Source: Actinoallomurus soli
GTDB lineage: Bacteria > Actinomycetota > Actinomycetes > Streptosporangiales > Streptosporangiaceae
Direction of reading: 5' to 3'
DNA: 64,000 nt
Assembly (NCBI RefSeq): GCF_024055715.1
Contig: NZ_JAMXMV010000013.1
Location: 1-64,000, forward strand
Shown: in pieces, positions 1 through 64,000 of the stretch
Numbering within the stretch: the first letter of the stretch is position 1
Layout: every line of letters starts with the position of its first letter
Notes under the pieces: model-generated
Told to the model about the DNA's origin: nothing
The model's input: only the letters and a program-made list of their open reading frames with translations
The model's database searches: none
Program-made: the position numbers and the translations under genes

Positions 1-14
1 GGCGCGGCTCTTGT

Positions 15-34
15 TGATCTACAACGTAAAGGCG
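15..34. promoter_or_regulatory. 20-bp motif shared with 56555-56574
   Basis: TGATCTACAACGTAAAGGCG occurs here and recurs with one mismatch (C to T at the eleventh base) at 56555-56574. The core TAC-N3-GTA is a short dyad, so a repressor operator is possible. It lies about 170 bp upstream of the proposed pafA start, outside any gene I would call. The regulator is unknown. Confidence 0.4.
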
Positions 35-202
35 GTCGCGCCGGCCGCCGCTTCGGCGTGTCGCCTGCCGGCGGCGGAGCCACGACGCGCCGTACGGGCG
101 CGGTCGTCCGGTCGCCGTACCGGCCGGACGCGGGAGCGGGTGGCCGCATACCGCAACCTGATCTCTACCAACCGCGGCCTCCGGACGCATAGCCTTGCGG
201 AT

Positions 203-1561
203 GTGGATAGGCGCATCTTCGGGTTGGAGAACGAGTACGGCGTAACGTGCACCTTTCGCGGGCAGCGGCGGTTGTCACCCGATGAGGTGGCCCGGTACCT
301 CTTCCGCAGGGTCGTCTCGTGGGGCCGTAGCAGCAACGTGTTCCTGCGCAACGGGGCACGGCTGTACCTCGATGTCGGCAGTCATCCTGAGTACGCGACG
401 CCCGAGTGTGACAGCGTCGACGAGCTCGTCGTGCACGACAAGGCGGGGGAGCGGATCCTGGAGGGTCTGCTCGTCGACGCCGAGCGGCGCCTTCGCGAGG
501 AGGGCATCGCGGGCGACATCTACCTGTTCAAGAACAACACCGACTCGGCCGGCAACTCCTACGGGTGCCACGAGAACTACCTGGTCGGGCGGCACGGCGA
601 GTTCGGCCGGCTGGCCGATGTGCTGATCCCGTTCCTGGTGACGCGGCAGATCATCTGTGGCGCCGGCAAGGTACTGCAGACGCCGCGCGGCGCGGTGTAC
701 TGCGTGAGCCAGCGCGCCGAGCACATCTGGGAGGGCGTGTCGTCCGCGACGACGCGTTCGCGGCCCATCATCAACACGCGGGACGAGCCGCACGCGGACG
801 CCGAGCGTTTCCGGCGGCTGCACGTCATCGTCGGCGACTCGAACATGAGCGAGACGACGATGCTGCTCAAGGTCGGCGCGACCGACCTGGTGCTGCGCAT
901 GGTCGAGGCGGGGGTCGTGATGCGCGACCTGACGCTGGAGAACCCGATCCGGGCGATCCGGGAGGTCAGCCACGACATGACCGGCCGGCGCAAGGTGCGG
1001 CTGGCCAACGGCCGGGAGGCCAGTTCGCTGGAGATCCAGAAGGAGTACCTCGACAAGGCGCGGGAGTTCATCGACCGGCGGGGCGCGGATCCGGTGGTGC
1101 TGCGCGTGCTCGACCTGTGGGAGCGGACCGTGCGCGCCGTGGAGACGGGCGATCTGGACCTGGTGGCCCGTGAGATCGACTGGGTGACGAAGTACCAGCT
1201 GATCGAGCGGTACCGGCACAAGTACGATCTGCCGCTGAGCTCGCCGCGGGTGGCCCAGCTCGACCTGGCCTACCACGACGTGCACCGCGGCCGGGGCCTC
1301 TACTACCTGCTGGAGCGCAAGGGCGCCGTCGAGCGGGTCGCCCGTGACCTTGACATCTTCCAGGCCAAGTCGGTGCCGCCGCAGACGACGCGGGCCCGGT
1401 TGCGCGGGGAGTTCATCCGCAAGGCGCAGGAGAAGCGGCGGGACTTCACGGTCGACTGGGTGCACCTGAAGCTGAACGACCAGGCGCAGCGGACGGTCCT
1501 GTGCAAGGACCCGTTCCGGTCGGTCGATGACCGCGTCGACAAGCTGATCGCGGGAATGTAG
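203..1561 (+). CDS. pafA: Pup--protein ligase PafA
   Basis: PafA joins the C-terminal glutamate of Pup to substrate lysines with ATP, marking proteins for the mycobacterial-type proteasome in the cytoplasm. The product opens with [13 protein letters not shown], the nucleotide-binding N-terminus typical of PafA/Dop. [13 protein letters not shown] follows near residues 55-68 and carries the conserved catalytic aspartate. The open frame runs back to position 11, but the GTG at 203 gives 452 aa, the usual PafA length, and starts exactly at the family N-terminus. No Shine-Dalgarno is visible. A TAGCCT hexamer at 190-195 stands 7 nt before the GTG, which suggests a leaderless transcript. Two FKBP genes follow, as is common in actinobacteria. 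The prcBA, pup and dop genes are not in the window. Confidence 0.96.
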
Positions 1562-1646
1562 CGCGTTCTCACGCTACCTTTAGATGCCCGCTGACAGGGT
1601 GGGGTGCTTGTCGCGAACGTCGTCGACCCGCGAAACGGTGGAGAAG

Positions 1647-3005
1647 ATGTCTGAAGTCAAAGGCCGCGAGCAGACGCGGACGGACGAGCCGCAGGACGCC
1701 GAGGGGCGGGACGCCTCCGCGGCGGACCTCACGGCGAGCGGTGAGCCCGGAGCCGCCGAGCGGCCCGAGACGGAGGACACCGAGGCGGCCGTGAGCGGCG
1801 GGAAGGACGCCGAGTCGGGCGAGGTGCGAGCCGAGGACGAGGGCGAGGACCCCGGGAAGGCGGCGAACGGGACGCAGACGTCTGCCGCCGAGGAGGCCGC
1901 GGCCGAGGGCGACTCCGGCGACGAGCCGAAGAGCCGGTTCGCGCACCCGGATCCGATCAAGCTGAAGATCCCGGCGGCCCAGGAGATCACGCGGAACGAG
2001 TTCACGCCGCACGCGCTGGGCGCCAAGGGTCGTGGCGCTCCCCGCTCGGGCACCCGAGCCCAGGCGAAACGCCGCAAGATCCTTTTCACGACGGCCGGGG
2101 TCGTGCTCGTGGCGCTGGCGACGAGCGCGGCGGTCTGGTACGAGACCCGCCCGGCGCCGTCGGTGAAGGTGACGGGCGCGTTCGGCAAGGCACCGGCGAT
2201 CAAGGTGCCCAAGGACAAGCCGCCCGTGAAGCAGCAGGTGAAGGATGTCGTGGCCGGTTCGGGCAATGCCGTGGCCAATGGCGACCTCGTCGTCGCGCAG
2301 TTGGTCGCCTACAAGTGGGGCGCCAAGGGTGGCGGCAAGGAGCTGCTGAACACCTACACCAAGAAGCAGCCGGTCGTCGGTCAGGCGGGTCAGCTGACCG
2401 GGCTGGCCCCGCTCGACAAGGCGATCACCGGGCGTAAGGCGGGGACGCGGCTGGTGATGACCCTGCCGTACCAGGCGGTCGGCGACCAGATCGCCCAGTC
2501 GCTGCAGCTCGGCAAGACCGACGACTTCGTCGTGACGGTCGACGTGCTGAACAGCTTCGGCAAGACCGCCTCGGCGCAGGGCACGCCGCAGAAGCTCGAC
2601 GATCCCAAGCTGCCGACGGTGACCGCCGACGCGGGCAAGGCGCCGACGGTCAAGATCCCGTCCGCGGACGCTCCCGGCACGCTGCAGGTCAAGACGCTGA
2701 TCCAGGGCAACGGCCCGGTGGTGCAGAAGGGCCAGACGCTGATCGCGCAGTACCACGGCGTGCTGTGGCGGAACGGCAAGGTCTTCGACTCGTCGTGGCA
2801 GCGCGGCGCGCCCGCGTCGTTCCCGATCGGCGTCGGACAGGTCATCCCGGGCTGGGACAAGGGCCTGGTCGGTCAGAAGGCCGGCAGCCGGGTGCTCCTG
2901 GTGGTTCCGCCGAAGGAGGGCTACGGCTCGAAGGGCTCGCCGCAGGGCGGCATCAAGGGCACCGACACGCTCGTGTTCGTCGTCGACGTCCTCGGTTCGT
3001 ACTGA
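1647..3005 (+). CDS. membrane-anchored tandem FKBP-type peptidyl-prolyl isomerase
   Basis: This is a predicted prolyl cis-trans isomerase acting outside the membrane. From the ATG at 1647 it has an acidic, low-complexity cytoplasmic region of about 140 residues, one transmembrane segment (ILFTTAGVVLVALATSAAVW, about residues 145-165), then two FKBP-like repeats. The C-terminal repeat is canonical, with GWDKGLVGQKAGSR and VPPKEGYG followed by DTLVFVVDVLG. The first repeat is divergent and may be non-catalytic. The frame is open to an ATG at 1584, but that start has no ribosome-binding site; GGAG at 1640-1643 precedes 1647 with a tight 3-nt spacer. The choice of start is therefore uncertain. 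It lies directly downstream of pafA. Confidence 0.9.
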   Translation: MSEVKGREQTRTDEPQDAEGRDASAADLTASGEPGAAERPETEDTEAAVSGGKDAESGEVRAEDEGEDPGKAANGTQTSAAEEAAAEGDSGDEPKSRFAHPDPIKLKIPAAQEITRNEFTPHALGAKGRGAPRSGTRAQAKRRKILFTTAGVVLVALATSAAVWYETRPAPSVKVTGAFGKAPAIKVPKDKPPVKQQVKDVVAGSGNAVANGDLVVAQLVAYKWGAKGGGKELLNTYTKKQPVVGQAGQLTGLAPLDKAITGRKAGTRLVMTLPYQAVGDQIAQSLQLGKTDDFVVTVDVLNSFGKTASAQGTPQKLDDPKLPTVTADAGKAPTVKIPSADAPGTLQVKTLIQGNGPVVQKGQTLIAQYHGVLWRNGKVFDSSWQRGAPASFPIGVGQVIPGWDKGLVGQKAGSRVLLVVPPKEGYGSKGSPQGGIKGTDTLVFVVDVLGSY

Positions 3006-3030
3006 TCGCCCGGTGTTCGGAGGTTCGCGC

Positions 3031-3939
3031 ATGCGGCGCGTCGCCGCGCTGGCCCTGTTCCCCTTGGTCGCCGCCACGGCGTGCAGCGGGGGTGGCCTGC
3101 CCGACGGGCTGAAGGTCGCCGGGATCGTGGGCCGCCGGCCCACGGTGACGATCCCGGCGTCCGCCCCGTCGGGGAGGCTGAAGGTCGAGACCCTGCGGAA
3201 GGGGAAGGGCTCGGAGGTGACCGACGGCGACCTCGTGGTCGCCAATTACGTCGGGTACCGCTGGAACGGTGGTGACCACAAGCTGGTCGCCAGCAGCTAC
3301 GAGGCGGGCCGGCCCGCGATCTTCCCGTACGGCCGTCTGGTCACGGGCCTGAACAAGGCCCTCGCGGGCCAGCGGCCGGGCGGCCGGGTGCTGGCCGTGA
3401 TCCCGCCGGGTCAGGGGTATGGGCCGAGCGGGTACGCGCCGTGGCAGATCGGCGCCGGGGACACCATGGTGTTCGTGCTCGACGTGCTCGCGACGTACCA
3501 CAACGGAGCGAGCGCGCACGGGCAGCCGCAGCCGCAGAACGACCGGACGCTTCCGCAGGTCACCGCGGGGGCCACGCCGACGATGAAGATCCCATCGACG
3601 GCGCCTCCCGGAGGGCTGCGGGTCAAGACGATCGTCCAGGGCGGTGGGCCGCCGGTCCAGGCGCATCAGCTCGTCGTCTTCCACGACCTGGGGCAGATCT
3701 GGCGGACGGGCAAGGTCTTCGAGTCCACGCGCGCCCGCGGACGTCCCGACTCGGCGATGGCCGGAGCCGGCCAGATGATCAAGGGCTGGGACAAGGCCGT
3801 GGTCGGGCAGCGGGTCGGCGGCCGGGTGCTCGTCGTGATCCCGCCGAAGGACGGCTACGGGGCGAACGGACACGCCGCCTCGGGGATCAAGAAGAACGAC
3901 ACGCTCGCGTTCGTGATCGACATTCTCGCCGCCTACTGA
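3031..3939 (+). CDS. FKBP-type peptidyl-prolyl isomerase lipoprotein
   Basis: This is a second tandem-FKBP protein, 302 aa, and a paralogue of the preceding gene. The ATG at 3031 is chosen because GGAGG at 3019-3023 sits 7 nt upstream and because it begins a signal sequence, MRRVAALALFPLVAATAC. The cysteine at about residue 18 followed by SGGG suggests a lipid-modified, surface-exposed protein, although the lipobox (ATAC) is weak. The second repeat keeps GWDKAVVGQRVGGR, IPPKDGYG and DTLAFVIDILA. It starts 25 bp after the first FKBP gene and is probably cotranscribed with it. Both are likely to help extracytoplasmic protein folding. Confidence 0.88.
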   Translation: MRRVAALALFPLVAATACSGGGLPDGLKVAGIVGRRPTVTIPASAPSGRLKVETLRKGKGSEVTDGDLVVANYVGYRWNGGDHKLVASSYEAGRPAIFPYGRLVTGLNKALAGQRPGGRVLAVIPPGQGYGPSGYAPWQIGAGDTMVFVLDVLATYHNGASAHGQPQPQNDRTLPQVTAGATPTMKIPSTAPPGGLRVKTIVQGGGPPVQAHQLVVFHDLGQIWRTGKVFESTRARGRPDSAMAGAGQMIKGWDKAVVGQRVGGRVLVVIPPKDGYGANGHAASGIKKNDTLAFVIDILAAY

Positions 3940-4026
3940 GCCGGCCGGCCGTTCGTCACCGAGGTCCTCGCCGCGTGTTCTGAGCCACTCGGCCGTTCGT
4001 CGTCGAGGTCCTCGCGGCGTCCTGAG
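3910..4026 (+). repeat. degenerate copies of the FKBP gene's 3' end
   Basis: The last ~31 bp of the FKBP lipoprotein gene (TTCGTGATCGACATTCTCGC..., ending TGAG at 3940) recur twice beyond the stop codon at 3952-3984 and 3996-4026. The copies keep TTCGTC..CGAGGTCCTCGC and a final CTGAG. Spacing is about 42-44 bp. They appear to be tandem duplications of the gene terminus that are now non-coding. Confidence 0.6.
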
Positions 4027-4049
4027 GCGGCCGGCCGGAGCCGCGTCCC

Positions 4050-4055
4050 TAGACT
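4050..4055 (+). promoter_or_regulatory. -10 element TAGACT for a leaderless gene
   Basis: TAGACT fits the TANNNT -10 consensus and ends 6 nt before the GTG at 4062, where no Shine-Dalgarno exists. Transcription would begin at or next to the start codon. The same arrangement recurs at eight other genes in the window. Confidence 0.5.
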
Positions 4056-4061
4056 CGCGAC

Positions 4062-4742
4062 GTGGACGATGTCGATGCCATCGCGGCCCTGCAGGATCCG
4101 GTACGCCGGAGGCTCTACGACTACGTGGCCGCGCAGGATCACGAGGTGGGCCGGGCGGAGGCCGCGGACGCGGCCGGGGTCCAGCGCACCCTGGCCGCCT
4201 TTCATCTCGACCGCCTGACCGAGGCGGGCCTTCTCGACGCGGTCTTCCGGCGGCCCGCCGGGCGGAGCGGGCCGGGCGCCGGCCGGCCCGCCAAGCTGTA
4301 CCGGCGTTCGGCGGCGGAACGGGTGGTGAGCGTGCCACCGCGCGACTACCGGGTGCCGGCGGAGCTGCTGGCCGAGGTCGTGGAGGAGGCCGGCGGCGAG
4401 GAGATCCTGGAGCGGCTGGCGCGGCGCCGCGGCCGGTCGGCCGGAGTGGCCGCCGCCGGGGAGGCGGGTCCCCGCGCGGATGAGGGCCTGGAGGACGAGG
4501 GAATGGCGGCCGCGTTGCGGGCGCGGGGCTATGAGCCGTACCGCGACGGCACGGACCTGCGGCTGCGCAACTGCCCGTTCCACGCGCTGGCCGTGGAGTT
4601 CCCCCCTGTCGTCTGCGGGATGAACCTGGCGCTGCTGGAAGGGCTGATCGAGGGGCTGGGAACGACGGGGGTGGCGGCGCGCATGGATCCGAGGCCGGGG
4701 GAGTGCTGCGTGGTGCTGGTTTCTAAAAACAATGAGAGTTGA
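4062..4742 (+). CDS. SufR-like winged-helix regulator with C-terminal cysteines
   Basis: This is a 226-aa DNA-binding regulator of the predicted ArsR/SufR-like group (COG2345 type). The N-terminal ~75 residues form a winged helix: LQDPVRRRLYDYVAA followed by AAGVQRTLAAFHLDRLTEAGLL. The C-terminal half carries NCPFH, VVCGMN and PGECCVV, a cysteine spacing like that used by SufR proteins to hold an Fe-S cluster. The GTG start is chosen because it begins the conserved helix and has a leaderless -10 upstream. It could sense Fe-S status or redox state, which would fit the nearby Fe-S enzymes, but no suf genes lie in the window. Its link to the catabolic island is unproven. Confidence 0.75.
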   Translation: MDDVDAIAALQDPVRRRLYDYVAAQDHEVGRAEAADAAGVQRTLAAFHLDRLTEAGLLDAVFRRPAGRSGPGAGRPAKLYRRSAAERVVSVPPRDYRVPAELLAEVVEEAGGEEILERLARRRGRSAGVAAAGEAGPRADEGLEDEGMAAALRARGYEPYRDGTDLRLRNCPFHALAVEFPPVVCGMNLALLEGLIEGLGTTGVAARMDPRPGECCVVLVSKNNES

Positions 4743-4775
4743 CATAGAGGCAGAGGCGATGATCTGCTGGCGGGC

Positions 4776-5240
4776 ATGACGGAACACCACCTGGCGCAGC
4801 TCAACGTCGCCCGCCTTCGCGAGCCCCTCGACGCCCCGTCGATGGCCGAGTTCCTGGCCCTGTTCGAGCCCGTCAACGCCCTGGCCGACTCCGCTCCCGG
4901 CTTCGTCTGGCGGCTGACGGACGGGGACGCGGACGACGCGACGACCATCCGCCCGTACGGCGACGACGTCATCATCAACATGTCGGTCTGGGAGTCGCGC
5001 GAGGCGCTGTGGAACTTCACCTACCGGTCGGGCCACCTCGACGTGCTGCGCCGGCGCCGTGAATGGTTCCTGCGCATGGCCGAGCCCTCCATCGTCATGT
5101 GGTGGGTGCCGGCGGGCCGGATCCCGTCGGTGGAGGAGGCGCGGGACCGTCTGGAGCGCGTGCGGCGTGAGGGCCCCGGGCCGGAGGCGTTCACGTTCCG
5201 GGAGGTGTACGACCCGGCGGGTGTGACGGTAGAAATTTAA
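4776..5240 (+). CDS. DUF3291 domain protein
   Basis: This 154-aa single-domain protein matches the DUF3291 family, a ferredoxin-like-fold group related to small monooxygenase-type proteins. Visible features are HHLAQLNVARLREPLD at the start, the core NMSVWESREALWNFTYRSGH, and MWWVPAGRIPSVEEARDRLE near the end, all typical of the family. A TTGACA hexamer overlaps the end of the upstream gene at 4739-4744, but no convincing -10 follows. Its stop codon lies inside the proposed operator and promoter of the aldehyde dehydrogenase gene. The biochemical role is unknown. Confidence 0.75.
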   Translation: MTEHHLAQLNVARLREPLDAPSMAEFLALFEPVNALADSAPGFVWRLTDGDADDATTIRPYGDDVIINMSVWESREALWNFTYRSGHLDVLRRRREWFLRMAEPSIVMWWVPAGRIPSVEEARDRLERVRREGPGPEAFTFREVYDPAGVTVEI

Positions 5241-5256
5241 GCGCTAAGATATATCC
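5236..5256 (+). promoter_or_regulatory. GCGCTAAGATAT operator/promoter of the aldehyde dehydrogenase gene
   Basis: TTTAAGCGCTAAGATATATC is an AT-rich island containing the half-palindrome AGCGCT and a TAAGAT that could act as -10 (5245-5250). The element recurs upstream of the Mo-hydroxylase, cupin and MFS genes. It is proposed as the binding site of the local MarR protein. Confidence 0.6.
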
Positions 5257-5287
5257 GCCTTGTCGCCGAGTGGTGGGAGCGGATCCG

Positions 5288-6763
5288 GTGTTGGACGTCG
5301 CAGATGAGATCCTCGTCGGGGGCCACTGGCGGAAGGGCGGCGGTGAGGTCATCGCGACCCGTGATCCCGCCACCGGAGACGTCATCGCCCGCGTGCACGG
5401 TGCGAGCCCTGAGGACGTCGAGTGCGCGGTGGCGGAGGGCGTGCGCGCGGCGGCCGCGGCCGGTTGGCGCGACCTGCTGCCGCACGAACGGGCGCGGTAC
5501 CTCGTCCGGATCTCCGACCTGATCGCCGAGCGGGCGGAGGCCCTGGCGGGACTGCAGACCGCGGACACCGGAAAGTCGATCAACGAGACCCGCGCCCTCG
5601 TGTCCAGCGCGGCGGGGACGTTCCGCTACTTCGCCGCGGCGCTGGAGACCATGGAGGAGGCGCTCACCCCGCCGCGCGGGCCGTACCTCACCATGAGCCT
5701 GCACGAGCCGATCGGCGTCGTCGGCGCGATCACTCCGTGGAACTCCCCGATCGCCAGCGACGCGCAGAAGATCGCGCCGGCGCTCGCCGCCGGGAACGCG
5801 GTGGTGCTGAAGCCCGCCGAGTGGACTCCGCTGGTCTCCCTCGCGCTCGGGCGGCTCATCACGGACGCCGGGCTGCCCGCCGGGCTGCTGTCGGTGCTGC
5901 CCGGCCCGGGGCGTGTGATCGGCGACGCCGTCGTCCGGCACCCCGGCGTCGGGAAGGTGACCTTCACCGGCGGCACGGCCACCGGGCGGAGCATCGGCGC
6001 GGCCGCCGCCGAGAAGATCATGCCGGTCTCCCTGGAACTCGGCGGGAAGTCGCCGACGATCGTCTTCCCCGACGCCGACCTGGACCAGGCGGTGGCCGGG
6101 GTGCTGTTCGGGATCTTCTCCTCCTCGGGCCAGAGCTGCATCGCCGGCTCCCGTGTCTTCATCCACGCCGACGTGTACGCCGATGTGCTGGAGCGGCTCG
6201 TGCGCCACGCCGGCGGGCTGCGCGTCGGGCCGGGGACGGACCCCGCCACCCAGGTGGCCCCGCTGGTGACGCACGCGCACCGGGACAGGGTCGCGGCGAT
6301 GGTCGACCGTGCCCGGCGGGAGGGCGCCCGGGTGCTGTGCGGCGGCCGCGCGCCGGAGGGGCCGGAGTTCCGCCGCGGCGCCTACTACCTGCCCACCATC
6401 CTCGACGGCCTGCCGAACGACTCGGCCACCTGCCAGGAGGAGATCTTCGGGCCCGTGCTCGTGGCGCTGCCGTTCGCCGATGAGGACGACCTGGTCGCGC
6501 AGGCCAACGACACGGTCTACGGCCTCGCCTGCGGCATCTGGACCGGTGACCACCGGCGGGCGTGGCGCGTGGCCCGCCGGATCGAGGCCGGTACGGTCTG
6601 GATCAACACCTACAAGCAGTTCAGCATCTCCACCCCGTTCAGCGGGATGAAGGCGAGCGGCCTCGGCACGGAGAAGGGCCGGGACGGGATCCGCGCCTAC
6701 ACGCGCCAGAAGAGCCTCTACTGGGGCCTGACCGCCGAACCGCTTCCCTGGGCGGGCGTCTGA
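5288..6763 (+). CDS. aldehyde dehydrogenase (NAD(P)+)
   Basis: This is an aldehyde dehydrogenase superfamily enzyme oxidising an aldehyde to a carboxylate. From the GTG at 5288 it has 491 aa, the normal family length. GGGAG at 5275-5279 lies 8 nt upstream, which is why this start is preferred to the GTG at 5270. It contains VGAITPWNSPI, FTGGTATGR, the glutamate motif LELGGKSP (about residue 250), the catalytic cysteine in GQSCIAGSR (about residue 283) and the C-terminal QEEIFGPVL and PFSGMKASGLG. It is the first gene of the catabolic island and has its own copy of the shared operator. The likely substrate is an aldehyde made in the pathway, for example by the ThDP enzyme, but this is inference. 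Confidence 0.93.
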   Translation: MLDVADEILVGGHWRKGGGEVIATRDPATGDVIARVHGASPEDVECAVAEGVRAAAAAGWRDLLPHERARYLVRISDLIAERAEALAGLQTADTGKSINETRALVSSAAGTFRYFAAALETMEEALTPPRGPYLTMSLHEPIGVVGAITPWNSPIASDAQKIAPALAAGNAVVLKPAEWTPLVSLALGRLITDAGLPAGLLSVLPGPGRVIGDAVVRHPGVGKVTFTGGTATGRSIGAAAAEKIMPVSLELGGKSPTIVFPDADLDQAVAGVLFGIFSSSGQSCIAGSRVFIHADVYADVLERLVRHAGGLRVGPGTDPATQVAPLVTHAHRDRVAAMVDRARREGARVLCGGRAPEGPEFRRGAYYLPTILDGLPNDSATCQEEIFGPVLVALPFADEDDLVAQANDTVYGLACGIWTGDHRRAWRVARRIEAGTVWINTYKQFSISTPFSGMKASGLGTEKGRDGIRAYTRQKSLYWGLTAEPLPWAGV

Positions 6764-6794
6764 CCGGGGTGGCGGCCGCGCCCGGCGGCGGAGC

Positions 6795-7343
6795 TCAGGG
6801 CTGGTCCGGTCCGGTCTCGGGCGGTGTCTGCTCGGCCAGTTCGAGGGAGCGCTCCAGCTTCCGGAGGAGCCGTCCGAGCTGGCGCTGTTCGGCGTCGGTG
6901 AGCCCGGCCAGCATCCGCTTCTCGTTGGCGAAATGGGCGGCGGCGACGGTGTTGATCGCTTCGAGGCCCCTGTCGGTCAGCCGGGCGTAGACGACCCGCC
7001 GGTCGTCCGGGTCGCGTTCCCGGATGACGAGGCCGGACTTCTCCAGGCGGTCGAGACGCAGCGTGATGCCGCCGGTCGTGACGAGTGCGATCTCGGCGAG
7101 CTCGCCGGCCGTCTTGCGGTAGGGGGCGCCGGAGCGGCGCAGGGCCGCGAGCACGTCGAAGGCGGCCATGTTGATGCCGTAGCGGTCGAACAGATCGGCC
7201 AGCAGGCCCTGGTAGCGGATGAAGCTGCGATGCAGCCGCCCGAGGACCTCCATGGGCGTGGCGTCGATGGAGGGCAGCTCGCGCTCCCACTGCTCCAAGA
7301 TCAGGTCGACCGCGTCAGGTCGTCCCGATGGTCTGCTCGTCAT
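6795..7343 (-). CDS. MarR-family transcriptional regulator
   Basis: This is a winged-helix regulator of the MarR family, which usually releases DNA on binding a small aromatic ligand. It has a dimerisation helix near the start (LILEQWERELPSI, PMEVLGRLHRSFIRYQGLL), then the recognition region GELAEIALVTTGGITLRLDRLEKSGLV and the wing RERDPDDRRVVYARLTDRG. The ATG at 7343 gives 182 aa; an in-frame ATG at 7400 would give 201 aa, and neither has a well-placed ribosome-binding site. It is divergent from the Mo-hydroxylase operon across two copies of the shared operator, and convergent with the aldehyde dehydrogenase gene. This is the natural candidate to control the whole island and itself. Confidence 0.9.
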   Translation of the reverse strand: MTSRPSGRPDAVDLILEQWERELPSIDATPMEVLGRLHRSFIRYQGLLADLFDRYGINMAAFDVLAALRRSGAPYRKTAGELAEIALVTTGGITLRLDRLEKSGLVIRERDPDDRRVVYARLTDRGLEAINTVAAAHFANEKRMLAGLTDAEQRQLGRLLRKLERSLELAEQTPPETGPDQP

Positions 7344-7487
7344 TGTCGGTCGGGAAGACGGGCGCGGGCGCTCCTCTCCCTCCTCCTTCCGGTGAGGCAT
7401 CTGAGGGGTGTGAAAGCCAGTGCCCAACGTACCGGGAGGCGGGGGAGGCAGGTGCGAAACCTTGTGCGCGCCTCGCCACGATGCTAA

Positions 7488-7526
7488 AAACCTTAGCGAC
7501 AAACTATTTAGCGCTAAGTCTAATCG
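7488..7526. promoter_or_regulatory. divergent operator with perfect palindrome TTAGCGCTAA
   Basis: The region between the MarR gene and the Mo-hydroxylase operon holds CCTTAGCGAC (7491-7500) and the perfect 10-bp palindrome TTAGCGCTAA (7509-7518). On the minus strand the first reads GTCGCTAAGG followed by TTTTT. Two facing copies of the GCTAAG element fit autoregulation plus control of the divergent operon. Confidence 0.65.
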
Positions 7527-7586
7527 GGTCGTCGCGACCGAGACCGACCTGCGCGCCCGGACGAATCCCCCCAGGAGGCGACAGCG

Positions 7587-8408
7587 ATGCGCGTGCTCTC
7601 CACCGGGCTCGTGGCTCCCACGCAGCGCACGATCCCGGACTTCCGGCTGCGGCGGCCGCGCACGATCGCCGAAGCGGTCCAGACCGGTTCCGCCGACGGC
7701 GCCGTCTACGCCCAGGGCTGCACCGACCTGTTCGCGCGGTTCCGCGAGGGACTGGACTGCTCCTCCCTCGTCTGGCTGGCGGACATCGATGAGCTGACCC
7801 GGATCGGCTGGGACGGCCGGACGCTGGAGATCGGCGCGGGGGTCGGGCACCACGCCGGCTCCGGAGACGCCGCGGTGCGCGCGGCCCTGCCCGGCCTCGC
7901 GGCCGGCTGGCGGCGCATCGCCAACCACCGCATCCGGCTCCGGGCCACCATCGGAGGCAATCTCATGGCCCGGCGCACGCGCTACGAGATGTCGATCATG
8001 CTCGACGCCCTGGGCGCGGAGCTGTCGTTCGCCGCGCCGGACGGCGGGCACACGCTCGCCCCCGCCGACCTGTGGCACCGGCGCGAGCCGCGGGGAGCGC
8101 TGCTGCACACCATCCGGATCCCCGAGGTGCCGGGCACGTGGTTCGGCTACGAGCGCTCGCTGCGGCCGCTGCTGACCGTGGCCGCCGCCGTCCGCCGGGA
8201 CACCGTCCGGATGAGCGTGGGCTCGGAGTACACGCGTCCGTACGCCGTCGAGGCGCCGATCGGCACCGCGCCCGCCGAGATCGCCGCGATGCTGCCCGAG
8301 GAGATCGGTGACGCGGCCGGGAGCGCGCGATACCGGCGGCACGCGGCCGGTGTCCTGCTCGGCCGGCTGCTGGAACGGTTCACCGCCGGAGAGGAGCACC
8401 TCGGATGA
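7587..8408 (+). CDS. molybdenum hydroxylase FAD-binding (medium) subunit
   Basis: This 273-aa FAD-binding subunit of a xanthine-oxidase-family enzyme passes electrons from the Fe-S subunit to the acceptor. DFRLRRPRTIAEAVQ near the start and the FAD-binding stretch RLRATIGGNLMARR around residues 115-130 are typical, as is the CO-dehydrogenase-flavoprotein-like C-terminus. GGAGG at 7572-7576 precedes the ATG. It is the first gene of a three-gene operon in medium-small-large order, with stop and start of the next gene overlapping (ATGA). The promoter carries the shared operator. Confidence 0.88.
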   Translation: MRVLSTGLVAPTQRTIPDFRLRRPRTIAEAVQTGSADGAVYAQGCTDLFARFREGLDCSSLVWLADIDELTRIGWDGRTLEIGAGVGHHAGSGDAAVRAALPGLAAGWRRIANHRIRLRATIGGNLMARRTRYEMSIMLDALGAELSFAAPDGGHTLAPADLWHRREPRGALLHTIRIPEVPGTWFGYERSLRPLLTVAAAVRRDTVRMSVGSEYTRPYAVEAPIGTAPAEIAAMLPEEIGDAAGSARYRRHAAGVLLGRLLERFTAGEEHLG

Positions 8409-8890
8409 GCGATCCGATCACCATCGAGTTCGGCCTGGACGGGGAGCGAAGGCGCGAGCGCATCGCGCCGAACACGGTCCTGCTCGACCTGCTGCGCGAC
8501 CGCTGCGGCCGGCTCGGCGTGAAGGCGTCGTGCGAGCGCGGGGTCTGCGGCGCGTGCACGACCCTGATCGACGGGGTGCCCGTCGCGTCCTGCGGCGTCT
8601 TCGCCTTCAGCGTGGACGGGTCGTCGGTGGAGACGGTGGAGGGCCGGGGCCGCGCGGACGATCTCGGCCCGGTGCAACGGGCCTTCGCCGAATGCGGCGG
8701 GTTCCAGTGCGGTTATTGCACGCCGGGGATGGTCATGCTGACCACCGCTCTGCTGCGGGAGCACGTCGAGCCCGACGACGAGCTGATCCGGTCGTGGATC
8801 TCCTCGAACATCTGCCGCTGCACCGGATACCAGATGATCATCGACTCGGTGCGCCGGGCGGCCGAGCTGGTCCGTGAGGAGCGCGGATGA
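8405..8890 (+). CDS. molybdenum hydroxylase [2Fe-2S] (small) subunit
   Basis: This 161-aa iron-sulfur subunit has both clusters visible: the plant-ferredoxin-type ligands in CERGVCGACTTL (about residues 40-52) and the C-terminal helical cluster in CGGFQCGYCTPGM and NICRCTGY. All eight cysteines expected for the family are present. The ATG overlaps the end of the flavoprotein gene and the stop overlaps the start of the large subunit, so translation is probably coupled to give equal subunit amounts. Confidence 0.93.
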   Translation: MSDPITIEFGLDGERRRERIAPNTVLLDLLRDRCGRLGVKASCERGVCGACTTLIDGVPVASCGVFAFSVDGSSVETVEGRGRADDLGPVQRAFAECGGFQCGYCTPGMVMLTTALLREHVEPDDELIRSWISSNICRCTGYQMIIDSVRRAAELVREERG

Positions 8891-11205
8891 GTGCGGGACA
8901 CGCCGTCGTCGGCACCGGGACGGCCCAGCGCGAGCGGCACGCCGTCGTCGGCACCGGGGCGCGCCGGAGCGACGCCGCCCCGAAGGTGACCGGCGGGGCA
9001 CGGTACACCGCCGACGTGCGGCTGCCGGGGATGCTGCACGCCAAGGTGCTGCGGAGCCCGCACGCGCACGCCCGGGTGGTGTCGGTGGACGCGAGGCGGG
9101 CGCGGGCGCTGGACGGCGTGCACGCCGTCCTCACTCGCGACGACCTCGGCGGGCTGTCCCCGACGTACGGCTACTTCATCAAGGACCAGCCCGTCGTGGC
9201 CATCGACCGGGTCCGCTACGTCGGTGACGTGGTCGCGGCGGTCGCCGCCGTGGACGAGCGGGTCGCGCTGCGCGCGCTCGAGCTGATCGACGTGGTGTAC
9301 GAGCCGCTGCCCGCGGTCCCGGACATCGACGCCGCGCTCGCCGCCGACGCGCCGGAGCTGTTCGAGGACGCGCCGCCCGGAATCGTCCCGCCGTACGGCA
9401 CAGGCGCCTCGGGCCGCCTGCGGCCGCGCCGGAACGTCTGCTACGAGTTCCGTTACGAGACCGGCCCGGAGGACGCCTGGGCCGAATGCGACCACGTCTT
9501 CGAGGACACGTTCGTCTTCTCCCGGATGAACCATTTCCACCTGGAACCGTTCGTCACCGTCGCCGACGTGCGCGGCGAGCAGATCGAGATCTGGACCTCG
9601 ACCCAGAACCCGTTCCCGCTGCGCAGGGAGCTGGCCCGGGTCCTCCAGGTCGAGGAGAACCGCATCCGGGTGCACGTGCCGTACGTCGGGGGCGGGTTCG
9701 GCGCGAAGCACAACTGCAAGACCGAGCCGATCGCCATCCTCCTGTCCCGCCTGGCCGGGCGCCCGGTGCGCTACTGCCTCACGACCGAGGAGGGCTTCCT
9801 CACCCTCAGCCAGCACTCGGCCGTGCTGACGGTGCGGACCGGCGTGCGGGCCGACGGCACGTTCGTCGCACGGGACAGCACGGTGCTGCTGGAGGCGGGC
9901 GCCTACTCCGACGGCAGCCCGCTCGTCGCGGAGAAGGCCGCCTACCGGATGCCCGGGCCGTACCGCTGGAAGCGCGTCGAGTCGTCCTGCGCGTGCGTGA
10001 TGACCACCACGACGCCCACCGGTCCGTTTCGCGGCTTCGGCGCGACCCAGTCGACCTGGGCGAGCGAGAGCCAGGTCGACATGATCGCCCGCCGGCTCGG
10101 CATGGACCCGTACGACCTGCGGATGAAGAACCTCAAAGCGCTCGGTGAGCCGTTCGTGCCGGGGGAGAGCGGCATCGACAGCGACCTGGCCGAGGGTCTG
10201 GAGGTCGTCGCCGGCGCGCTGGGCTACCACGCGCGCCCGCGCACGCCGAACCGCGGGATGGGACTGGCCATCGGGTTCAAGGACGGCGGCGGCGTGAACA
10301 AGCCGGCGCAGGCCCGGGTGAAGGTCTCCACGGCCGGCGACGTGTACGTCAGCTGCGGGACGGTGGAGATCGGGCAGGGCGCGTCCACCACGCTGTGCCA
10401 GGTCGCCGCCGAGGTGCTGGGCGTCCCGCTCCGGCGGGTGGTCTACGCCCCGATCAACACCGATGTCACCCCCTTCGACCAGGGCACCAACGCCTCCTCG
10501 GGAATGACCGTGATGGGGCAGGCGGTCCTGCGCGCGGCCGAGGCGGTCCGCGCGCAGGTGCTGGAGTTCGCGGCGGAGCGGCTCGGCTGTACGGCCGCCG
10601 AGCTGACCCTGCGGGACTGGGCGGTGCGGCGCGGCGACGAGGTCACACCGCTGCCCGGCCTCATCACGGCCGTCTTCGGCGGCACGGGCTTCGAGTTCTC
10701 CGGCTCGGGCTTCTTCAAGGCGCCCAACTCCCGCGAGGCGCCGCTGGACGCGCCGTGCGTGTTCTGGGAGATCGGCTGGGCGGGCGCGGAGGTCGAGGTC
10801 GATCCGGACACCGGCAAGGTCACGGTGCTGCAGCTGGTGGCCAGCGGGGACGTCGGCAAGGCCGTCAACACGCTGGTCTGCCGCGGACAGGACGAGGGCG
10901 CGGCGGTGATGGGCCTCGGCCAGGCGCTCTTCGAGGAGATGCGCTTCGACGACGGCGTCCTGCTGAACGGCGAGGCGCTGGACTACCGGGTGCCGATGGC
11001 GGAGGACCTGCCCGAGCGGTTCGTCTCGATCACCCAGGAGCAGGGGCACGGCCCCGGGCCGTTCGGCGCGAAGGGCGCCGGCGAGGGGGCCATGGTCCCG
11101 GTGGCCGCGGCCATAGCGAACGCGGTGCACGACGCGACGGGGGCGCGGATCAGCACCCTGCCGCTGTCGCCGGAGCGGGTGTTCGACGCGCTCCAGACCC
11201 GCTAG
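8887..11205 (+). CDS. molybdopterin-binding (large) subunit of a molybdenum hydroxylase
   Basis: This 772-aa catalytic subunit of the xanthine oxidase/CO dehydrogenase family hydroxylates a carbon next to nitrogen or an aldehyde, using water and a molybdopterin cofactor. Seen are VTGGARYTADVRLPGMLHAKVLR (written here in part only as a family start), GGGFGAKHN, the substrate-channel motif PTGPFRGFGATQS, and GAKGAGEGAM with the presumed catalytic glutamate near residue 730. The CO-dehydrogenase active-site motif VAYRCSFR is absent, so CO is not the likely substrate. With a Rieske oxygenase and ring-cleavage enzyme next door, an N-heteroaromatic or aromatic aldehyde is more plausible. Cofactor-maturation genes (XdhC/CoxDEF type) are not in the window. 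Confidence 0.9.
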   Translation: MSAGHAVVGTGTAQRERHAVVGTGARRSDAAPKVTGGARYTADVRLPGMLHAKVLRSPHAHARVVSVDARRARALDGVHAVLTRDDLGGLSPTYGYFIKDQPVVAIDRVRYVGDVVAAVAAVDERVALRALELIDVVYEPLPAVPDIDAALAADAPELFEDAPPGIVPPYGTGASGRLRPRRNVCYEFRYETGPEDAWAECDHVFEDTFVFSRMNHFHLEPFVTVADVRGEQIEIWTSTQNPFPLRRELARVLQVEENRIRVHVPYVGGGFGAKHNCKTEPIAILLSRLAGRPVRYCLTTEEGFLTLSQHSAVLTVRTGVRADGTFVARDSTVLLEAGAYSDGSPLVAEKAAYRMPGPYRWKRVESSCACVMTTTTPTGPFRGFGATQSTWASESQVDMIARRLGMDPYDLRMKNLKALGEPFVPGESGIDSDLAEGLEVVAGALGYHARPRTPNRGMGLAIGFKDGGGVNKPAQARVKVSTAGDVYVSCGTVEIGQGASTTLCQVAAEVLGVPLRRVVYAPINTDVTPFDQGTNASSGMTVMGQAVLRAAEAVRAQVLEFAAERLGCTAAELTLRDWAVRRGDEVTPLPGLITAVFGGTGFEFSGSGFFKAPNSREAPLDAPCVFWEIGWAGAEVEVDPDTGKVTVLQLVASGDVGKAVNTLVCRGQDEGAAVMGLGQALFEEMRFDDGVLLNGEALDYRVPMAEDLPERFVSITQEQGHGPGPFGAKGAGEGAMVPVAAAIANAVHDATGARISTLPLSPERVFDALQTR

Positions 11206-11221
11206 ATCGGGAGAGCCAAAT

Positions 11222-11272
11222 TTACTTAGTGCTCAGATGCTCATCGCGTGATATCTTTGCGCTAAGATTTTT
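11222..11272. promoter_or_regulatory. operator/promoter of the cupin-Rieske operon
   Basis: Two copies of the island motif face each other: CTTAGTGCTCAGAT (11225-11238; minus strand GCACTAAG) and TTTGCGCTAAGATTTT (11256-11271), with TAAGAT at 11263-11268 as a possible -10. The 94-bp gap is AT-rich compared with its surroundings. It starts the longest operon of the island. Confidence 0.6.
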
Positions 11273-11299
11273 TCCGCACAACAACGGAGGTAGAGGGCA

Positions 11300-11821
11300 G
11301 TGAGCGACACACCGACCACCGGCGCGACCGACCTGGAAGCCCTGATCGACTCCTGCATCGCCAGCAAGGACAGCCGGTACGAGGACTGGGACACCCTCGG
11401 CTTCCAGGCCAAGGCCGGCGACGAGTTCCGGCGCGCGCAGATCCGCTACATCGGCTCCGGCGCCACCGGGAACCACGAGACCGACAGCCGCATCATCCCG
11501 TCGGGCGGCTTCACCTTCTCCAACATGAGGCTCCCGGCCGGCGCCGTCGGCCCCGAGCACACCCACCACGACGCGGAGGAGGCGTTCTTCGTCCTCGAGG
11601 GCACCCTCGAGGTGACCGTCCACGACGTCGAGGACGGCACGAAGACCGCGAGCCGCGTGCTCGGCTACCGCGACCTGATCCGCGTGCCGGCCGGGGTGCC
11701 CCGCAGCCTGCGCAACATCGGCGACACCGACGCGCTCTTCTGCGTGATCATCGGCACGCGCAAGCCCCAGGTCCCGACCTACCCGCCGACCTCCCCGATG
11801 CACGGCATCACGCGGGACTGA
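11300..11821 (+). CDS. cupin-domain protein
   Basis: This 173-aa single-cupin protein keeps the metal-binding pattern in GPEHTHHDAEEAFFVLEG (two histidines and a glutamate, about residues 88-104) and a second motif region RVPAGVPRSLRNIGDTDAL. It starts at GTG with GGAGG 9 nt upstream. It is first in the operon and one base ahead of the reductase gene. Cupins in such clusters can be dioxygenases, isomerases or ligand-binding accessory proteins; the sequence does not decide between these. Confidence 0.8.
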   Translation: MSDTPTTGATDLEALIDSCIASKDSRYEDWDTLGFQAKAGDEFRRAQIRYIGSGATGNHETDSRIIPSGGFTFSNMRLPAGAVGPEHTHHDAEEAFFVLEGTLEVTVHDVEDGTKTASRVLGYRDLIRVPAGVPRSLRNIGDTDALFCVIIGTRKPQVPTYPPTSPMHGITRD

Positions 11822-11822
11822 C

Positions 11823-12752
11823 ATGCGTGAGCTCCGCCTGACCCAGGTGACCTGGCTGGCCGAGGGCGTCGTGCGGCTCGAGTTCACCGACCCCGGCGGC
11901 GCCGAGTTGCCGGCCTGGGAGCCCGGCGCCCACCTGTCCCTGCGCCTGCCGAACGGCCTGACCCGGGAGTACTCCCTGTGCGGCGACCCGGGCGACCGCC
12001 GCCGCTACGCGGTGGCGGTGCAGCGGGAGAAGGGCTCGCGCGGCGGCAGCGCCTGCGTGCACGAGAGGCTGCGGGTCGGCGACCTCGTCGAGGTGGCCGG
12101 GCCGCAGAACGACTTCCCGCTCGAGGACGCACCGGCGTACGTGCTCGTCGCGGGCGGGATCGGCATCACCCCGATCAAGGCGATGGCGGAGACGCTCGCG
12201 GCCCGCGGAGCGCGGTGGCGGCTGTTCCACTGCGGCGCCGCCCGTGCTCGGATGGCCTTCACCGACGAGCTGAGCGCGCTCGGCGACGTCGTCGTCCACG
12301 CCGACGACGAGGCGGGCGGCCCGCCGGACCTCGCCGCCGTGCTCGCCGGGCTTCCCGCCGACGCCCTGGTCTACTGCTGCGGCCCCGAACCGCTGATCCA
12401 GGCGGTCGAGGCGGCCATGGCCGATCCCACGCGCTTGCGCGTCGAGCGGTTCCGCGCGCCCGAGCCGCCGAAGACCGGAGGAGACACGGCGTTCACGGTG
12501 ACCTGCGGCCGGTCCGGGCGCAGCCTCACCGTCGAACCCGGCGTCTCCGTCCTCGCGACGCTGCGCGCCGCCGGGATGGACCTGCCGTCCTCGTGCGAGG
12601 AGGGCATCTGCGGCACCTGCGAGACACGGGTGCTGACCGGCGAGCCCGACCACCGCGACTTCCTGCTCACCGACGCGGAACGGGCGGCGGGCGGCTCGAT
12701 GATGCTGTGCGTCTCCCGCTCCCGCGGCCCCGAACTCGTCCTCGACCTCTGA
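11823..12752 (+). CDS. phthalate-dioxygenase-reductase-type FMN/[2Fe-2S] oxidoreductase
   Basis: This 309-aa electron-transfer protein is the expected partner of the Rieske oxygenase. It has an FMN-binding barrel with REYSLCGDP (about residues 49-57), an NAD-binding domain with AGGIGITPIKAMA and CCGPEPLIQAVEAAM, and a C-terminal plant-type [2Fe-2S] domain with SSCEEGICGTCE and a final MLCVSR. The order FMN-NAD-ferredoxin is that of PDR/VanB-type reductases. It begins 1 bp after the cupin gene. The oxygenase system thus looks two-component (reductase and oxygenase) with no separate ferredoxin. Confidence 0.93.
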   Translation: MRELRLTQVTWLAEGVVRLEFTDPGGAELPAWEPGAHLSLRLPNGLTREYSLCGDPGDRRRYAVAVQREKGSRGGSACVHERLRVGDLVEVAGPQNDFPLEDAPAYVLVAGGIGITPIKAMAETLAARGARWRLFHCGAARARMAFTDELSALGDVVVHADDEAGGPPDLAAVLAGLPADALVYCCGPEPLIQAVEAAMADPTRLRVERFRAPEPPKTGGDTAFTVTCGRSGRSLTVEPGVSVLATLRAAGMDLPSSCEEGICGTCETRVLTGEPDHRDFLLTDAERAAGGSMMLCVSRSRGPELVLDL

Positions 12753-12890
12753 CGGCGGCCGCCCCCGGCCGCCCGCCCCGGCGGCCGCCCGGTCCGCCCC
12801 TGACCCGACCGCCCGGTCCGCCCTCGCGGCCGTCCGGTCCACCCTCGTCCGGCGGCCGTCCGGTCCGCCCCGATCCCGGAAGGGAGCGTC
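12753..12890 (+). repeat. low-complexity GC spacer with repeated CCGCCCGGTCCGCCC
   Basis: The 138-bp gap between the reductase and the 73-aa gene is made of imperfect repeats of GGCCGYCCGGTCCRCCC, about five copies with irregular spacing, in nearly pure GC sequence. No gene or terminator is evident. A ribosome-binding site (GGAAGGGAG) for the next gene closes it. Confidence 0.5.
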
Positions 12891-13112
12891 ATGACCCTGA
12901 GACTGCAGCCGGTCCAGTCCCGGCAACGTGAGCTGACCAGCTACGAACACGCGCTGGCCGACGAGCTCGAGGCCATCTTCGGCCGGGGGGTGCACGACCT
13001 GCCCGGACTGGTCGCCGCGCTCAACGAGACCGGCGTGCGCCCGGCCGGCGGCGCCGACTGGACCGAGGAATCCTTCACCGCCGAGATCGCCCGACTTGGA
13101 GCGCCAGAATGA
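12891..13112 (+). CDS. 73-aa protein resembling a recombinase helix-turn-helix
   Basis: This small protein of 73 residues is translationally coupled to the Rieske gene, whose ATG overlaps its TGA. The C-terminal half, LVAALNETGVRPAGGADW and then TEESFTAEIARLG, resembles the segment of large serine recombinases that reads 'ALNERGIPTPRGGxWTxxTVxxIL'. There is no catalytic recombinase domain. The N-terminal half, RQRELTSYEHALADELEAIF, is predicted helical. Its position, immediately before the oxygenase, suggests an accessory or assembly protein rather than a recombinase. Its function is unknown. Confidence 0.75.
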   Translation: MTLRLQPVQSRQRELTSYEHALADELEAIFGRGVHDLPGLVAALNETGVRPAGGADWTEESFTAEIARLGAPE

Positions 13113-14170
13113 CGAGACATCCGGCCAACGCCGCCCTCGACACCGTCGACGGGCTCATCCGGCTCGGTCTGCGCAACCAGTGGTACGCCCTGTGCCGGTC
13201 GGACCAGGTCCCGGCCGGCGGCCTCATCCGGCTCGACCGCGTCGGCGAGGAGCTGATGCTCTGGCGCGACGCCGACGGCGCCGTCCACGTTCAGGAGGAC
13301 CGCTGCCCGCACCGCGGCGCGCGGCTCACCCAGGGCGTGCACATGGGCGACCGGGTCGCCTGCAACTACCACGGCGTGCAGGTCGACGCCGAGGGCGTCG
13401 TCGTGTCCGTGCCCGGCGTGCCCGGCTGCGCCCTGGAGGGGCGGCGGGCCCTGCGGACCTTTCCCGCGCGGGAGCACGGCGGGGCGGTCTTCGCCTGGTT
13501 CGGCGATCCCGACGACGCCGAGCCGCTGCCGTTCGAGGTGCCCGAGCAGCTCGCGTCGCCGGAATGGGACCACTTCCTGGCCTACGTCGAGTGGGACGCG
13601 CCCTGGATCTACTCCCTCGACAACCTGATGGACCCCATGCACGGCGCCTTCCTGCACCGCAAGTCCCACACGATGAGCGGCGGCAGGCGCGAGGCGCTGT
13701 TCCAGATCCGCGACACCGACACCGGGTTCGTCTTCGAGAAGACCGACCAGGCCGGCGTGAACTTCGACTGGTCGGAGTGGATCGCCGGCGGCACGCCGTG
13801 GGTGCGGCTGGACATCCCCTACCCGGCGACCGCCGGTCCCGGCGGCCCGTTCACGATCGTCTGCACCGCCACCCCGATCAACGAGACCCAGCACGCGGCC
13901 TTCTTCTGGCGCTGCCGGAAGGTGACCGGCTGGGAGCGCGACACCTGGCGGTTCCTGTACAAGGCGCGGCTGGAGGCCCGGCACTGGGCGGTGCTCGAAC
14001 AGGACCGGCTGATGGAGGAGGCGATGCCGCTCGACGCCTGGTCGCGGGAGACCCTCTACCAGCACGATCTGGCGCTCGTCCGGCTGCGCCGCGCGATCCG
14101 CGCCGAGGCCCAGCGTCAGCTCGCCGCCCGCGAGGAGCACGCGAAGCAGGGCGCGGAGGTGCGGGCGTGA
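13109..14170 (+). CDS. Rieske non-heme iron oxygenase, alpha subunit
   Basis: This 353-aa oxygenase component hydroxylates an aromatic or related substrate with O2. The N-terminal Rieske domain has CPHRGA and CNYHG (about residues 67-94, two Cys and two His). The catalytic domain carries DNLMDPMHGAFLHRK (about residues 172-186), which supplies the two histidines of the iron site and the bridging aspartate. The length and the lack of a beta-subunit gene suggest a homotrimeric enzyme of the phthalate/vanillate type. It overlaps the 73-aa gene upstream and the extradiol dioxygenase gene downstream. The start context is ATGA. Confidence 0.93.
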   Translation: MTRHPANAALDTVDGLIRLGLRNQWYALCRSDQVPAGGLIRLDRVGEELMLWRDADGAVHVQEDRCPHRGARLTQGVHMGDRVACNYHGVQVDAEGVVVSVPGVPGCALEGRRALRTFPAREHGGAVFAWFGDPDDAEPLPFEVPEQLASPEWDHFLAYVEWDAPWIYSLDNLMDPMHGAFLHRKSHTMSGGRREALFQIRDTDTGFVFEKTDQAGVNFDWSEWIAGGTPWVRLDIPYPATAGPGGPFTIVCTATPINETQHAAFFWRCRKVTGWERDTWRFLYKARLEARHWAVLEQDRLMEEAMPLDAWSRETLYQHDLALVRLRRAIRAEAQRQLAAREEHAKQGAEVRA

Positions 14171-15096
14171 CCGAGGCGTCCCAGGAGCCGATCGCCCGCC
14201 TGCGCACGCTGCGCAGCGTCGCTCTCCGCACCCCGGAGGCGAGTGAGGCGGCCGAGTTCTACCAGCACGTGTGGGGGCTGTCGCGGATCGAGGGCGACCA
14301 CGGCGTCGCCTGGCTGCGCGGCAGCGGCCCCGAGCACCACATCCTCGAGGTGCGCGAGGCCGAGCGGAACGCCCTCGGCAAGATCGCCTTCGCCGTGGCC
14401 ACTCCCCGTGAGGTCGACGAGGCGGCCTTCCGCCTCGCGGCCCGCGGCATCCCGCTGGTCACCGAGCCCGGGCTCCTGGACCAGGCCGGCGGCGGGTACG
14501 GTCTGCGGTTCGCCGACCCCGAGGGCCGTCTGGTGGAGGTGTCCACCCAGGTCGAGGCCGTGACGCCCCGGGACGCCGGCGGCCACGAGGCGGTCCCGCG
14601 CAAGCTCGCCCACGTCGTGCTCAACACCACCGACATCGACGCGGCCTGCGCCTTCTACACCGACGTCCTGGGCATGCGCGTGTCGGACTGGTCGGAGCAC
14701 CAGATGGTGTTCCTCCGGTGCAACGGCGACCACCACGTCATCGCGTTCAACCAGGCGCCCTGGACGTCGCTCAACCACGTCGCGTACGAATTGCCGTCGG
14801 TCGACCACTTCATGCGCGGCATCGGCCGCCTCCGGCACCACGGCATCACGCCGAAGTGGGGGCCGGGGCGGCATGGTCCCGGCAACAACACCTTCTCCTA
14901 CTTCACCGACCCCGCCGGACTCGTCTGCGAGTACACCTCCGAGGTGGAGCAGGTCGACGAGGACGCCTGGCTCTGCCGGGTGTGGCGGCGGGTGCCCGAG
15001 CTGTCGGACCTGTGGGGGACCGCCGGGCCGCCCTCGGCGGACGTCCGGTCGCACATGGCCGGCGTGCCCGACACCGGACGGTGGTGGGAGAAGTGA
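14167..15096 (+). CDS. type I extradiol (VOC-family) dioxygenase
   Basis: This 309-aa two-domain vicinal-oxygen-chelate protein is of the size of catechol 2,3-dioxygenase-like and biphenyldiol dioxygenases. The C-terminal domain keeps the likely metal ligands: His in LAHVVLNT, His in SLNHVAYE and Glu in GLVCEYTSE. The N-terminal domain is the degenerate, structural one. It would cleave the catechol made by the Rieske system next to the diol. The GTG at 14167 overlaps the Rieske TGA, and the open frame further upstream is only the out-of-frame shadow of the Rieske gene. Confidence 0.87.
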   Translation: MTEASQEPIARLRTLRSVALRTPEASEAAEFYQHVWGLSRIEGDHGVAWLRGSGPEHHILEVREAERNALGKIAFAVATPREVDEAAFRLAARGIPLVTEPGLLDQAGGGYGLRFADPEGRLVEVSTQVEAVTPRDAGGHEAVPRKLAHVVLNTTDIDAACAFYTDVLGMRVSDWSEHQMVFLRCNGDHHVIAFNQAPWTSLNHVAYELPSVDHFMRGIGRLRHHGITPKWGPGRHGPGNNTFSYFTDPAGLVCEYTSEVEQVDEDAWLCRVWRRVPELSDLWGTAGPPSADVRSHMAGVPDTGRWWEK

Positions 15097-15797
15097 GGAG
15101 CGTCGCCGTCATCGGCCGGGGCGCGATCGGCGGAGTCGTCATCGGCGCGCTGGAACGCGGCGAGGTGCCGGGCGCCCGGCTCACGGCCGTCGTCGACCTC
15201 GGCGATCCCCTGGCGGACGCGCTCGCCGTGGCGGACCTGGTCGTCGAGTGCGCCGGGCAGGCCGCGCTCGCCGAACACGGCCCGAACGTCATCGCGGCAG
15301 GCCGTGACCTGCTCGTCGTCTCGATCGGCGCCCTGACCGACGACGCGCTGCATGAGCGGCTGCGCCGCGGGCCGGGCCGGCTGTTCCTGACCTCCGGGGC
15401 GGTCGGGGGCCTGGACCTGCTGCGCGCGGCGGCGGCGATGGCGCCGCTGGACCAGGTGCGGATCGTCACCACCAAGAAGCCCGCCACCCTCGGCGTGCCG
15501 GACGCGACCGGCCCGGTCGAGGTCATGCGCGGCCCCGCCCGGCAGGTCGCCGCGGCCTTCCCCAGGTCCACGAACGTCGCGGCGGCGGTCGCGCTGGCCG
15601 TCGGCTCCTTCGACGTCGTGGAGGCGGTCGTCGTCGCCGACCCGGCCGCGACGCTGACCTCCCACGTGATCACCGCGTCGGGACCGGCGGGGGAGTACCG
15701 CTTCGAGATCCGCAACCGGCCGTCGGCGGCGAACCCGGCCAGCAGCCAGGTCGTCCCGCACGCGGTGCTGGCCACCCTCCGGGACCTGGCCCGATGA
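15093..15797 (+). CDS. aspartate-dehydrogenase-like oxidoreductase
   Basis: This 234-aa protein of the NadX/L-aspartate dehydrogenase family has a short NAD-binding start SVAVIGRGAIGGVVIGAL and the family's substrate-side stretches SGAVGGLDLLRAAAAMAPL and FPRSTNVAAAVALAVG. The GTG overlaps the preceding TGA. True NadX makes iminoaspartate for NAD synthesis, but no nadA or nadC is nearby. In this operon it more likely acts on an amino or oxo acid intermediate. It is somewhat shorter than typical NadX (about 265 aa), mainly in the nucleotide-binding half. Confidence 0.8.
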   Translation: MRSVAVIGRGAIGGVVIGALERGEVPGARLTAVVDLGDPLADALAVADLVVECAGQAALAEHGPNVIAAGRDLLVVSIGALTDDALHERLRRGPGRLFLTSGAVGGLDLLRAAAAMAPLDQVRIVTTKKPATLGVPDATGPVEVMRGPARQVAAAFPRSTNVAAAVALAVGSFDVVEAVVVADPAATLTSHVITASGPAGEYRFEIRNRPSAANPASSQVVPHAVLATLRDLAR

Positions 15798-16630
15798 CGG
15801 CCCGTACGGGCGGTGGAGTGCACGTTACCGAGCACGGCGGGCCGGGCGCTCCGGTGACGGTCCGTACGGGCGGTGGAGTGCACGTCACCGAGCACGGTGG
15901 GTCCGGCGATCCGGTCCTGCTGCTGCACGGGATCGGCGGCAGCGCCGACTCCTTCGCCGACCAGTTCGCCGCGCTCGCGGCCCGGCACCGGGTGCTCGCC
16001 TGGGACGCCCCGGGTTACGCGCGGTCCGCCGACCCGGCGGACGCCCCCGGCATGGCGGGCTACGCCGCGGCCGCCGCCGCGCTGCTGCGTGAGCGGGGAG
16101 CCTCACCGGCACACGTCGTCGGCGTCTCCTGGGGCGGTGTCATCGCCACCCGCCTCACACTCGACCACCCGGAGCTCGTGCGGACCCTCGTCCTCGCCGA
16201 CTCGACGCGAGGCTCGGGCCGTACGAAGGAGAAGGCCGCGGGCATGCGGCGGCGCGCCGGCGAACTGGCCGCGGCCGGGCCGGAGGCGTTCGCCCGCGCC
16301 CGCGCGCCCAAGCTGGTGTCCGCCGAGGCCCCCCACGAGCTGGTGGACCGGGTCGCGACCGCGATGGCGCGGTCGATACGGCTGCCCGGTTACGCCTACG
16401 CGGCCGCCTCGATGGCCGAGACCGATCACGATGGGGTGCTCGGTCGGATCTCCGTCCCCACGCTGGTCGTCGCCGGCGACCGTGACGTCGTCACCGGGGT
16501 GGCGGAGAGCGAGGCCATCGCGGCGGCCGTGCCCGGAGCCCGGTTCGAGGTGATCGCGGGCGCCGGGCACCTGTCCAACGTCGAACGCCCCGAGGCGTTC
16601 AACCGTCTCCTCCTGGAGTTCCTGACTTGA
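15794..16630 (+). CDS. alpha/beta hydrolase, meta-cleavage-product type
   Basis: This 278-aa alpha/beta hydrolase is probably the C-C bond hydrolase that follows extradiol cleavage. It has the oxyanion motif LLHGIGGSADSF, the nucleophile in GVSWGGVIA (about residue 118), the acid in VAGDRDVVTG and the histidine in GAGHLSN. The N-terminus carries a 20-residue tandem repeat (TARTGGGVHVTEHGGPGAPV, then TVRTGGGVHVTEHGGSGDPV). The start at 15794 overlaps the previous TGA; the second copy also begins with a GTG (15854) that could serve as start. Pathway order suggests a BphD-like role, but substrate is unknown. Confidence 0.87.
   Translation: MTARTGGGVHVTEHGGPGAPVTVRTGGGVHVTEHGGSGDPVLLLHGIGGSADSFADQFAALAARHRVLAWDAPGYARSADPADAPGMAGYAAAAAALLRERGASPAHVVGVSWGGVIATRLTLDHPELVRTLVLADSTRGSGRTKEKAAGMRRRAGELAAAGPEAFARARAPKLVSAEAPHELVDRVATAMARSIRLPGYAYAAASMAETDHDGVLGRISVPTLVVAGDRDVVTGVAESEAIAAAVPGARFEVIAGAGHLSNVERPEAFNRLLLEFLT
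15795..15914 (+). repeat. 60-bp tandem duplication at the hydrolase start
   Basis: Two direct 60-bp copies (about 15795-15854 and 15855-15914) differ at only a few positions, mostly silent or conservative. They encode a 20-residue repeat and duplicate the likely start codon. The high identity suggests a recent slippage or duplication event. Confidence 0.8.
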
Positions 16631-16635
16631 CCTCT

Positions 16636-16940
16636 CCCCCAGCTGAAGCAGGGGGATCCACCCCTCGCGGGTTGAGCTTTCTGCTTCGCGGCCCGTTGCC
16701 GACCCGGATCACCGGCGAGGGACGGAGTGCCGCCCATCGGTCCTACACAAGCTCCACAGACCTGACATCCCGCCAGCCCGGCGGTAGACCCGGCGAGCTT
16801 GGTCTCCGCCCGCCGAGCGGCACTCACGCTAGCACTCGCTCACAAGCGGGGCGGAAGGTCGCGGAAATCCACCCAGGCGGATTTCCGATCCCTGCTTTGC
16901 TCCGCAGAGGTTCGATTCCTCCCCCGCCTCAAGGCGGGGG
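16636..16940. mobile_element. ~300-bp IS200/IS605-like non-autonomous element or remnant
   Basis: The 328-bp gap between two operon genes is flanked by hairpins: CCCCCAGCTGAAGCAGGGGG (16636-16655) and CCCCCGCCTCAAGGCGGGGG (16921-16940). An internal stem GGAAATCC/GGATTTCC lies at 16863-16886. Subterminal hairpins without inverted terminal repeats, and the 'tgaagcaggggga' type of end, resemble palindrome-associated ends of IS200/IS605/TnpB-type elements in actinobacteria. There is no transposase or TnpB gene. The right hairpin abuts the SDR gene's GGAGG ribosome-binding site. A transcription attenuator is the alternative reading. Confidence 0.55.
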
Positions 16941-16958
16941 TCTCCCCGGAGGTATCCG

Positions 16959-17696
16959 ATGAAGGATCGGCTGGTCGTCGTCACCGGCGCGGGCCGCGGG
17001 CTCGGCCTGGCGATCGCACGGGCGGTCGGCGAGGCCGGCGCCCGGATCGTGATCGCCGAACGCGACCCCGGGCGGGCGGCCGCCGCGCACGCAGAGCTGA
17101 CCGGGGCGGGCGTCACCGCGCACCGGATCGACACCGACGTCTCCGATCCGGACTCGGTCGCCGCCCTCGCCGACGCGGTCCGTGACCTCGGCGGGGCGTA
17201 CGGGCTGGTCAACAACGCGGCCCTCGCCGACGGGGTCGGCGGCAAGCCGTTCCACGAGATCGACGTGGCGGAGTGGGACCGCCTGATGGCCGTGAACGTC
17301 CGAGGCCCGTGGCTCGTCTCACGCGCGCTGTTCCCGCACCTGGCGCGGCCCGGCCGGATCGTCAACCTCGCCTCCGACGCCGCGATCTACGGCTCGCCGC
17401 GGCTCGCGCACTACGTGACCTCCAAGGGCGCGGTGATGGCGATGACCCGTGCGATGGCCCGCGACGCCGGGCCGCACGAGATCACCGTGAACGCGGTCGC
17501 GCCCGGTCTCACCGAAGGGGACGCGGCCGACCTGATCCCGGCCGAACGGCACGAGCTGTACCGGATCAACCGGGCGCTGACCCGTCCGCAGCGCCCGGAC
17601 GACCTGACCGGCGCCGTCCTGTTCCTGCTGTCGGACGCCGCGTCGTACATCACCGGGCAGACGCTCGTGGTGGACGGCGGATTCGTCTTCAACTGA
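16959..17696 (+). CDS. short-chain dehydrogenase/reductase (classical)
   Basis: This 245-aa classical SDR has the cofactor motif TGAGRGLG (about residues 9-16), NNAA, the catalytic serine in NLASDAA, and YVTSK with the Tyr-x-x-x-Lys pair near residue 152. The C-terminus SYITGQTLVVDGGFVF is typical. GGAGG upstream of the ATG lies immediately beyond the hairpin of the inserted element. It could oxidise a cis-dihydrodiol or a hydroxy intermediate of the pathway, but no feature decides the substrate. Confidence 0.9.
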   Translation: MKDRLVVVTGAGRGLGLAIARAVGEAGARIVIAERDPGRAAAAHAELTGAGVTAHRIDTDVSDPDSVAALADAVRDLGGAYGLVNNAALADGVGGKPFHEIDVAEWDRLMAVNVRGPWLVSRALFPHLARPGRIVNLASDAAIYGSPRLAHYVTSKGAVMAMTRAMARDAGPHEITVNAVAPGLTEGDAADLIPAERHELYRINRALTRPQRPDDLTGAVLFLLSDAASYITGQTLVVDGGFVFN

Positions 17697-17717
17697 CTTG
17701 ATCGAGGGGGCTTCGCG

Positions 17718-18500
17718 ATGGATCTCGGTCTGAGCGGCCGCGTCTACCTCGTCACCGGCGCCAGTTCCGGGGTGGGGCTGGCCACGGCGGCGGCGCTGCT
17801 GCGGGAGGGCGCTTCGGTCGCGGCCTGCGCCCGCGACGGGGAACGGCTGCGCCACGCGCTCGACCGGCTGCCGCGTACGGGCGGGGCGCAGGCGCATGTC
17901 GGCGCGTGCGACGTGGTCGACGGCGCGGCGGTCGCGGACTTCACCGCGGCGGCGCATGCGCGCCTCGGCCGTCTCGACGGGGTGGTCAACAACGCGGGCC
18001 GGTCGCTCATGGCGCCGGTGGCCGACACCACCGAAGAGCAGTGGCGGGAGGAGTTCGAGCTGAAGATCTTCAGCGTGCTCAACACGGTCCGCGCCGCCGG
18101 GCCGTACCTGCGGGCGTCCGACGCCCCGGCCGTCGTCAACGTCAACGCCATCCTCGCGCGTCAGCCCGAGCCGCGGCTGGGCGCGACCTCGGCCGCCCGC
18201 GCGGCGCTGCTGAACCTCACCAAGACCTTGTCGGCCGACCTCGCCCCCATCCGGGTGAACTCGGTGGCCCTGGGCCTGATCGACACCGGGCAGTGGCGGC
18301 GGCGCTACGAGGCCGCCGCCGACGGGCGGGGCTACGCGGAGTGGTCCGCGCGGATCGCCGCCGACCGGGGGATCGCGCTCGGCCGGTTCGGCCGGGCCGA
18401 GGAGATCGCCTATCCGATCATCGCGTTGCTGTCCCCGCACGCGTCCTACGTCACCGGCGCGACGCTCGACGTCGGTGGAGGAGTTGCCAGATATGTCTGA
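17718..18500 (+). CDS. SDR-family protein lacking the Tyr-x-x-x-Lys motif
   Basis: This 260-aa SDR-fold protein keeps TGASSGVG at the N-terminus and NNAG, and ends with SYVTGATLDVGGG. Where the catalytic YxxxK should stand it reads RLGATSAARAALLNLTKTL, so Tyr and Lys are replaced (Ala/Thr and Arg). The preceding serine position reads NVNAIL. It is therefore either an SDR with an altered mechanism or a non-catalytic partner of the upstream SDR. It begins 21 bp after that gene, with GAGGGGG as ribosome-binding site, and its end overlaps the ThDP enzyme gene. Confidence 0.85.
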   Translation: MDLGLSGRVYLVTGASSGVGLATAAALLREGASVAACARDGERLRHALDRLPRTGGAQAHVGACDVVDGAAVADFTAAAHARLGRLDGVVNNAGRSLMAPVADTTEEQWREEFELKIFSVLNTVRAAGPYLRASDAPAVVNVNAILARQPEPRLGATSAARAALLNLTKTLSADLAPIRVNSVALGLIDTGQWRRRYEAAADGRGYAEWSARIAADRGIALGRFGRAEEIAYPIIALLSPHASYVTGATLDVGGGVARYV

Positions 18501-20106
18501 TGGAGGGGACCTGCTGGTCCAGGTGCTGCGCGAGCACGGCGTCGACACCGTCTTCGGTGTCGTCAGCGTGCACAACCTCCCGCTGGTCGAGGCCGTGGAC
18601 CGCGGGCTGCGGTTCGTCGCGGTCCGCCACGAGGCGGCGGCGGTCAACGCCGCCGACGCCCACGCCCGCGTGCGAGGCGGGCTCGGCTGCGCGCTGACCA
18701 GCACCGGAACGGGCGCCGGCAACGCGGCCGGATCGCTGGTCGAGGCGCTCACCGCGGGCAGCCGGGTCCTGCACGTGACCGGGCAGATCGACAGCGGGCA
18801 TCTCGGCCAGGGCCGGGGCGTGATCCACGAGACCAAGGACCAGCTCGGCATGCTGACGGCGGTCTCGAAGTTCGCCGTCACCGTGCCGTCGGCCGAGGCG
18901 GCGCCCGGCGTGCTGCGCGACGCCGCCCGCCGCGCGCTGGCCGTACCGTACGGGCCGGTCAGCGTCGAGTGGCCGATCGACCTGCAGTACGCCGCGCAGA
19001 CGCCCACACCACAGGAGCCGGAACGGCACGAGCCGATCCCGGTCCCCGACGTCGGTGCGGCGGTCCGGCTGGTCGCCGGCGCGCGCAGGCCGGTCATCTG
19101 GGCGGGCGGCGGTGCCCGTGAGGCCCGCGCGCAGGTGCGGGAGCTGGCCGAACGCCTCAGCGCGCCGGTGCTGACCTCCAACGCGGGCCGCGGCGTGATC
19201 GAAGAGGACCACGAGCTGGTCGTGGGAAATTTCGCGGTCAACCCGGCGGCCGCGCCGCTCCTGGCGGAGGCGGACCTGCTGATCAGTGTGGGCACGCACT
19301 TCCGGTCGAACGAGACCCGGCACTACCGTCTCACGCTGCCCGCCCGGCACCTGCAGATCGACGTCGATCCGGCGGCGATCGGCCGGGTGTATCCGGCGAC
19401 CGCCGGGCTGTGCGGTGACGCGGCGCCCACGCTCACCGCGCTCCTGGCGGCCCTGGGCGAGCCGGCGGTCGCGGACGGCTGGCGGCAGCGCGCCGTCGCC
19501 ACGCGGTCGGCGGTCCGCGCCAGGCTGCGCTCTGACATCGGCGACTACGCCCTCATCTGCGACGCCATGCGGAGACACCTTCCGGCCGGATCTCCGGTCG
19601 CGCGGGACGTCACCATCCCGTCGAGTCAGTGGGGCAACCGGCTGCTGCCGATCCTCGACCCGGCGACCAACGTCTTCCCGCTCGGCGGGGGGATCGGGCA
19701 GGGGCTGGCGATGGGGATCGGGGCCGCCCTGGCCCGTCCGGACGTTCCGACGCTCGTCATCGCCGGTGACGGCGGCCTCGCGGTGCACCTGGGGGAGCTG
19801 GCGACGCTGGCCCAGGAGGCCCCCTGGCTGGTGCTCGTGGTGTTCAACGACGGCGGGTACGGCGTGCTGCGCAACATGCAGGAGGCCGGTTCCGGCCGCC
19901 GCTCCGGTGTGGATCTCTACACGCCGGACTTCCGTACGCTCGCGGCCTCCCTCGCGCTGCCGTACTCCCTGGTCGGCTCCGCGGACCGCTTCGAGGAGGT
20001 GTTCGCGGCCGCGGTGGCGGCGCGCGCGCCGTACGTCGTGGAGGTCGACGTGACGGCGATCGGCCCGACGCCGGTTCCGTTCGTGCCGCCGGTGGAGGTG
20101 CCGTGA
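18493..20106 (+). CDS. thiamine-diphosphate-dependent enzyme (acetolactate synthase/benzoylformate decarboxylase family)
   Basis: This 537-aa three-domain ThDP enzyme has the conserved activating glutamate in VRHEAAAVNAADAHAR (about residue 47). Its central domain has TSNAGRGVI, and the ThDP-binding motif is IAGDGG...VVFNDGGYGVLRN (about residues 425-460). The ATG at 18493 is preferred because GGAGGAG lies about 9 nt upstream; it overlaps the SDR stop. No long extra domain or FAD-specific signature is obvious. Likely reactions are decarboxylation of a 2-oxo acid to an aldehyde, or carboligation. An aldehyde product could feed the island's aldehyde dehydrogenase. This is inference from context. 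Confidence 0.88.
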   Translation: MSDGGDLLVQVLREHGVDTVFGVVSVHNLPLVEAVDRGLRFVAVRHEAAAVNAADAHARVRGGLGCALTSTGTGAGNAAGSLVEALTAGSRVLHVTGQIDSGHLGQGRGVIHETKDQLGMLTAVSKFAVTVPSAEAAPGVLRDAARRALAVPYGPVSVEWPIDLQYAAQTPTPQEPERHEPIPVPDVGAAVRLVAGARRPVIWAGGGAREARAQVRELAERLSAPVLTSNAGRGVIEEDHELVVGNFAVNPAAAPLLAEADLLISVGTHFRSNETRHYRLTLPARHLQIDVDPAAIGRVYPATAGLCGDAAPTLTALLAALGEPAVADGWRQRAVATRSAVRARLRSDIGDYALICDAMRRHLPAGSPVARDVTIPSSQWGNRLLPILDPATNVFPLGGGIGQGLAMGIGAALARPDVPTLVIAGDGGLAVHLGELATLAQEAPWLVLVVFNDGGYGVLRNMQEAGSGRRSGVDLYTPDFRTLAASLALPYSLVGSADRFEEVFAAAVAARAPYVVEVDVTAIGPTPVPFVPPVEVP

Positions 20107-20150
20107 GCCACGGGCACGGGCCCGCGAACCGCGGGCGGAGGGTGCTGACC

Positions 20151-20816
20151 ATGGCGGCGCCCCTCTTCGTGCGGGAACCGGACGGTGAGCCCCGGGGCGG
20201 CGCGGTCGTCCTGCACGACGTCTTCGGGGTCACGGAATACGCCGAGGACGTCTGCCGCGCGCTGGCCCGCACGGGCCGGCTGGCGGTCTCCCCCTACCTG
20301 TACTACCAGCGGGGCGGTCCGGCCTTCGACGCCGAGGAGCTGGGCGCCGCACGCGGCCATATGGCGGAGCTGGCCGCCGAGGACCTGGCCGCCGACATCG
20401 ACGCCGCGCTGGGCTACCTGCGCGCCCGTACGGCGGGCCCCGTGCTCGTCGTCGGGTTCAGCATGGGCGCCCACCTGGCGACGTGGGCGGCGGCCCGGCA
20501 CGAGCTGGCGGCGGTGGTCGCGGTGAGCCCGTCGGGCGTCGGGGCGTCCCCGTGGCCGGGCGTGCCGCCGGCCGAGCTCCTGATCGCCGAACGGAGGACG
20601 CCGTGGCTGGGCGTCGTGGGCGGCGCGGACTCCAGGGTGGACGTCGGCCTGCTGGAGATGGCGGCGCGGCTGCCGGGCCCGGCGGCCGCCGTCGAGGTGA
20701 TCGCCGGGGCCGGGCACGGTTTCTACCGGAGCGGCCACCCCGAACATGATCCAGACGCGGCCGCGGAGATCCGGCGTAGGATCGGGTGCTTCCTGGAGAA
20801 AAAACCTTTGTCCTAA
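20151..20816 (+). CDS. dienelactone-hydrolase-like alpha/beta hydrolase with serine nucleophile
   Basis: This 221-aa DLH-family hydrolase (from the ATG at 20151, GGAGG 9 nt upstream; a GTG at 20103 overlapping the ThDP stop would add 16 residues) shows the family start VVLHDVFGVTEYAEDVCRAL and the region YLYYQRGG. The nucleophile elbow reads GFSMGAHLA, with serine where classical dienelactone hydrolases have cysteine. Acid and base appear as GGADSRVD and GAGHGFYR. It may be an esterase or lactonase acting late in the pathway. It is the last gene of the operon before the MFS promoter. Confidence 0.83.
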   Translation: MAAPLFVREPDGEPRGGAVVLHDVFGVTEYAEDVCRALARTGRLAVSPYLYYQRGGPAFDAEELGAARGHMAELAAEDLAADIDAALGYLRARTAGPVLVVGFSMGAHLATWAAARHELAAVVAVSPSGVGASPWPGVPPAELLIAERRTPWLGVVGGADSRVDVGLLEMAARLPGPAAAVEVIAGAGHGFYRSGHPEHDPDAAAEIRRRIGCFLEKKPLS

Positions 20817-20838
20817 TCTATTGACCACTAAGATATCT
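20808..20838 (+). promoter_or_regulatory. operator/promoter of the MFS gene
   Basis: The short AT-rich gap holds TTGTCCTAATCTATTGACCA followed by CACTAAGATATCTCC. The second part repeats the island motif, with TAAGAT at 20829-20834 as possible -10. It is the fourth copy region and ties the transporter to the same regulator. Confidence 0.55.
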
Positions 20839-20879
20839 CCTCGTAGGGTCGCGGCAACCCGCTGGACGGAAGGAACCCC

Positions 20880-22247
20880 ATGACGACCGTGGCCGCCGGA
20901 CCCTCCCTCGCATCCATCGCCGCTCGGCTCGAGCGGTTGCCGAACTCCCGCTGGCATCTGAAGGTCCGCAGCCTGATCGGCGCGGTCACCTTCTTCGAGG
21001 CGTTCGACCAGTTGCTGGTCTCGTCCGCGCTGCCCGTCCTGATCAAGCAGTGGCACCTGACCACCGGCCAGGCCACGTTCGCCGTGACGAGCGGCTCGGT
21101 GGGAATGCTCGCCGGCGCCCTCGCGGCCGGCTGGCTCGGCGACCGGATCGGCCGGGTGCGGACCGTCTCCCTCGGCGTCGTCGTCACCGCGCTGGCCAGC
21201 CTGGCGCTGGTGTTCTCGCCCGGCTTCGCGTACTTCGCCGCGCTGCGGTTCGTCCAGGGCCTCGGGATCGGCGGTGTCGTTCCGGTGGCCGCCACCTACG
21301 TCAACGAGATCGCCAAGAGCCGTCACCGCGGCCGGTTCGTCCTGCTGTACGAGCTCATCTTCCCCGCCGGTCTCACGGTGGCCACGCTGGTCGCCGCGTG
21401 GGTCGTGCCGCACTGGGGCTGGCGGGCGATGTTCCTCATCGGCGCGGTTCCCGCCCTGCTGGTGGCGCTGCTCCAGCGCGACGTTCCCGAGTCGCCGCGC
21501 TGGCTGGCGGCCCGAGGCCGCCTGGAGGAGGCCGGGCGGGTCATCGCCCGGATCGAGGAGGAGGTGACCCGACGCACCGGCGAGCCGCTCGGCGCACCGC
21601 CCGCGGTCACGGTGGCGGAGCCCGTGACCCGGGGCGGCCTGGGCGACCTCTTCACCGGCCGGTACCTGCGCCGCACCGTGGTCGTCGCGGTCCTGTGGTT
21701 CTTCGGTTACTTCGTCAACTACGGCATCACGGCCTGGCTGCCCGCGCTCTACACCAAGGTCTTCAAGCTGGACCTGCAGACGGCGCTGACCTACAACGTC
21801 GTCAGCAACGTCGCCGGCCTGGTCGGGTGCCTCGTCGTCGCACTGCTCGTCGACCGGCTGGGCCGCCGGCCCATTCTCGCCATCGGGCTGGGCGGGGCCG
21901 GCGTGGCGCTGCTCGTCCTGGCCGCGTGGGGGACGGGTTCGGGCGGGCAGGTCGCGGTCTGGGCGTCGGTCACGTCGCTGTTCGTCTACGCCACGAACGT
22001 CAGCCTCTACCTCTACACGCCGGAGCTGTACCCGACGCAGAACCGCGCCCTGGGCGCCTCGCTCGGCGGCGTCGCCAACCGTCTCGGCGTCATCGTCGGC
22101 CCGATCGTCGTCGGAGCGCTCCTCGACCGGAACGAGGGCATCGCCTCGGTGTTCACCGTCCTCGGAATCGCCTCGATGATCGGCGCCCTGGTCGCGCTGG
22201 CGGCCGTGGAGACCAAGGGCCGGACACTGGAGCAGCTCAACTCCTGA
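20880..22247 (+). CDS. MFS transporter, sugar/aromatic-acid porter type
   Basis: This 455-aa integral membrane protein has about 12 predicted transmembrane helices. It has the major facilitator motif GWLGDRIGRVR after helix 2, the PESPRW signature after helix 6 that is typical of sugar and organic-acid porters, and a second DRLGRRP loop. GGAAGGA precedes the ATG. Its own copy of the island operator and its position next to the catabolic operon suggest it imports the pathway substrate, probably an aromatic acid or similar anion. Direction and substrate are inferred. Confidence 0.88.
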   Translation: MTTVAAGPSLASIAARLERLPNSRWHLKVRSLIGAVTFFEAFDQLLVSSALPVLIKQWHLTTGQATFAVTSGSVGMLAGALAAGWLGDRIGRVRTVSLGVVVTALASLALVFSPGFAYFAALRFVQGLGIGGVVPVAATYVNEIAKSRHRGRFVLLYELIFPAGLTVATLVAAWVVPHWGWRAMFLIGAVPALLVALLQRDVPESPRWLAARGRLEEAGRVIARIEEEVTRRTGEPLGAPPAVTVAEPVTRGGLGDLFTGRYLRRTVVVAVLWFFGYFVNYGITAWLPALYTKVFKLDLQTALTYNVVSNVAGLVGCLVVALLVDRLGRRPILAIGLGGAGVALLVLAAWGTGSGGQVAVWASVTSLFVYATNVSLYLYTPELYPTQNRALGASLGGVANRLGVIVGPIVVGALLDRNEGIASVFTVLGIASMIGALVALAAVETKGRTLEQLNS

Positions 22248-22285
22248 TCGCGTGCGCCCGCCCGGGGGTCGAGGCGATCACGACG

Positions 22286-22313
22286 AGACGCCGGAGCGCG
22301 TGCTCCGGCGTCT
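22286..22313. terminator. bidirectional terminator hairpin
   Basis: A perfect 12-bp stem AGACGCCGGAGC / GCTCCGGCGTCT with a GCGT loop lies between the convergent MFS gene and the His-rich protein gene. There is no long T-tract, as is common in high-GC genomes. Confidence 0.75.
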
Positions 22314-22324
22314 GTGTCTCCGTC

Positions 22325-22657
22325 TCAACCCCCGTGCACGACGATCTCCACGGCCCGGACGAAGCTCCCCTCGTGACCGCCATGGCGATGCACGCGCCCG
22401 CGATGTGAATGACCGAAGTGCCGCGAGTCGAGGCGGTGGCGCTGGAAGCGGTCGTGCCGGTGGCTCTGGTGCCGGATGTGGCCGTCGTGCCGCCACCGGC
22501 CGTCGCGGGGTGAGGTGCTCGCGCTCACCCGCGCCACGGCCGCGCCGACGTGCGCCGCGGGGACGCTCTGGTGGGACGCGGGCGGAGTGGCGAACACCGC
22601 GCCGGCCGTTGCGGCGACGACGACGAGGCCGGCAGAGACGCGTGTCCTGCTGAGCAC
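22325..22657 (-). CDS. small histidine-rich secreted protein
   Basis: This 110-aa protein starts at GTG 22657, with GAGGAG about 6 nt upstream. It has a signal peptide (LSRTRVSAGLVVVAATAGAV, then FATPPASHQ). The mature part contains roughly 16 histidines mixed with arginines (for example RWRHDGHIRHQSHRHDRFQR and HSHRGRVHRHGGH) and ends EIVVHGG. Such composition suggests metal or polyanion binding outside the cell. I recognise no family. It lies alone between the terminator hairpin and the DUF3866 gene and might be species-specific. Confidence 0.65.
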   Translation of the reverse strand: MLSRTRVSAGLVVVAATAGAVFATPPASHQSVPAAHVGAAVARVSASTSPRDGRWRHDGHIRHQSHRHDRFQRHRLDSRHFGHSHRGRVHRHGGHEGSFVRAVEIVVHGG

Positions 22658-22810
22658 GATGATCTCCTCGTTGCCGAAGACGAGAAGGGCGTGAGCAGCC
22701 CGCGATCGCCTTTCCTCGCCTCCCGCTTCCAAGGATCCTCGGCGACGTTCCCGGTAGAGCAAGCGAACGGTAACGACCAGGGCATTTCTCGTGAGGTCGG
22801 CGGTCCCGGG

Positions 22811-23905
22811 CTATCGATCGGCGCCGTCGGGGCGCCGGCTCAGCAGACCCGCGGCGTGGCGTCCGGCGGCGGCGACCGCCAGGAAGCCCGCGAGGTCCTG
22901 GTCCAGCCCGCGGCCCATGGTCGAGACCCGCACGGGCGAGTCGCGGACCGCCTTCTCCAGGCCGTCCACGGGCACGGTGACGAGTTCGTGCCGTGCGCCG
23001 AGCGGCCCGGCCTCGGCCCGTACCCGGTCGCCGAACTCCCCCGGCAGATCCGGCACGACCACCTGGGCCCGCGCCAGGGCGACGCGGCCGTAGGCGGTCA
23101 GGCTGTGGTGGGAGATCCCGCGGTGACGCTCGCGCGCGTCGGCCTCGCTGACCCGCAGGGACGCCACGGGACGGCCCTCCAGGACGGCCGCGGCGTTCAC
23201 CGCCTCGCCCGCCGACACCCCGGAGAAGCCCCAGCGGGTGCCCGTGCCGAGGTTCCCCGGGCCCTGCGCGACGATGGCGACCTCGGCGCCGAGCACCAGA
23301 CGGGCGGCGAGCAGGCCGGTGTGGAGAGTCACCGCCTCCAGGTCGCCGCCGAACGCCTGGCCGACCGTCACCGTCGCGGTCAGCGCGCCCGTCTCCCGCA
23401 GCGTCGCGATCGTCCGGGAGAACCAGGCGGGCAGCGCGCCGCCGTCCGGCATGACGTAGACGACGCGGGTGCCGGGGCGGTCCAGGTGCAGCCCGGCGAT
23501 GATCGCCGGCAGCGCCGAGTGCAGGTCGGCGACGACCACCGGCATCCCGTCGATCGACTCGGCGTCGCGCAGGACCTCGTGATGTGCGGAGTCCTGCTCG
23601 TCCGCGCCGAGCACGGTGGCCTGCAGAGGGGTGTAGCGTGCCTTCACCAGATGGCCCGGGCCGGACGGATCCGGTGGGAAACGGTCGGGGACCGCGACCA
23701 CCATGGCGTACCCTCCGGTGCCGAGCCCCATCGCGAGCGCCGTCGTGTTGAGCAGCACGGCGTCGCCCGGCCGGGGCCGTCCCACCAGGGCCGGGTAGGC
23801 CAGTGCGCGGGCTTCGCCCTCGTCGTCGATCATGACGTCGAGTTCGACCGCTCCGGGCCATTCGCGGCGTATCTTGACAACCGTGCCTTTGCGCCATCGG
23901 ATCAC
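22811..23905 (-). CDS. DUF3866 family protein
   Basis: This 364-aa conserved actinobacterial protein is of the DUF3866 type, and it is often found beside the pafBC locus. Features include VLLNTTALAMGLGTGGYAMV near residues 50-70, VVADLHSALPAI, ARLVLGAEVAIVAQGPGNLG, and RHRGISHHSLTAYGR near residue 265. It is probably cytoplasmic, as no signal or membrane segment is obvious. The GTG at 23905 has no Shine-Dalgarno, but TACCGT stands 6 nt before it on the minus strand, suggesting a leaderless transcript. It is divergent from pafB by 51 bp. The biochemical function is unknown to me. Confidence 0.82.
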   Translation of the reverse strand: MIRWRKGTVVKIRREWPGAVELDVMIDDEGEARALAYPALVGRPRPGDAVLLNTTALAMGLGTGGYAMVVAVPDRFPPDPSGPGHLVKARYTPLQATVLGADEQDSAHHEVLRDAESIDGMPVVVADLHSALPAIIAGLHLDRPGTRVVYVMPDGGALPAWFSRTIATLRETGALTATVTVGQAFGGDLEAVTLHTGLLAARLVLGAEVAIVAQGPGNLGTGTRWGFSGVSAGEAVNAAAVLEGRPVASLRVSEADARERHRGISHHSLTAYGRVALARAQVVVPDLPGEFGDRVRAEAGPLGARHELVTVPVDGLEKAVRDSPVRVSTMGRGLDQDLAGFLAVAAAGRHAAGLLSRRPDGADR

Positions 23906-23956
23906 CCGCCAACGGTAGCGTCGGAGGCCACGGGGACGGGCCAGAAGGAGTGGACG

Positions 23957-24901
23957 ATGTCGCGCCGCAAGACCGAGCGGCTGCTCAATCTCGTGGTGTG
24001 CCTGCTGGCCACCCGGCGGTACCTCACCGCTGAGCAGATCCGCCAGGCCGTACCGGGCTATCCCGGTGGGGACGAGGCGTTCAAGCGGATGTTCGAGCGC
24101 GACAAGGAGGAAGTGCGCGAGCTCGGCATCCCCCTCGAGATGGGCAGCGACGGCGACGAGGAGCCGGGCTACCGCATCCAGCGCCAGGCGTACGAGCTGC
24201 CGGAGATCCAGCTGGCCCGCGACGAGGCCGCCGTCCTCGGGCTCGCCGCCCGGGTGTGGCAGCGGGCCAGCCTGGCCGAGGCGGCCTCCGGGGCGCTCCT
24301 GAAGCTGCGGGCCGCGGGCGTGGACACCGACGAGGCGGCCTCCCTCGGCATCGAGCCCAGGGTCGGCACCGACGAGCCGGCCTTCCCGGCCCTGTGGCGC
24401 GCGGTACGGGACCGGCGGCCGGTCGCCTTCGAATACCAGGGCGTGGGCCGGAGCGCGCCGCAGCGCCGCCATCTGGAGCCCTGGGGAGTGGTCAGCAGGC
24501 ACGGCCGCTGGTACGTCGCCGGCCTCGATCGCGACCGCGGCGAGGCGCGGGTCTTCCGCCTCAGCCGGATCAGGGGCGACGTCGTCGCCGACGGGCCCGC
24601 CGGCACGGTGACCGTTCCGGACGGCGTCGACGTGCGGGAGGTCGTCACCTCCATGGGCGGTCCAGCGCCCGGGCGGCGTACGGCGACCGTGCGCCTGCGG
24701 CGCGGCGCGGCGGACGGCATCCGGCGCTGGGCGGCGAACATCCGCCGCGACGACGACGAGTGGGACCTGGCGGAGCTGACGTTCGCCGAGGTGGACAAGC
24801 TCGCCGACCACCTCGCCGGGTTCGCCGACGACGTGGTCGTGATCGAGCCGCCGGACGTGCGCGACGCGATGATCCAGCACCTGAAGGCGGTGTGCCAGTG
24901 A
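23957..24901 (+). CDS. pafB: WYL-domain transcriptional regulator PafB
   Basis: This 314-aa regulator has an N-terminal helix-turn-helix (KTERLLNLVVCLLATRRYLT, AEQIRQAVPGY) and a central WYL domain with HLEPWGVVSRHGRWYVAGLD and FRLSRI, plus a C-terminal extension. In mycobacteria PafB and PafC together activate the RecA-independent DNA-damage response, with the WYL domains sensing single-stranded DNA. AAGGAG precedes the ATG at 23957; the open frame upstream is antisense to the DUF3866 gene. It is coupled to pafC through an overlapping GTGA. It is separated from pafA here by about 22 kb because of the catabolic island. Confidence 0.93.
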   Translation: MSRRKTERLLNLVVCLLATRRYLTAEQIRQAVPGYPGGDEAFKRMFERDKEEVRELGIPLEMGSDGDEEPGYRIQRQAYELPEIQLARDEAAVLGLAARVWQRASLAEAASGALLKLRAAGVDTDEAASLGIEPRVGTDEPAFPALWRAVRDRRPVAFEYQGVGRSAPQRRHLEPWGVVSRHGRWYVAGLDRDRGEARVFRLSRIRGDVVADGPAGTVTVPDGVDVREVVTSMGGPAPGRRTATVRLRRGAADGIRRWAANIRRDDDEWDLAELTFAEVDKLADHLAGFADDVVVIEPPDVRDAMIQHLKAVCQ

Positions 24902-25839
24902 GCTCCTCGGAACGGCTGCGGCGGCTGCTCGCCCTCGTCCCGTACGTCATCAACCGCAGCTCGGTCAGCGTCGAGGAGGCCGCGGAGGCGTTCGGCGTGA
25001 CCGAGAAGCAGATCATCGACGACCTGAACCTCCTGTGGTGCGTCGAACTCCGCGCGCCCGACCCGTACTGCCCGATCGACCTGTCGTACGAGGGCGGCGA
25101 GATCGTGGTCTGCGAGGCGGAGTCGATCAGCCGGCCGCTGCGGCTCGACGTCGACGAGGCCGCCGCCCTCCTCGTCGCGCTGCGCACGATCGCCGGGCTC
25201 CCCGAGCACGGCGACGCCGTGAGCCGGGTGATCGCCAAGCTGGAGGACGCGGCGGGCACCGCCGCGCGGCCGAGCAGCCAGGTCGCCGTCGAGCTCGACG
25301 TGCGCCCGGACGTCCTGGTCCAGGTGCGCTCGGGCCTCGACCAGGGCCGCCGGCTGCGGATGACCTACTACGTGCCGGGCCGGGACGAGAACACCGTGCG
25401 CGACGTCGACCCGATGCGGCTGCTCCTCGTCGACGGCTGGTCCTATCTGGAGGGCTGGTGCCGCCGTGCCGAGGCCGTCCGGCTGTTCCGCCTGGACCGG
25501 ATCGTGGACCTGCGGGTCCTCGACGTCGCCGCCAGCATCCCGGAGGAGGCCGAGCCGCTCGACCTGGACGCCGGGCTGTTCCGTCCCTCGCCGGAGGACG
25601 TACGGGTGACGCTGGAGCTGTCCCCGGCCGGGCGCTGGGTCGCCGACCACTACCCCTGCGAGAGCGTCGCGGAGCTCGGCGAGGGACGTCTCCGCGTCGT
25701 GCTGCGGACCCGCGACGTGCGCTGGGTGCGCCGGCTGGCGCTGCGGCTCGCCGGCAGCGGCCGCATCGTCGAGCCCGCCGAACTGGCCGCCCAGGTACGC
25801 GAGGACGCCGCCCGCGCCCTGAAGCTGTACGACGCGTGA
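24898..25839 (+). CDS. pafC: WYL-domain transcriptional regulator PafC
   Basis: This 313-aa partner of PafB has the N-terminal winged helix RLLALVPYVINRSSVSVEEA with FGVTEKQIIDDLNLLWCVEL, the WYL domain PMRLLLVDGWSYLEGWC followed by FRLDRIVDLRVLD, and a C-terminal WCX-like domain. The GTG at 24898 overlaps the pafB stop codon, so the two are cotranslated, consistent with a heterodimer. The pair would control the response to DNA damage. Confidence 0.93.
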   Translation: MSSSERLRRLLALVPYVINRSSVSVEEAAEAFGVTEKQIIDDLNLLWCVELRAPDPYCPIDLSYEGGEIVVCEAESISRPLRLDVDEAAALLVALRTIAGLPEHGDAVSRVIAKLEDAAGTAARPSSQVAVELDVRPDVLVQVRSGLDQGRRLRMTYYVPGRDENTVRDVDPMRLLLVDGWSYLEGWCRRAEAVRLFRLDRIVDLRVLDVAASIPEEAEPLDLDAGLFRPSPEDVRVTLELSPAGRWVADHYPCESVAELGEGRLRVVLRTRDVRWVRRLALRLAGSGRIVEPAELAAQVREDAARALKLYDA

Positions 25840-25893
25840 CCGCCGGCGGACCGTGACGCCGCCCGCGTCGGCGAACCCCGCTATGGTCGGCGT

Positions 25894-26082
25894 GTGCCGT
25901 GGATGATGCTGTACGTCGGGCTGGCCTTCGCCGGGCTGGTGGTTCTGAGCGTGTGCGCGGTCAAGGTGGGCCTGGCGGTCCGTGGTCTGGGCCGTGAACT
26001 GCGGCGGACGCGGGCGCGTCTGGAGCCGAAACAGGAGGCCTTCGCCCGTGAGTTGCACCGTTTGGAACGATCAGGGGAGTGA
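25894..26082 (+). CDS. small single-pass membrane protein
   Basis: This 62-aa protein has one transmembrane helix at its N-terminus (MMLYVGLAFAGLVVLSVCAV) and then a highly charged helical tail (RGLGRELRRTRARLEPKQEA). The GTG start lacks a Shine-Dalgarno. TATGGT lies at 25882-25887, 6 nt upstream, so it is probably leaderless. It sits between pafC and tatA, and small membrane proteins of this kind are common at this position in actinobacteria. Its function is unknown. Confidence 0.7.
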   Translation: MPWMMLYVGLAFAGLVVLSVCAVKVGLAVRGLGRELRRTRARLEPKQEAFARELHRLERSGE

Positions 26083-26146
26083 GACATCCGGCTCGACGGC
26101 GTACGATCGGGGGGAGTAACACCCCTCCTGCTGAAGAGGACTTCAA

Positions 26147-26473
26147 ATGGATCTTGGTCCGTGGGAGATCGCGATCATCGCGGTCGTCATCCTGGTGCTG
26201 TTCGGTTCCGCCAAGCTGCCCCAGGCCGCTCGTTCGCTCGGCCGGTCGATGCGGATCTTCAAGTCCGAGACCAAGGGTCTGATCAGCGACGACGACGACC
26301 AGCCGCGACAGCCGCAGGACGCCCGCGCGCAGGCGGCCCGGCTCCGCGAGCAGGCGGCGCTGCTGGAGCAGCAGGCGGCGGCCCAGCAGCCGCAGCTGAA
26401 CGCCCCGGCCGACGACGGCACCACCGTCAGCGGCGTGCCGCTGTCCCAGACGGAGCCCGGCAGGAAGTCCTGA
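26147..26473 (+). CDS. tatA: Sec-independent protein translocase TatA
   Basis: This 108-aa pore-forming component of the twin-arginine pathway has a short N-terminal membrane helix ([13 protein letters not shown]) and then the FG hinge and amphipathic helix ([20 protein letters not shown]), and a disordered Gln/Ala-rich tail. GAGGA precedes the ATG. It is 22 bp ahead of tatC. Several Tat-type substrates are encoded in this window (the PHP protein at 46.6 kb and the esterase at 57.8 kb). Confidence 0.95.
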
Positions 26474-26495
26474 CCGTCCGGCACAATCGACGACC

Positions 26496-27350
26496 ATGAC
26501 GATCAGACCGTCGCGGAACACGAACCCCGATGGGCGGATGCCGCTCATCGAGCACATCCGCGAGTTGAGAAACCGCCTGCTCAAGGCCCTGCTGGGCATC
26601 CTGGTGGGCACGGGCGTGGGGCTGTGGTTCTTCGACCCGATCTGGAAGTTCCTACAGCAGCCGTACTGCCAGCTCCCGGAGAAGAACCGCCTGGGCAAGG
26701 GGTGCGGCCTGGTCGTCAACGGCTTGACCGAGGGTTTCTTCCTCGAGCTCAAGATCTCGTTGATCGTCGGAGTGGTGATCTCCTCTCCGATCTGGCTGTA
26801 CCAGCTCTGGGCGTTCGTCGCTCCGGGGCTGTACCAGCGCGAGCGCCGCTGGACGTACGCCTTCCTGGCCGCCTCGGTTCCGCTGTTCGTCGGCGGCGCC
26901 ACGCTGGCCTACGTGACGCTCGACAAGGGGCTGGGCATCCTGCTCGGCTTCGTCCCGAACGGCACCACCGCCCTCATCACGGTCTCGAGCTATCTCGGCT
27001 ACGCCGTCGCGATGCTCCTGATCTTCGGCGTGACGTTCGAGCTGCCGCTGTTCGTCGTGATCCTCAACCTGGCGGGGGTGCTGACGCACGCCCGCATCCG
27101 CAAGTCCCGCCGCCTGATCATCTTCGGGCTGTTCGTGTTCGCCGCCGTGGCCACCCCCAGCCAGGACCCGTTCACGATGCTGGCGCTGGCACTGCCGACC
27201 GTCGTGCTCTTCGAGGTCGCCGAGGTCATCGCCTACATCCACGATCGGCGTAAGGCCGCCCGGCCCGACCCGTACGCGGGCCTGTCGGACGACGAGGCCT
27301 CCCCGCTGGACCTGCCCGACGGCGAGCTGGAGGACGGCGAGCGCGTGTAG
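26496..27350 (+). CDS. tatC: Sec-independent protein translocase TatC
   Basis: This 284-aa receptor subunit of the twin-arginine translocase has about six transmembrane helices. Family marks are MPLIEHIRELRNRLLKAL, the FxLELKISL-type stretch (EGFFLELKISL), PIWLYQLWAFVAPGLY and RRLIIFGLFVFAAVATPSQD. The acidic cytoplasmic tail is longer than the core requires. It follows tatA and precedes the helicase gene, the usual actinobacterial order. Confidence 0.96.
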   Translation: MTIRPSRNTNPDGRMPLIEHIRELRNRLLKALLGILVGTGVGLWFFDPIWKFLQQPYCQLPEKNRLGKGCGLVVNGLTEGFFLELKISLIVGVVISSPIWLYQLWAFVAPGLYQRERRWTYAFLAASVPLFVGGATLAYVTLDKGLGILLGFVPNGTTALITVSSYLGYAVAMLLIFGVTFELPLFVVILNLAGVLTHARIRKSRRLIIFGLFVFAAVATPSQDPFTMLALALPTVVLFEVAEVIAYIHDRRKAARPDPYAGLSDDEASPLDLPDGELEDGERV

Positions 27351-27459
27351 GCGCGGGCCGCAGGCGGCCGTCTCCGCCGGTTCCGCGATCCGGACCGACG
27401 GGGTCCATAATCCACGGAGTGCCACCGTTTCGGTCGGCGGTGGTCCGTAGGCTTGAGCC

Positions 27460-30183
27460 ATGACCACCCCCGCGGAGCGCTACGCGGCGCACCGGCAGCG
27501 CATGGCGCTCTTCACGCCCGCGCTGACCGAGTTCCAAAGCCTGTACGACTTCGACCTGGACTTCTTCCAGGTCGACGCCTGCCGTGCGCTGGAGGAGGGC
27601 CACGGCGTGCTCGTCGCCGCGCCCACCGGGTCGGGCAAGACCGTCGTCGGCGAGTTCGCCGTGCACCTGGCGCTCGCGGGCGGCCGCAAATGCTTCTACA
27701 CCACGCCCATCAAGGCGCTGTCCAACCAGAAGTACGCCGACCTCGTCCGCCGCTACGGCGCGGGCAAGGTCGGCCTGCTCACCGGCGACAACGCCATCAA
27801 CGGTGAGGCGCCGATCGTCGTCATGACGACCGAGGTCCTGCGCAACATGCTGTACGCCGGGTCCTCGACGCTGGCCGGGCTGGCGTTCGTCGTGATGGAC
27901 GAGGTGCACTACCTCGCCGACCGGTTCCGCGGCGCGGTCTGGGAAGAGGTGATCATCCACCTTCCCGAGTCGGTGCGGCTGGTGGCGCTGTCGGCGACGG
28001 TCAGCAACGCCGAGGAGTTCGGCGAGTGGCTGCAGGAGGTCCGCGGCGAGACCACCGTCATCGTCGACGAGGAGCGGCCGGTGCCGCTGTGGCAGCACAT
28101 GCTCGCCGGCAACCGGCTGTACGACCTGTTCGTCGACGACGAGCACACCAAGGTCAACCCGGACCTGCGCCGGTGGGCACTGGACGACCTGCGGCGCACG
28201 CGGGTCAACCAGGGCCGCCGCTCCGGACGGCGGCGCGAACGCCGCCCCGAGCGGTACCGGCCGCCGTCGCGCGCCGACGTGGTCGAGCGCCTGGACCGTG
28301 CCGGGCTGCTGCCCGCCATCACTTTCATCTTCAGCCGGGCCGGCTGTGACGCGGCCGTCGAGCAGTGCATGTACTCCGGGCTGCGGCTCACCTCCAAGGA
28401 GGAGGCCCAGGAGATCCGGGCGCATGTCGAGGCGCGCACCGCGGACATCCCGCGCGCCGACCTCGACGTCCTCGGGTACGGCACCTGGCTGGCCGGGCTG
28501 GAGCGCGGGCTGGCGGCACACCACGCGGGCATGCTGCCGACCTTCAAGGAGGTCGTCGAGGAGCTGTTCACCGAAGGCCTGATCAAGGCCGTCTTCGCCA
28601 CCGAGACGCTCGCCCTGGGCATCAACATGCCCGCCCGCACCGTCGTGATCGAGCGTCTCGTGAAGTGGAACGGCGAGATGCACGTCGACCTGACCCCCGG
28701 CGAGTACACCCAGCTCACCGGGCGAGCCGGGCGGCGCGGCATCGACGTGGAGGGCCACGCCGTCGTCCTGTGGGTGCCCGGCGTCGACCCGGCGGCGGTG
28801 GCCGGCCTGGCGGGCACGCGGACGTACCCGCTGAACTCCAGCTTCCGCCCGTCGTACAACATGGCCGTGAACCTCGTCGGCCAGGTCGGCCGCGAACGCG
28901 CCCGCACGCTCCTGGAGGAGTCCTTCGCGCAGTTCCAGGCGGACCGCGCGGTCGTCGGGCTCGCCAAGCAACTGCGCCGCAACGAGGAGGCCCTTGAGGG
29001 CTACCTGGAGGCGGCCACCTGCGACAGCGGCGACTTCATGGAGTACGCCCGCCTGCGGCAGCGCCTCACCGAACGCGAGCGCGAGCTGTCCCGTGAACGG
29101 TCGGGAGCCCGGCGCGCCGAGGCGGCGCGGTCGCTGGAGCGGCTGCGGTTCGGCGACGTCATCATGATCCCGCACGGCCGGTTCGCCGGGGCGGCCGTGG
29201 TCCTGGAGCCGGGTTCCGCGAAGCGCTCCGACGACCCGTCGCCGCTCGTCCTGACCATCAACCGGCAGGTCAAGCAGCTCGCCCTGGCCGACTTCCGCGG
29301 CCCCGTCGAGCCGGTCGAGCGCATCAAGATCCCGCAGTGGTTCAACCGCAGGTCCGCGCAGCACCGCCGCGACCTGGCCTCCACACTGCGCAACAAGACG
29401 GCGCACCTGGACAAGCCACGCCCGCAGAAACGCCCGGACGCGACGCGCGAGGACCCGCAGATCACCGAGCTGCGGCGGCACCTGCGCGAGCATCCCTGCC
29501 ACGGCTGCGCCGACCGGGAGGACCACGCGCGCTGGGCGGAGCGGTACTTCCGGCTGGAGAAGGAGACGACGGCGCTCCGCCGCCGCGTGGAGGGCCGCTC
29601 CCAGGTGATCTCCCGGACGTTCGACCGGGTCTGCGCGGTCCTCGACCAGCTCGGCTACCTCGACGGCGAGCGGGTCACCGACGAGGGGCGCCGCCTCGGG
29701 CGGATCTACACCGAGCTCGACCTGCTCACCGCCGAGTGCCTGCGCGACGGGCTCTTCGACGACCTGGGGCCCGCGGAGCTCGCCGCGACCGTGTCCGCGC
29801 TGGTGTACGAGTCGCGGGCGCCGGAGGACGGGCGGGCGCCACGGGTGCCGGCCGGACCGGTCAGGGAGGCGCTCACCGAGATGATCCGGCTGTGGGGCGA
29901 CCTGCAGGAGGTCGAGAAGGATCACCGGGTGGCGTTCCTGCGCGAGCCGGACCTGGGGTTCGCCTGGGCCGCGTACCGCTGGGCGAGCGGCACCCCGCTC
30001 GACGTCGTGCTGGTCGACACCGACCTGACCGCCGGTGACTTCGTGCGCCAGATGAAGCAGCTGCTCGACATGCTCGGCCAGATCGCGGACGCGGCCCCAC
30101 CGGGCGGCGGGGTCCGGGACATCGCGGGGCGGGCGATGGACGCGATCCGGCGCGGCGTCGTGGCCTACTCCTCCGTCGGCTGA
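27460..30183 (+). CDS. helY: Ski2/Mtr4-like DEAD/DEAH-box RNA helicase (HelY)
   Basis: This 907-aa superfamily 2 helicase is probably involved in RNA turnover. Motifs in order are FQVDACRALEEGHGVLVAAP, TGSGKT (Walker A, about residue 55), VVMDEVHYLADRFRG (DEVH), LSATVSN, ETLALGINMPAR and QLTGRAGRRGID (motif VI). The C-terminal half has the helical arch/DSHCT-like domain typical of HelY. The ATG has no Shine-Dalgarno, but TAGGCT at 27448-27453 ends 6 nt before it, suggesting a leaderless message. Unusually Arg-rich loops (RRSGRRRERRPERYR) lie near residue 250. Confidence 0.93.
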   Translation: MTTPAERYAAHRQRMALFTPALTEFQSLYDFDLDFFQVDACRALEEGHGVLVAAPTGSGKTVVGEFAVHLALAGGRKCFYTTPIKALSNQKYADLVRRYGAGKVGLLTGDNAINGEAPIVVMTTEVLRNMLYAGSSTLAGLAFVVMDEVHYLADRFRGAVWEEVIIHLPESVRLVALSATVSNAEEFGEWLQEVRGETTVIVDEERPVPLWQHMLAGNRLYDLFVDDEHTKVNPDLRRWALDDLRRTRVNQGRRSGRRRERRPERYRPPSRADVVERLDRAGLLPAITFIFSRAGCDAAVEQCMYSGLRLTSKEEAQEIRAHVEARTADIPRADLDVLGYGTWLAGLERGLAAHHAGMLPTFKEVVEELFTEGLIKAVFATETLALGINMPARTVVIERLVKWNGEMHVDLTPGEYTQLTGRAGRRGIDVEGHAVVLWVPGVDPAAVAGLAGTRTYPLNSSFRPSYNMAVNLVGQVGRERARTLLEESFAQFQADRAVVGLAKQLRRNEEALEGYLEAATCDSGDFMEYARLRQRLTERERELSRERSGARRAEAARSLERLRFGDVIMIPHGRFAGAAVVLEPGSAKRSDDPSPLVLTINRQVKQLALADFRGPVEPVERIKIPQWFNRRSAQHRRDLASTLRNKTAHLDKPRPQKRPDATREDPQITELRRHLREHPCHGCADREDHARWAERYFRLEKETTALRRRVEGRSQVISRTFDRVCAVLDQLGYLDGERVTDEGRRLGRIYTELDLLTAECLRDGLFDDLGPAELAATVSALVYESRAPEDGRAPRVPAGPVREALTEMIRLWGDLQEVEKDHRVAFLREPDLGFAWAAYRWASGTPLDVVLVDTDLTAGDFVRQMKQLLDMLGQIADAAPPGGGVRDIAGRAMDAIRRGVVAYSSVG

Positions 30184-30387
30184 CCGGCACGGCTCCTCGC
30201 ACCGGCCGACCGGGATGGGCCGCTCACCGGGCCGCCGGGACGGCTTCTCGTTCCGGCCCGCCGGGGCGGTCGGGTCACCGGCCGCGCGTTTCGGCGCCAT
30301 GGGGACGGCAGGCCCGCGCCGGCTCGTCCGGCGGGGTCGGTCCGGTCATCCGCATGGCCGGTCCGGTCATCCGCACGGCCGGTCCGG
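30184..30387. other. gene-free low-complexity spacer
   Basis: Between the helicase and the convergent solute-binding-protein gene the sequence is GC-rich with CCGGNCGGG-type simple motifs and ends in 21-bp tandem repeats. I see no gene and no clear terminator stem. Confidence 0.5.
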
Positions 30388-30400
30388 TCATCCGCACGGC
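30338..30400 (+). repeat. three tandem 21-bp repeats
   Basis: Three perfect-register copies of CGGTCCGGTCATCCGCACGGC (first copy has T for C near its end) lie at 30338-30358, 30359-30379 and 30380-30400, followed by a partial copy. The third copy contains the stop codon of the solute-binding protein gene on the minus strand, so every unit carries an in-phase TGA. Confidence 0.85.
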
Positions 30401-31758
30401 CGGTCCGGCTCGGTGCGGACCGGCCGCCCGGAGTAGGCCGCGCTCAGCAGCCGGGCGAACGCGCCGAAGTCGACGTCCACCTCCCCGGCCTCGAACGCCG
30501 CCGCGCGGAGGCAACGCCGGAACACCTCGCTGAACTCCTGGTACGCCGGGGTCAGCGGGCGTGGGCGCGCCCTGGCGATGGCCTGCCGGATCTGCGCGGC
30601 GAGCTGGGTGAGATCGGCCTGGCCGATCGGCTGTTCGCCCGGCGATGCGTCCGCGCAGGGCCGGGGTGCCCGGTACGCCGACTCGCGGGCCGGCACGAAC
30701 CCTCCGCAGGCGAACAACCGGCTCTCCGCGTCCCGGTCGGTCAGGAACTCGATGAGGCGGCGCGCCTCCTCCTTCTTCCGGCTGTACGACGAGATGGCGA
30801 GGTTCTGCCCGCCGAGGACGCTCGGTCCCGGCAGCGGGGACACCCCGAACCGCAACCGGCCGCCCGAGCGCATCCGCGGGTCGGCGGCGAGAGTGCGGAA
30901 GGCGTACGGCCAGTTCCGCATGAAGGCGACACGGTGTGCCTCGAACGCCTGGATGCTCGACTCCTCGGTCGCGTCACCCGCGGTCGGGTCGATGCCCGCG
31001 ACCTGGGGCGGCAGGTTGGCGTGCACGGCCGCCAGGGCGGATCGGACCTGGGCGGCGTACGTGTCGATGACGACCCGGTCGTCCCGCACCACGTCGCCGC
31101 CGAAACCCCAGATGAGCTCCAGCGCGTTCACCGTGGCGCCCTCGTAGTCGGCGAGCTGGAGGGAGTATCCGGCCTGGAAACCGTGCGCGGTCACCGCCTC
31201 GGCGGCCTGGCCCAGCAGGTCCGGCAGGCCCACGGGAGCCTGCCGCCGCGCGTCGTTCCAGTAGTACAGCAGGCCGACGTCGGCGTTGAACGGCAGCGCG
31301 TACACCGTGCCATGCCGGGTCACCGACGGCCGGAGCTCCCGCAGGAAGTCGTCGTCCCAGCCGTGGGGCAGCGGGAACGGGATGATCTCCTTCCGGTCGG
31401 CGAACTCCGCGGTCCAGGGCGCGTCGAGCGTGAGCACGTCATAGTCGCAGCCGCGTCCCTCGGAGACCGCCGCGAGCTGGCTGCGCTGCAGGTCGGCGAG
31501 GCTGGAGATCTCCACGATGCGGGCCTGCAGATCCGGGTCGTCCTGATGCCGGAGGTTCCATTCGCGGACGAGCGCCCGGCGCTCGGCCCCCGCGCTGACG
31601 TCCGTGCCGGCGGCGACGACGATGCCCGCGTGACCCGGGCAGGGGGTGCGGCCGGCCGAGTCGCTCCACGGCGCCCGTGGCACGAGGACGGCGGCGACGC
31701 CGACCACCAGACCGGCCAGCATGGCGGTGCGGTGTCCGCGGAGACGGCCTCCGAGCAT
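30388..31758 (-). CDS. extracellular solute-binding protein (family 1-like)
   Basis: This 456-aa protein resembles sugar ABC-transporter binding proteins: VREWNLRHQDDPDLQARIVE, CDYDVLTLDAPWTAEFADRK, GTVYALPFNADVGLLYYW, and FMRNWPYAF with LRFGVSPLPGPSVLGGQNLA. The N-terminus has one hydrophobic helix (MLAGLVVGVAAVLVP) without a lipobox cysteine, so it may stay membrane-anchored. GGAGG lies 9 nt before the ATG at 31758; GTG 31767 or ATG 31764 overlapping the upstream stop are alternatives. No permease or ATPase gene is near. It is coupled to the VWA protein gene, which suggests the two form one complex. Confidence 0.8.
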   Translation of the reverse strand: MLGGRLRGHRTAMLAGLVVGVAAVLVPRAPWSDSAGRTPCPGHAGIVVAAGTDVSAGAERRALVREWNLRHQDDPDLQARIVEISSLADLQRSQLAAVSEGRGCDYDVLTLDAPWTAEFADRKEIIPFPLPHGWDDDFLRELRPSVTRHGTVYALPFNADVGLLYYWNDARRQAPVGLPDLLGQAAEAVTAHGFQAGYSLQLADYEGATVNALELIWGFGGDVVRDDRVVIDTYAAQVRSALAAVHANLPPQVAGIDPTAGDATEESSIQAFEAHRVAFMRNWPYAFRTLAADPRMRSGGRLRFGVSPLPGPSVLGGQNLAISSYSRKKEEARRLIEFLTDRDAESRLFACGGFVPARESAYRAPRPCADASPGEQPIGQADLTQLAAQIRQAIARARPRPLTPAYQEFSEVFRRCLRAAAFEAGEVDVDFGAFARLLSAAYSGRPVRTEPDRPCG

Positions 31759-31763
31759 CCGCA

Positions 31764-33719
31764 TCACCCTCCACCGGCGGGCGTCGCCGGGTCGAAGACG
31801 GCCGTCACCACGTCGGTCGGCTCCTGGTCGCCCGCGTCCACGCAGCGCACCGACGGCCCCAGCGCCTTGAGCGCCGCGGAGGCCCCACAGGTGACGGTCC
31901 CCGTCAGGACGATGATCGGCCGGGTCTTGAGGACTCGGCGCAGGGCCGCGGCCCGGTCGCGCGGATCGGCCTCCTCGGACCCTCCGTCGGTGAGGACGAC
32001 CACGGTGGCGTCCTGGTACGCCGCGACCCGGTCGGCGGCCGCGCGGATCGCGTCGTACAGGGGAATGTCGCTGCCCTGGGGCGTCAGGCCGTCCAGCGCG
32101 GCACCGATCGTGCCGGGCCCCGCCGGGGGCGCCACCGTGCGGAACGAGGACTTGCCCTGAATCCGGGAGAAGGCGCCGAGCTCGACGGTGTCCCTGTTGT
32201 CATGGATGACGGTCTGCGCCGCGGTGCGGGCGACCTGCACGGCGGCGGTGAAGCGGGAGCCGCCCTGCGGGCGGCCGCCGCTCATCGACCCGGACACGTC
32301 GAGGGCCATGATGATGTGCAGAGGCGGCCTGAGCAGGGCAAACCGGGCAAGCGTGTCGTTGATCTCATCGCGCCCGTAGGGCCGGACGGACACGCTCGGG
32401 GCCGTGCCGAGGTAGAGACGGCCGCCGGTGGAGTCGCCGATGCCCGGGCGGCCGGCGGCGTCACGGAACGCCTCGCCGCGCAGCCCGCCGTGACCGAGCC
32501 AGCGGCGGAAGTCGTCGATCCGGCGGTCACGGCGCGTCGACGACTGGCCGTCCCAGGAGACGCGGATGAACGGATAGTCGAAGGAGTGCGTGTCGGAGAC
32601 CCGGTGAATCGTCAGCTGTGGCCCTCCCGCGCCGGGGGCGGGACAGGCGGTGCCCAGTGCCCGGCCGTTCATGTAGTCGGCCAGGACCTGCTCGGGGGCG
32701 ATCACCGCGAGGCGCTCGTCGGAGGCGGGACGGTGCCGTAACGCGCACAGCAGCGCGGCGGAGTCGCTGAGCGGCAGGGCGGCGCTGCCGAGGATGTGCT
32801 CGGCCGGCCCGGGACCGCCGAAGGCTCGGCCGGCGTAGAGGTCGACGCTGGCCAGGGCGCCGACCTCTGAGACGTCCGGGCTCGCGCGGAGGATCTCCTG
32901 GACGCCGTTGCGGTGGGCCGCGTCGAGCAGTTCGGCGAGGCGGAGACGGTCTTGGCCGGCCAGCGCGTTGTTCAGGTCGCCGCTCGCGGAGGAGGAGATC
33001 CCGACGACGAGCGGCGAGCTGCCGATCGACCCTTCGTCCTTCAGCCGCACGCCCGGATGGGGTGCCGCGAGGAGCCGGTCCGCCTCGCCGGAGGAGGCCG
33101 GGATCAGGACGTCGGGCTGCAGGGCTCCGCGGCCGTTCTCGCCGGCGCCCGGATCGGAGTACCAGCCGTTCTGGAAGCCGGACGCGACGTTGAGGACGCT
33201 GCCGGAGGGCGCGACGGTGATCCGCACCGGCCGGCATCGGGAGGAGTGCGCGGCGGTGTAGTCCGCGGCGGCCCGCCGCAGCGCGGTGAGGTTCTCCGGC
33301 GCGGTCAGGACGCGCAGGTCCAGGGGAGGGGAGCAGGATCCGGCCAGCACGGCCACCGCGCCGGTGGCGGCCCAGCCGGCGGCGGCGACCGCGGCGGCCG
33401 TCAGGACGAATGCCAGGAGCGTCCGGCCGAGCTTCGTCACCTGCTCGCGGGTGTGTGCGGCCCAGCCGGAGAGCCACTCGGTGATCCGGTCCTTCTGACC
33501 GGCCAGGATCATGAGGCCGGACAGCGAACTCGCCACGGCGATCACCCAGGCCAGTGCGATCGAGATCTGCCGCAGGTGTCGCAGGAGGAGGGCCGCGCCG
33601 AGACCGGCGAAGGGGAGCAGGAAGACGATCAACTGCCAGAGGTTGGTGACGACCTCGAGCAGCTCGCGCAGTAACCGCGAGCGTCCCGATCCGCCGCCTG
33701 ACGGTCGATCGCTCGTCAT
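31764..33719 (-). CDS. membrane protein with periplasmic-binding-like and VWA domains
   Basis: This 651-aa protein has about three N-terminal transmembrane helices (near residues 28-45, 50-72 and 100-128). A substrate-binding-protein-like region follows (DLRVLTAPENLTALRRAAAD ... QPDVLIPASSGEADRLL, about residues 130-440), then a von Willebrand factor A domain at about 465-640 with a full MIDAS start DVSGSMSGG and later LTDGGSEEADPRD. VWA domains bind a divalent cation and mediate protein contacts. Its stop overlaps the start of the solute-binding protein gene. The pairing suggests a surface sensor or adhesion complex; no characterised family function is known to me. Confidence 0.8.
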   Translation of the reverse strand: MTSDRPSGGGSGRSRLLRELLEVVTNLWQLIVFLLPFAGLGAALLLRHLRQISIALAWVIAVASSLSGLMILAGQKDRITEWLSGWAAHTREQVTKLGRTLLAFVLTAAAVAAAGWAATGAVAVLAGSCSPPLDLRVLTAPENLTALRRAAADYTAAHSSRCRPVRITVAPSGSVLNVASGFQNGWYSDPGAGENGRGALQPDVLIPASSGEADRLLAAPHPGVRLKDEGSIGSSPLVVGISSSASGDLNNALAGQDRLRLAELLDAAHRNGVQEILRASPDVSEVGALASVDLYAGRAFGGPGPAEHILGSAALPLSDSAALLCALRHRPASDERLAVIAPEQVLADYMNGRALGTACPAPGAGGPQLTIHRVSDTHSFDYPFIRVSWDGQSSTRRDRRIDDFRRWLGHGGLRGEAFRDAAGRPGIGDSTGGRLYLGTAPSVSVRPYGRDEINDTLARFALLRPPLHIIMALDVSGSMSGGRPQGGSRFTAAVQVARTAAQTVIHDNRDTVELGAFSRIQGKSSFRTVAPPAGPGTIGAALDGLTPQGSDIPLYDAIRAAADRVAAYQDATVVVLTDGGSEEADPRDRAAALRRVLKTRPIIVLTGTVTCGASAALKALGPSVRCVDAGDQEPTDVVTAVFDPATPAGGG

Positions 33720-33841
33720 CTGGCGAGGATGCTCCCCTCAGCGCTGAAGGGTGATCGGGGTCCTGAAGTTTAACGCGGCGGTCGCATGGCGAATGTGCCG
33801 TATGACACACGTCCGCCGTTCACGGGCGTGTTCGCCGTGCG

Positions 33842-34585
33842 TCAGGCGTCCTCGTCGCGCTCGGCGATGTCGCGCAGCGCATCCAGGCGCAGGATGACGA
33901 TGCGCATCCGGCGCGTGACGACGATCCCCTCCCGCCGCCACACCGTCAGCGCGCGTGCGACGGTCTCCCGTGCCCGGCCGATCATCGTCGCCAGCTCCTG
34001 CTGGGTGAGCGGCAGCGGCAGCGTGACGGCGCCGCCGGCGCCCGGGACGCCGTAGCGTTCGGCCAGGTCGAGGAGGAGCAGGGCGAGCAGCTTGGGACCG
34101 CTCGTGCCCACCTGTGAGGTCATCCGGCGGTCGGCGTCGTCCATCCGACCGACCATCACCCGGGCGAGGACCTGCGCCGCGTGCGCGTGACTGTTGAGGA
34201 AGGAGGCGAACTGCTCGGCGGGGATCGCGAGGGCACGGACCCGGCCCAGCGCCTTGACGTTGGCCGACCGCGGCCGGCCGTTCAGCCAGCCGCTCTCGCC
34301 GATCGTGTCCGACGGGCCCCGGATGGCGAGCATGACCTCCTGACCGTCCGCACGGCCGGCCGTCACCTTCACCCACCCGTCCAGAATGATCAGGACGTGG
34401 TCGGGGTCGGCGCCCTGGCTGCACAGCAGCGTGCCGGTCGCATACTCACGAGTCCGACCGGCCGCGCGCAACGCGGCTCGTTCGGACTCCTGCAACGCCT
34501 GCCAAAACCCGTGTCTGTTCGCGAGGATCTCCTGCACCCGGTCTCCGTCTGCGCGTGACGGCAGAGGTTCGCTATTGAACCTCAT
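33842..34585 (-). CDS. Crp/Fnr-family transcriptional regulator
   Basis: This 247-aa regulator has an N-terminal cyclic-nucleotide-binding fold (LLCSQGADPDHVLIILDGWV, IGESGWLNGRPRSANVKAL) and a C-terminal winged helix with LTQQELATMIGRARETVARAL. There is no N-terminal cysteine cluster, so it is not an Fnr-type oxygen sensor. The strict cAMP phosphate-cassette arginine is replaced by a GESGWLNGRPRSA stretch that still contains Arg-Ser-Ala. The ATG at 34585 has GGAGG very close (2-nt spacer). Targets are unknown. The gene stands alone between the VWA and membrane-protein genes. Confidence 0.88.
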   Translation of the reverse strand: MRFNSEPLPSRADGDRVQEILANRHGFWQALQESERAALRAAGRTREYATGTLLCSQGADPDHVLIILDGWVKVTAGRADGQEVMLAIRGPSDTIGESGWLNGRPRSANVKALGRVRALAIPAEQFASFLNSHAHAAQVLARVMVGRMDDADRRMTSQVGTSGPKLLALLLLDLAERYGVPGAGGAVTLPLPLTQQELATMIGRARETVARALTVWRREGIVVTRRMRIVILRLDALRDIAERDEDA

Positions 34586-34693
34586 TACCTCCAGTGGACC
34601 TAATAAAGGGGAAATCTGTCTAGAGGCCGGCGCCCGGGGGCATCGGGGAGGGGGCGGAGTTCCGTGCCCCGGACGCCGGCCGGCCGAGGGGTG

Positions 34694-35197
34694 TCAGCGG
34701 TGGCCGGAGGCCAGCGCCACCGCGGCGGCGCTCCAGGTCAGGAACGCGGCACCGGCGACGTACGCCCAGGCCAGAGCGGTGCGGGTCAGGATCGCGCGGT
34801 GACGGGCGGCCGCGGTGAGCCGCCGCAGCCGCCGGAACGCCGGCGCGGCGAACTCCGGCTCGTCCGGCGGTGTTCTCGCGATGAAGCGGTGGAAGTCCTC
34901 CTGGGCGCCGGCGGTGACGGTGTGGGCGCGTGTGAGGAGCACCACGACGTAGCCGAGTGCGGCGGCCACGGGGCCGAGAGCGGCGAGCAGGACGAGGCCC
35001 GGAGCCGACCCGGTGAGCGACCGGATCGTGTCCCACTGCAGCACCACACCCATGGCGCTCGTCGTGACCACCCACCCGGCGAAGGCCGTGGCGTGGTTCG
35101 AGCGCTGCGTCATGGCGAACATCTCCGTCACGGTGGCGAACGCGGCCTCGTCGTCCCCGGGCGAGACCGGCGTTCGGCGGCTGACAGTGAACGTCAT
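34694..35197 (-). CDS. three-helix membrane protein of unknown function
   Basis: This 167-aa protein starts at ATG 35197, with GGAGGAAGG upstream. Three hydrophobic segments are visible: AFAGWVVTTSAMGVVLQW, GLVLLAALGPVAAALGYVVV and TALAWAYVAGAAFLTWSAAA. A charged cytoplasmic-type loop between helices two and three contains DFHRFIARTPPDEPEF. I do not recognise a family. It precedes the Crp regulator in the same direction with a 108-bp gap, so coregulation is possible but not shown. Confidence 0.7.
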   Translation of the reverse strand: MTFTVSRRTPVSPGDDEAAFATVTEMFAMTQRSNHATAFAGWVVTTSAMGVVLQWDTIRSLTGSAPGLVLLAALGPVAAALGYVVVLLTRAHTVTAGAQEDFHRFIARTPPDEPEFAAPAFRRLRRLTAAARHRAILTRTALAWAYVAGAAFLTWSAAAVALASGHR

Positions 35198-35309
35198 GGG
35201 CAGCCTTCCTCCCCGTGCGGGCCGCAACTTTCACCGACCCTGTCACTGAAATGAGAACGCCGAATAGTCCCCCGGAGTGCGCCAAATGACGCAAGAAATG
35301 CAAACAGTC

Positions 35310-35430
35310 ACCTAGCGGTCACCTGCCGGGATCGCCAGGAGTCGGTCACCTCCTGCGAGAACGGTCATCTACGGCAGGGCCGGTCATCTGCCGCGGGGAT
35401 CGGTCATCTGCCGCAAGGCCGGTCCTCCAC
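35310..35430. repeat. degenerate CGGTCATCTGCC repeats
   Basis: Within the ~220-bp gap between two minus-strand genes, at least five imperfect copies of CGGTCAYCTGCCGC occur (for example at 35316, 35353, 35371, 35390 and 35410) with roughly 18-37 bp spacing. They resemble the 21-bp repeats at 30338. No gene is seen. Confidence 0.5.
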
Positions 35431-35444
35431 CTTCGGCGGGCGTT

Positions 35445-36353
35445 TCACTCGTCCGCGAGCGCGCTGAGGAGACGGTCGACCGGGCTGTCCAGACCCCATC
35501 GGTCGGTCAGCGCGACGAGACGCTCGGGGTCGTGCGGCTTGCGCGGCACGCCCGCCTCGAACGCCGGCAGGGGGATGCGGGTGGCGACCCGGACGACCGT
35601 CCGTGCGGCCGCGAGGTAGTCGCGCGCCTTCTCCAGCTTCAGGCGGCTGCCCGCGGGGAAGCCCGCCGTCTCTCCCGCGTCGAGGGCCTCCTCGACGCCC
35701 TCCAAGGATCCGAACCGGGTGATGAGCGCGGCCGCGGTCTTGTCGCCGACTCCCGGCACGCCGGGCAGCCCGTCGCTCGGGTCGCCGCGCAGTGTGGCGA
35801 AGTCGGCGTACGCACGACCGGGAATGCCGTATTTCGCCGTCACCTCCGCCTCGTCGACGATCTGCAGGGCCTTGATGCCCCGCGCGGTGTACAGCACCCG
35901 TACGGGCTTGTCGTCACGGACGAGCTGGAACAGGTCGCGGTCGCCGGTCACGATGTCGACCTCGCCGTCCTCCGTGGTCGCGAGCGTGCCGATCACGTCG
36001 TCCGCCTCGTACCCGGCGGCGCCGATCCGCGCGATCCCGAACGCGTCGAGGACCTCCTCGATCACCGGGACCTGCGTGGCCAGAGCGTCCGGCGTCTGGT
36101 CGCCACCGTCCGGCGCGACCCGGTGCGCCTTGTACGACGGCAGCGCCTCCACGCGGAAGGCCGGCCGCCAGTCCGCGTCCATGCAGGCGACGAGGGAGCG
36201 CGGTGAGCGCTCCCGTACCAGACGCGCGATCATGTCGAGGAGGCCGCGCACGGCGTTGACCGGCGTGCCATCGGACGCGGTCACCGTCTCGGGCACCCCG
36301 AAGAAGGCGCGGAAGTACAGCGACGGCGTATCGAGCAGCATGAGTCCACCCAC
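35445..36353 (-). CDS. 5'-3' exonuclease (FEN/Pol I N-terminal type)
   Basis: This 302-aa protein is a stand-alone version of the 5' nuclease domain of DNA polymerase I. It shows LLDTPSLYFRAFFG, CMDADWRPAFRVEALPSYKA, GYEADDVIGTLA, VDIVTGDRDLFQLV and the helix-hairpin-helix region LRGDPSDGLPGVPGVGDKTA (about residues 180-200). The acidic metal ligands of the family are present. Starts at GTG 36353 or ATG 36341 are both possible. It probably removes RNA primers or flaps in replication and repair. Confidence 0.92.
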   Translation of the reverse strand: MGGLMLLDTPSLYFRAFFGVPETVTASDGTPVNAVRGLLDMIARLVRERSPRSLVACMDADWRPAFRVEALPSYKAHRVAPDGGDQTPDALATQVPVIEEVLDAFGIARIGAAGYEADDVIGTLATTEDGEVDIVTGDRDLFQLVRDDKPVRVLYTARGIKALQIVDEAEVTAKYGIPGRAYADFATLRGDPSDGLPGVPGVGDKTAAALITRFGSLEGVEEALDAGETAGFPAGSRLKLEKARDYLAAARTVVRVATRIPLPAFEAGVPRKPHDPERLVALTDRWGLDSPVDRLLSALADE

Positions 36354-36412
36354 GCCGCCATCCTCTCAGCTTCCGGCCCGTCGTGGCCCGGGCCGGAGAT
36401 CTCTCCCGCCGA

Positions 36413-38002
36413 TCAGACGATCTGGATGGCCACGACGCAGGTGTCGTCGTTCGGGTTGGGTGCGCCGAACGCCGACAGGACGCGGTCCAGGACGGTCTCC
36501 GGGTCGTTGCTGGCCGCCGTCTCGGCGACCCGCAGCAGCAGGTCCAGGCCGACCTGCAGGTCGCGGTCCCGCCGCTCGATCAGCCCGTCGGTATAGAGCA
36601 GCAGCAGGTCTCCGGGCTCCAGCGACGTCGTCGCGACGCCGAACTCGGCGTCATCGATCGCGCCGAGCAGCATTCCCTCGGGCGGATCGAGCGTCGTGGC
36701 CTTGCCGTCGCGGATCAGCAGCGGCGGGAAGTGGCCGCCCTGCGCCCACGTCAGCGTGCGGGTCTCCGGATCGAACCGGCCGGCCAGCGCGGTCGCGGTC
36801 AGCGACGTCGGCCAGTGCAGGGTGAGGCGGTTGAGCCAGGCCAGCAGCCGGTCGGGAGGGGCGCCGGTGAACGCGAGCCCGCTCAGGCCGTTGCGGAGCC
36901 GGGCCATCGCGGCCGCGGCGGTCCGCCCGTGCCCGGAGACGTCGCCGATCGCGAGGAAGACGCCCTCTCCGTCGATGGCGCTGGTCTCGTACCAGTCGCC
37001 GCCGACGCGGGACAGGATCCCGGCCGGGAGATAGCGGATCGCCGCCCGCAGGCCCGGCTTGTCGACGACGCGCTCGGGCAGGGGGAGGATCGAGCGCTGC
37101 ATGTCGATCGCCTGCCGGCGCTCCTCGTCGACCCGCAACTGCTCCAGCTGCCGGCGTGACGCCGTCAGCGCGCGCTCACCGCGCCGCCAGCCCGTGACGT
37201 CCTGGTAGACGCAGCGGACGGCCACCGGCCGGCCCGCCCGGTCGACCACCGGCTCACCGATCAGCCGCAGCTCACGGGTCTCCCCGTCACGCCGGATGTG
37301 GATCTCGCTGTCGACGGGCTCCCGGCCGTCGACCAGCGTGCTGATCAGGTGGGCGGTCAGCGGGACGTCCTCGGGCACGACGACCGCGGCGAGCCGGTCG
37401 AGCGGCAACGGTCCCTCCGCCGGATCACGCCCGAAGATCGCGTACACCTGGTCGGACCAGTGGCTCGCGCCGGTCGCCGGCTCCCACATCCCGCAGCCGA
37501 GGTTGCCGAGGCGCTGGGCGTGCTCGAACTGCTCGGCCAGGTCGTCGAAGACGGGCCGGGGACACACGCCGCCATCGGGCGGCGGGCCGTCCGCCGCGAC
37601 CGCCGCCGGCGGCCGCCGTCCCGCGACCGGTGACGCGGGCCGGCCGACGTCCCCGTCACCGCCGTCACCGTGGCCGTCGTCGTCGGCGTCGGCGTCGTCG
37701 GCGGGGGAGCGGGGCGCGGGAAGCGGGTCGTCGTCGCGCGCCTCCGGGGTGAACAGTAATGACGCGGCGTCCAGCGGGGTGATGCCGCTGTCCCGCGCCA
37801 GCTGGAGGAGATGGGTGTAGGCGGCGTCGACGCCGCAGCCGAGACGCTCGGCCAGCGCGCCCTTGGCCCGCTCGATCGCGGCGGTGTTCCGGAGCTTGTC
37901 ACGCAGCTGCTCGAGCTCGGCGCGGAGCCGTTCGATCGTCGCCTCCGACGTGTCCGCCTGCTCGTCTGAGGGCCTGTCGCCCGTGGTGTGAGGGAGTCCC
38001 AT
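36413..38002 (-). CDS. ANTAR-PAS-SpoIIE (PP2C) phosphatase
   Basis: This 529-aa signalling protein starts at ATG 38002. A short coiled coil (TIERLRAELEQLRDKLRNTA) leads into an ANTAR-like RNA-binding region (IERAKGALAERLGCGVDAAY ... PLDAASLLF, about residues 40-85). A PAS domain follows (GCGMWEPATGASHWSDQVYA, about 160-260). The C-terminal SpoIIE/PP2C phosphatase has GGDWYETSAIDGEGVFLAIG, DVSGHG and LLYTDGLIERRD. Such PP2C proteins usually dephosphorylate anti-anti-sigma factors. The combination with ANTAR is less common. It is divergent from the M24 peptidase gene. Confidence 0.87.
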   Translation of the reverse strand: MGLPHTTGDRPSDEQADTSEATIERLRAELEQLRDKLRNTAAIERAKGALAERLGCGVDAAYTHLLQLARDSGITPLDAASLLFTPEARDDDPLPAPRSPADDADADDDGHGDGGDGDVGRPASPVAGRRPPAAVAADGPPPDGGVCPRPVFDDLAEQFEHAQRLGNLGCGMWEPATGASHWSDQVYAIFGRDPAEGPLPLDRLAAVVVPEDVPLTAHLISTLVDGREPVDSEIHIRRDGETRELRLIGEPVVDRAGRPVAVRCVYQDVTGWRRGERALTASRRQLEQLRVDEERRQAIDMQRSILPLPERVVDKPGLRAAIRYLPAGILSRVGGDWYETSAIDGEGVFLAIGDVSGHGRTAAAAMARLRNGLSGLAFTGAPPDRLLAWLNRLTLHWPTSLTATALAGRFDPETRTLTWAQGGHFPPLLIRDGKATTLDPPEGMLLGAIDDAEFGVATTSLEPGDLLLLYTDGLIERRDRDLQVGLDLLLRVAETAASNDPETVLDRVLSAFGAPNPNDDTCVVAIQIV

Positions 38003-38409
38003 GGAGACCACTTTCGATTGTGATCGTCTGCGAGGGCGATGGTGGATCTGCTTCGGTGAGGAGGTTGTGGTGGATTGAGGTCGGTGTGACACACGAGGCC
38101 AGCGAGACGTCGCGCTCGCCTTGTGCACGCCGTGAGCGTGTACGTCATCGTAGCGATTTTCGCTGTCCGTGATGGGGTTATCGCACACAGCGAGCATCAT
38201 CCATCGGGCTTGTGCGCGTCTTGTGCATCGCCGCCGCCCCGCCACGGCCGCCTCGCCGCCGCCGTCCCCCGGGGGCGGTCGCACGCGCGCCGCCCGCCCC
38301 GGCGGATACTCGTCAGGAGACGGCGGGACGCCCACGCGGGTGACGCTCGGACGGCCCCGCGGGAGTAGATTGCCGCCGACATGTGGATCCTCAAAGGAGA
38401 GGGAACGGT
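38003..38409. other. divergent intergenic region
   Basis: This ~400-bp gap separates the divergent phosphatase and M24 peptidase genes. It contains a relatively AT-rich stretch around 38140-38200 that probably carries promoters, and GC-rich sequence nearer the peptidase gene. I see no RNA gene, repeat or clear terminator. Confidence 0.4.
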
Positions 38410-39528
38410 GTGACCAGCCCGACAGCACTATTCGAGCCCGACCGCCTCGCCCGGGTGCGCCAGGCGACCGCCGACGCCGGACTCGGCGCGCTCCTGCTGA
38501 CGCCGGGGCCCGACCTGCGCTACGTCACGGGCTATGACGCCATCCCGCTGGAGCGGCTCACGTGCCTCGTCGTGCCCGCCGCGGACGATCCCTTCCTGAT
38601 CGTGCCCCGGCTGGAGCTGGCGGCCGCGCAGGCGTCCACGGCCGGCGGGCTCGGCGTGGAGCTGGTGCCCTGGGACGAGACCGAGGACCCGTACGCGCTT
38701 GCGGCCGGGCGGCTGCCGCGTGACCTCGGCCGGGTCGGCGTCGCGGACCGGATGTGGGCGGTCATGGCCCTGCGCTTCCGCGCCGCCATGCCCGGCGTCG
38801 AGCAGGTCGCGGCGGGCCGCGTCCTCGGCGAGCTGCGCAAGCGCAAGAGCGCAGCCGAGATCGAGGCGCTGCGGGAGGCGGGCGCGGCGATCGACCGGGT
38901 GCACGCCCTGGTCCCGGCCCTGCTGAAGGCGGGCCGTACCGAACGTGAGGTCGGCCGCGACATCGCCGAGGCGATCCTGGCCGAGGGGCACGCGACCGTG
39001 GACTTCGTCATCGTCGGATCCGGGCCCAACGGCGCCAGCCCGCACCACGAGCTGTCCGACCGGGTGATCCAGGCCGGCGAGCCCGTCGTCGTCGACATCG
39101 GCGGCACGATGCCGAGCGGGTACTGCTCCGACGAGACCCGCGTGTACGCCGTGGGGGAGGCGCCGGCGGACTTCCACGCCTACTACGCGGTGCTGAAGGA
39201 GGCGCAGGAGGCCGCCCGCGCCGCCGTCCGTCCCGGTGTCGCGCCCGAGGCGGTCGACGCCGCGGCCCGCGAGGTGATCGCGGCCGCCGGGTACGGCGAG
39301 TACTTCATCCACCGGACCGGCCACGGCATCGGCCTGGAGACGCACGAGGAGCCCTACATCGTGGCGGGCAACGCCGAGCCGCTCGAGCCGGGGATGGCCT
39401 TCTCCATCGAGCCGGGGATCTACCCGGGGCCGCACGGGGCGCGCATCGAGGACATCGTCGTGTGCACCGCCGACGGCCACGAGAGCGTCAACCACATCAC
39501 CCGCGACCTCATCGTGGTCGACGCCTGA
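38410..39528 (+). CDS. M24-family metallopeptidase (Xaa-Pro dipeptidase type)
   Basis: This 372-aa cytoplasmic aminopeptidase-P/prolidase-like enzyme starts at GTG 38410 with AAAGGAGA upstream. It has a creatinase N-terminal domain and a pita-bread catalytic domain. The five metal ligands are visible: Asp in VVVDIGGTMPSGYCSDETR (two), His in FIHRTGHGIGLETHEEP, Glu in FSIEPGIY and Glu in ARIEDIV. It is similar in length to PepQ-type proteins. It is convergent with the LarA-like gene after a 21-bp gap. Confidence 0.92.
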   Translation: MTSPTALFEPDRLARVRQATADAGLGALLLTPGPDLRYVTGYDAIPLERLTCLVVPAADDPFLIVPRLELAAAQASTAGGLGVELVPWDETEDPYALAAGRLPRDLGRVGVADRMWAVMALRFRAAMPGVEQVAAGRVLGELRKRKSAAEIEALREAGAAIDRVHALVPALLKAGRTEREVGRDIAEAILAEGHATVDFVIVGSGPNGASPHHELSDRVIQAGEPVVVDIGGTMPSGYCSDETRVYAVGEAPADFHAYYAVLKEAQEAARAAVRPGVAPEAVDAAAREVIAAAGYGEYFIHRTGHGIGLETHEEPYIVAGNAEPLEPGMAFSIEPGIYPGPHGARIEDIVVCTADGHESVNHITRDLIVVDA

Positions 39529-39549
39529 CCACTCCGCCGCAGGAGATCC

Positions 39550-40830
39550 TCAGGCCGTCCCTCCGGTGAGGTACGGGATGGTCTGGGGCCCTTCGGGCAG
39601 CACGCAGACCCGTGCGCCGGGGCCCGCCTGGGCGAGGGCGTCCGCGACGGTCGCGGAGATGTCGCGGGTCTGCTCCAGGTGCGCGGCGGCCAGTTCCTCG
39701 TCGCCGAGGTGGGAGGTGTGCATCACCACCCGGGCGCCCGCCTGGATGCGGGCCTGGATCTGCACCTGCCACTGGTCGGGGACCGTGCGCGGGCGCGCGG
39801 AGATGCCGGCGAGCAGCGCCTGCGGGGACGGCGCCGAGGCCAGCACCTCGCGGTACGACCCGTGGTCGGGGAACCCGTCGCGGCACTCCGCCGCGCAGAC
39901 GATCACGCCGCCGGGCCGGACGACCTGGTAGGCCGCGGACATGCCCTTGACGGCCTGGTACAGGTTCTGATCGAGGGGATATCCGGCGTTGGTGGTCACC
40001 ACCACGTCGAACGGCGCTTCCAGCGGGCACATCGCCGCCTCCCGCGCGGCGGCCGTGGCGGCGGCGTGCATGGCCGGGAGGTCCCCGCCGAAGGCGGCGA
40101 CGATCTCCTTGTCCCCGTTGAGGATCACGTCAAGGCCGAAGGTGACGCCGGTGGCGGCCGCGATGGCGCGTATGTCGTCGTGGACGGGGTTGCCGTGGGT
40201 GACGCCCCAGGTCGCCGAGGGGTGCCCGATGCGGGCGGCGTCGTGCAGCGTCAGCACGGTCTCCAGCCCGGCCAGCCCGGGGGCGACGAGCTTGGGGCCG
40301 CCGGAGAAGCCCGCGAAGAAGTGCGGCTCGACGAAGCCCGTCGTGATGCGCACGTCGGCGTCGATCCAGGCGCTGTTCAGCCACACGGGCACACCGGCGC
40401 CGTGGACGCCGGCGTAGGTCAGGGACGCGGTGTCCCGCGCGTCGTGGTTGATGACGCGGACCGTGTCGACCACCGCGTCGCCGAACATCTCGCGCAGCTC
40501 GGCGTCGGTGTTGCCGCGGTGGGTGCCGGTCGCGACCAGGACCGTGACGTCGCCGGGGTCGACGATGCCGGCGAGCTCCTCGATGATCGCCGGAATCATG
40601 AGGTGGCGCGGCTGCGGCCGGGTGCCGTCGCAGGCGGAGATCGCCACGGTCTGCCCGGGGCGGATGCGGTCGCGCAGCGCCGGTCCGGCGACGGGTGAGC
40701 GCAGCGCGGCCCGCAGCGCGGCGGCCGGGTCCGGGGCGGCGGGATGGTGCCGTGGGGTGACGACGGTCGTGGCCGCGTCCGGCAGCTCGATCTCCAGCCC
40801 CGTTTCCCCGTACGCCAGCCGGACCCGCAT
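39550..40830 (-). CDS. larA: LarA-like nickel-pincer racemase
   Basis: This 426-aa protein of the lactate racemase LarA family (DUF2088) starts at ATG 40830, with GAGGAGG 5 nt upstream. Family marks are ISACDGTRPQPRHLMIPAI, LVATGTHRGNTDAELREMFG, EPHFFAGFSGGPKLVAPGLA (with the lysine that binds the cofactor), LTLHDAARIGHP and NAGYPLDQNLYQAVKGMSA. LarA homologues racemise various 2-hydroxy acids. No LarB, LarC or LarE cofactor-synthesis genes are in the window, so the substrate and the supply of cofactor are open. The symbol is by family only. Confidence 0.82.
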   Translation of the reverse strand: MRVRLAYGETGLEIELPDAATTVVTPRHHPAAPDPAAALRAALRSPVAGPALRDRIRPGQTVAISACDGTRPQPRHLMIPAIIEELAGIVDPGDVTVLVATGTHRGNTDAELREMFGDAVVDTVRVINHDARDTASLTYAGVHGAGVPVWLNSAWIDADVRITTGFVEPHFFAGFSGGPKLVAPGLAGLETVLTLHDAARIGHPSATWGVTHGNPVHDDIRAIAAATGVTFGLDVILNGDKEIVAAFGGDLPAMHAAATAAAREAAMCPLEAPFDVVVTTNAGYPLDQNLYQAVKGMSAAYQVVRPGGVIVCAAECRDGFPDHGSYREVLASAPSPQALLAGISARPRTVPDQWQVQIQARIQAGARVVMHTSHLGDEELAAAHLEQTRDISATVADALAQAGPGARVCVLPEGPQTIPYLTGGTA

Positions 40831-40984
40831 CGCGCCTCCTCGACCCGGCCGGAACGACAGCCGGTGATAGCCCAGGACGTACCGTACGTCTCCTCTGGGT
40901 GATAGCGCCCACTTAGTTGGACGTCCTACTATTTCTGCGGCGCCCCTCAGCGTGGAGGGGCTCGATGCCGGAGGCGAGTGGACG

Positions 40985-42133
40985 ATGGGCGTTGATCGCG
41001 AACTGCCGACACCGGAGGCGTATGAGCTGCTCGAGCTGACCCGTGACCTGGTCGCCGCGGAGCTCGCCCCGCGGGCCGCCGCCGACGAGGAGGCCGCCCG
41101 GTTCCCCCGCGACGTCTTCCGCACGCTCGGCCGGGCGGGACTGCTCGGGCTGCCGTATCCGGAGGAGTTCGGCGGTGGCGGCCAGCCGTACGAGGTCTAC
41201 CTGCAGGTCGTGGAGGAGCTGGCCGCGGGCTGGCTCGCGGTCGGCCTCGGGGTCGGCGTGCACACGCTCGCGTGCTTCCCGGTCGCGGCGTACGGCTCGG
41301 ACGAACAACGGCGACGGCTCCTGCCCGAGCTGATCGGCGGCGAACCGCTGGGCGCGTACTGCCTGTCCGAGCCGCACTCGGGGTCCGACGCGGCCGCGCT
41401 CGCCACCAAGGCGTACCTCGACGGCGGTGCGTACACCGTCAACGGCACCAAGGCGTGGATCACCCACGGCGGGCACGCCGACTTCTACACCCTCTTCGCC
41501 CGGACGGCCCCCGACAAGAGCCGCGGCATCTCCTGCCTCCACGTTCCCGGCGACGCACGCGGCGTCCGCGCGGCCCCGCCGGAGAAGAAGATGGGCCTGC
41601 GCTCGTCGCCGACCGCGCAGGTGCACTTCGACGACGTCCGCGTCGCCGAGGGCGACCGGATCGGCGCGGAGGGCCAGGGTCTCCCGATCGCGCTGTCGGC
41701 CCTGGACGGCGGGCGGCTCGGCATCGCCGCCTGCGCCGTGGGCGTGGCCCAGGCGGCGCTGGACACGGCGGTCGCCTACGCCCGCGAGCGCCGGCAGTTC
41801 GGGCAGCGGGTCGCCGACTTCCAGGGGATGCGGTTCATGCTCGCCGACATGGCCACGGGTGTGGCGGCGGCACGGGCGCTGTACCTGTCCGCGGCCCGCC
41901 GCCGCGACGCCGGCCGGCCCTACGGCACGCAGGCGGCGATGGCCAAGCTGTTCGCCACCGACACCGCCATGCGCGTGGCGACCGACGCGGTGCAGGTGCT
42001 CGGCGGCTACGGGTACGTCAGCGACTTCCCCGCCGAGCGGTTCATGCGCGAGGCGAAGGTCCTGCAGATCGTGGAGGGGACGAACCAGATCCAGCGGATG
42101 GTGATCGGCCGGCACCTGGCCGATCCGCGGTGA
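40985..42133 (+). CDS. acyl-CoA dehydrogenase
   Basis: This 382-aa flavoenzyme oxidises acyl-CoA to enoyl-CoA. It begins at ATG 40985 with GGAGG upstream. Family motifs include YCLSEPHSGSDAAAL (first signature), NGTKAWITHGGHADFYTLF, the second region QVLGGYGYVSDFPAERFMRE, and IVEGTNQIQRMVIGRHL, in which Glu is the catalytic base of the short-chain type. It stands alone between the LarA-like gene and the Lrp regulator gene. Substrate length cannot be read from the sequence. Confidence 0.93.
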   Translation: MGVDRELPTPEAYELLELTRDLVAAELAPRAAADEEAARFPRDVFRTLGRAGLLGLPYPEEFGGGGQPYEVYLQVVEELAAGWLAVGLGVGVHTLACFPVAAYGSDEQRRRLLPELIGGEPLGAYCLSEPHSGSDAAALATKAYLDGGAYTVNGTKAWITHGGHADFYTLFARTAPDKSRGISCLHVPGDARGVRAAPPEKKMGLRSSPTAQVHFDDVRVAEGDRIGAEGQGLPIALSALDGGRLGIAACAVGVAQAALDTAVAYARERRQFGQRVADFQGMRFMLADMATGVAAARALYLSAARRRDAGRPYGTQAAMAKLFATDTAMRVATDAVQVLGGYGYVSDFPAERFMREAKVLQIVEGTNQIQRMVIGRHLADPR

Positions 42134-42241
42134 CGCGGGGTGGCGCGGCCCGGGGGCGGCGGCATGGCCGGCGACGTGCCGCCCGGAAGTGGCCGCGGGC
42201 ACTTCCGCCGCGAAACCGTCCATCGCGATAGGTTCTGAGGC

Positions 42242-42682
42242 GTGGAGGACATCGACCGGCAGATCGTGGGCCTGCTCGCCGAGGACGGCCGTATGAGCTT
42301 CACGGACCTGGCGCGGGAGACGGGCCTGTCCGTGTCGGCCGTGCACCAGCGGGTGCGGCGGCTGCAGAAACGAGGCGTGATCAAGGGTTATTCGGCGGTG
42401 CTCGACCATGAGGCGGTCGGCCTGCCGCTCACCGCGTTCATCTCGATCAAGCCGATCGACCCGGCGGCCCCGGACGACGCGCCGGAGAAGCTCGCCCACC
42501 TTCAGGAGATCGAGGCGTGCCACTCGGTCGCCGGCGAGGAGAGCTACATCTTGAAGGTGCGGGTGGCCTCGCCGTTCGCGCTGGAGGAGCTGCTCCAGCA
42601 GATCCGGGCCGCCGCGAACGTCTCGACCCGGACCACGGTCGTCCTGAGCACCCCCTACGAGGGCCGTCCGCCCCGCCTGTGA
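42242..42682 (+). CDS. Lrp/AsnC-family transcriptional regulator
   Basis: This 146-aa regulator has an N-terminal winged helix (IDRQIVGLLAEDGRMSFTDL, ARETGLSVSAVHQRVRRLQK) and a C-terminal RAM ligand-binding domain (LPLTAFISIKPID ... CHSVAGEESYILKVRV). The GTG start has no Shine-Dalgarno; TAGGTT at 42229-42234 lies 7 nt upstream, so it may be leaderless. Ligand is probably an amino acid. It might regulate the preceding acyl-CoA dehydrogenase gene. Confidence 0.92.
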   Translation: MEDIDRQIVGLLAEDGRMSFTDLARETGLSVSAVHQRVRRLQKRGVIKGYSAVLDHEAVGLPLTAFISIKPIDPAAPDDAPEKLAHLQEIEACHSVAGEESYILKVRVASPFALEELLQQIRAAANVSTRTTVVLSTPYEGRPPRL

Positions 42683-42885
42683 GGAGGGCGGCCCGGGCCG
42701 TTCCCCGCGCGCTCGCGGCGGACTTACTTTGTAAAGGGCGGTGCCGTCTCCGGTCCGCGAAGAATCCGCCGTGATGCCACGGACTCGCCACAACTGAGCC
42801 TCGTGGACGCCGTGGACAGCACGTTCGCCAACCCGTGGTCGCCGGGTCGTCGCCTTCGGGCTGCGGGCTCGCGAGAGTACTCGCC
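42683..42885. other. intergenic region with TTTAC/GTAAA dyad
   Basis: This 203-bp gap contains CTTACTTTGTAAAG at 42723-42736 followed by GGCGG, a short dyad partly similar to the 20-bp motif at 15 and 56555 (shared GTAAAGG). It is likely part of the promoter of the next two genes. Nothing else is evident. Confidence 0.35.
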
Positions 42886-43089
42886 ATGTCTACGCGAATG
42901 CGCCGGGGCACGGCCTCGGGCACAGGGGATTGGCTGCTGGTGTTCCTCCAGGCGAGGGACGCCCCGCCGCGCCGCTGGCACGGCACGGCGACCGGACCGG
43001 GGGAGTGGCTCCTGGTCTTCCTGGAGGCGGCACGGGCCGGCCGGATGATCGCCACCGGGCTCGAACCCGTACGCGCGAGGGGGGCCTAG
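42886..43089 (+). CDS. 67-aa protein with an internal repeat
   Basis: This small protein starts at ATG 42886. The core holds two similar segments, TASGTGDWLLVFLQARDA and TATGPGEWLLVFLEAARA, separated by PPRRWHG. Each contains a short hydrophobic WLLVFL helix, probably too short to span a membrane. The TAG stop overlaps the GTG of the next gene (TAGTG), so the two are translationally coupled. I recognise no family. An ATG start with no strong Shine-Dalgarno makes the exact start uncertain; the frame opens at 42835. Confidence 0.55.
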   Translation: MSTRMRRGTASGTGDWLLVFLQARDAPPRRWHGTATGPGEWLLVFLEAARAGRMIATGLEPVRARGA

Positions 43090-43829
43090 TGGTCACGCGG
43101 ATGCTCTTCGCCGCCCTGCTCGGCGCCGTCATCGGCGTCGCGGAGCTGGTGGGGCGCTACCAGGACAAGCCCGCGGCGGCGGTCTTCTGCCCCTCCGGGA
43201 TGCTGTACGTCATCGTCAACGCGTCCGCCTCGACGCTGGCCCTCATCCTGGCCGAGTCGATGGGCTGGCGCTTCGCGCTGCCCGCCGGCGCTCCGCCCAT
43301 CGGCGCGGACGTCGCGCAGGTCATGGCGGCCGCGATCGGCTCGGCCGCGGTGTTCCGCTCCTCCTTCATGATCGCCCAGGACAAGGGCATCAGCATCGGC
43401 CCGATCCTCCTCCTGGCCGGCCTGCTGAAGATCGTCGACGCCGCGATGGACCGCAAGCGGGCGCTCAGCCGGCTCGCCGGCAACGACCTGAACGGGCTGT
43501 CCTTCGCCCGCGACCACGCCGCCCTGGCCGAGCTGTGCAGCCACGCCCTGCGGCGGTACGACCTGGCCGAGGCGCAGCGGCTCGGCGAACTCGCCGCCGA
43601 CCTGCGAGCACGCGACGACCTCACCGACGCCGACAAGCTGGACTGCTTCGGCCTGGAGCTGAGCCGGCTCGTCGGCGAGCGGGCGCTGCGCAGGGCCGCC
43701 GACCGGCTGCGGGACCGGCCGACCCTTGAGGAGGTGGCGGTAACCGTCGAGGATGTCCAGGAGGTGGAGACCGACTTCACCTCGCGCCTGGGGGGCGGGA
43801 GACGGCTGGCGCGCCGTCCGGAATACTGA
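43089..43829 (+). CDS. membrane protein of unknown function
   Basis: This 246-aa protein starts at GTG 43089 (GAGGGGG upstream). The N-terminal ~130 residues hold about four hydrophobic segments (MLFAALLGAVIGVAELVGRY, MLYVIVNASASTLALILAES and others). A second, soluble half follows from about residue 115 with many charged helices and several DLxxxDxLxCFGLELSR-type patterns. I recognise no family. It is coupled to the 67-aa gene and ends 34 bp before the hemolysin III family gene. Confidence 0.75.
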   Translation: MVTRMLFAALLGAVIGVAELVGRYQDKPAAAVFCPSGMLYVIVNASASTLALILAESMGWRFALPAGAPPIGADVAQVMAAAIGSAAVFRSSFMIAQDKGISIGPILLLAGLLKIVDAAMDRKRALSRLAGNDLNGLSFARDHAALAELCSHALRRYDLAEAQRLGELAADLRARDDLTDADKLDCFGLELSRLVGERALRRAADRLRDRPTLEEVAVTVEDVQEVETDFTSRLGGGRRLARRPEY

Positions 43830-43863
43830 GCCCCGGGAAGTCGTCGCACACGAAGGAGGGCTC

Positions 43864-44538
43864 ATGGGGGGACCGGCGGCACGCGTGGGGGAGTTCGCAC
43901 AGTCGGTCAAGCCGCGCCTGCGCGGATGGCTGCACGCCGGCGCCTTCCCGGCCGCCCTCATCGGCGGCATCGTCCTGGTCGCCCTGGGCCCGACCCTGGC
44001 GGCGCGGCTGGCCGCCGCGGTGTACGCCGTGACGTCGGCGCTGCTGTTCGGCATCTCGGCGCTCTACCACCGGGGCCACTGGTCCGCGCGCGGCGAGGCG
44101 GTGCTGCGCCGGTTCGACCACGCCAACATCTACCTGATCATCGCCGGCACCTACACGCCGTTCGCGCTGCTGGCCCTGCACGGCACGGCGCGCACCGTGG
44201 TGCTGTCGGTGATCTGGTCGGGCGCCGCCGCGGGCGTGCTGTTCCGTATCGCCTGGGTGCGCGCGCCGCGCTGGCTCTACACCGCGCTGTACGTCGGCCT
44301 CGGCTGGGTGGCGGCGGGCTTCATGCCGCAGCTGCTGCACGGCGCCGGACCGGCGGCGCTCATCCTGGTGTGCGTCGGCGGTCTGCTCTACAGCATGGGC
44401 GGCCTGGTGTACGGCCTGCGACGTCCGGACCCCTCACCCCGCTGGTTCGGCTTCCACGAGGTGTTCCACGCCTTCACGATCGCCGCGTACGTCGCGCAGT
44501 ACATCGCGGTGTCGTTCGTCGTCTACCGCGCCGCCTGA
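43864..44538 (+). CDS. hemolysin III/PAQR-family membrane protein
   Basis: This 224-aa integral membrane protein has about seven hydrophobic segments. The family's histidine-centred motifs are visible: ISALYHRGHW near residue 62, RRFDHANIYLIIAGTYTP near residue 80 and FGFHEVFHAFTIAAYVAQY near residue 200. They probably bind zinc as in PAQR hydrolases. GGAGG precedes the ATG at 43864. The name hemolysin is historical; most family members likely act in membrane lipid homeostasis. Confidence 0.9.
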   Translation: MGGPAARVGEFAQSVKPRLRGWLHAGAFPAALIGGIVLVALGPTLAARLAAAVYAVTSALLFGISALYHRGHWSARGEAVLRRFDHANIYLIIAGTYTPFALLALHGTARTVVLSVIWSGAAAGVLFRIAWVRAPRWLYTALYVGLGWVAAGFMPQLLHGAGPAALILVCVGGLLYSMGGLVYGLRRPDPSPRWFGFHEVFHAFTIAAYVAQYIAVSFVVYRAA

Positions 44539-44544
44539 GCGTCC

Positions 44545-44870
44545 GGCCGGGTCGGTACACCGACACACCGTACGCGCTGAGCGGTTTGGCGATCGGCTCG
44601 AAGTACGACACGCCTCCGGCGGCGCAGTCGCCGCTGAGGCCCGACAGGACGCCCAGTACCGTGCCGCCGTCGTACAACGGGGCGTCGGTGTCGCCGGCAG
44701 ACCGGATCGCCACCGGTCACCTCCGTGGCGAGCGGCGCGGCCGGAACGGGCCCGTGCGGGACGTGTGACGCCGCGTGCGCGGCGGGAGCTCCGAGCAGGA
44801 GGCCCGCGACCAGGCCGGTCGTCATGCCGCACCGGCGAGCGCGGCGTGACGCGGTGCGCTGAAGCCTCAT
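44545..44870 (-). pseudogene. remnant of a secreted S1-family serine protease
   Basis: A good start (GGAGG then ATG 44870) and signal peptide (CGMTTGLVAGLLLGAPAAHA) lead into a short propeptide-like stretch ending PLATEVTGGD. The rest is in another frame: SAGDTDAPLYDGGTVLGVLS followed by GDCAAGGVSYFEPIAKPLSAYGV, which matches the C-terminus of streptogrisin-like proteases. The body of the enzyme is missing, a frameshift separates the parts, and the GDSG serine motif reads GDTD. It is convergent with the hemolysin III gene. Confidence 0.75.
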
Positions 44871-45122
44871 CCCGGCCTCCTCGGCGGTTCCGGGCGCGGG
44901 GGCACGCCCGCCGATGATCGGTTCCGGCGGAGGGAGGCTCCTGACAGGAGCCCACTCGCCGGTTGACCGACAGTGTGAACACCGGTCGCCCGGCCCACGA
45001 GCCGGACGGATGACCGGGTACGGTCGGACACGGGAGGCCGTTGCCCCGCCTCCGGCGGCGAGATCCCGGGCGGGCCGGGACCGTGTCGGCCGGACGCGCG
45101 CAGGGCAATATCGTTACTGCTC
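44871..45122. other. divergent promoter region of the protease remnant and lpdA
   Basis: This 252-bp gap holds no gene. TATCGT at 45109-45114 lies 8 nt before the lpdA ATG and may be its -10 for a leaderless transcript. No operator or hairpin stands out. Confidence 0.4.
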
Positions 45123-46508
<1,386 letters not shown>

Positions 46509-46537
46509 GGCGTCGCCCGGCGGCCCGTGACGGGCGC

Positions 46538-46580
46538 CGAGGCGGCCGGCCGCGGGCACGCTCCCGCGGCCGGCCTCGGA
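46538..46580. terminator. terminator hairpin between lpdA and the PHP gene
   Basis: A 12-bp perfect stem GCCGGCCGCGGG (46545-46556) / CCCGCGGCCGGC (46563-46574) with a CACGCT loop is extended by outer CCGAG/CTCGG pairs. It lies between two convergent genes. Confidence 0.75.
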
Positions 46581-46597
46581 GCGGCCGGGCGGCCGCG

Positions 46598-48226
46598 TCA
46601 GGAGCCGGAGCGCCGCAGGAAGATCGGATTGGTCAGGGCCGCCATCGGGCCCCACATCAGGTTCGGGCCCATGGTGTTGCCCTTGCCGGGGGTGCCGTCG
46701 GCCATCGGATGGCGCACCTCCGCCCGCACGTACGCGGCCAGCGACGTGGTCGTCCGCCAGACGACGCCGCCCGAGCCGGAGGCGGGCAGCGACTCCTGAT
46801 GCAGCTGGCCCTCGTCGGTGATGAACCGGACGGTGCCGTTCGGCACGCCCTCGACGTCCAGCCGGACGTCGATCGGGGCGTCGGCGGGTGCGGTCAGCGT
46901 CCCGCCGATGCCGGCGCTCCGGCCGTCGCCGGCGGCGGTGAAGGTCAGCCGCACCGCCTGTGACTCGGCGATCCAGGACCGGCCCGCCCGCAGACCGCCC
47001 ATGAGGGCGTCGGTCGTGAGGTCGTCGGCGTACACGACGTTGTGCGGAAGCCCGATGACCTGGGGCTCGCTGTGCGCGTCGCTGTTGCCCATGGCCGGGA
47101 TCCAGCGCCTGCCCTTGCGCACCGCCTCGCCGAGCATGGCGTCCCAGGTGTCCACGGCGGACTCGTCGTCGTAGGTCCACGGACCGTTCCACACCTCGAC
47201 GAGGTCGGCGTCGTCGTAGCCGAACTTCCATTGGCAGGCGACGTAGGGGCAGTACGGGTGGGCGGGCACCACCAGCCCGCCCCCGCGCCGGACCTTCCGG
47301 GCGAAGCGGCCGAAGGCGTCGTCGCGGGAGCGGTACCTCCAGTCGATCCACTCTCCGGCCGGCAGGCCCAGGGCCAGCCAGTGGCCGTTCCGGGTGGTGA
47401 TCTCCTCGCCGGTGACGATGAGCAGGTCATCACCGGCGTACTGCCCCCAGACCCCGTGAGACGAGGAGGTGTTGTGGTCGGTGGACACCATGAAGTCCAG
47501 GCCCGCAGCCCGGGCGCCGGCCGCCACCTCGGCGGGCGACCTCCGGCCGTCGGAGTGCACCGTGTGCAGGTGCCCGTCTCCGCGGTACCACGCGCGGCCA
47601 CGGCCCTTGGCCCGCTTCGGCGGGTAGTCGGGCGTGAAGGCGGGCCCGGGCCGGCCGTACGTGAGCGTGATCCGCACCGTGTAGTCCATGCCCTGCGGCG
47701 CCACCTGGTACGGCCCCAGGACGACATGCCAGGTGCCGGGCCTGATCGGGCCGGGCAGGTAGCCGGGGGTGGCCTCGCCGTCGCTGATCTCGAAAGAGGT
47801 GCGGAAGCCCCCGGACCAGCCGCGGAAGCCCTTGCCGTCGAGCCCGGTGCCGCGCCCGTCGAAGATCCCGATGTCGCAGGAGTTCCCCGGAGTGCCGGCG
47901 GGGACCGGCGGCCTGTCATAGGAGTACTCGACGGCGATCTTCTGGACGCCCGCCGGGACCCGCACCGGGAGGTACACGAAGTCCGCCGCGCCGGTCTCGA
48001 GGTGCCCGGTCACGACCCGGGTCTCCTGACCGTCGCCGGCGGTGCCGGCGCCCGTGACGGCGGCGTCGGCACGGCCGCGGGTGAAGGAGATCGGCGCGAG
48101 CGTGAGGGCGGCCCCGGCGGCGGCCGCCATCAGCAGCCGGCGGCGGCCGACTCCTCCCGGAGCCGTGTCACCCGTCTCGGGAGTCGCAGGAGTGGAGTCG
48201 GGCTCAGGGTGTCCATCACGGCACAT
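46598..48226 (-). CDS. Tat-exported CehA/McbA-like PHP-domain metallohydrolase
   Basis: This 542-aa protein starts at ATG 48226 (GAGGA 5 nt upstream) and has a Tat-type signal VGRRRLLMAAAAGAALTLAP at about residues 28-47. An N-terminal beta-rich region precedes the PHP-type metal site RGDGHLHTVHSDGRRSPAEV (about residue 215) with MVSTDHNTSS, VPAHPYC and GNSDAH further on. CehA/McbA-family enzymes hydrolyse carbamates or phosphoesters. It probably acts outside the cell. The frame is open to 48286, but that start lacks a ribosome-binding site. Confidence 0.85.
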   Translation of the reverse strand: MCRDGHPEPDSTPATPETGDTAPGGVGRRRLLMAAAAGAALTLAPISFTRGRADAAVTGAGTAGDGQETRVVTGHLETGAADFVYLPVRVPAGVQKIAVEYSYDRPPVPAGTPGNSCDIGIFDGRGTGLDGKGFRGWSGGFRTSFEISDGEATPGYLPGPIRPGTWHVVLGPYQVAPQGMDYTVRITLTYGRPGPAFTPDYPPKRAKGRGRAWYRGDGHLHTVHSDGRRSPAEVAAGARAAGLDFMVSTDHNTSSSHGVWGQYAGDDLLIVTGEEITTRNGHWLALGLPAGEWIDWRYRSRDDAFGRFARKVRRGGGLVVPAHPYCPYVACQWKFGYDDADLVEVWNGPWTYDDESAVDTWDAMLGEAVRKGRRWIPAMGNSDAHSEPQVIGLPHNVVYADDLTTDALMGGLRAGRSWIAESQAVRLTFTAAGDGRSAGIGGTLTAPADAPIDVRLDVEGVPNGTVRFITDEGQLHQESLPASGSGGVVWRTTTSLAAYVRAEVRHPMADGTPGKGNTMGPNLMWGPMAALTNPIFLRRSGS

Positions 48227-48467
48227 GGCGTCCTCATCGGTCGGCGAAGGGCGGCTGTGGATACGGCGCCGGGGCGGAATCCTCATGGATCCGTCCTAAT
48301 GCCGAGTGATCGTCGCGTGAACTACTCCGGATCATCCGCGTGCGACCGGCTTCGGCCAGGCCGGCGATCCGATTGGCCGCGCGCGGGCGTACGTCACCGG
48401 GCGGCCCACCACCGGCAACCCGCCGTCCGTCGAACCCGCCGCCAGATCTTGATACTCTCGGTCTCAC

Positions 48468-48538
48468 CGGCCGAGAGGCGCTGCAACGGGTTTCACGCCC
48501 GCCACGCTCGGCCGCCAGCGATGTTCACAAGGGCGCCT
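48468..48538 (+). ncRNA. S-adenosylhomocysteine (SAH) riboswitch upstream of metH
   Basis: The leader folds as the SAH riboswitch. An 8-bp outer stem CGGCCGAG (48468-48475) / CTCGGCCG (48507-48514) encloses a CGGG/CCCG hairpin (48487-48490/48498-48501), and the AGGCGCTGCAACG core is present. AGGCGC (48476-48481) pairs with GCGCCT (48533-48538) to make the long-range pseudoknot. The pseudoknot ends 9 nt before the metH ribosome-binding site (GGGAGG, 48548). SAH riboswitches are known to turn on methyl-cycle genes when SAH accumulates. Confidence 0.85.
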
Positions 48539-48560
48539 CCCAGCAACGGGAGGTGGTCCA

Positions 48561-52205
<3,645 letters not shown>

Positions 52206-52227
52206 GGCCTTCGTCGTTTCTCGCCCC

Positions 52228-52266
52228 GCCGCCCCGCCCGCCCTCGATGAGGGAGGGCGGGGCGGC
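52228..52266. terminator. terminator hairpin after metH
   Basis: A 12-bp perfect stem GCCGCCCCGCCC (52228-52239) / GGGCGGGGCGGC (52255-52266) with further CCCTC/GAGGG pairs inside lies 23 bp after the metH stop and before the convergent secreted-protein gene. Confidence 0.8.
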
Positions 52267-52361
52267 AGGCGACGAGCCGCTTCTCGCGTCTACCCGGCCT
52301 CGGCCGGCGGGCGTGGCCGGAGCCGGGCGCCGCGAGCGTCTGCGGTCAGCGAAGGTGCGGA

Positions 52362-52706
52362 TCAGTCATCCAGTCCGAAGGCCCGCTGACGCTCGTTCTC
52401 GCGCTGGTTCTGGAACTCGTTCTGGCGCTCGTTCTGCGCCTGGCCGTTCCGCGCGATGGCGACGTTGTTGTTCCGGTTGCGGATCCGGATCGGGATGTAG
52501 TTCCAGAGGTTGTTGTTGTTCCAGTTGAAGCTCCTCTGGTTGTGGAAAGTCCGGAAATTGCTGGCGACGCGGGTGCAGCATCCGCCGCCCCATCCGCCAA
52601 AGCCGCCGCCGCCCCACCCACCGGCGGATGCGGGTGAACTGGTCAGCAGGGTCCCCGCGGCTGCGGCGAATACCAGGACGCCGGTAGCGCTTGTCTTCTT
52701 CAGCAC
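52362..52706 (-). CDS. Gly/Asn-rich small secreted protein A
   Basis: This 114-aa protein starts at GTG 52706 with AAGGAGA upstream. A signal peptide (LKKTSATGVLVFAAAAGTLL, then TSSPASA) precedes a glycine-tryptophan-rich stretch (GGWGGGGFGGWGGGCC). A core NWNNNNLWNYIPIRIRNRNN with NVAIARN follows, and the tail is Gln/Asn/Glu-rich (QNERQNEFQNQRENE). It is a paralogue of the gene at 53088; the shared motif is NNNxLxNxIPIRxxNRNNNVAIA. The Asn-rich, beta-prone core suggests a surface or self-assembling protein, loosely like chaplins, but I recognise no established family. Confidence 0.75.
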   Translation of the reverse strand: MLKKTSATGVLVFAAAAGTLLTSSPASAGGWGGGGFGGWGGGCCTRVASNFRTFHNQRSFNWNNNNLWNYIPIRIRNRNNNVAIARNGQAQNERQNEFQNQRENERQRAFGLDD

Positions 52707-53087
52707 GTCAGTCTCCTTATTGTCGGAACCGCACGATAGCCGTCGCGGACGGCGCTTTTCCGATATCGCGGACTGCGCCGCGATTCGTAACATTCCCCGC
52801 CGTAATCCGGACAAGACATGCGCCAGGTAAGATGGCGACAAAGACGTGGCGCAATGACTGCACGCATCAGCTTGTGGGGCGATCAGCTAGCCATTATGCG
52901 CATATTCCCCGACTATCCTCGCGGTTCGGACAAATCATCCGCGCGTCCGCGCGGGGGCGCGCCGGTGATCGTGTGCCTCGGGTGGGAGGCCGGCACCTGC
53001 CCGCTCGTTCCAGGGCGGGCAGGTGCGGGCCGTCGGCAGGCCGGCCGATCAGGTCGCGGCGACGCTCAGGGTCGGCCGTGGTGAGGG

Positions 53088-53435
53088 CTAGTCGTCGTCA
53101 TCGAGCCCGAACCCACCGGAGAACAGGCCGTCGCCTCCGAGACCGCGCCCTCCCTGCCTCTGGTTGTTGGTGGCGATGGCGACGTTGTTGTTCCGGTTGT
53201 GGACGCGGATGGGGATGAAGTTGGAAAGCTGATTGTTGTTGAAGTTGCTGTTCCTGCCCCAGCCGCCGCCACCCCAGCCGCCACCGCCCCAGCCACCGCC
53301 GCCCCAGCCACCGCAGCAGCCGCCCCAGCCACCGCCCCAGGCCGGGGCCTGTGCGGACGCGGGTGAGGCCGCCAGCAGGGCGCCCGCGGCGGTGGTGAGC
53401 ATCAGGATGCCGGTGGCGCAGGTCTTCTTCAGCAC
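53088..53435 (-). CDS. Gly/Asn-rich small secreted protein B
   Basis: This 115-aa paralogue of the preceding gene starts at GTG 53435 in the same context (AAGGAGACTGACGTG). The signal peptide is LKKTCATGILMLTTAAGALL, then AASPASA. A longer Gly-Trp repeat follows (GGWGGCCGGWGGGGWGGGGW), then the core NNNQLSNFIPIRVHNRNNN with VAIATNN and an acidic end GLDDDD. Upstream sequences of both genes are also related, so the duplication included promoter and 5' leader. Confidence 0.75.
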   Translation of the reverse strand: MLKKTCATGILMLTTAAGALLAASPASAQAPAWGGGWGGCCGGWGGGGWGGGGWGGGGWGRNSNFNNNQLSNFIPIRVHNRNNNVAIATNNQRQGGRGLGGDGLFSGGFGLDDDD

Positions 53436-53862
53436 GTCAGTCTCCTTCTAGTCGGTACCGCGCAGAACACCTTCCAGGCGGCACTTCCCGATTTTCGGGA
53501 CTGTACCGTGACTAATACCATTCCCCGTCTCATTCCGGACAAGACAACTGACAGGTAAGTAAGCAACAAAGGCAGAGGATATGGAATCGGACCTATCGGG
53601 CTGAATCGGGATATAGGCTGCTCCGGCTCCGGAGATGCACCGCGCCATCCTCCGACTAGCCCGATCAAATCGACGTTTATAGGGATATTCATGGACTTGC
53701 GGCTCCGTCGGGCAGCGGTCGAGCCGTCCTAGTGCCGTGTCAAGGGGGCGTCGGTCGCGGGAGGACCGTGTCGGCCGGTCCCGCCCTGGGGGTGAGCGGC
53801 TCGCCCGCGGCGTACGGCACCCGCGGCGGCGCGGTCGCCCGCGCCGCCGCGGTCGGCGTGCG
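53436..53862. other. leader of secreted protein B and gene-free region
   Basis: Positions 53436-53570 resemble the leader of the paralogue (52707-52830), sharing the ribosome-binding site region, a short hairpin CCCGATTTTCGGG at about 53487, and TCCGGACAAGACA with CAGGTAAG. The rest (53571-53862) shows no gene I can support. Confidence 0.5.
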
Positions 53863-54033
53863 TCAGTGCTCGCGCTTGGGCAGCATCCGCTTGACCGCCA
53901 GGGCCGCGGAAACCAGGGTGAAGGCCGCCAGGCCGATCCACACCGCCTGCATGCCGAGCCAGGGCGCGGTCACCGCCGCGCCGCCGAAGCCGGCGGCGAC
54001 GCCTCCCACGGGATTGTTGTACACCGTCACCAT
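53863..54033 (-). CDS. 56-aa single-pass membrane protein coupled to the GT2 gene
   Basis: This small protein starts at ATG 54033 with AAGGAAAGGA upstream. The sequence holds one long hydrophobic segment (MQAVWIGLAAFTLVSAALAV) and a basic C-terminus KRMLPKREH. The start overlaps the end of the glycosyltransferase gene (ATGGTGA), so translation is coupled. The N-terminus VYNNPVGGVAAGFGGAAV is Gly/Ala-rich. It may be a small accessory subunit of the membrane glycosyltransferase. It was not found to match a known family. Confidence 0.65.
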   Translation of the reverse strand: MVTVYNNPVGGVAAGFGGAAVTAPWLGMQAVWIGLAAFTLVSAALAVKRMLPKREH

Positions 54034-55070
54034 TTCCTTTCCTTGCGCCAGGCAGCCTCCCAGAACGCCTTGGCCTGAACGAACTGCAGAAACACGTCGA
54101 AGACCATCTCGACGAGAAGGAGCGCGGCGATGGCCATCTGGGCCGGCCCTCGGCGCCGTACGGTGACCACGCGTTCGGCCATGAACACGACGGTCACCGC
54201 CGTCCATACGGGGCTCAGGCGGATCCCGCCGAACCGGATGAGGGAGTACGCGACCGTCCCCAGGTAGGTGAAGGTCACGATGATCCCGATCAGGGACAGC
54301 AACTGGCGGCCCCAGTAGGGGCGGGTGACGGGGGTCCACCCGTAGTCGACGAGATTCTCCAGCGCGCCGCGCTTCCAGCGGAGCCGCTGCCTGCCCAGGT
54401 CGCGCCAAGTGGGCATCACCTCGGTGGTCAGGGTGCATTCGGGCGGGCACAGGATCCGCAGGCCAAGGTGCAGGATCGCCAGGGTCAGCTCGTTGTCCTC
54501 GGTCAGGACCCGCACGTCGTAGACCTGGTCCCGGCCCGGGAGCCGGCCGCACGCGCGCGCGGTGACGATCTCCTGAAGGGTCAGGGCGCGGAAGAGGGTG
54601 GCGGTTCCGGTCAGGACGAGCGCCTTGCCGCTGAGCCTGCGTACGTCCCGGGCGTACCGCGCGTACTCGTTGCGCTGGAACATCCCGACCAGACCGCCGC
54701 CGGGCTTGCCGGTGAAGGTGCCGCCGACCGCGGCGTACCGTCCGGTCGAAAGATACTCGAGGCCGTGCTGGATGAAACCGGGATCCAGCGCGGAGTCGGC
54801 GTCCATGACGAGGATGACGTCGTCGAGGCCGAGCGCCGGAAGAAGCGGACTCAGGACCTGGTTGAGCGCTCCCGCCTTCTTGTGGCGGTTGCCGCGCGTG
54901 GCGACGACCTCCGCGCCGCAGAGCCGGGCGAAGGCCTCCGTCAGATCGGTGCAGTTGTCCGTGATCACGATGATCCGATCCGGTCGCCGTCTCTGGCGGC
55001 GGAGCGATGAGATCGTCTCTGGGATCTGGTCGGCCTCGTTGTGGGCGGGGATCAGCACCGTCACCCTCAT
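54027..55070 (-). CDS. family 2 glycosyltransferase, polysaccharide-synthase type
   Basis: This 347-aa processive-type GT2 has a cytoplasmic catalytic domain with VLIPAHNEADQIPETISSLR, the UDP-sugar aspartates in ITDNCTD and VMDADSALD, TEDNEL, and the QRLRW-like motif LGRQRLRWKRG (about residue 235), followed by three to four C-terminal membrane helices. It resembles NodC/cellulose- and hyaluronan-type synthases. The ATG at 55070 begins the catalytic fold; the frame is open to a TTG at 55178 with an Arg-rich extension, and neither has a strong Shine-Dalgarno. The product is probably a surface polysaccharide. Confidence 0.87.
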   Translation of the reverse strand: MRVTVLIPAHNEADQIPETISSLRRQRRRPDRIIVITDNCTDLTEAFARLCGAEVVATRGNRHKKAGALNQVLSPLLPALGLDDVILVMDADSALDPGFIQHGLEYLSTGRYAAVGGTFTGKPGGGLVGMFQRNEYARYARDVRRLSGKALVLTGTATLFRALTLQEIVTARACGRLPGRDQVYDVRVLTEDNELTLAILHLGLRILCPPECTLTTEVMPTWRDLGRQRLRWKRGALENLVDYGWTPVTRPYWGRQLLSLIGIIVTFTYLGTVAYSLIRFGGIRLSPVWTAVTVVFMAERVVTVRRRGPAQMAIAALLLVEMVFDVFLQFVQAKAFWEAAWRKERKW

Positions 55071-55284
55071 CCGGGCCGGGTGGGAAGGGGGAAGGCTGCG
55101 CCGTCCGTCCCGGTCACGCCGTCGGCGGATGACGGGGGACGGCCGGACGGAAGGGGTGGGAGAACGCGTCAGAGACAAGGAGGAACCGCGCCGTTTGGTG
55201 GGGAAACGTCTAGATTATGACGTTGTCGTTGCTTGAAAGGTTTACCATCCGTCACGAACGAACCGGAAGGGACCAAGGGCCTCA

Positions 55285-55920
55285 ATGGAACGCTCCGGGC
55301 GATGGACGGTGCGCCGCGCTCTCGCCATCCTCGCGGTGCTCCTCGCGGCGGGCGCCGCGACGACGATCCTGCTGACCCGCGCGGTTCGCAGCGGCCGGCA
55401 GGGCGCCCCGCTGCCGCCGCCCGCGGCCGCGCGTCCGTCGGCGCCGGTGTCGCCGCCCGCCCGTCCGCTACGGGCCTCGCCGCCGGTACGCCTGGAGATC
55501 CCCCGGATCGGCGTCGACGCGGCCGTCATGTCCCTCGGCCTCAACCCCGATCGCTCCCTGGAGGTGCCGCCGCTCTCCCGAGCGCAGGAGGCGGGCTGGT
55601 ACCGCCTCGGTCCCGTTCCGGGCGCCACCGGCGCCGCCGTGATCGCCGGGCACGTCGACACGACCCGCGGGCCCGCGGTGTTCTTCCGGCTGGGGGCGCT
55701 GCGGCCCGGGGACGTCGTCCGCGTCGGCCGTCGCGACGGAACGACGGCGACCTTCCGCGTCGACTCGGTCGAGGCCGTCCCCAAGACCGCATTCCCGACA
55801 CAGAAGGTGTACGGGCGCGTCGGATACCCGGCGCTCCGGCTCATCACCTGCGGGGGAACGTTCGACCACGGCACCGGTCACTACGACGACAACGTCATCG
55901 TCTACGGCCATCTGATCTGA
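55285..55920 (+). CDS. class F-like sortase
   Basis: This 211-aa sortase has an N-terminal membrane anchor (ALAILAVLLAAGAATTILLT), a Pro/Ala-rich linker and a beta-barrel domain with LEIPRIGVDAAVMSLG, the catalytic histidine in VIAGHVDTTRGPAVFF (about residue 130) and the cysteine in LITCGGTFD (about residue 190). The C-terminal part HGTGHYDDNVIVYGHLI contains no arginine after the cysteine, where sortases normally have one. It is divergent from the glycosyltransferase gene and may anchor surface proteins; no clear LPxTG substrate is visible in the window. Confidence 0.85.
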   Translation: MERSGRWTVRRALAILAVLLAAGAATTILLTRAVRSGRQGAPLPPPAAARPSAPVSPPARPLRASPPVRLEIPRIGVDAAVMSLGLNPDRSLEVPPLSRAQEAGWYRLGPVPGATGAAVIAGHVDTTRGPAVFFRLGALRPGDVVRVGRRDGTTATFRVDSVEAVPKTAFPTQKVYGRVGYPALRLITCGGTFDHGTGHYDDNVIVYGHLI

Positions 55921-55947
55921 CCGTCGGCCGGGGCCGCGGTACGCGGG

Positions 55948-56478
55948 TCAGCCGGCGGTCAGGATGAACCGCTGCCGGCCGAACGCGATCTCGTCGCCCG
56001 GGCGTACGCGTGTGGGGCCGGCGATGCGGTAGCCGTTGACCCGGGTCCCGTTCATCGAGCCCAGATCCGACAGCAGCCAGGTGTTGCCGGTCCGGCGGAG
56101 CTCGGCGTGCATCCGGGAGACGGTCACGTCCGTGACGACGAACTCGCAGGTCGGCGCCCGCCCGATGATCAGGCGCGCCCGGTCGAGCCCGGGCAGGGTG
56201 AATCGGGGGAGTCGAGGCGCCCGCCAGGCCGCCTCGATGCGGGCGGTCATCGACGACAGAGAGGCGACGGCGCCGGTGAGGCCGCGTACGACCCGGCTGC
56301 CCGGCGGCAGGTCGTCGACGAGGAGGGACAGCTCCGCCCGGGTGCGGGCCCGCAGTGCGGAGTCGACGCGGCGCTCGAAGGTCTCGTGCGACAGCCGGCC
56401 TTCGGCGGCGCGGTCGCGGAGGACGCGAAGGACCCGGTCGCGGTCCTCGTCCGACGCGCGTACCGGAAGCCCCTCCAT
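55948..56478 (-). CDS. DUF1707 and FHA-domain protein
   Basis: This 176-aa protein starts at ATG 56478. The N-terminal ~60 residues are a DUF1707 domain (RASDEDRDRVLRVLRDRAAE, GRLSHETFERRVDSAL). The C-terminal ~90 residues form a forkhead-associated domain with LIIGRAPTCEFVVTDVTVSR and LSDLGSMNGTRVNG, including the conserved Gly-Arg, Ser and Asn residues for phosphothreonine binding. It probably docks a serine/threonine-kinase substrate. It is convergent with the sortase gene after a 27-bp gap. Confidence 0.9.
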   Translation of the reverse strand: MEGLPVRASDEDRDRVLRVLRDRAAEGRLSHETFERRVDSALRARTRAELSLLVDDLPPGSRVVRGLTGAVASLSSMTARIEAAWRAPRLPRFTLPGLDRARLIIGRAPTCEFVVTDVTVSRMHAELRRTGNTWLLSDLGSMNGTRVNGYRIAGPTRVRPGDEIAFGRQRFILTAG

Positions 56479-56554
56479 GGCTCGCAAGTATCGGGTCCGA
56501 AAAGTCCGTTGTCCAGCGGAGACGCGTCAGCGCACGTCAGGCCGCCCAGCTAGC

Positions 56555-56574
56555 TGATCTACAATGTAAAGGCG
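56555..56574. promoter_or_regulatory. 20-bp motif shared with 15-34
   Basis: TGATCTACAATGTAAAGGCG lies just after the P450 stop and upstream of the FHA gene start. It matches 15-34 at 19 of 20 bases and contains the dyad TACA-A-TGTA. It is a candidate operator for the FHA gene. Confidence 0.4.
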
Positions 56575-56582
56575 CTCGCCTG

Positions 56583-57743
56583 TCACGCATCTTCTTCGAT
56601 GACAGGCTCCCAGGCGACCTCCAGGGTGAGCGGTTTCCGAAAGACCAGACCCCGGGGCCCGACCGTTCCGGCGAGCCGCAGATCCGGCAGGCGGATGAGG
56701 GCCCGCAGCATGGTCATGGTCTCCAGCCGGGCCAGGTGCGCGCCGAAACAGAAGTGCGGGCCGTGCGCGAACGCCAGGTGGCGGTCGACGTTCGCCCGCC
56801 GCGGGTCGTAGCGGTCCGGCTCGGCGAAGACGGCCGGGTCGCGGTTGGCGGCGGTGATCGAGACGCGGACCAGGTCGCCCTTGGCGATCCGGGCGGTCCC
56901 GAGCGGAACGTCCTCGGTGGCGTAGCGGTCCACGACCGAGGCGGCGGGCTCCAGGCGGACCGACTCCTCCACGGCCGCCGGGAGCAGGCCCGGTTCGTCC
57001 CGTACGAGGGCGAGGCGGGCCGGGCGTTCCAGCAGGTGCAGGACGGCGTTGGTGATCATTCCCTCGGTGGTGTCGATGCCGCCGAACATCAGTACGGCCG
57101 CGTTCGCCACCACCTCGTCAGTGTCCAGGTGACGGGCGGCCGCCGTCAGCAGCGTGTCCTCCGCCGCGTGCTCGTCGAGGGCCGCCTCGACCTTGGCCCG
57201 CAAGCGGTCGTAGGCGTCCGTGGCGTTCGCCGGCCGTCCCGCCGTGATGGCCGACACCGCCTCGACGAACGCGTCGTACCACGATCGGATCGTGGCGGGA
57301 GTGACGTCCCGCAGGCCGAGCGCCTCGGTCACCACGGCGACGGCGAGGGGGCCGGCCAGATCGTCGCGGACCTCCGCGTGCCCGCGCGGCGCGACGGCGC
57401 CGACCAGGCGGTCGACCTCGTCGTGGACGAACGCGGTGAACCGGGCGCGGGTCTCGGCCGGGCGGAACCGGCGCGCGAACGCGTCGCGGTGCCGGGTGTG
57501 CGCGGCGCCGTCCAAGGAGAGCATGCTGGTCCCGACGACCTGCGCCGTGGAGAAACGCGGGTCGTCGACGGTGAACCGGGTGTCGCGCAGCACGCGCAGC
57601 GCCAGATCGTGGCGGGTGACGAGCCACCCGCCGAGGACGGGGATCCAGGACACCGGCTCGGCCACGCGCAGCCGGGCAAGGAGCGGGTGCGGATCGGCGT
57701 CCAGTTCCTCGATGGTGGCGCTCGCGCCGACAGGAAACTTCAC
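56583..57743 (-). CDS. cytochrome P450
   Basis: This 386-aa soluble bacterial P450 has the I-helix motif FGGIDTTEGM (about residue 230), ExxR in EESVRLEP and the heme-binding loop FAHGPHFCFGAHLARLE (about residue 335) with the cysteine ligand. The open I-helix reads GGIDTT in place of the usual AGxET. It starts at ATG 57743. No ferredoxin or ferredoxin reductase gene is adjacent, and no biosynthetic cluster surrounds it, so its substrate is unknown. Confidence 0.93.
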   Translation of the reverse strand: MKFPVGASATIEELDADPHPLLARLRVAEPVSWIPVLGGWLVTRHDLALRVLRDTRFTVDDPRFSTAQVVGTSMLSLDGAAHTRHRDAFARRFRPAETRARFTAFVHDEVDRLVGAVAPRGHAEVRDDLAGPLAVAVVTEALGLRDVTPATIRSWYDAFVEAVSAITAGRPANATDAYDRLRAKVEAALDEHAAEDTLLTAAARHLDTDEVVANAAVLMFGGIDTTEGMITNAVLHLLERPARLALVRDEPGLLPAAVEESVRLEPAASVVDRYATEDVPLGTARIAKGDLVRVSITAANRDPAVFAEPDRYDPRRANVDRHLAFAHGPHFCFGAHLARLETMTMLRALIRLPDLRLAGTVGPRGLVFRKPLTLEVAWEPVIEEDA

Positions 57744-57817
57744 CTATGCGACATTAGGGCTTTTTCTCCCCCGAGGGCACCACCCGCCGTCCAGAGCTCC
57801 CACTAGGCTCACGGCCC

Positions 57818-58642
57818 ATGTCGACCCACTCCCGCCGCAGCGTCCTCATCGCCGGAATCGGCGGGGCCGCCGCGCTCGCCGGCGCCGGCACGGCGTACGG
57901 CCTCGTCGAGGAGGGCGTGCTGCCCGGGCGCTACCGCCTGGCGCCTTACCTCGGACGGTGCGGGAGCATGCCACCGTTGCCCAAGGTCGCGCCCGGCGCG
58001 GTCGAGCAGACGGAGTTCCGCTCGCCGGCGGGCAGAGCGCGCGTCCTGATCGGCCATCCGGGGCCCGTGACGAAGGGCCTGCCCGTCGTGGTGATGCTGC
58101 ACGGCTCGGACGGCGACGCCCGCACCCCCTTCGACACGTACGGCGTCCAGTACCACCTCGCGGCCGCCGCGCGCCGGGGCGTCGCCCCGTTCGCCGTCGC
58201 CGCGATCGACGACTGGGCGGACGACGGATGGGGGCCGTCGCCGGTCATCACCCGGAACCTGCTGCCCTTCCTGCGCGACCGGGGCCTGTCGACGACCCGG
58301 ATCGGTCTTCTCGGCTGGTCGATCGGCGGGCGGGGCGCCCTCCTGCTCGCGTCCGCGCTGGGACCCGGCCGGGTCGCCGCGGTCGCCGCCGCCTCGCCCG
58401 CCCTGTCGGGAGGGGACGTGACGGCGCTGGCCGGGGGACTCGGCCGCGTGCCGGCGTCGCTGACCTGCGGGCGCGACGACGCGTTCGCGATTCCGACGAA
58501 GGACCTGCTGGCCCGGCTCCGCGCCGCCCGCCGGGCCGAGGTCACCGGCGGGATCCATCCCGGGTGCCATGACGCGGCGTTCCGGCGCCGGATGCTGCCG
58601 GACCAGATCGCGTTCCTCGGCCGTCACTTGGCGCGGGCCTGA
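57818..58642 (+). CDS. Tat-exported alpha/beta hydrolase (esterase D-like)
   Basis: This 274-aa secreted hydrolase starts at ATG 57818; TAGGCT at 57804-57809 lies 8 nt upstream, suggesting a leaderless message. The twin-arginine signal is SRRSVLIAGIGGAAALAGAG. The hydrolase domain has VVVMLHGSDGDAR, the nucleophile elbow LLGWSIGGRGALLLASAL (about residue 168), the acid in CGRDDAF and the histidine in IHPGCHDAAF. The pattern resembles mycolyltransferase/esterase-type enzymes. The likely substrate is an extracellular ester. Confidence 0.82.
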   Translation: MSTHSRRSVLIAGIGGAAALAGAGTAYGLVEEGVLPGRYRLAPYLGRCGSMPPLPKVAPGAVEQTEFRSPAGRARVLIGHPGPVTKGLPVVVMLHGSDGDARTPFDTYGVQYHLAAAARRGVAPFAVAAIDDWADDGWGPSPVITRNLLPFLRDRGLSTTRIGLLGWSIGGRGALLLASALGPGRVAAVAAASPALSGGDVTALAGGLGRVPASLTCGRDDAFAIPTKDLLARLRAARRAEVTGGIHPGCHDAAFRRRMLPDQIAFLGRHLARA

Positions 58643-58665
58643 GAATCGTCCTCCCGGCCTGGAAT

Positions 58666-58880
58666 TCACCCACAGGACAGACGGTCGAGGTGGTCCGACA
58701 GCCGGGCGGCGCCGGTGAACAGTACGGCGTCGATCCCGATGATCCTGGCCGCCTCGACGTTCTCCCGCCGATCGTCGATGAACGTGATCTCCTTGGGCTC
58801 CGCACCGAGCCGCCGGCAGACCTCCCGGAAGATCGCCGGGTCGGGTTTGGTCAGTCTCAGGTCCGTGCTGAGGAAACGAG
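58666..58880 (-). pseudogene. 3' fragment of a HAD-family hydrolase gene
   Basis: Read on the minus strand, this gives the C-terminal part of a haloacid-dehalogenase-like hydrolase: LRLTKPDPAIFREVCRRLG, then EPKEITFIDDRRENVEAARI and GIDAVLFTGAARLSDHLDRL before the stop at 58666. The N-terminal half with the catalytic DxD is missing. The break is near 58880, exactly where a truncated DeoR gene begins on the other strand. Confidence 0.75.
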
Positions 58881-59192
58881 TCGTTCACGGGTCATCTCAC
58901 CGAGACCGCACTGCGCGCGCTGCGGGCCGACACCGCGATCCTCGGCGTCTGCGGCCTGTCGGCGGACGACGGGCTCACCGCCCCGCGACTCGACGAGGTT
59001 CCCGTCAAACAGGCGATGATCGCTGTTGCGCGGCGAAGAATCGCGGTCTGTGACGCGTCGAAGTTCACCCGGACCGGTCTGGGCCGGGTCTGTTCCGTCA
59101 CGGACCTCGACGTCATCGTGACCGATGCCGCTGCCCCCGCCGAGGCCGTCGCGGCGATCAGCGCGCGCGGCTGCGTGGTGCGCACGGTGTGA
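58872..59192 (+). pseudogene. 3' fragment of a DeoR-family regulator gene
   Basis: The plus-strand reading gives the C-terminal sensor domain of a DeoR/GlpR regulator: SFTGHLTETALRALRADTAI, LGVCGLSADDGLTAPRLDEV, PVKQAMIAVARRRIAVCDAS and KFTRTGLGRV, ending at TGA 59190-59192. The N-terminal HTH is absent and a TGA stands just before the fragment. It was probably divergent from the HAD gene, and one deletion removed both 5' ends. Confidence 0.78.
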
Positions 59193-59276
59193 CGCCATCC
59201 GCGTCGCGGAAGAACAGGTCGCCCTCGCGCCATCGCCGTGGCCACCACGCGTCGATGTGCCCGCAGCCGGGACGGC

Positions 59277-59432
59277 TCAGCCGGTGCGGGCCATGACGAG
59301 CTCACCGGGGTACCGGCGGACCTCCCGGTGGTCGGGGCGCACCACCACGGCGGCCCAGCGCGAGCGCACGACCAGGATCTGCCGCGCCGGCATCCAGAGG
59401 CGCTCGCCGGTGTCGCGGAACCGCTCGCTCAC
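59277..59432 (-). CDS. 51-aa hypothetical protein, possibly frameshifted
   Basis: A GTG at 59432 with GAGG just upstream opens a 51-aa frame (SERFRDTGERLWMPARQILV, ending ELVMARTG). Directly after its stop another frame reads GCGHIDAWWPRRWREGDLFF, which looks coding. The two may be halves of one gene broken by a frameshift. I do not recognise the family. It lies next to the decayed HAD/DeoR region. Confidence 0.35.
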   Translation of the reverse strand: MSERFRDTGERLWMPARQILVVRSRWAAVVVRPDHREVRRYPGELVMARTG

Positions 59433-59471
59433 ACCTCATGATCCCGGTCGTGCGCCCGCCGGCACACGGTG

Positions 59472-60935
59472 TCACTCGGTGAGCAGGGCCTCGGAGGCGT
59501 TGCGGCTGGCGGCGGCCAGGTCGGCGGCCCTGCCGGGCACCTCGGCGGCGTGCTCGCGCCACCAGGCCCGGCCCTCCTCGGGCAGGGTGTGGATCGGGTC
59601 GTAGTACTCGTACCGGCGGTTCAGCGCGTCCGGGTCGTCGCTCTCCAGCGCGGTCCGGTAGTTCTTCGTCCAGTAGGAGATGCCGCGCTCGGTGTCGTAC
59701 TCGGCGACCTGGTGCACCCACCGCTTGCCGACGTACGGGACGTCGCACACGATCCGCGGCGTGGCGAAGCCGGGCAGATAGCCCATGATCCCGTGCTGGA
59801 GCCGTTGCGCCTCGCCCAGCGACAGCCGCCAGTGCTCGCTGAACGGGATCATGTCGCACAGGTAGAAGTAGTACGGCAGCACGCCGTTGTCCTGCAGCGC
59901 GAAGCACAGGTCGAGGAGCTGCTCGACGGTGGTGTTGACGCCGCGCAGCAGCACGCCCTGGTTGCGGACGTCGCGGACGCCGGCGTCCAGCATGGCCCGG
60001 GCGGCCTTGGCGACGAGCGGGGTCATCGACTGGGCGGCGTTGACGTGGGTGTGGACGGCCAGTTGCGCGCCGCGCGCCCGCGCCTTGGTCGCCAGGCGCT
60101 CGACGCCCGCGCGTACGTCGTCCTGCAGCCAGTGCTGCGGCAGGCCCATCAGCGCCTTGGTGGCCAGCCGGATGTCGCGGATGTTGTCGATGTCCAGCAG
60201 CTGGTCGACGAACGCCTCCAGCCGCGGCCACGGCATGTTCGCCACGTCACCGCCGGAGACGACGACGTCGCGCACCTGCGGGGTGTGGCGCAGGTAGTCC
60301 AGCATCGCCTGGACCCGGTCCGGCTGCTTCAGCGTGAACTTGTGCTTGTCGATCTGCGGGGTGGAGTTGCCGACCAGGTCCATGCGGGTGCAGTGGCCGC
60401 AGTACTGCGGGCAGGTGGGCAGCAGCTCGGCGAGCACCTTGGTGGGGTAGCGGTGCGTCAGGCCCTCCGCCGCCCACATCTCCGCCTCGTGCAGCGAGTC
60501 GCGGCTGGCGACCGGGTGGGAGGGCCAGTCGGTGCGCCGGTCGCTGAAGACCGGCAGCATGTAGCGGCGCACCGGGTCGGCGTGGAACGCCGCCGTCGAG
60601 CTCACGTCCATCGTGTTCAGCATCTGCGGCGGGACCAGCATCGACATGGTCGCCCGCTCGCGCTGGTCGCGTTCGAGGTCGGCGTAGAAGTCCTCGCTCA
60701 GCAGGTCGCCCATCACCTGGCGGAGCTGGCGGACGTTCTTCACGCAGTGGGCGCGCTGCCACTGCGCCGACTCCCACTCCGCGGCCGTGACGTCACGCCA
60801 GCCGGGGAACCGCCGCCAGTCGGGCTCGGCGAGCTCGCGGTGGCGATAGGCGTACGGCTGCGGGTGCGCTCCGGGCGCCGGTACGGACTCCTCGGCGACA
60901 GCGGTCACGGTGTCCTCCAGGATGAACTCTTGCAT
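59472..60935 (-). CDS. kamA: lysine 2,3-aminomutase
   Basis: This 487-aa radical-SAM enzyme of the KamA family interconverts L-lysine and L-beta-lysine with PLP. The cluster motif is CPQYCGHCTR (CxxxCxxC, about residue 165). Also visible are VVVSGGDVANMPWPRLEAFV and YYFYLCDMIPFSEHWRLSL with the expected C-terminal region. It is divergent from kdd, kamD and kamE, which supports a true lysine pathway rather than EF-P modification (EpmB). The start ATG at 60935 lacks a Shine-Dalgarno; TATCGT lies 7 nt upstream on the minus strand, so it is probably leaderless. Confidence 0.9.
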   Translation of the reverse strand: MQEFILEDTVTAVAEESVPAPGAHPQPYAYRHRELAEPDWRRFPGWRDVTAAEWESAQWQRAHCVKNVRQLRQVMGDLLSEDFYADLERDQRERATMSMLVPPQMLNTMDVSSTAAFHADPVRRYMLPVFSDRRTDWPSHPVASRDSLHEAEMWAAEGLTHRYPTKVLAELLPTCPQYCGHCTRMDLVGNSTPQIDKHKFTLKQPDRVQAMLDYLRHTPQVRDVVVSGGDVANMPWPRLEAFVDQLLDIDNIRDIRLATKALMGLPQHWLQDDVRAGVERLATKARARGAQLAVHTHVNAAQSMTPLVAKAARAMLDAGVRDVRNQGVLLRGVNTTVEQLLDLCFALQDNGVLPYYFYLCDMIPFSEHWRLSLGEAQRLQHGIMGYLPGFATPRIVCDVPYVGKRWVHQVAEYDTERGISYWTKNYRTALESDDPDALNRRYEYYDPIHTLPEEGRAWWREHAAEVPGRAADLAAASRNASEALLTE

Positions 60936-61008
60936 TAGCCTGACGATACGAGAAATATTCTGCTAGAGCCAAGGCTAACCGTAAGATTTTGCGCCAGCGA
61001 GGTGAGGG
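60936..61008. promoter_or_regulatory. divergent promoter of kamA and kdd
   Basis: This 73-bp AT-rich gap carries TATCGT (minus strand, for kamA) and TAAGAT at 60982-60987 (plus strand, for kdd). The inverted repeat TTAGCCT (60935-60941) / AGGCTAA (60972-60978) brackets the region and may be an operator. Confidence 0.5.
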
Positions 61009-62034
61009 ATGAGAAGTTCTCCGGTCGGTCTGCACCGGGTCGCCGAGCCGCCGGGCGTGCTGCCGCAGGCGGCCCAGCGCCTCGACACCGACCCGCGCGT
61101 CCGCGACGACGAGGTACGGATCCGGGTCGAGCGGCTCAACCTGGACGCCGCCTCGTACCGGCAGCTGCACACCCGGCACGGCGGTGATCCGGACCGGATC
61201 CGCGCCGAGGTCGCCGAGATCATCGAGACGCGCGGGAAGATGCACAATCCGGTGACCGGCTCGGGCGGCATGCTCATCGGCGTCGTCGAGGAGGTCGGCC
61301 CCCGGTCCCCGCTGGGCCTGCGGCCCGGGATGCGCGTGGCCACCCTGGTCTCCCTCACCCTGACCCCGCTGCGGATCACCGACGGCCTCGCCCGCTGGGA
61401 CGGGCTCGGCGAGCAGGTGCCCACCGACGGGCACGCGATCCTGTTCGCCCGCTCGATCGCGGCCGAGCTGCCCGCCGACCTGCCGCCGGAGCTGTCGCTG
61501 GCCGTGCTCGACGTGTGCGGCGCGCCCGCCCTCACGTCCCGTGTGGTCGCCTCGTACGCCTCCCCGGTGGTGGCGGTGCTCGGCGGCGCGGGCAAGAGCG
61601 GGTCGCTGTCGCTGGCGGCCGCCCGGCGCGCCGGCGCCAAGCGGACCGTCGGCGTGGTGCCGAACGAGACCGAGGCCGCGCGGCTGCGCGCCTCCGGCCT
61701 CGCCGACGAGGTCGTCCTCGCCGACGCCCGCGACCCGATCGCGCTCGCCGAGGCCGTCGGCGGGACCGGCGCCGACGTCACGGTGGTGTGCGTGGACGTG
61801 CCGGGCTGTGAGCACGGCGCGATCCTGGCCACCGCCACGGGCGGCACCGTGATCTTCTTCTCGATGGCCACGTCGTTCTCGGCGGCGGCCCTCGGCGCCG
61901 AGGGACTGGCCGCCGACGTGACCATGCTGATCGGAAACGGGTACGTCCCCGGTCACGCGGAGCTGGCCCTGGACCTCCTTCGCACCGAGCCGAGCCTGCG
62001 CGCGATCTTTCAGGAGCGGGTGGAGACGGAATGA
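61009..62034 (+). CDS. kdd: L-erythro-3,5-diaminohexanoate dehydrogenase
   Basis: This 341-aa NAD-linked enzyme oxidatively deaminates 3,5-diaminohexanoate, the third step of lysine fermentation. It has the family start QAAQRLDTDPRVRDDEVRIR and LNLDAASYRQL, the GTGSGG-like loop NPVTGSGGMLIGVVEEVGP and the Rossmann region VAVLGGAGKSGSLSLAAARR (about residue 185). GAGGTGAGGG precedes the ATG closely. The next gene overlaps its stop. Assignment rests on this plus the aminomutase neighbours. Confidence 0.88.
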   Translation: MRSSPVGLHRVAEPPGVLPQAAQRLDTDPRVRDDEVRIRVERLNLDAASYRQLHTRHGGDPDRIRAEVAEIIETRGKMHNPVTGSGGMLIGVVEEVGPRSPLGLRPGMRVATLVSLTLTPLRITDGLARWDGLGEQVPTDGHAILFARSIAAELPADLPPELSLAVLDVCGAPALTSRVVASYASPVVAVLGGAGKSGSLSLAAARRAGAKRTVGVVPNETEAARLRASGLADEVVLADARDPIALAEAVGGTGADVTVVCVDVPGCEHGAILATATGGTVIFFSMATSFSAAALGAEGLAADVTMLIGNGYVPGHAELALDLLRTEPSLRAIFQERVETE

Positions 62035-63629
62035 CGAAACTGGATCTGGACCCGCAGGTGGTCCGCAAGGCACGGCTGCTCGCCGAGCGCGCCGCCCAGC
62101 CGGTGATCGAGATGGCCCGCACCCACACGACCGTGTCGGTCGAGCGGGCGCAGCTGCGGCTGGCCGGCCTCACCGGCGCGGACTCCGACGGCCTGCCGTG
62201 GGTGAACCACCTCGTCGACGCCGTACGGGACCAGGTGGGCCTGGAGCACGGGGTCGCCCTGCCGGTCTTCGACGCGCTCCTGCGCGAGCCGTACGACGAC
62301 CTGGGCGACCTGGCGCGTGCGGCCTCGCTGGGCGCGGTGACGTTCCGCCTGCCGTCCGGGGGCGACGCCGACGAGGCCGCCGAGCTGGCGCGCCGCGCGG
62401 CCCGCCAGGGCATCGGCCGCATCGACGCGCGCCGCGCCGAACGCGACGCGATGCTGCGCCTGACCGGCGACCCCCGCCAGCCGTGGATCTACCTCATCGT
62501 CGCGACCGGCGACATCTACGAGGACATCCCGCAGGCGCAGGCCGCCGCCCGCGAGGGCGCGGACGTCGTCGCGGTGATCCGCTCGACCGGGCAGTCGCTC
62601 CTGGACTACGTGCCCGAGGGCGCCACCCGCGAGGGCTACGCCGGGACGTACGCCACCCAGGAGAACTTCCGGCTCATGCGGGCCGCGCTCGACGACGTCT
62701 CGCGCGAACTCGGCCGGTACGTGCGGCTCACCAACTACGCGTCGGGGCTGTGCATGCCGGAGATCGCCGCGCTCGCCGGCCTGGAACGCCTCGACATGAT
62801 GCTGAACGACTGCATGTACGGCATCATCTTCCGCGACATCAACCCGCGGCGGACCTTCATCGACCAGCGGTTCTCCCGGCAGATCCACGCCCGCGCCGGC
62901 ATCGTCATCAACACCGGCGAGGACAACTACCTCACCACCGCCGACGCCGTCGACGCCGCCCACACCGTCATCGTCAGCCAGCTGCTGAACGAGCGGTTCG
63001 GCAAGGAGGCGGGCCTGGCCGACCGGCAGCTCGGCCTCGGCCACGCGTTCGAGATCAACCCGGCGATCCCCGAGTCGTTCCGGCTCGAGCTCGCCCACGC
63101 CCAGCTCGTGCGCGAGCTGTTCCCGGACGCGCCGCTGAAGTACATGCCGCCGACCAAGCACATGACCGGCAACATCTTCGCCGGCTATCTCCTGGACGCC
63201 TTCTTCAACCTCGCCGGCGTGATGACCGGTCAGTCGATCATCCTGATCGGCATGATGACCGAGGGAATCCACACCCCGTGGCTGTCCGACCGCGACCTCG
63301 CCCTGGAGAACGTCCGGTACGTCCGCGACGCCTGCGGCTCCCTCGCCGAGGACTTCGTCCCGCGCCCGGACGGGTTCATCGTCCGCCGCGCCCGGCAGGT
63401 GCTGTCCGAATCCGTCGACCTGCTCGAACGGATCTGCGACGACACGCTCCTCACGGCCATCGCCGAGGGGACGTTCGGGGTGACCCGGCGGCCCGCCGAC
63501 GGCGGCAAGGGCCTCGACGGCGTCGTCGAGCGCGCCGACGGCTACTTCAATCCCGTCACCGAGATCCTGGAGTCGGAGGATCCGCACGACACCGCCGTGC
63601 CCACGACGCCCGCAGGGAGGGCCGAATGA
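62031..63629 (+). CDS. kamD: lysine 5,6-aminomutase alpha subunit
   Basis: This 532-aa large subunit of D-lysine/L-beta-lysine 5,6-aminomutase partners with KamE in a cobalamin- and PLP-dependent radical enzyme. Family regions include TTVSVERAQLRLAGLTGADS, EGYAGTYATQENFRLMRAAL, NYASGLCMPEIAALAGLERL, MYGIIFRDINPRRTFIDQRF and PPTKHMTGNIFAGYLLDAFF. ATGA overlap with kdd and with kamE indicates a coupled operon. Confidence 0.92.
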   Translation: MTKLDLDPQVVRKARLLAERAAQPVIEMARTHTTVSVERAQLRLAGLTGADSDGLPWVNHLVDAVRDQVGLEHGVALPVFDALLREPYDDLGDLARAASLGAVTFRLPSGGDADEAAELARRAARQGIGRIDARRAERDAMLRLTGDPRQPWIYLIVATGDIYEDIPQAQAAAREGADVVAVIRSTGQSLLDYVPEGATREGYAGTYATQENFRLMRAALDDVSRELGRYVRLTNYASGLCMPEIAALAGLERLDMMLNDCMYGIIFRDINPRRTFIDQRFSRQIHARAGIVINTGEDNYLTTADAVDAAHTVIVSQLLNERFGKEAGLADRQLGLGHAFEINPAIPESFRLELAHAQLVRELFPDAPLKYMPPTKHMTGNIFAGYLLDAFFNLAGVMTGQSIILIGMMTEGIHTPWLSDRDLALENVRYVRDACGSLAEDFVPRPDGFIVRRARQVLSESVDLLERICDDTLLTAIAEGTFGVTRRPADGGKGLDGVVERADGYFNPVTEILESEDPHDTAVPTTPAGRAE

Positions 63630-64000
63630 GACCGCAGGACTCCGCCACCACCGACCGGACCGCACCGCAGGACCTGCCCTCGATCATCCGGCCGTACGGC
63701 GACACGACCGGCGACGCGATGGTGCAGCTGTCCTTCAGCCTGCCCGTGCCCGCCGGGAAGCGCGCCGAACTGGCCGCGCTGCAGCTCGCCGGGAAGATGG
63801 GCCTGGACCCGGCCAGCGTCGTGCACTCCAAGCCGATGGGGCCCAACTTCACGTTCTTCATCGTGTACGGCAAGGTCAACCACCTGATCGACTACGCCGG
63901 CATCGAGGTCCCGGAGGGCCGGGAGTACCCGCTGCTGTCGGCCAAGGAGATCGACCTGGCGATCCGGACCGTCCTGAACCGCCGCATGGTCGTCGTCGGG
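63626..64000 (+). CDS. kamE: lysine 5,6-aminomutase beta subunit (cut by window end)
   Basis: The first 125 codons of the beta subunit are present: IIRPYGDTTGDAMVQLSFSL, KRAELAALQLAGKMGLDPAS, FTFFIVYGKVNHLIDYAGIE and then SAKEIDLAIRTVLNRRMVVV. This matches the N-terminal part of KamE. The cobalamin motif DxHxxG and the PLP lysine lie beyond the window. The ATG overlaps the kamD stop. Confidence 0.9.
   Translation, partial: MRPQDSATTDRTAPQDLPSIIRPYGDTTGDAMVQLSFSLPVPAGKRAELAALQLAGKMGLDPASVVHSKPMGPNFTFFIVYGKVNHLIDYAGIEVPEGREYPLLSAKEIDLAIRTVLNRRMVVVG

Follow-up and report, generated by a model that had tools for sequence, protein, structure and literature searches.

The bacterial breakdown of kynurenate (4-hydroxyquinoline-2-carboxylate) has been known from about 1960, through the biochemistry of that decade, and proceeds by 7,8-dioxygenation, dehydrogenation of the dihydrodiol, 8,8a extradiol cleavage, reduction, decarboxylation of a 2-oxo acid and aldehyde oxidation. 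The degradation by Pseudomonas is said to be the work of Behrman, Hayaishi and Taniuchi (EC 1.14.99.2, 1.3.1.18 and 1.13.11.10), and a 1961 report by Horibata reportedly concerns, judging from its title, the formation of glutamate from kynurenate by Pseudomonas extracts. To our knowledge, no sequence is known for kynurenate 7,8-dioxygenase, the dihydrodiol dehydrogenase or 7,8-dihydroxykynurenate 8,8a-dioxygenase. Quinaldic acid 4-oxidoreductase of Serratia and Pseudomonas is a three-subunit Mo-hydroxylase, which would deliver kynurenate. The quinoline 2-oxidoreductase route proceeds by monooxygenation and is of the coumarin type, and we know of no ThDP, aldehyde dehydrogenase (ALDH) or aspartate dehydrogenase set belonging to it. 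Among the matches listed in the open-licence PMC literature, neither genes for kynurenate degradation nor a characterised operon matching the cluster described here were found; the available parts of an orphan-enzyme survey (PMC1940265) give no match for "kynuren" or for two EC numbers, and those of PMC13151070 and PMC9309667 hold nothing on bacterial kynurenate genes.

The window, a stretch of 64,000 nucleotides of the Actinoallomurus soli genome, contains a cluster that an earlier note had placed at 7587–20816 and had read as a single catabolic set, apparently made for an N-heteroaromatic compound. Our analysis agrees with this reading. The genes that were named are closely spaced ORFs on the forward strand, with the GC pattern of coding DNA, and profile matches are found for each family: the three Mo-hydroxylase subunits, a cupin, a PDR-type reductase, a Rieske oxygenase, a VOC extradiol dioxygenase, an L-aspartate-dehydrogenase-like enzyme (AspDH), an alpha/beta hydrolase, two SDRs, a ThDP enzyme and a dienelactone-hydrolase-like protein (20103–20816, + strand; PF01738, E 9.4e-21), which appears to be accessory. 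The gene set is real, but its limits had been drawn too narrowly, as four further genes are also members. These code for an ALDH (5270–6763, + strand; PF00171, E 2.7e-164), a MarR-family regulator divergent from the Mo operon (6795–7343, − strand; PF12802, E 1.6e-13; start codon assigned by eye), a 73-residue protein adjoining the Rieske gene (12891–13112, + strand; PF20552 HTH_62, E 2.9e-28) and an MFS transporter (20880–22247, + strand), whose nearest model is that of the aromatic acid:H+ symporters (TIGR00895, 242 bits, below the cut-off of 418.55). An Rfam scan of 16500–17050 gave nothing at gathering score.

The description of the cluster as one regulated set is supported by related operator-like palindromes upstream of the Mo operon, the cupin operon and the ALDH gene. 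The sites TTTAGCGCTAAG (7507–7518, between the MarR gene and the Mo operon) and CTTTGCGCTAAG (11255–11266, upstream of the cupin operon) each have one mismatch to CTTAGCGCTAAG, and ATTTAAGCGCTAAGAT (5235–5250, upstream of the ALDH gene) has two mismatches to the longer form ATCTTAGCGCTAAGAT, which the 7507 site does not match within three mismatches. In Actinoallomurus L101, a TTAGCGCTAAG site also lies just upstream of the ALDH gene, and 81 actinobacterial stretches hold 46 palindromes of the CTTAGCGCTAAG type, spread over 32 of them, compared with 0.2 expected from five shuffles per stretch. In the 9.4-Mb genome, three places are within one mismatch of the CTTAGCGCTAAG 12-mer, two of them inside the cluster and the third preceding an MFS-like gene that looks unrelated. 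This count alone is no evidence, because the control, the 12-mer read backwards, matched more often (7 matches per strand versus 3 for the true pattern); the evidence is the position of the sites and their conservation in relatives. MarR relatives adjoin many of the clusters, and an MFS gene is found at many of them. The palindromes support the linking of the cluster pieces into one co-regulated set, a candidate MarR regulon.

We see about an even chance that the cluster is a MarR-controlled regulon for the aerobic degradation of kynurenate, a substrate that we infer, with quinaldate entering via the Mo-hydroxylase. The Mo-hydroxylase, as a quinaldate 4-oxidoreductase, would convert quinaldate into kynurenate (step 0), which the Rieske oxygenase and the PDR reductase, as kynurenate 7,8-dioxygenase, would convert into the 7,8-dihydrodiol (step 1) and SDR1, as cis-dihydrodiol dehydrogenase, into 7,8-dihydroxykynurenate (step 2). 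The 8,8a extradiol cleavage by the VOC enzyme would generate 5-(3-carboxy-3-oxopropenyl)-4,6-dihydroxypicolinate (step 3), whose side-chain double bond would be reduced by SDR2 (step 4); decarboxylation of the 2-oxo acid by the ThDP enzyme would then give the formylethyl compound (step 5) and the ALDH would form 5-(2-carboxyethyl)-4,6-dihydroxypicolinate (step 6). Oxygenolytic C4–C5 cleavage by the cupin would lead to N-(2-oxoglutaryl)aminofumarate (step 7), from which amide hydrolysis by the alpha/beta hydrolase would release 2-oxoglutarate and aminofumarate/iminoaspartate (step 8), the latter being reduced by AspDH to L-aspartate (step 9). The ten carbons would thereby be recovered as one CO2, five in 2-oxoglutarate and four in aspartate, with the nitrogen also ending in aspartate.

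The intermediates of steps 1 to 6 are known biochemistry, and the order of reaction types is the same as in the degradation by Pseudomonas; the late steps and the entry through the Mo-hydroxylase are our own proposal. The assignment of enzymes to steps, by family and chemistry, and steps 0 and 7 to 9 as a whole are what we infer, and SDR2 as C=C reductase, the cupin as ring opener and the hydrolase as amidase are guesses. The glutamate of the Horibata title fits 2-oxoglutarate as a product. A candidate family for every known step from the dioxygenase through the ALDH is present and co-conserved, the reductase (SDR2) being the weakest. The AspDH, ThDP and cupin members, which had seemed not to fit a pathway, would all have a place in this one route, AspDH because the remaining 4-hydroxypicolinate ring contains the aspartate skeleton. 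No characterised operon was found to match among the open-licence papers listed, and what the earlier note suggested as a possible undescribed pathway is more probably one whose biochemistry is on record while its genes are not.

The Rieske oxygenase alpha subunit (13109–14170, + strand; PF00355, E 1.2e-20, and alignment) is accompanied by a PDR/VanB-type reductase (11823–12752, + strand; PF00111 and PF00175), its presumed partner, and no Rieske beta subunit is found among the cluster ORFs. Its PDB relatives include carbazole 1,9a-dioxygenase and 2-oxoquinoline 8-monooxygenase. SDR1 (16959–17696, + strand; PF13561, E 1.2e-56) has the YxxxK motif. Of the 79 loci with both the VOC and the ThDP enzyme, 74 have the Rieske gene together with SDR1 and 4 have neither, the remaining one (L051) being a cut contig. 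A flavin monooxygenase is found in all four loci lacking the pair versus 11 of 67 Rieske-bearing actinobacterial loci, in counts that ignore phylogeny. Because SDR1 comes and goes with the Rieske enzyme and a flavin monooxygenase substitutes for the pair, this enzyme resembles a cis-dioxygenase that supplies the extradiol step; a role as O-demethylase was rejected on account of the same joint presence and absence.

In the Mo-hydroxylase, the Pfam domains of all three xanthine-oxidase-family subunits score above cut-off: the FAD subunit (7587–8408; PF00941, E 8.3e-23), the [2Fe-2S] subunit (8405–8890; PF01799, E 1.4e-29) and the molybdopterin subunit (8887–11205; PF02738, E 1.2e-69, and PF20256, E 2e-63), all on the + strand. 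A GAKGAGEG stretch is visible, with the glutamate that we take to be catalytic. The extra 4Fe-4S cysteines are a feature of the FAD subunit of 4-hydroxybenzoyl-CoA reductase. The best PDB relatives of the molybdopterin subunit are this reductase (PDB entry: 1rm6, the best) and quinoline 2-oxidoreductase (PDB entry: 1t3q). Identity with 4-hydroxybenzoyl-CoA reductase was rejected from the scores (TIGR03194, 481 versus a cut-off of 994.55 bits; TIGR03195, 59.3 versus 404.55) and from the presence of two cysteines in the FAD subunit, and aerobic CO dehydrogenase from the CoxL model (TIGR02416, 258.5 versus 991.15 bits). The likeness of the window's enzyme to quinaldic acid 4-oxidoreductase is one of subunit composition. 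The substrate cannot be told from the Mo-hydroxylase sequence.

The Mo-hydroxylase is an add-on module to a core that is found without it. At the locus level, a match of at least 57% identity occurs in 6 of 80 loci (the best 80 of at least 550). A close Mo-hydroxylase (at least 61% identity) is present in 10 of 36 cluster genomes (those of 35 loci and the window's own), which is not an unbiased rate because all seven loci with a Mo-hydroxylase match were chosen, one of them (L039) with a match of only 28% identity. When these seven and the window's genome are set aside, a close Mo-hydroxylase is left in 3 of 28 genomes, in one about 2 kb beyond the locus end on the same contig and in two on other contigs. 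Among 345 genomes of the class, in scans that scored the best three or four first-look candidates per genome, the ThDP enzyme is found in seven genomes and a close Mo-hydroxylase (E ≤ 1e-180) in one, the window's own. Three Acidimicrobiia loci (L072, L074 and L087) have a Mo-hydroxylase without AspDH or RidA, and their genomes are without AspDH, which speaks against the proposed route, as do the low counts at locus and class level.

It is possible, although unlikely, that the same logic serves another bicyclic N-heteroaromatic acid, such as another carboxylate of the quinoline or 4-quinolone type or a heterocycle of plant or xenobiotic origin; the product of its extradiol cleavage would likewise be decarboxylated, with AspDH taking the C4N fragment and the Mo-hydroxylase acting on that substrate. 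Quinoline-type routes also use Mo-hydroxylases and Rieske enzymes, and this is in agreement with the relatives already named, carbazole 1,9a-dioxygenase and 2-oxoquinoline 8-monooxygenase for the Rieske protein and quinoline 2-oxidoreductase for the molybdopterin subunit, and with a substrate that the sequence does not fix. The route through quinoline 2-oxidoreductase and 2-oxoquinoline 8-monooxygenase (PDB entries: 1t3q and 1z01) shares its Mo-hydroxylase and Rieske families with the cluster. From chemical reasoning, however, the combination of ThDP enzyme, ALDH and AspDH suits a ring with an N–C(COOH)–C–C(O) arrangement adjoining the one that is cleaved, a feature of kynurenate that is missing from simple quinolines.

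The VOC enzyme (14167–15096, + strand; PF00903, E 6.5e-30) is a type I extradiol dioxygenase with two VOC stretches, in which His, His and Glu and a His/Tyr pair are conserved in eight aligned sequences; these are presumably the His-His-Glu iron site and the acid/base His. SDR2 (17718–18500, + strand; PRK07062 equivalog, 338 bits, cut-off 266) has an atypical catalytic centre, with TxxxR replacing the canonical YxxxK in all five aligned SDR2 proteins. Its nearest solved relative is the short-chain oxidoreductase Q9HYA2 (PDB entries: 3lf1, E 3.5e-65, and 3lf2), which we take to be P. aeruginosa PA3507, the neighbour of an AspDH gene, and which was reportedly published for its atypical catalytic centre. 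The nearest structure to the VOC enzyme is the VOC protein 3b59 (E 5.8e-69), and the PDB titles of 3b59, 3lf1 and 3lf2 name no pathway; the parts available of the literature on PA3505, including PMC9732424, gave no lead. The ThDP enzyme (18493–20106, + strand) matches the PRK07064 equivalog with 685.8 bits (cut-off 495), the 5-guanidino-2-oxopentanoate decarboxylase model coming third with 286.4 bits. No hydratase or aldolase of the classical meta-cleavage pathways (Bph/Hsa/Mhp) is found among the window's cluster ORFs, but these do include a ThDP decarboxylase-like enzyme and an ALDH, which a 2-oxo-acid side chain would call for.

The cupin (11300–11821, + strand; PF07883, E 3e-14) has an HxH...E metal motif, and H87, H89, E93 and R135 are invariant in 15 and in 24 aligned sequences. 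A Foldseek search with its model, which is poor (mean pLDDT 68.5), places Ni-quercetinase first, mixed with oxalate oxidases and sugar enzymes. The alpha/beta hydrolase (15794–16630, + strand; PF00561, E 5e-28) is indeed present, with S112, D231 and H259 invariant in 13 aligned sequences, but its label as a meta-cleavage hydrolase is weak, as in the NCBIfam ranking the PcaD-type enol-lactonase models (142.6 to 161.1 bits) outscore HsaD (75.8) and BphD (53.7). AspDH (15093–15797, + strand) has the AspDH_C domain (PF01958, E 1e-23) and a His conserved in all six aligned sequences, and it scores below the NCBIfam AspDH cut-offs (best 150.4 versus 184). Each of 14 genomes, all picked for having AspDH inside the cluster, has this as its sole AspDH_C gene. 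The AspDH of K. pneumoniae 34618, assumed here to be the cluster gene, is an active aspartate dehydrogenase according to the part available of PMC5554190.

A RidA gene lies beside the cluster in 7 of 9 cluster genomes without AspDH versus 12 of 59 others (p 0.0013, in counts uncorrected for phylogeny); of the two AspDH-less genomes without RidA, one is the cut contig L051. A strict AspDH-or-RidA swap was rejected, as the locus count (10 of 12 versus 9 of 56) is too strong because 3 of the 12 genomes carry AspDH beyond the fetched locus. Caballeronia M1242 (L088/L096) has RidA together with an AspDH match that reaches the end of the circular record.

AspDH and the hydrolase could also be accounted for, by chemical reasoning, in an aromatic amino-acid route, which we regard as improbable. 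The Rieske enzyme and SDR1 would there make a catechol resembling 2,3-dihydroxyphenylalanine, which the VOC enzyme would cleave before the hydrolase released L-aspartate, by analogy with succinate release in the Mhp pathway; AspDH would deaminate the aspartate, the ThDP enzyme and the ALDH would degrade the 2-oxopentenoate half, and the flavin monooxygenases could act on m-tyrosine. This route leaves the Mo-hydroxylase without a role in the ten cluster genomes that have it, PcaD models fit the hydrolase better than C–C hydrolase models do, and the transporters at the clusters inspected are of the MFS or ABC type, none within the cluster being annotated as an amino-acid permease.

The search for the same gene set that the earlier note had called for finds that the core, without the Mo-hydroxylase, recurs in Actinomycetota and Pseudomonadota, so that the window's genome is not alone in having it. 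In 87 loci, every one of them located or chosen by way of cluster proteins, the core members are the Rieske enzyme (78 loci), SDR1 (77), VOC enzyme (79), SDR2 (80), ALDH (70), cupin (80), hydrolase (77) and AspDH (63), together with the ThDP enzyme, through which the 80 best loci were found with a bias to clusters like the window's; the PF20552 protein is in 69 and the dienelactone-hydrolase-like protein in 11. Records that bear the labels K. pneumoniae (L002), A. baumannii (L003), Paracoccus (L005) and Caballeronia (L006, L088, L090 and L091) contain clusters with the same core, for which no pathway is named and whose proteins have roughly 28–61% identity to those of the window. These clusters differ in having IclR where the window has MarR, in several cases a ferredoxin and an FAD-dependent oxidoreductase where it has the PDR reductase, and no Mo-hydroxylase except in a second module on pNK84. 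That the cluster is an ordinary meta-cleavage operon for a monocyclic aromatic, in which the NadX-like AspDH and the Mo-hydroxylase would be mere bystanders, is very improbable. Each family is common by itself, but Actinomycetota and Pseudomonadota alike retain AspDH in the cluster, the Mo-hydroxylase association recurs, and the hydratase and aldolase are absent from the window's cluster ORFs. Tryptophan dioxygenase, the sole tryptophan-pathway gene sought, is present in 23 of 36 cluster genomes (the window's own included, that of L036 left out), and in none of the 23 is it near the cluster, being 600 kb or more away or located on a different contig. This counts against the kynurenate reading, although such a link would support the pathway without defining it.

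Kynurenic acid is a tryptophan-derived signalling metabolite of the host. The full reading, in which the genes that bacterial kynurenate degradation has been missing are supplied by this cluster and its relatives, has in our view a chance a little short of even; it would include the three sequence-less activities, ring opening by the cupin to 2-oxoglutarate, a dedicated AspDH to aspartate, a Mo module for quinaldate and flavin-monooxygenase variants for xanthurenate. If so, a kynurenate gene set would be present in actinomycetes, on plasmids of soil and marine bacteria and in records labelled as opportunistic human bacteria, the recurrence of an aspartate dehydrogenase in an aromatic-degradation cluster would be explained, and a Mo-hydroxylase subfamily would be tied to a substrate.

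The genes that the earlier note assigned to a degradation pathway at 7587-20816 are recovered by open reading frames and family matches; those boundaries are too tight, since the ALDH gene (5270-6763, plus strand), the MarR gene (6795-7343, minus strand) and the MFS transporter gene (20880-22247, plus strand) also belong to the set. Between the latter two, all on the plus strand, are the genes of the M, S and L subunits of the Mo-hydroxylase (7587-11205), the cupin (11300-11821), the PDR reductase (11823-12752), the PF20552 small protein ('recombinase-like HTH', 12891-13112), the Rieske oxygenase (13109-14170), the VOC extradiol dioxygenase (14167-15096), AspDH (15093-15797), the alpha/beta hydrolase (15794-16630), SDR1 (16959-17696), SDR2 (17718-18500), the ThDP enzyme (18493-20106) and DLH (20103-20816). 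Most adjoining plus-strand genes overlap by a few bases, and the G+C content of this part of the window is about 73%. The hydrolase, previously labelled a meta-cleavage hydrolase, is closer by model scores to PcaD than to BphD or HsaD; the start of its gene carries a 60-bp tandem duplication (88%, window 15791-15910), which makes the N terminus longer by about 20 residues. The 328 bp between the hydrolase and SDR1 genes (16631-16958) hold no genes, have terminal hairpins (CCCCCGCCT/AGGCGGGGG) and occur in another copy, at 82% identity, on a different contig; this insert is probably the remnant of a small mobile element. The PF20552 gene is immediately 5' of the Rieske gene in the window and in several proteobacterial clusters, and its product may be tied to the oxygenase.

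The core of the cluster, without Mo-hydroxylase and DLH, is found in most of 80 actinobacterial loci (L008-L087, the best 80 of at least 550, selected via the ThDP enzyme) and also in plasmid-collection records labelled Klebsiella pneumoniae, Acinetobacter baumannii, Pseudosulfitobacter, Paracoccus, Caballeronia (four clusters), Nitratireductor and Novosphingobium; Vibrio nigripulchritudo has a part of it, without Rieske and SDR1. When the 87 loci L001-L087 are considered (L078, L081 and L084 have the ThDP match only, and several loci end at contig ends), SDR2 and the cupin are each present in 80, VOC in 79, Rieske in 78, SDR1 and the hydrolase each in 77, ALDH in 70, the small protein in 69, PDR in 68, AspDH in 63 and DLH in 11. 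The ThDP enzyme is detected (E<=1e-120) in seven of the 345 genomes of the window's own class, being its own genome and six from one other genus. Three Acidimicrobiia loci (L072, L074, L087) have a shorter version, Rieske-cupin-SDR1-ThDP-Mo-VOC, with SDR2, AspDH and ALDH absent from the fetched stretch.

The palindrome CTTAGCGCTAAG is present with one mismatch in the MarR-Mo intergenic region and again before the cupin gene, and a weaker form precedes ALDH, where the end of an upstream DUF3291 gene (4776-5240) overlaps the operator-like site. In the window and L008-L087 together (81 stretches), 46 sites with at most one mismatch are found in 32 stretches, versus 0.2 expected from five dinucleotide shuffles per stretch, and nearly all are directly 5' of a MarR, ALDH, VOC, PDR, MFS, cupin or ThDP start, one exception being a site behind a MarR gene (L061, 18751). 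The whole own genome has three one-mismatch matches, of which the cluster accounts for two; as a control, the backwards pattern is more frequent there (7 versus 3 per strand), so that only position and conservation count as evidence. The third site (L102 6989, C55:169988) is about 50 bp 5' of a long ORF resembling an MFS transporter. The set is a genuine catabolic cluster, widespread and co-regulated.

Among the 79 loci with VOC and ThDP, Rieske and SDR1 are both present in 74 and both absent from four (L035, L050, L068, L083), the remaining locus, L051, being a cut contig. A flavin monooxygenase (13188-14315 in L050) is present in all four, versus 11 of 67 Rieske-bearing actinobacterial loci (p 0.0014, kinship ignored), and also, in two pieces (19229-20313), in the Vibrio cluster L094. 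Its best model in the two members scanned is 3-hydroxybenzoate 6-monooxygenase, below cut-off. This distribution suggests that Rieske and SDR1 jointly make what the flavin enzyme can make alone, which seems to be the catechol for the extradiol enzyme, and argues for a cis-dioxygenase and a dihydrodiol dehydrogenase; the flavin enzyme of these five loci is a candidate xanthurenate 7-hydroxylase.

The Mo-hydroxylase is of the xanthine-oxidase kind; the cut-offs of the CO dehydrogenase and 4-hydroxybenzoyl-CoA reductase models are both missed. Relatives of at least 57% are in the fetched loci of Actinoallomurus (L008), S. albidoflavus (L085), Nocardioides (L030) and the three Acidimicrobiia, whereas L039 has a 28% match only. 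In an author-chosen sample of 36 cluster genomes, ten have a relative of at least 61% (next best 39%): in Gordonia G022 it is about 2 kb past the fetched locus, followed by AspDH, and in G015 and G020 on a different contig. At E<=1e-180, with three candidates scored per genome, it is found in one of the 345 class genomes, its own. Caballeronia plasmid pNK84 has, downstream of a full core, a second module (ferredoxin-HTH-Rieske-ThDP-VOC-MoL-MoM-MoS-SRPBCC; L092 11785-21016), whose MoL is only 34% identical to that of the window. The module is thus part of the pathway, yet optional.

The aligned sets retain the VOC ligands, the AspDH histidine, the hydrolase Ser-Asp-His and the cupin HxH...E throughout. 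Each of the five SDR2 proteins aligned, which come from two phyla, has TxxxR where YxxxK would be expected; the catalytic centre is conserved but non-standard, and SDR2 is therefore not a standard alcohol dehydrogenase. Its closest solved relative is Q9HYA2, a protein whose atypical active centre has reportedly been described in print.

All 14 genomes checked, picked for an in-cluster AspDH, have that gene as their only AspDH_C gene. It is absent from nine cluster genomes, seven of which have a RidA-type gene beside the cluster, versus 12 of 59 others, and iminoaspartate could be handled by either enzyme. The three Acidimicrobiia loci have neither, nor is AspDH found elsewhere in their genomes. 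PMC5554190 describes genuine aspartate dehydrogenase activity for the AspDH of K. pneumoniae 34618, assumed to be the gene of locus L002.

An extradiol enzyme accompanied by a likely 2-oxo-acid decarboxylase and ALDH, with no hydratase or aldolase among the window's cluster ORFs, is what one would expect for a bicyclic substrate that keeps a CH=CH-CO-COOH side chain after cleavage. The kynurenate pathway has this same pattern, and the cluster has the gene content expected for it. Against this reading, Trp dioxygenase, the one tryptophan-pathway gene searched for, gives no link to the locus: in the 23 of 36 cluster genomes that have it, it is always on a separate contig or 600 kb or more distant. 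Among the matches listed from open-licence PMC literature, no report of kynurenate-degradation genes is found, and one may exist elsewhere. We infer the substrate and the roles of the cupin, hydrolase and SDR2. Decarboxylation and aldehyde oxidation would leave 5-(2-carboxyethyl)-4,6-dihydroxypicolinate, whose N1-C2(COOH)-C3-C4 portion has the skeleton of aspartate, and whose C5, C6 and side chain together have that of glutarate. Oxygenolytic cleavage between C4 and C5 by the cupin (C9H9NO6 + O2 = C9H9NO8), amide hydrolysis by the hydrolase (C9H9NO8 + H2O = C5H6O5 + C4H5NO4) and reduction by AspDH would yield 2-oxoglutarate and aspartate. This would agree with the glutamate synthesis from kynurenate reportedly named in the title of Horibata's 1961 paper. 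Judged from its genes, the cluster most likely encodes kynurenate degradation with quinaldate entry.
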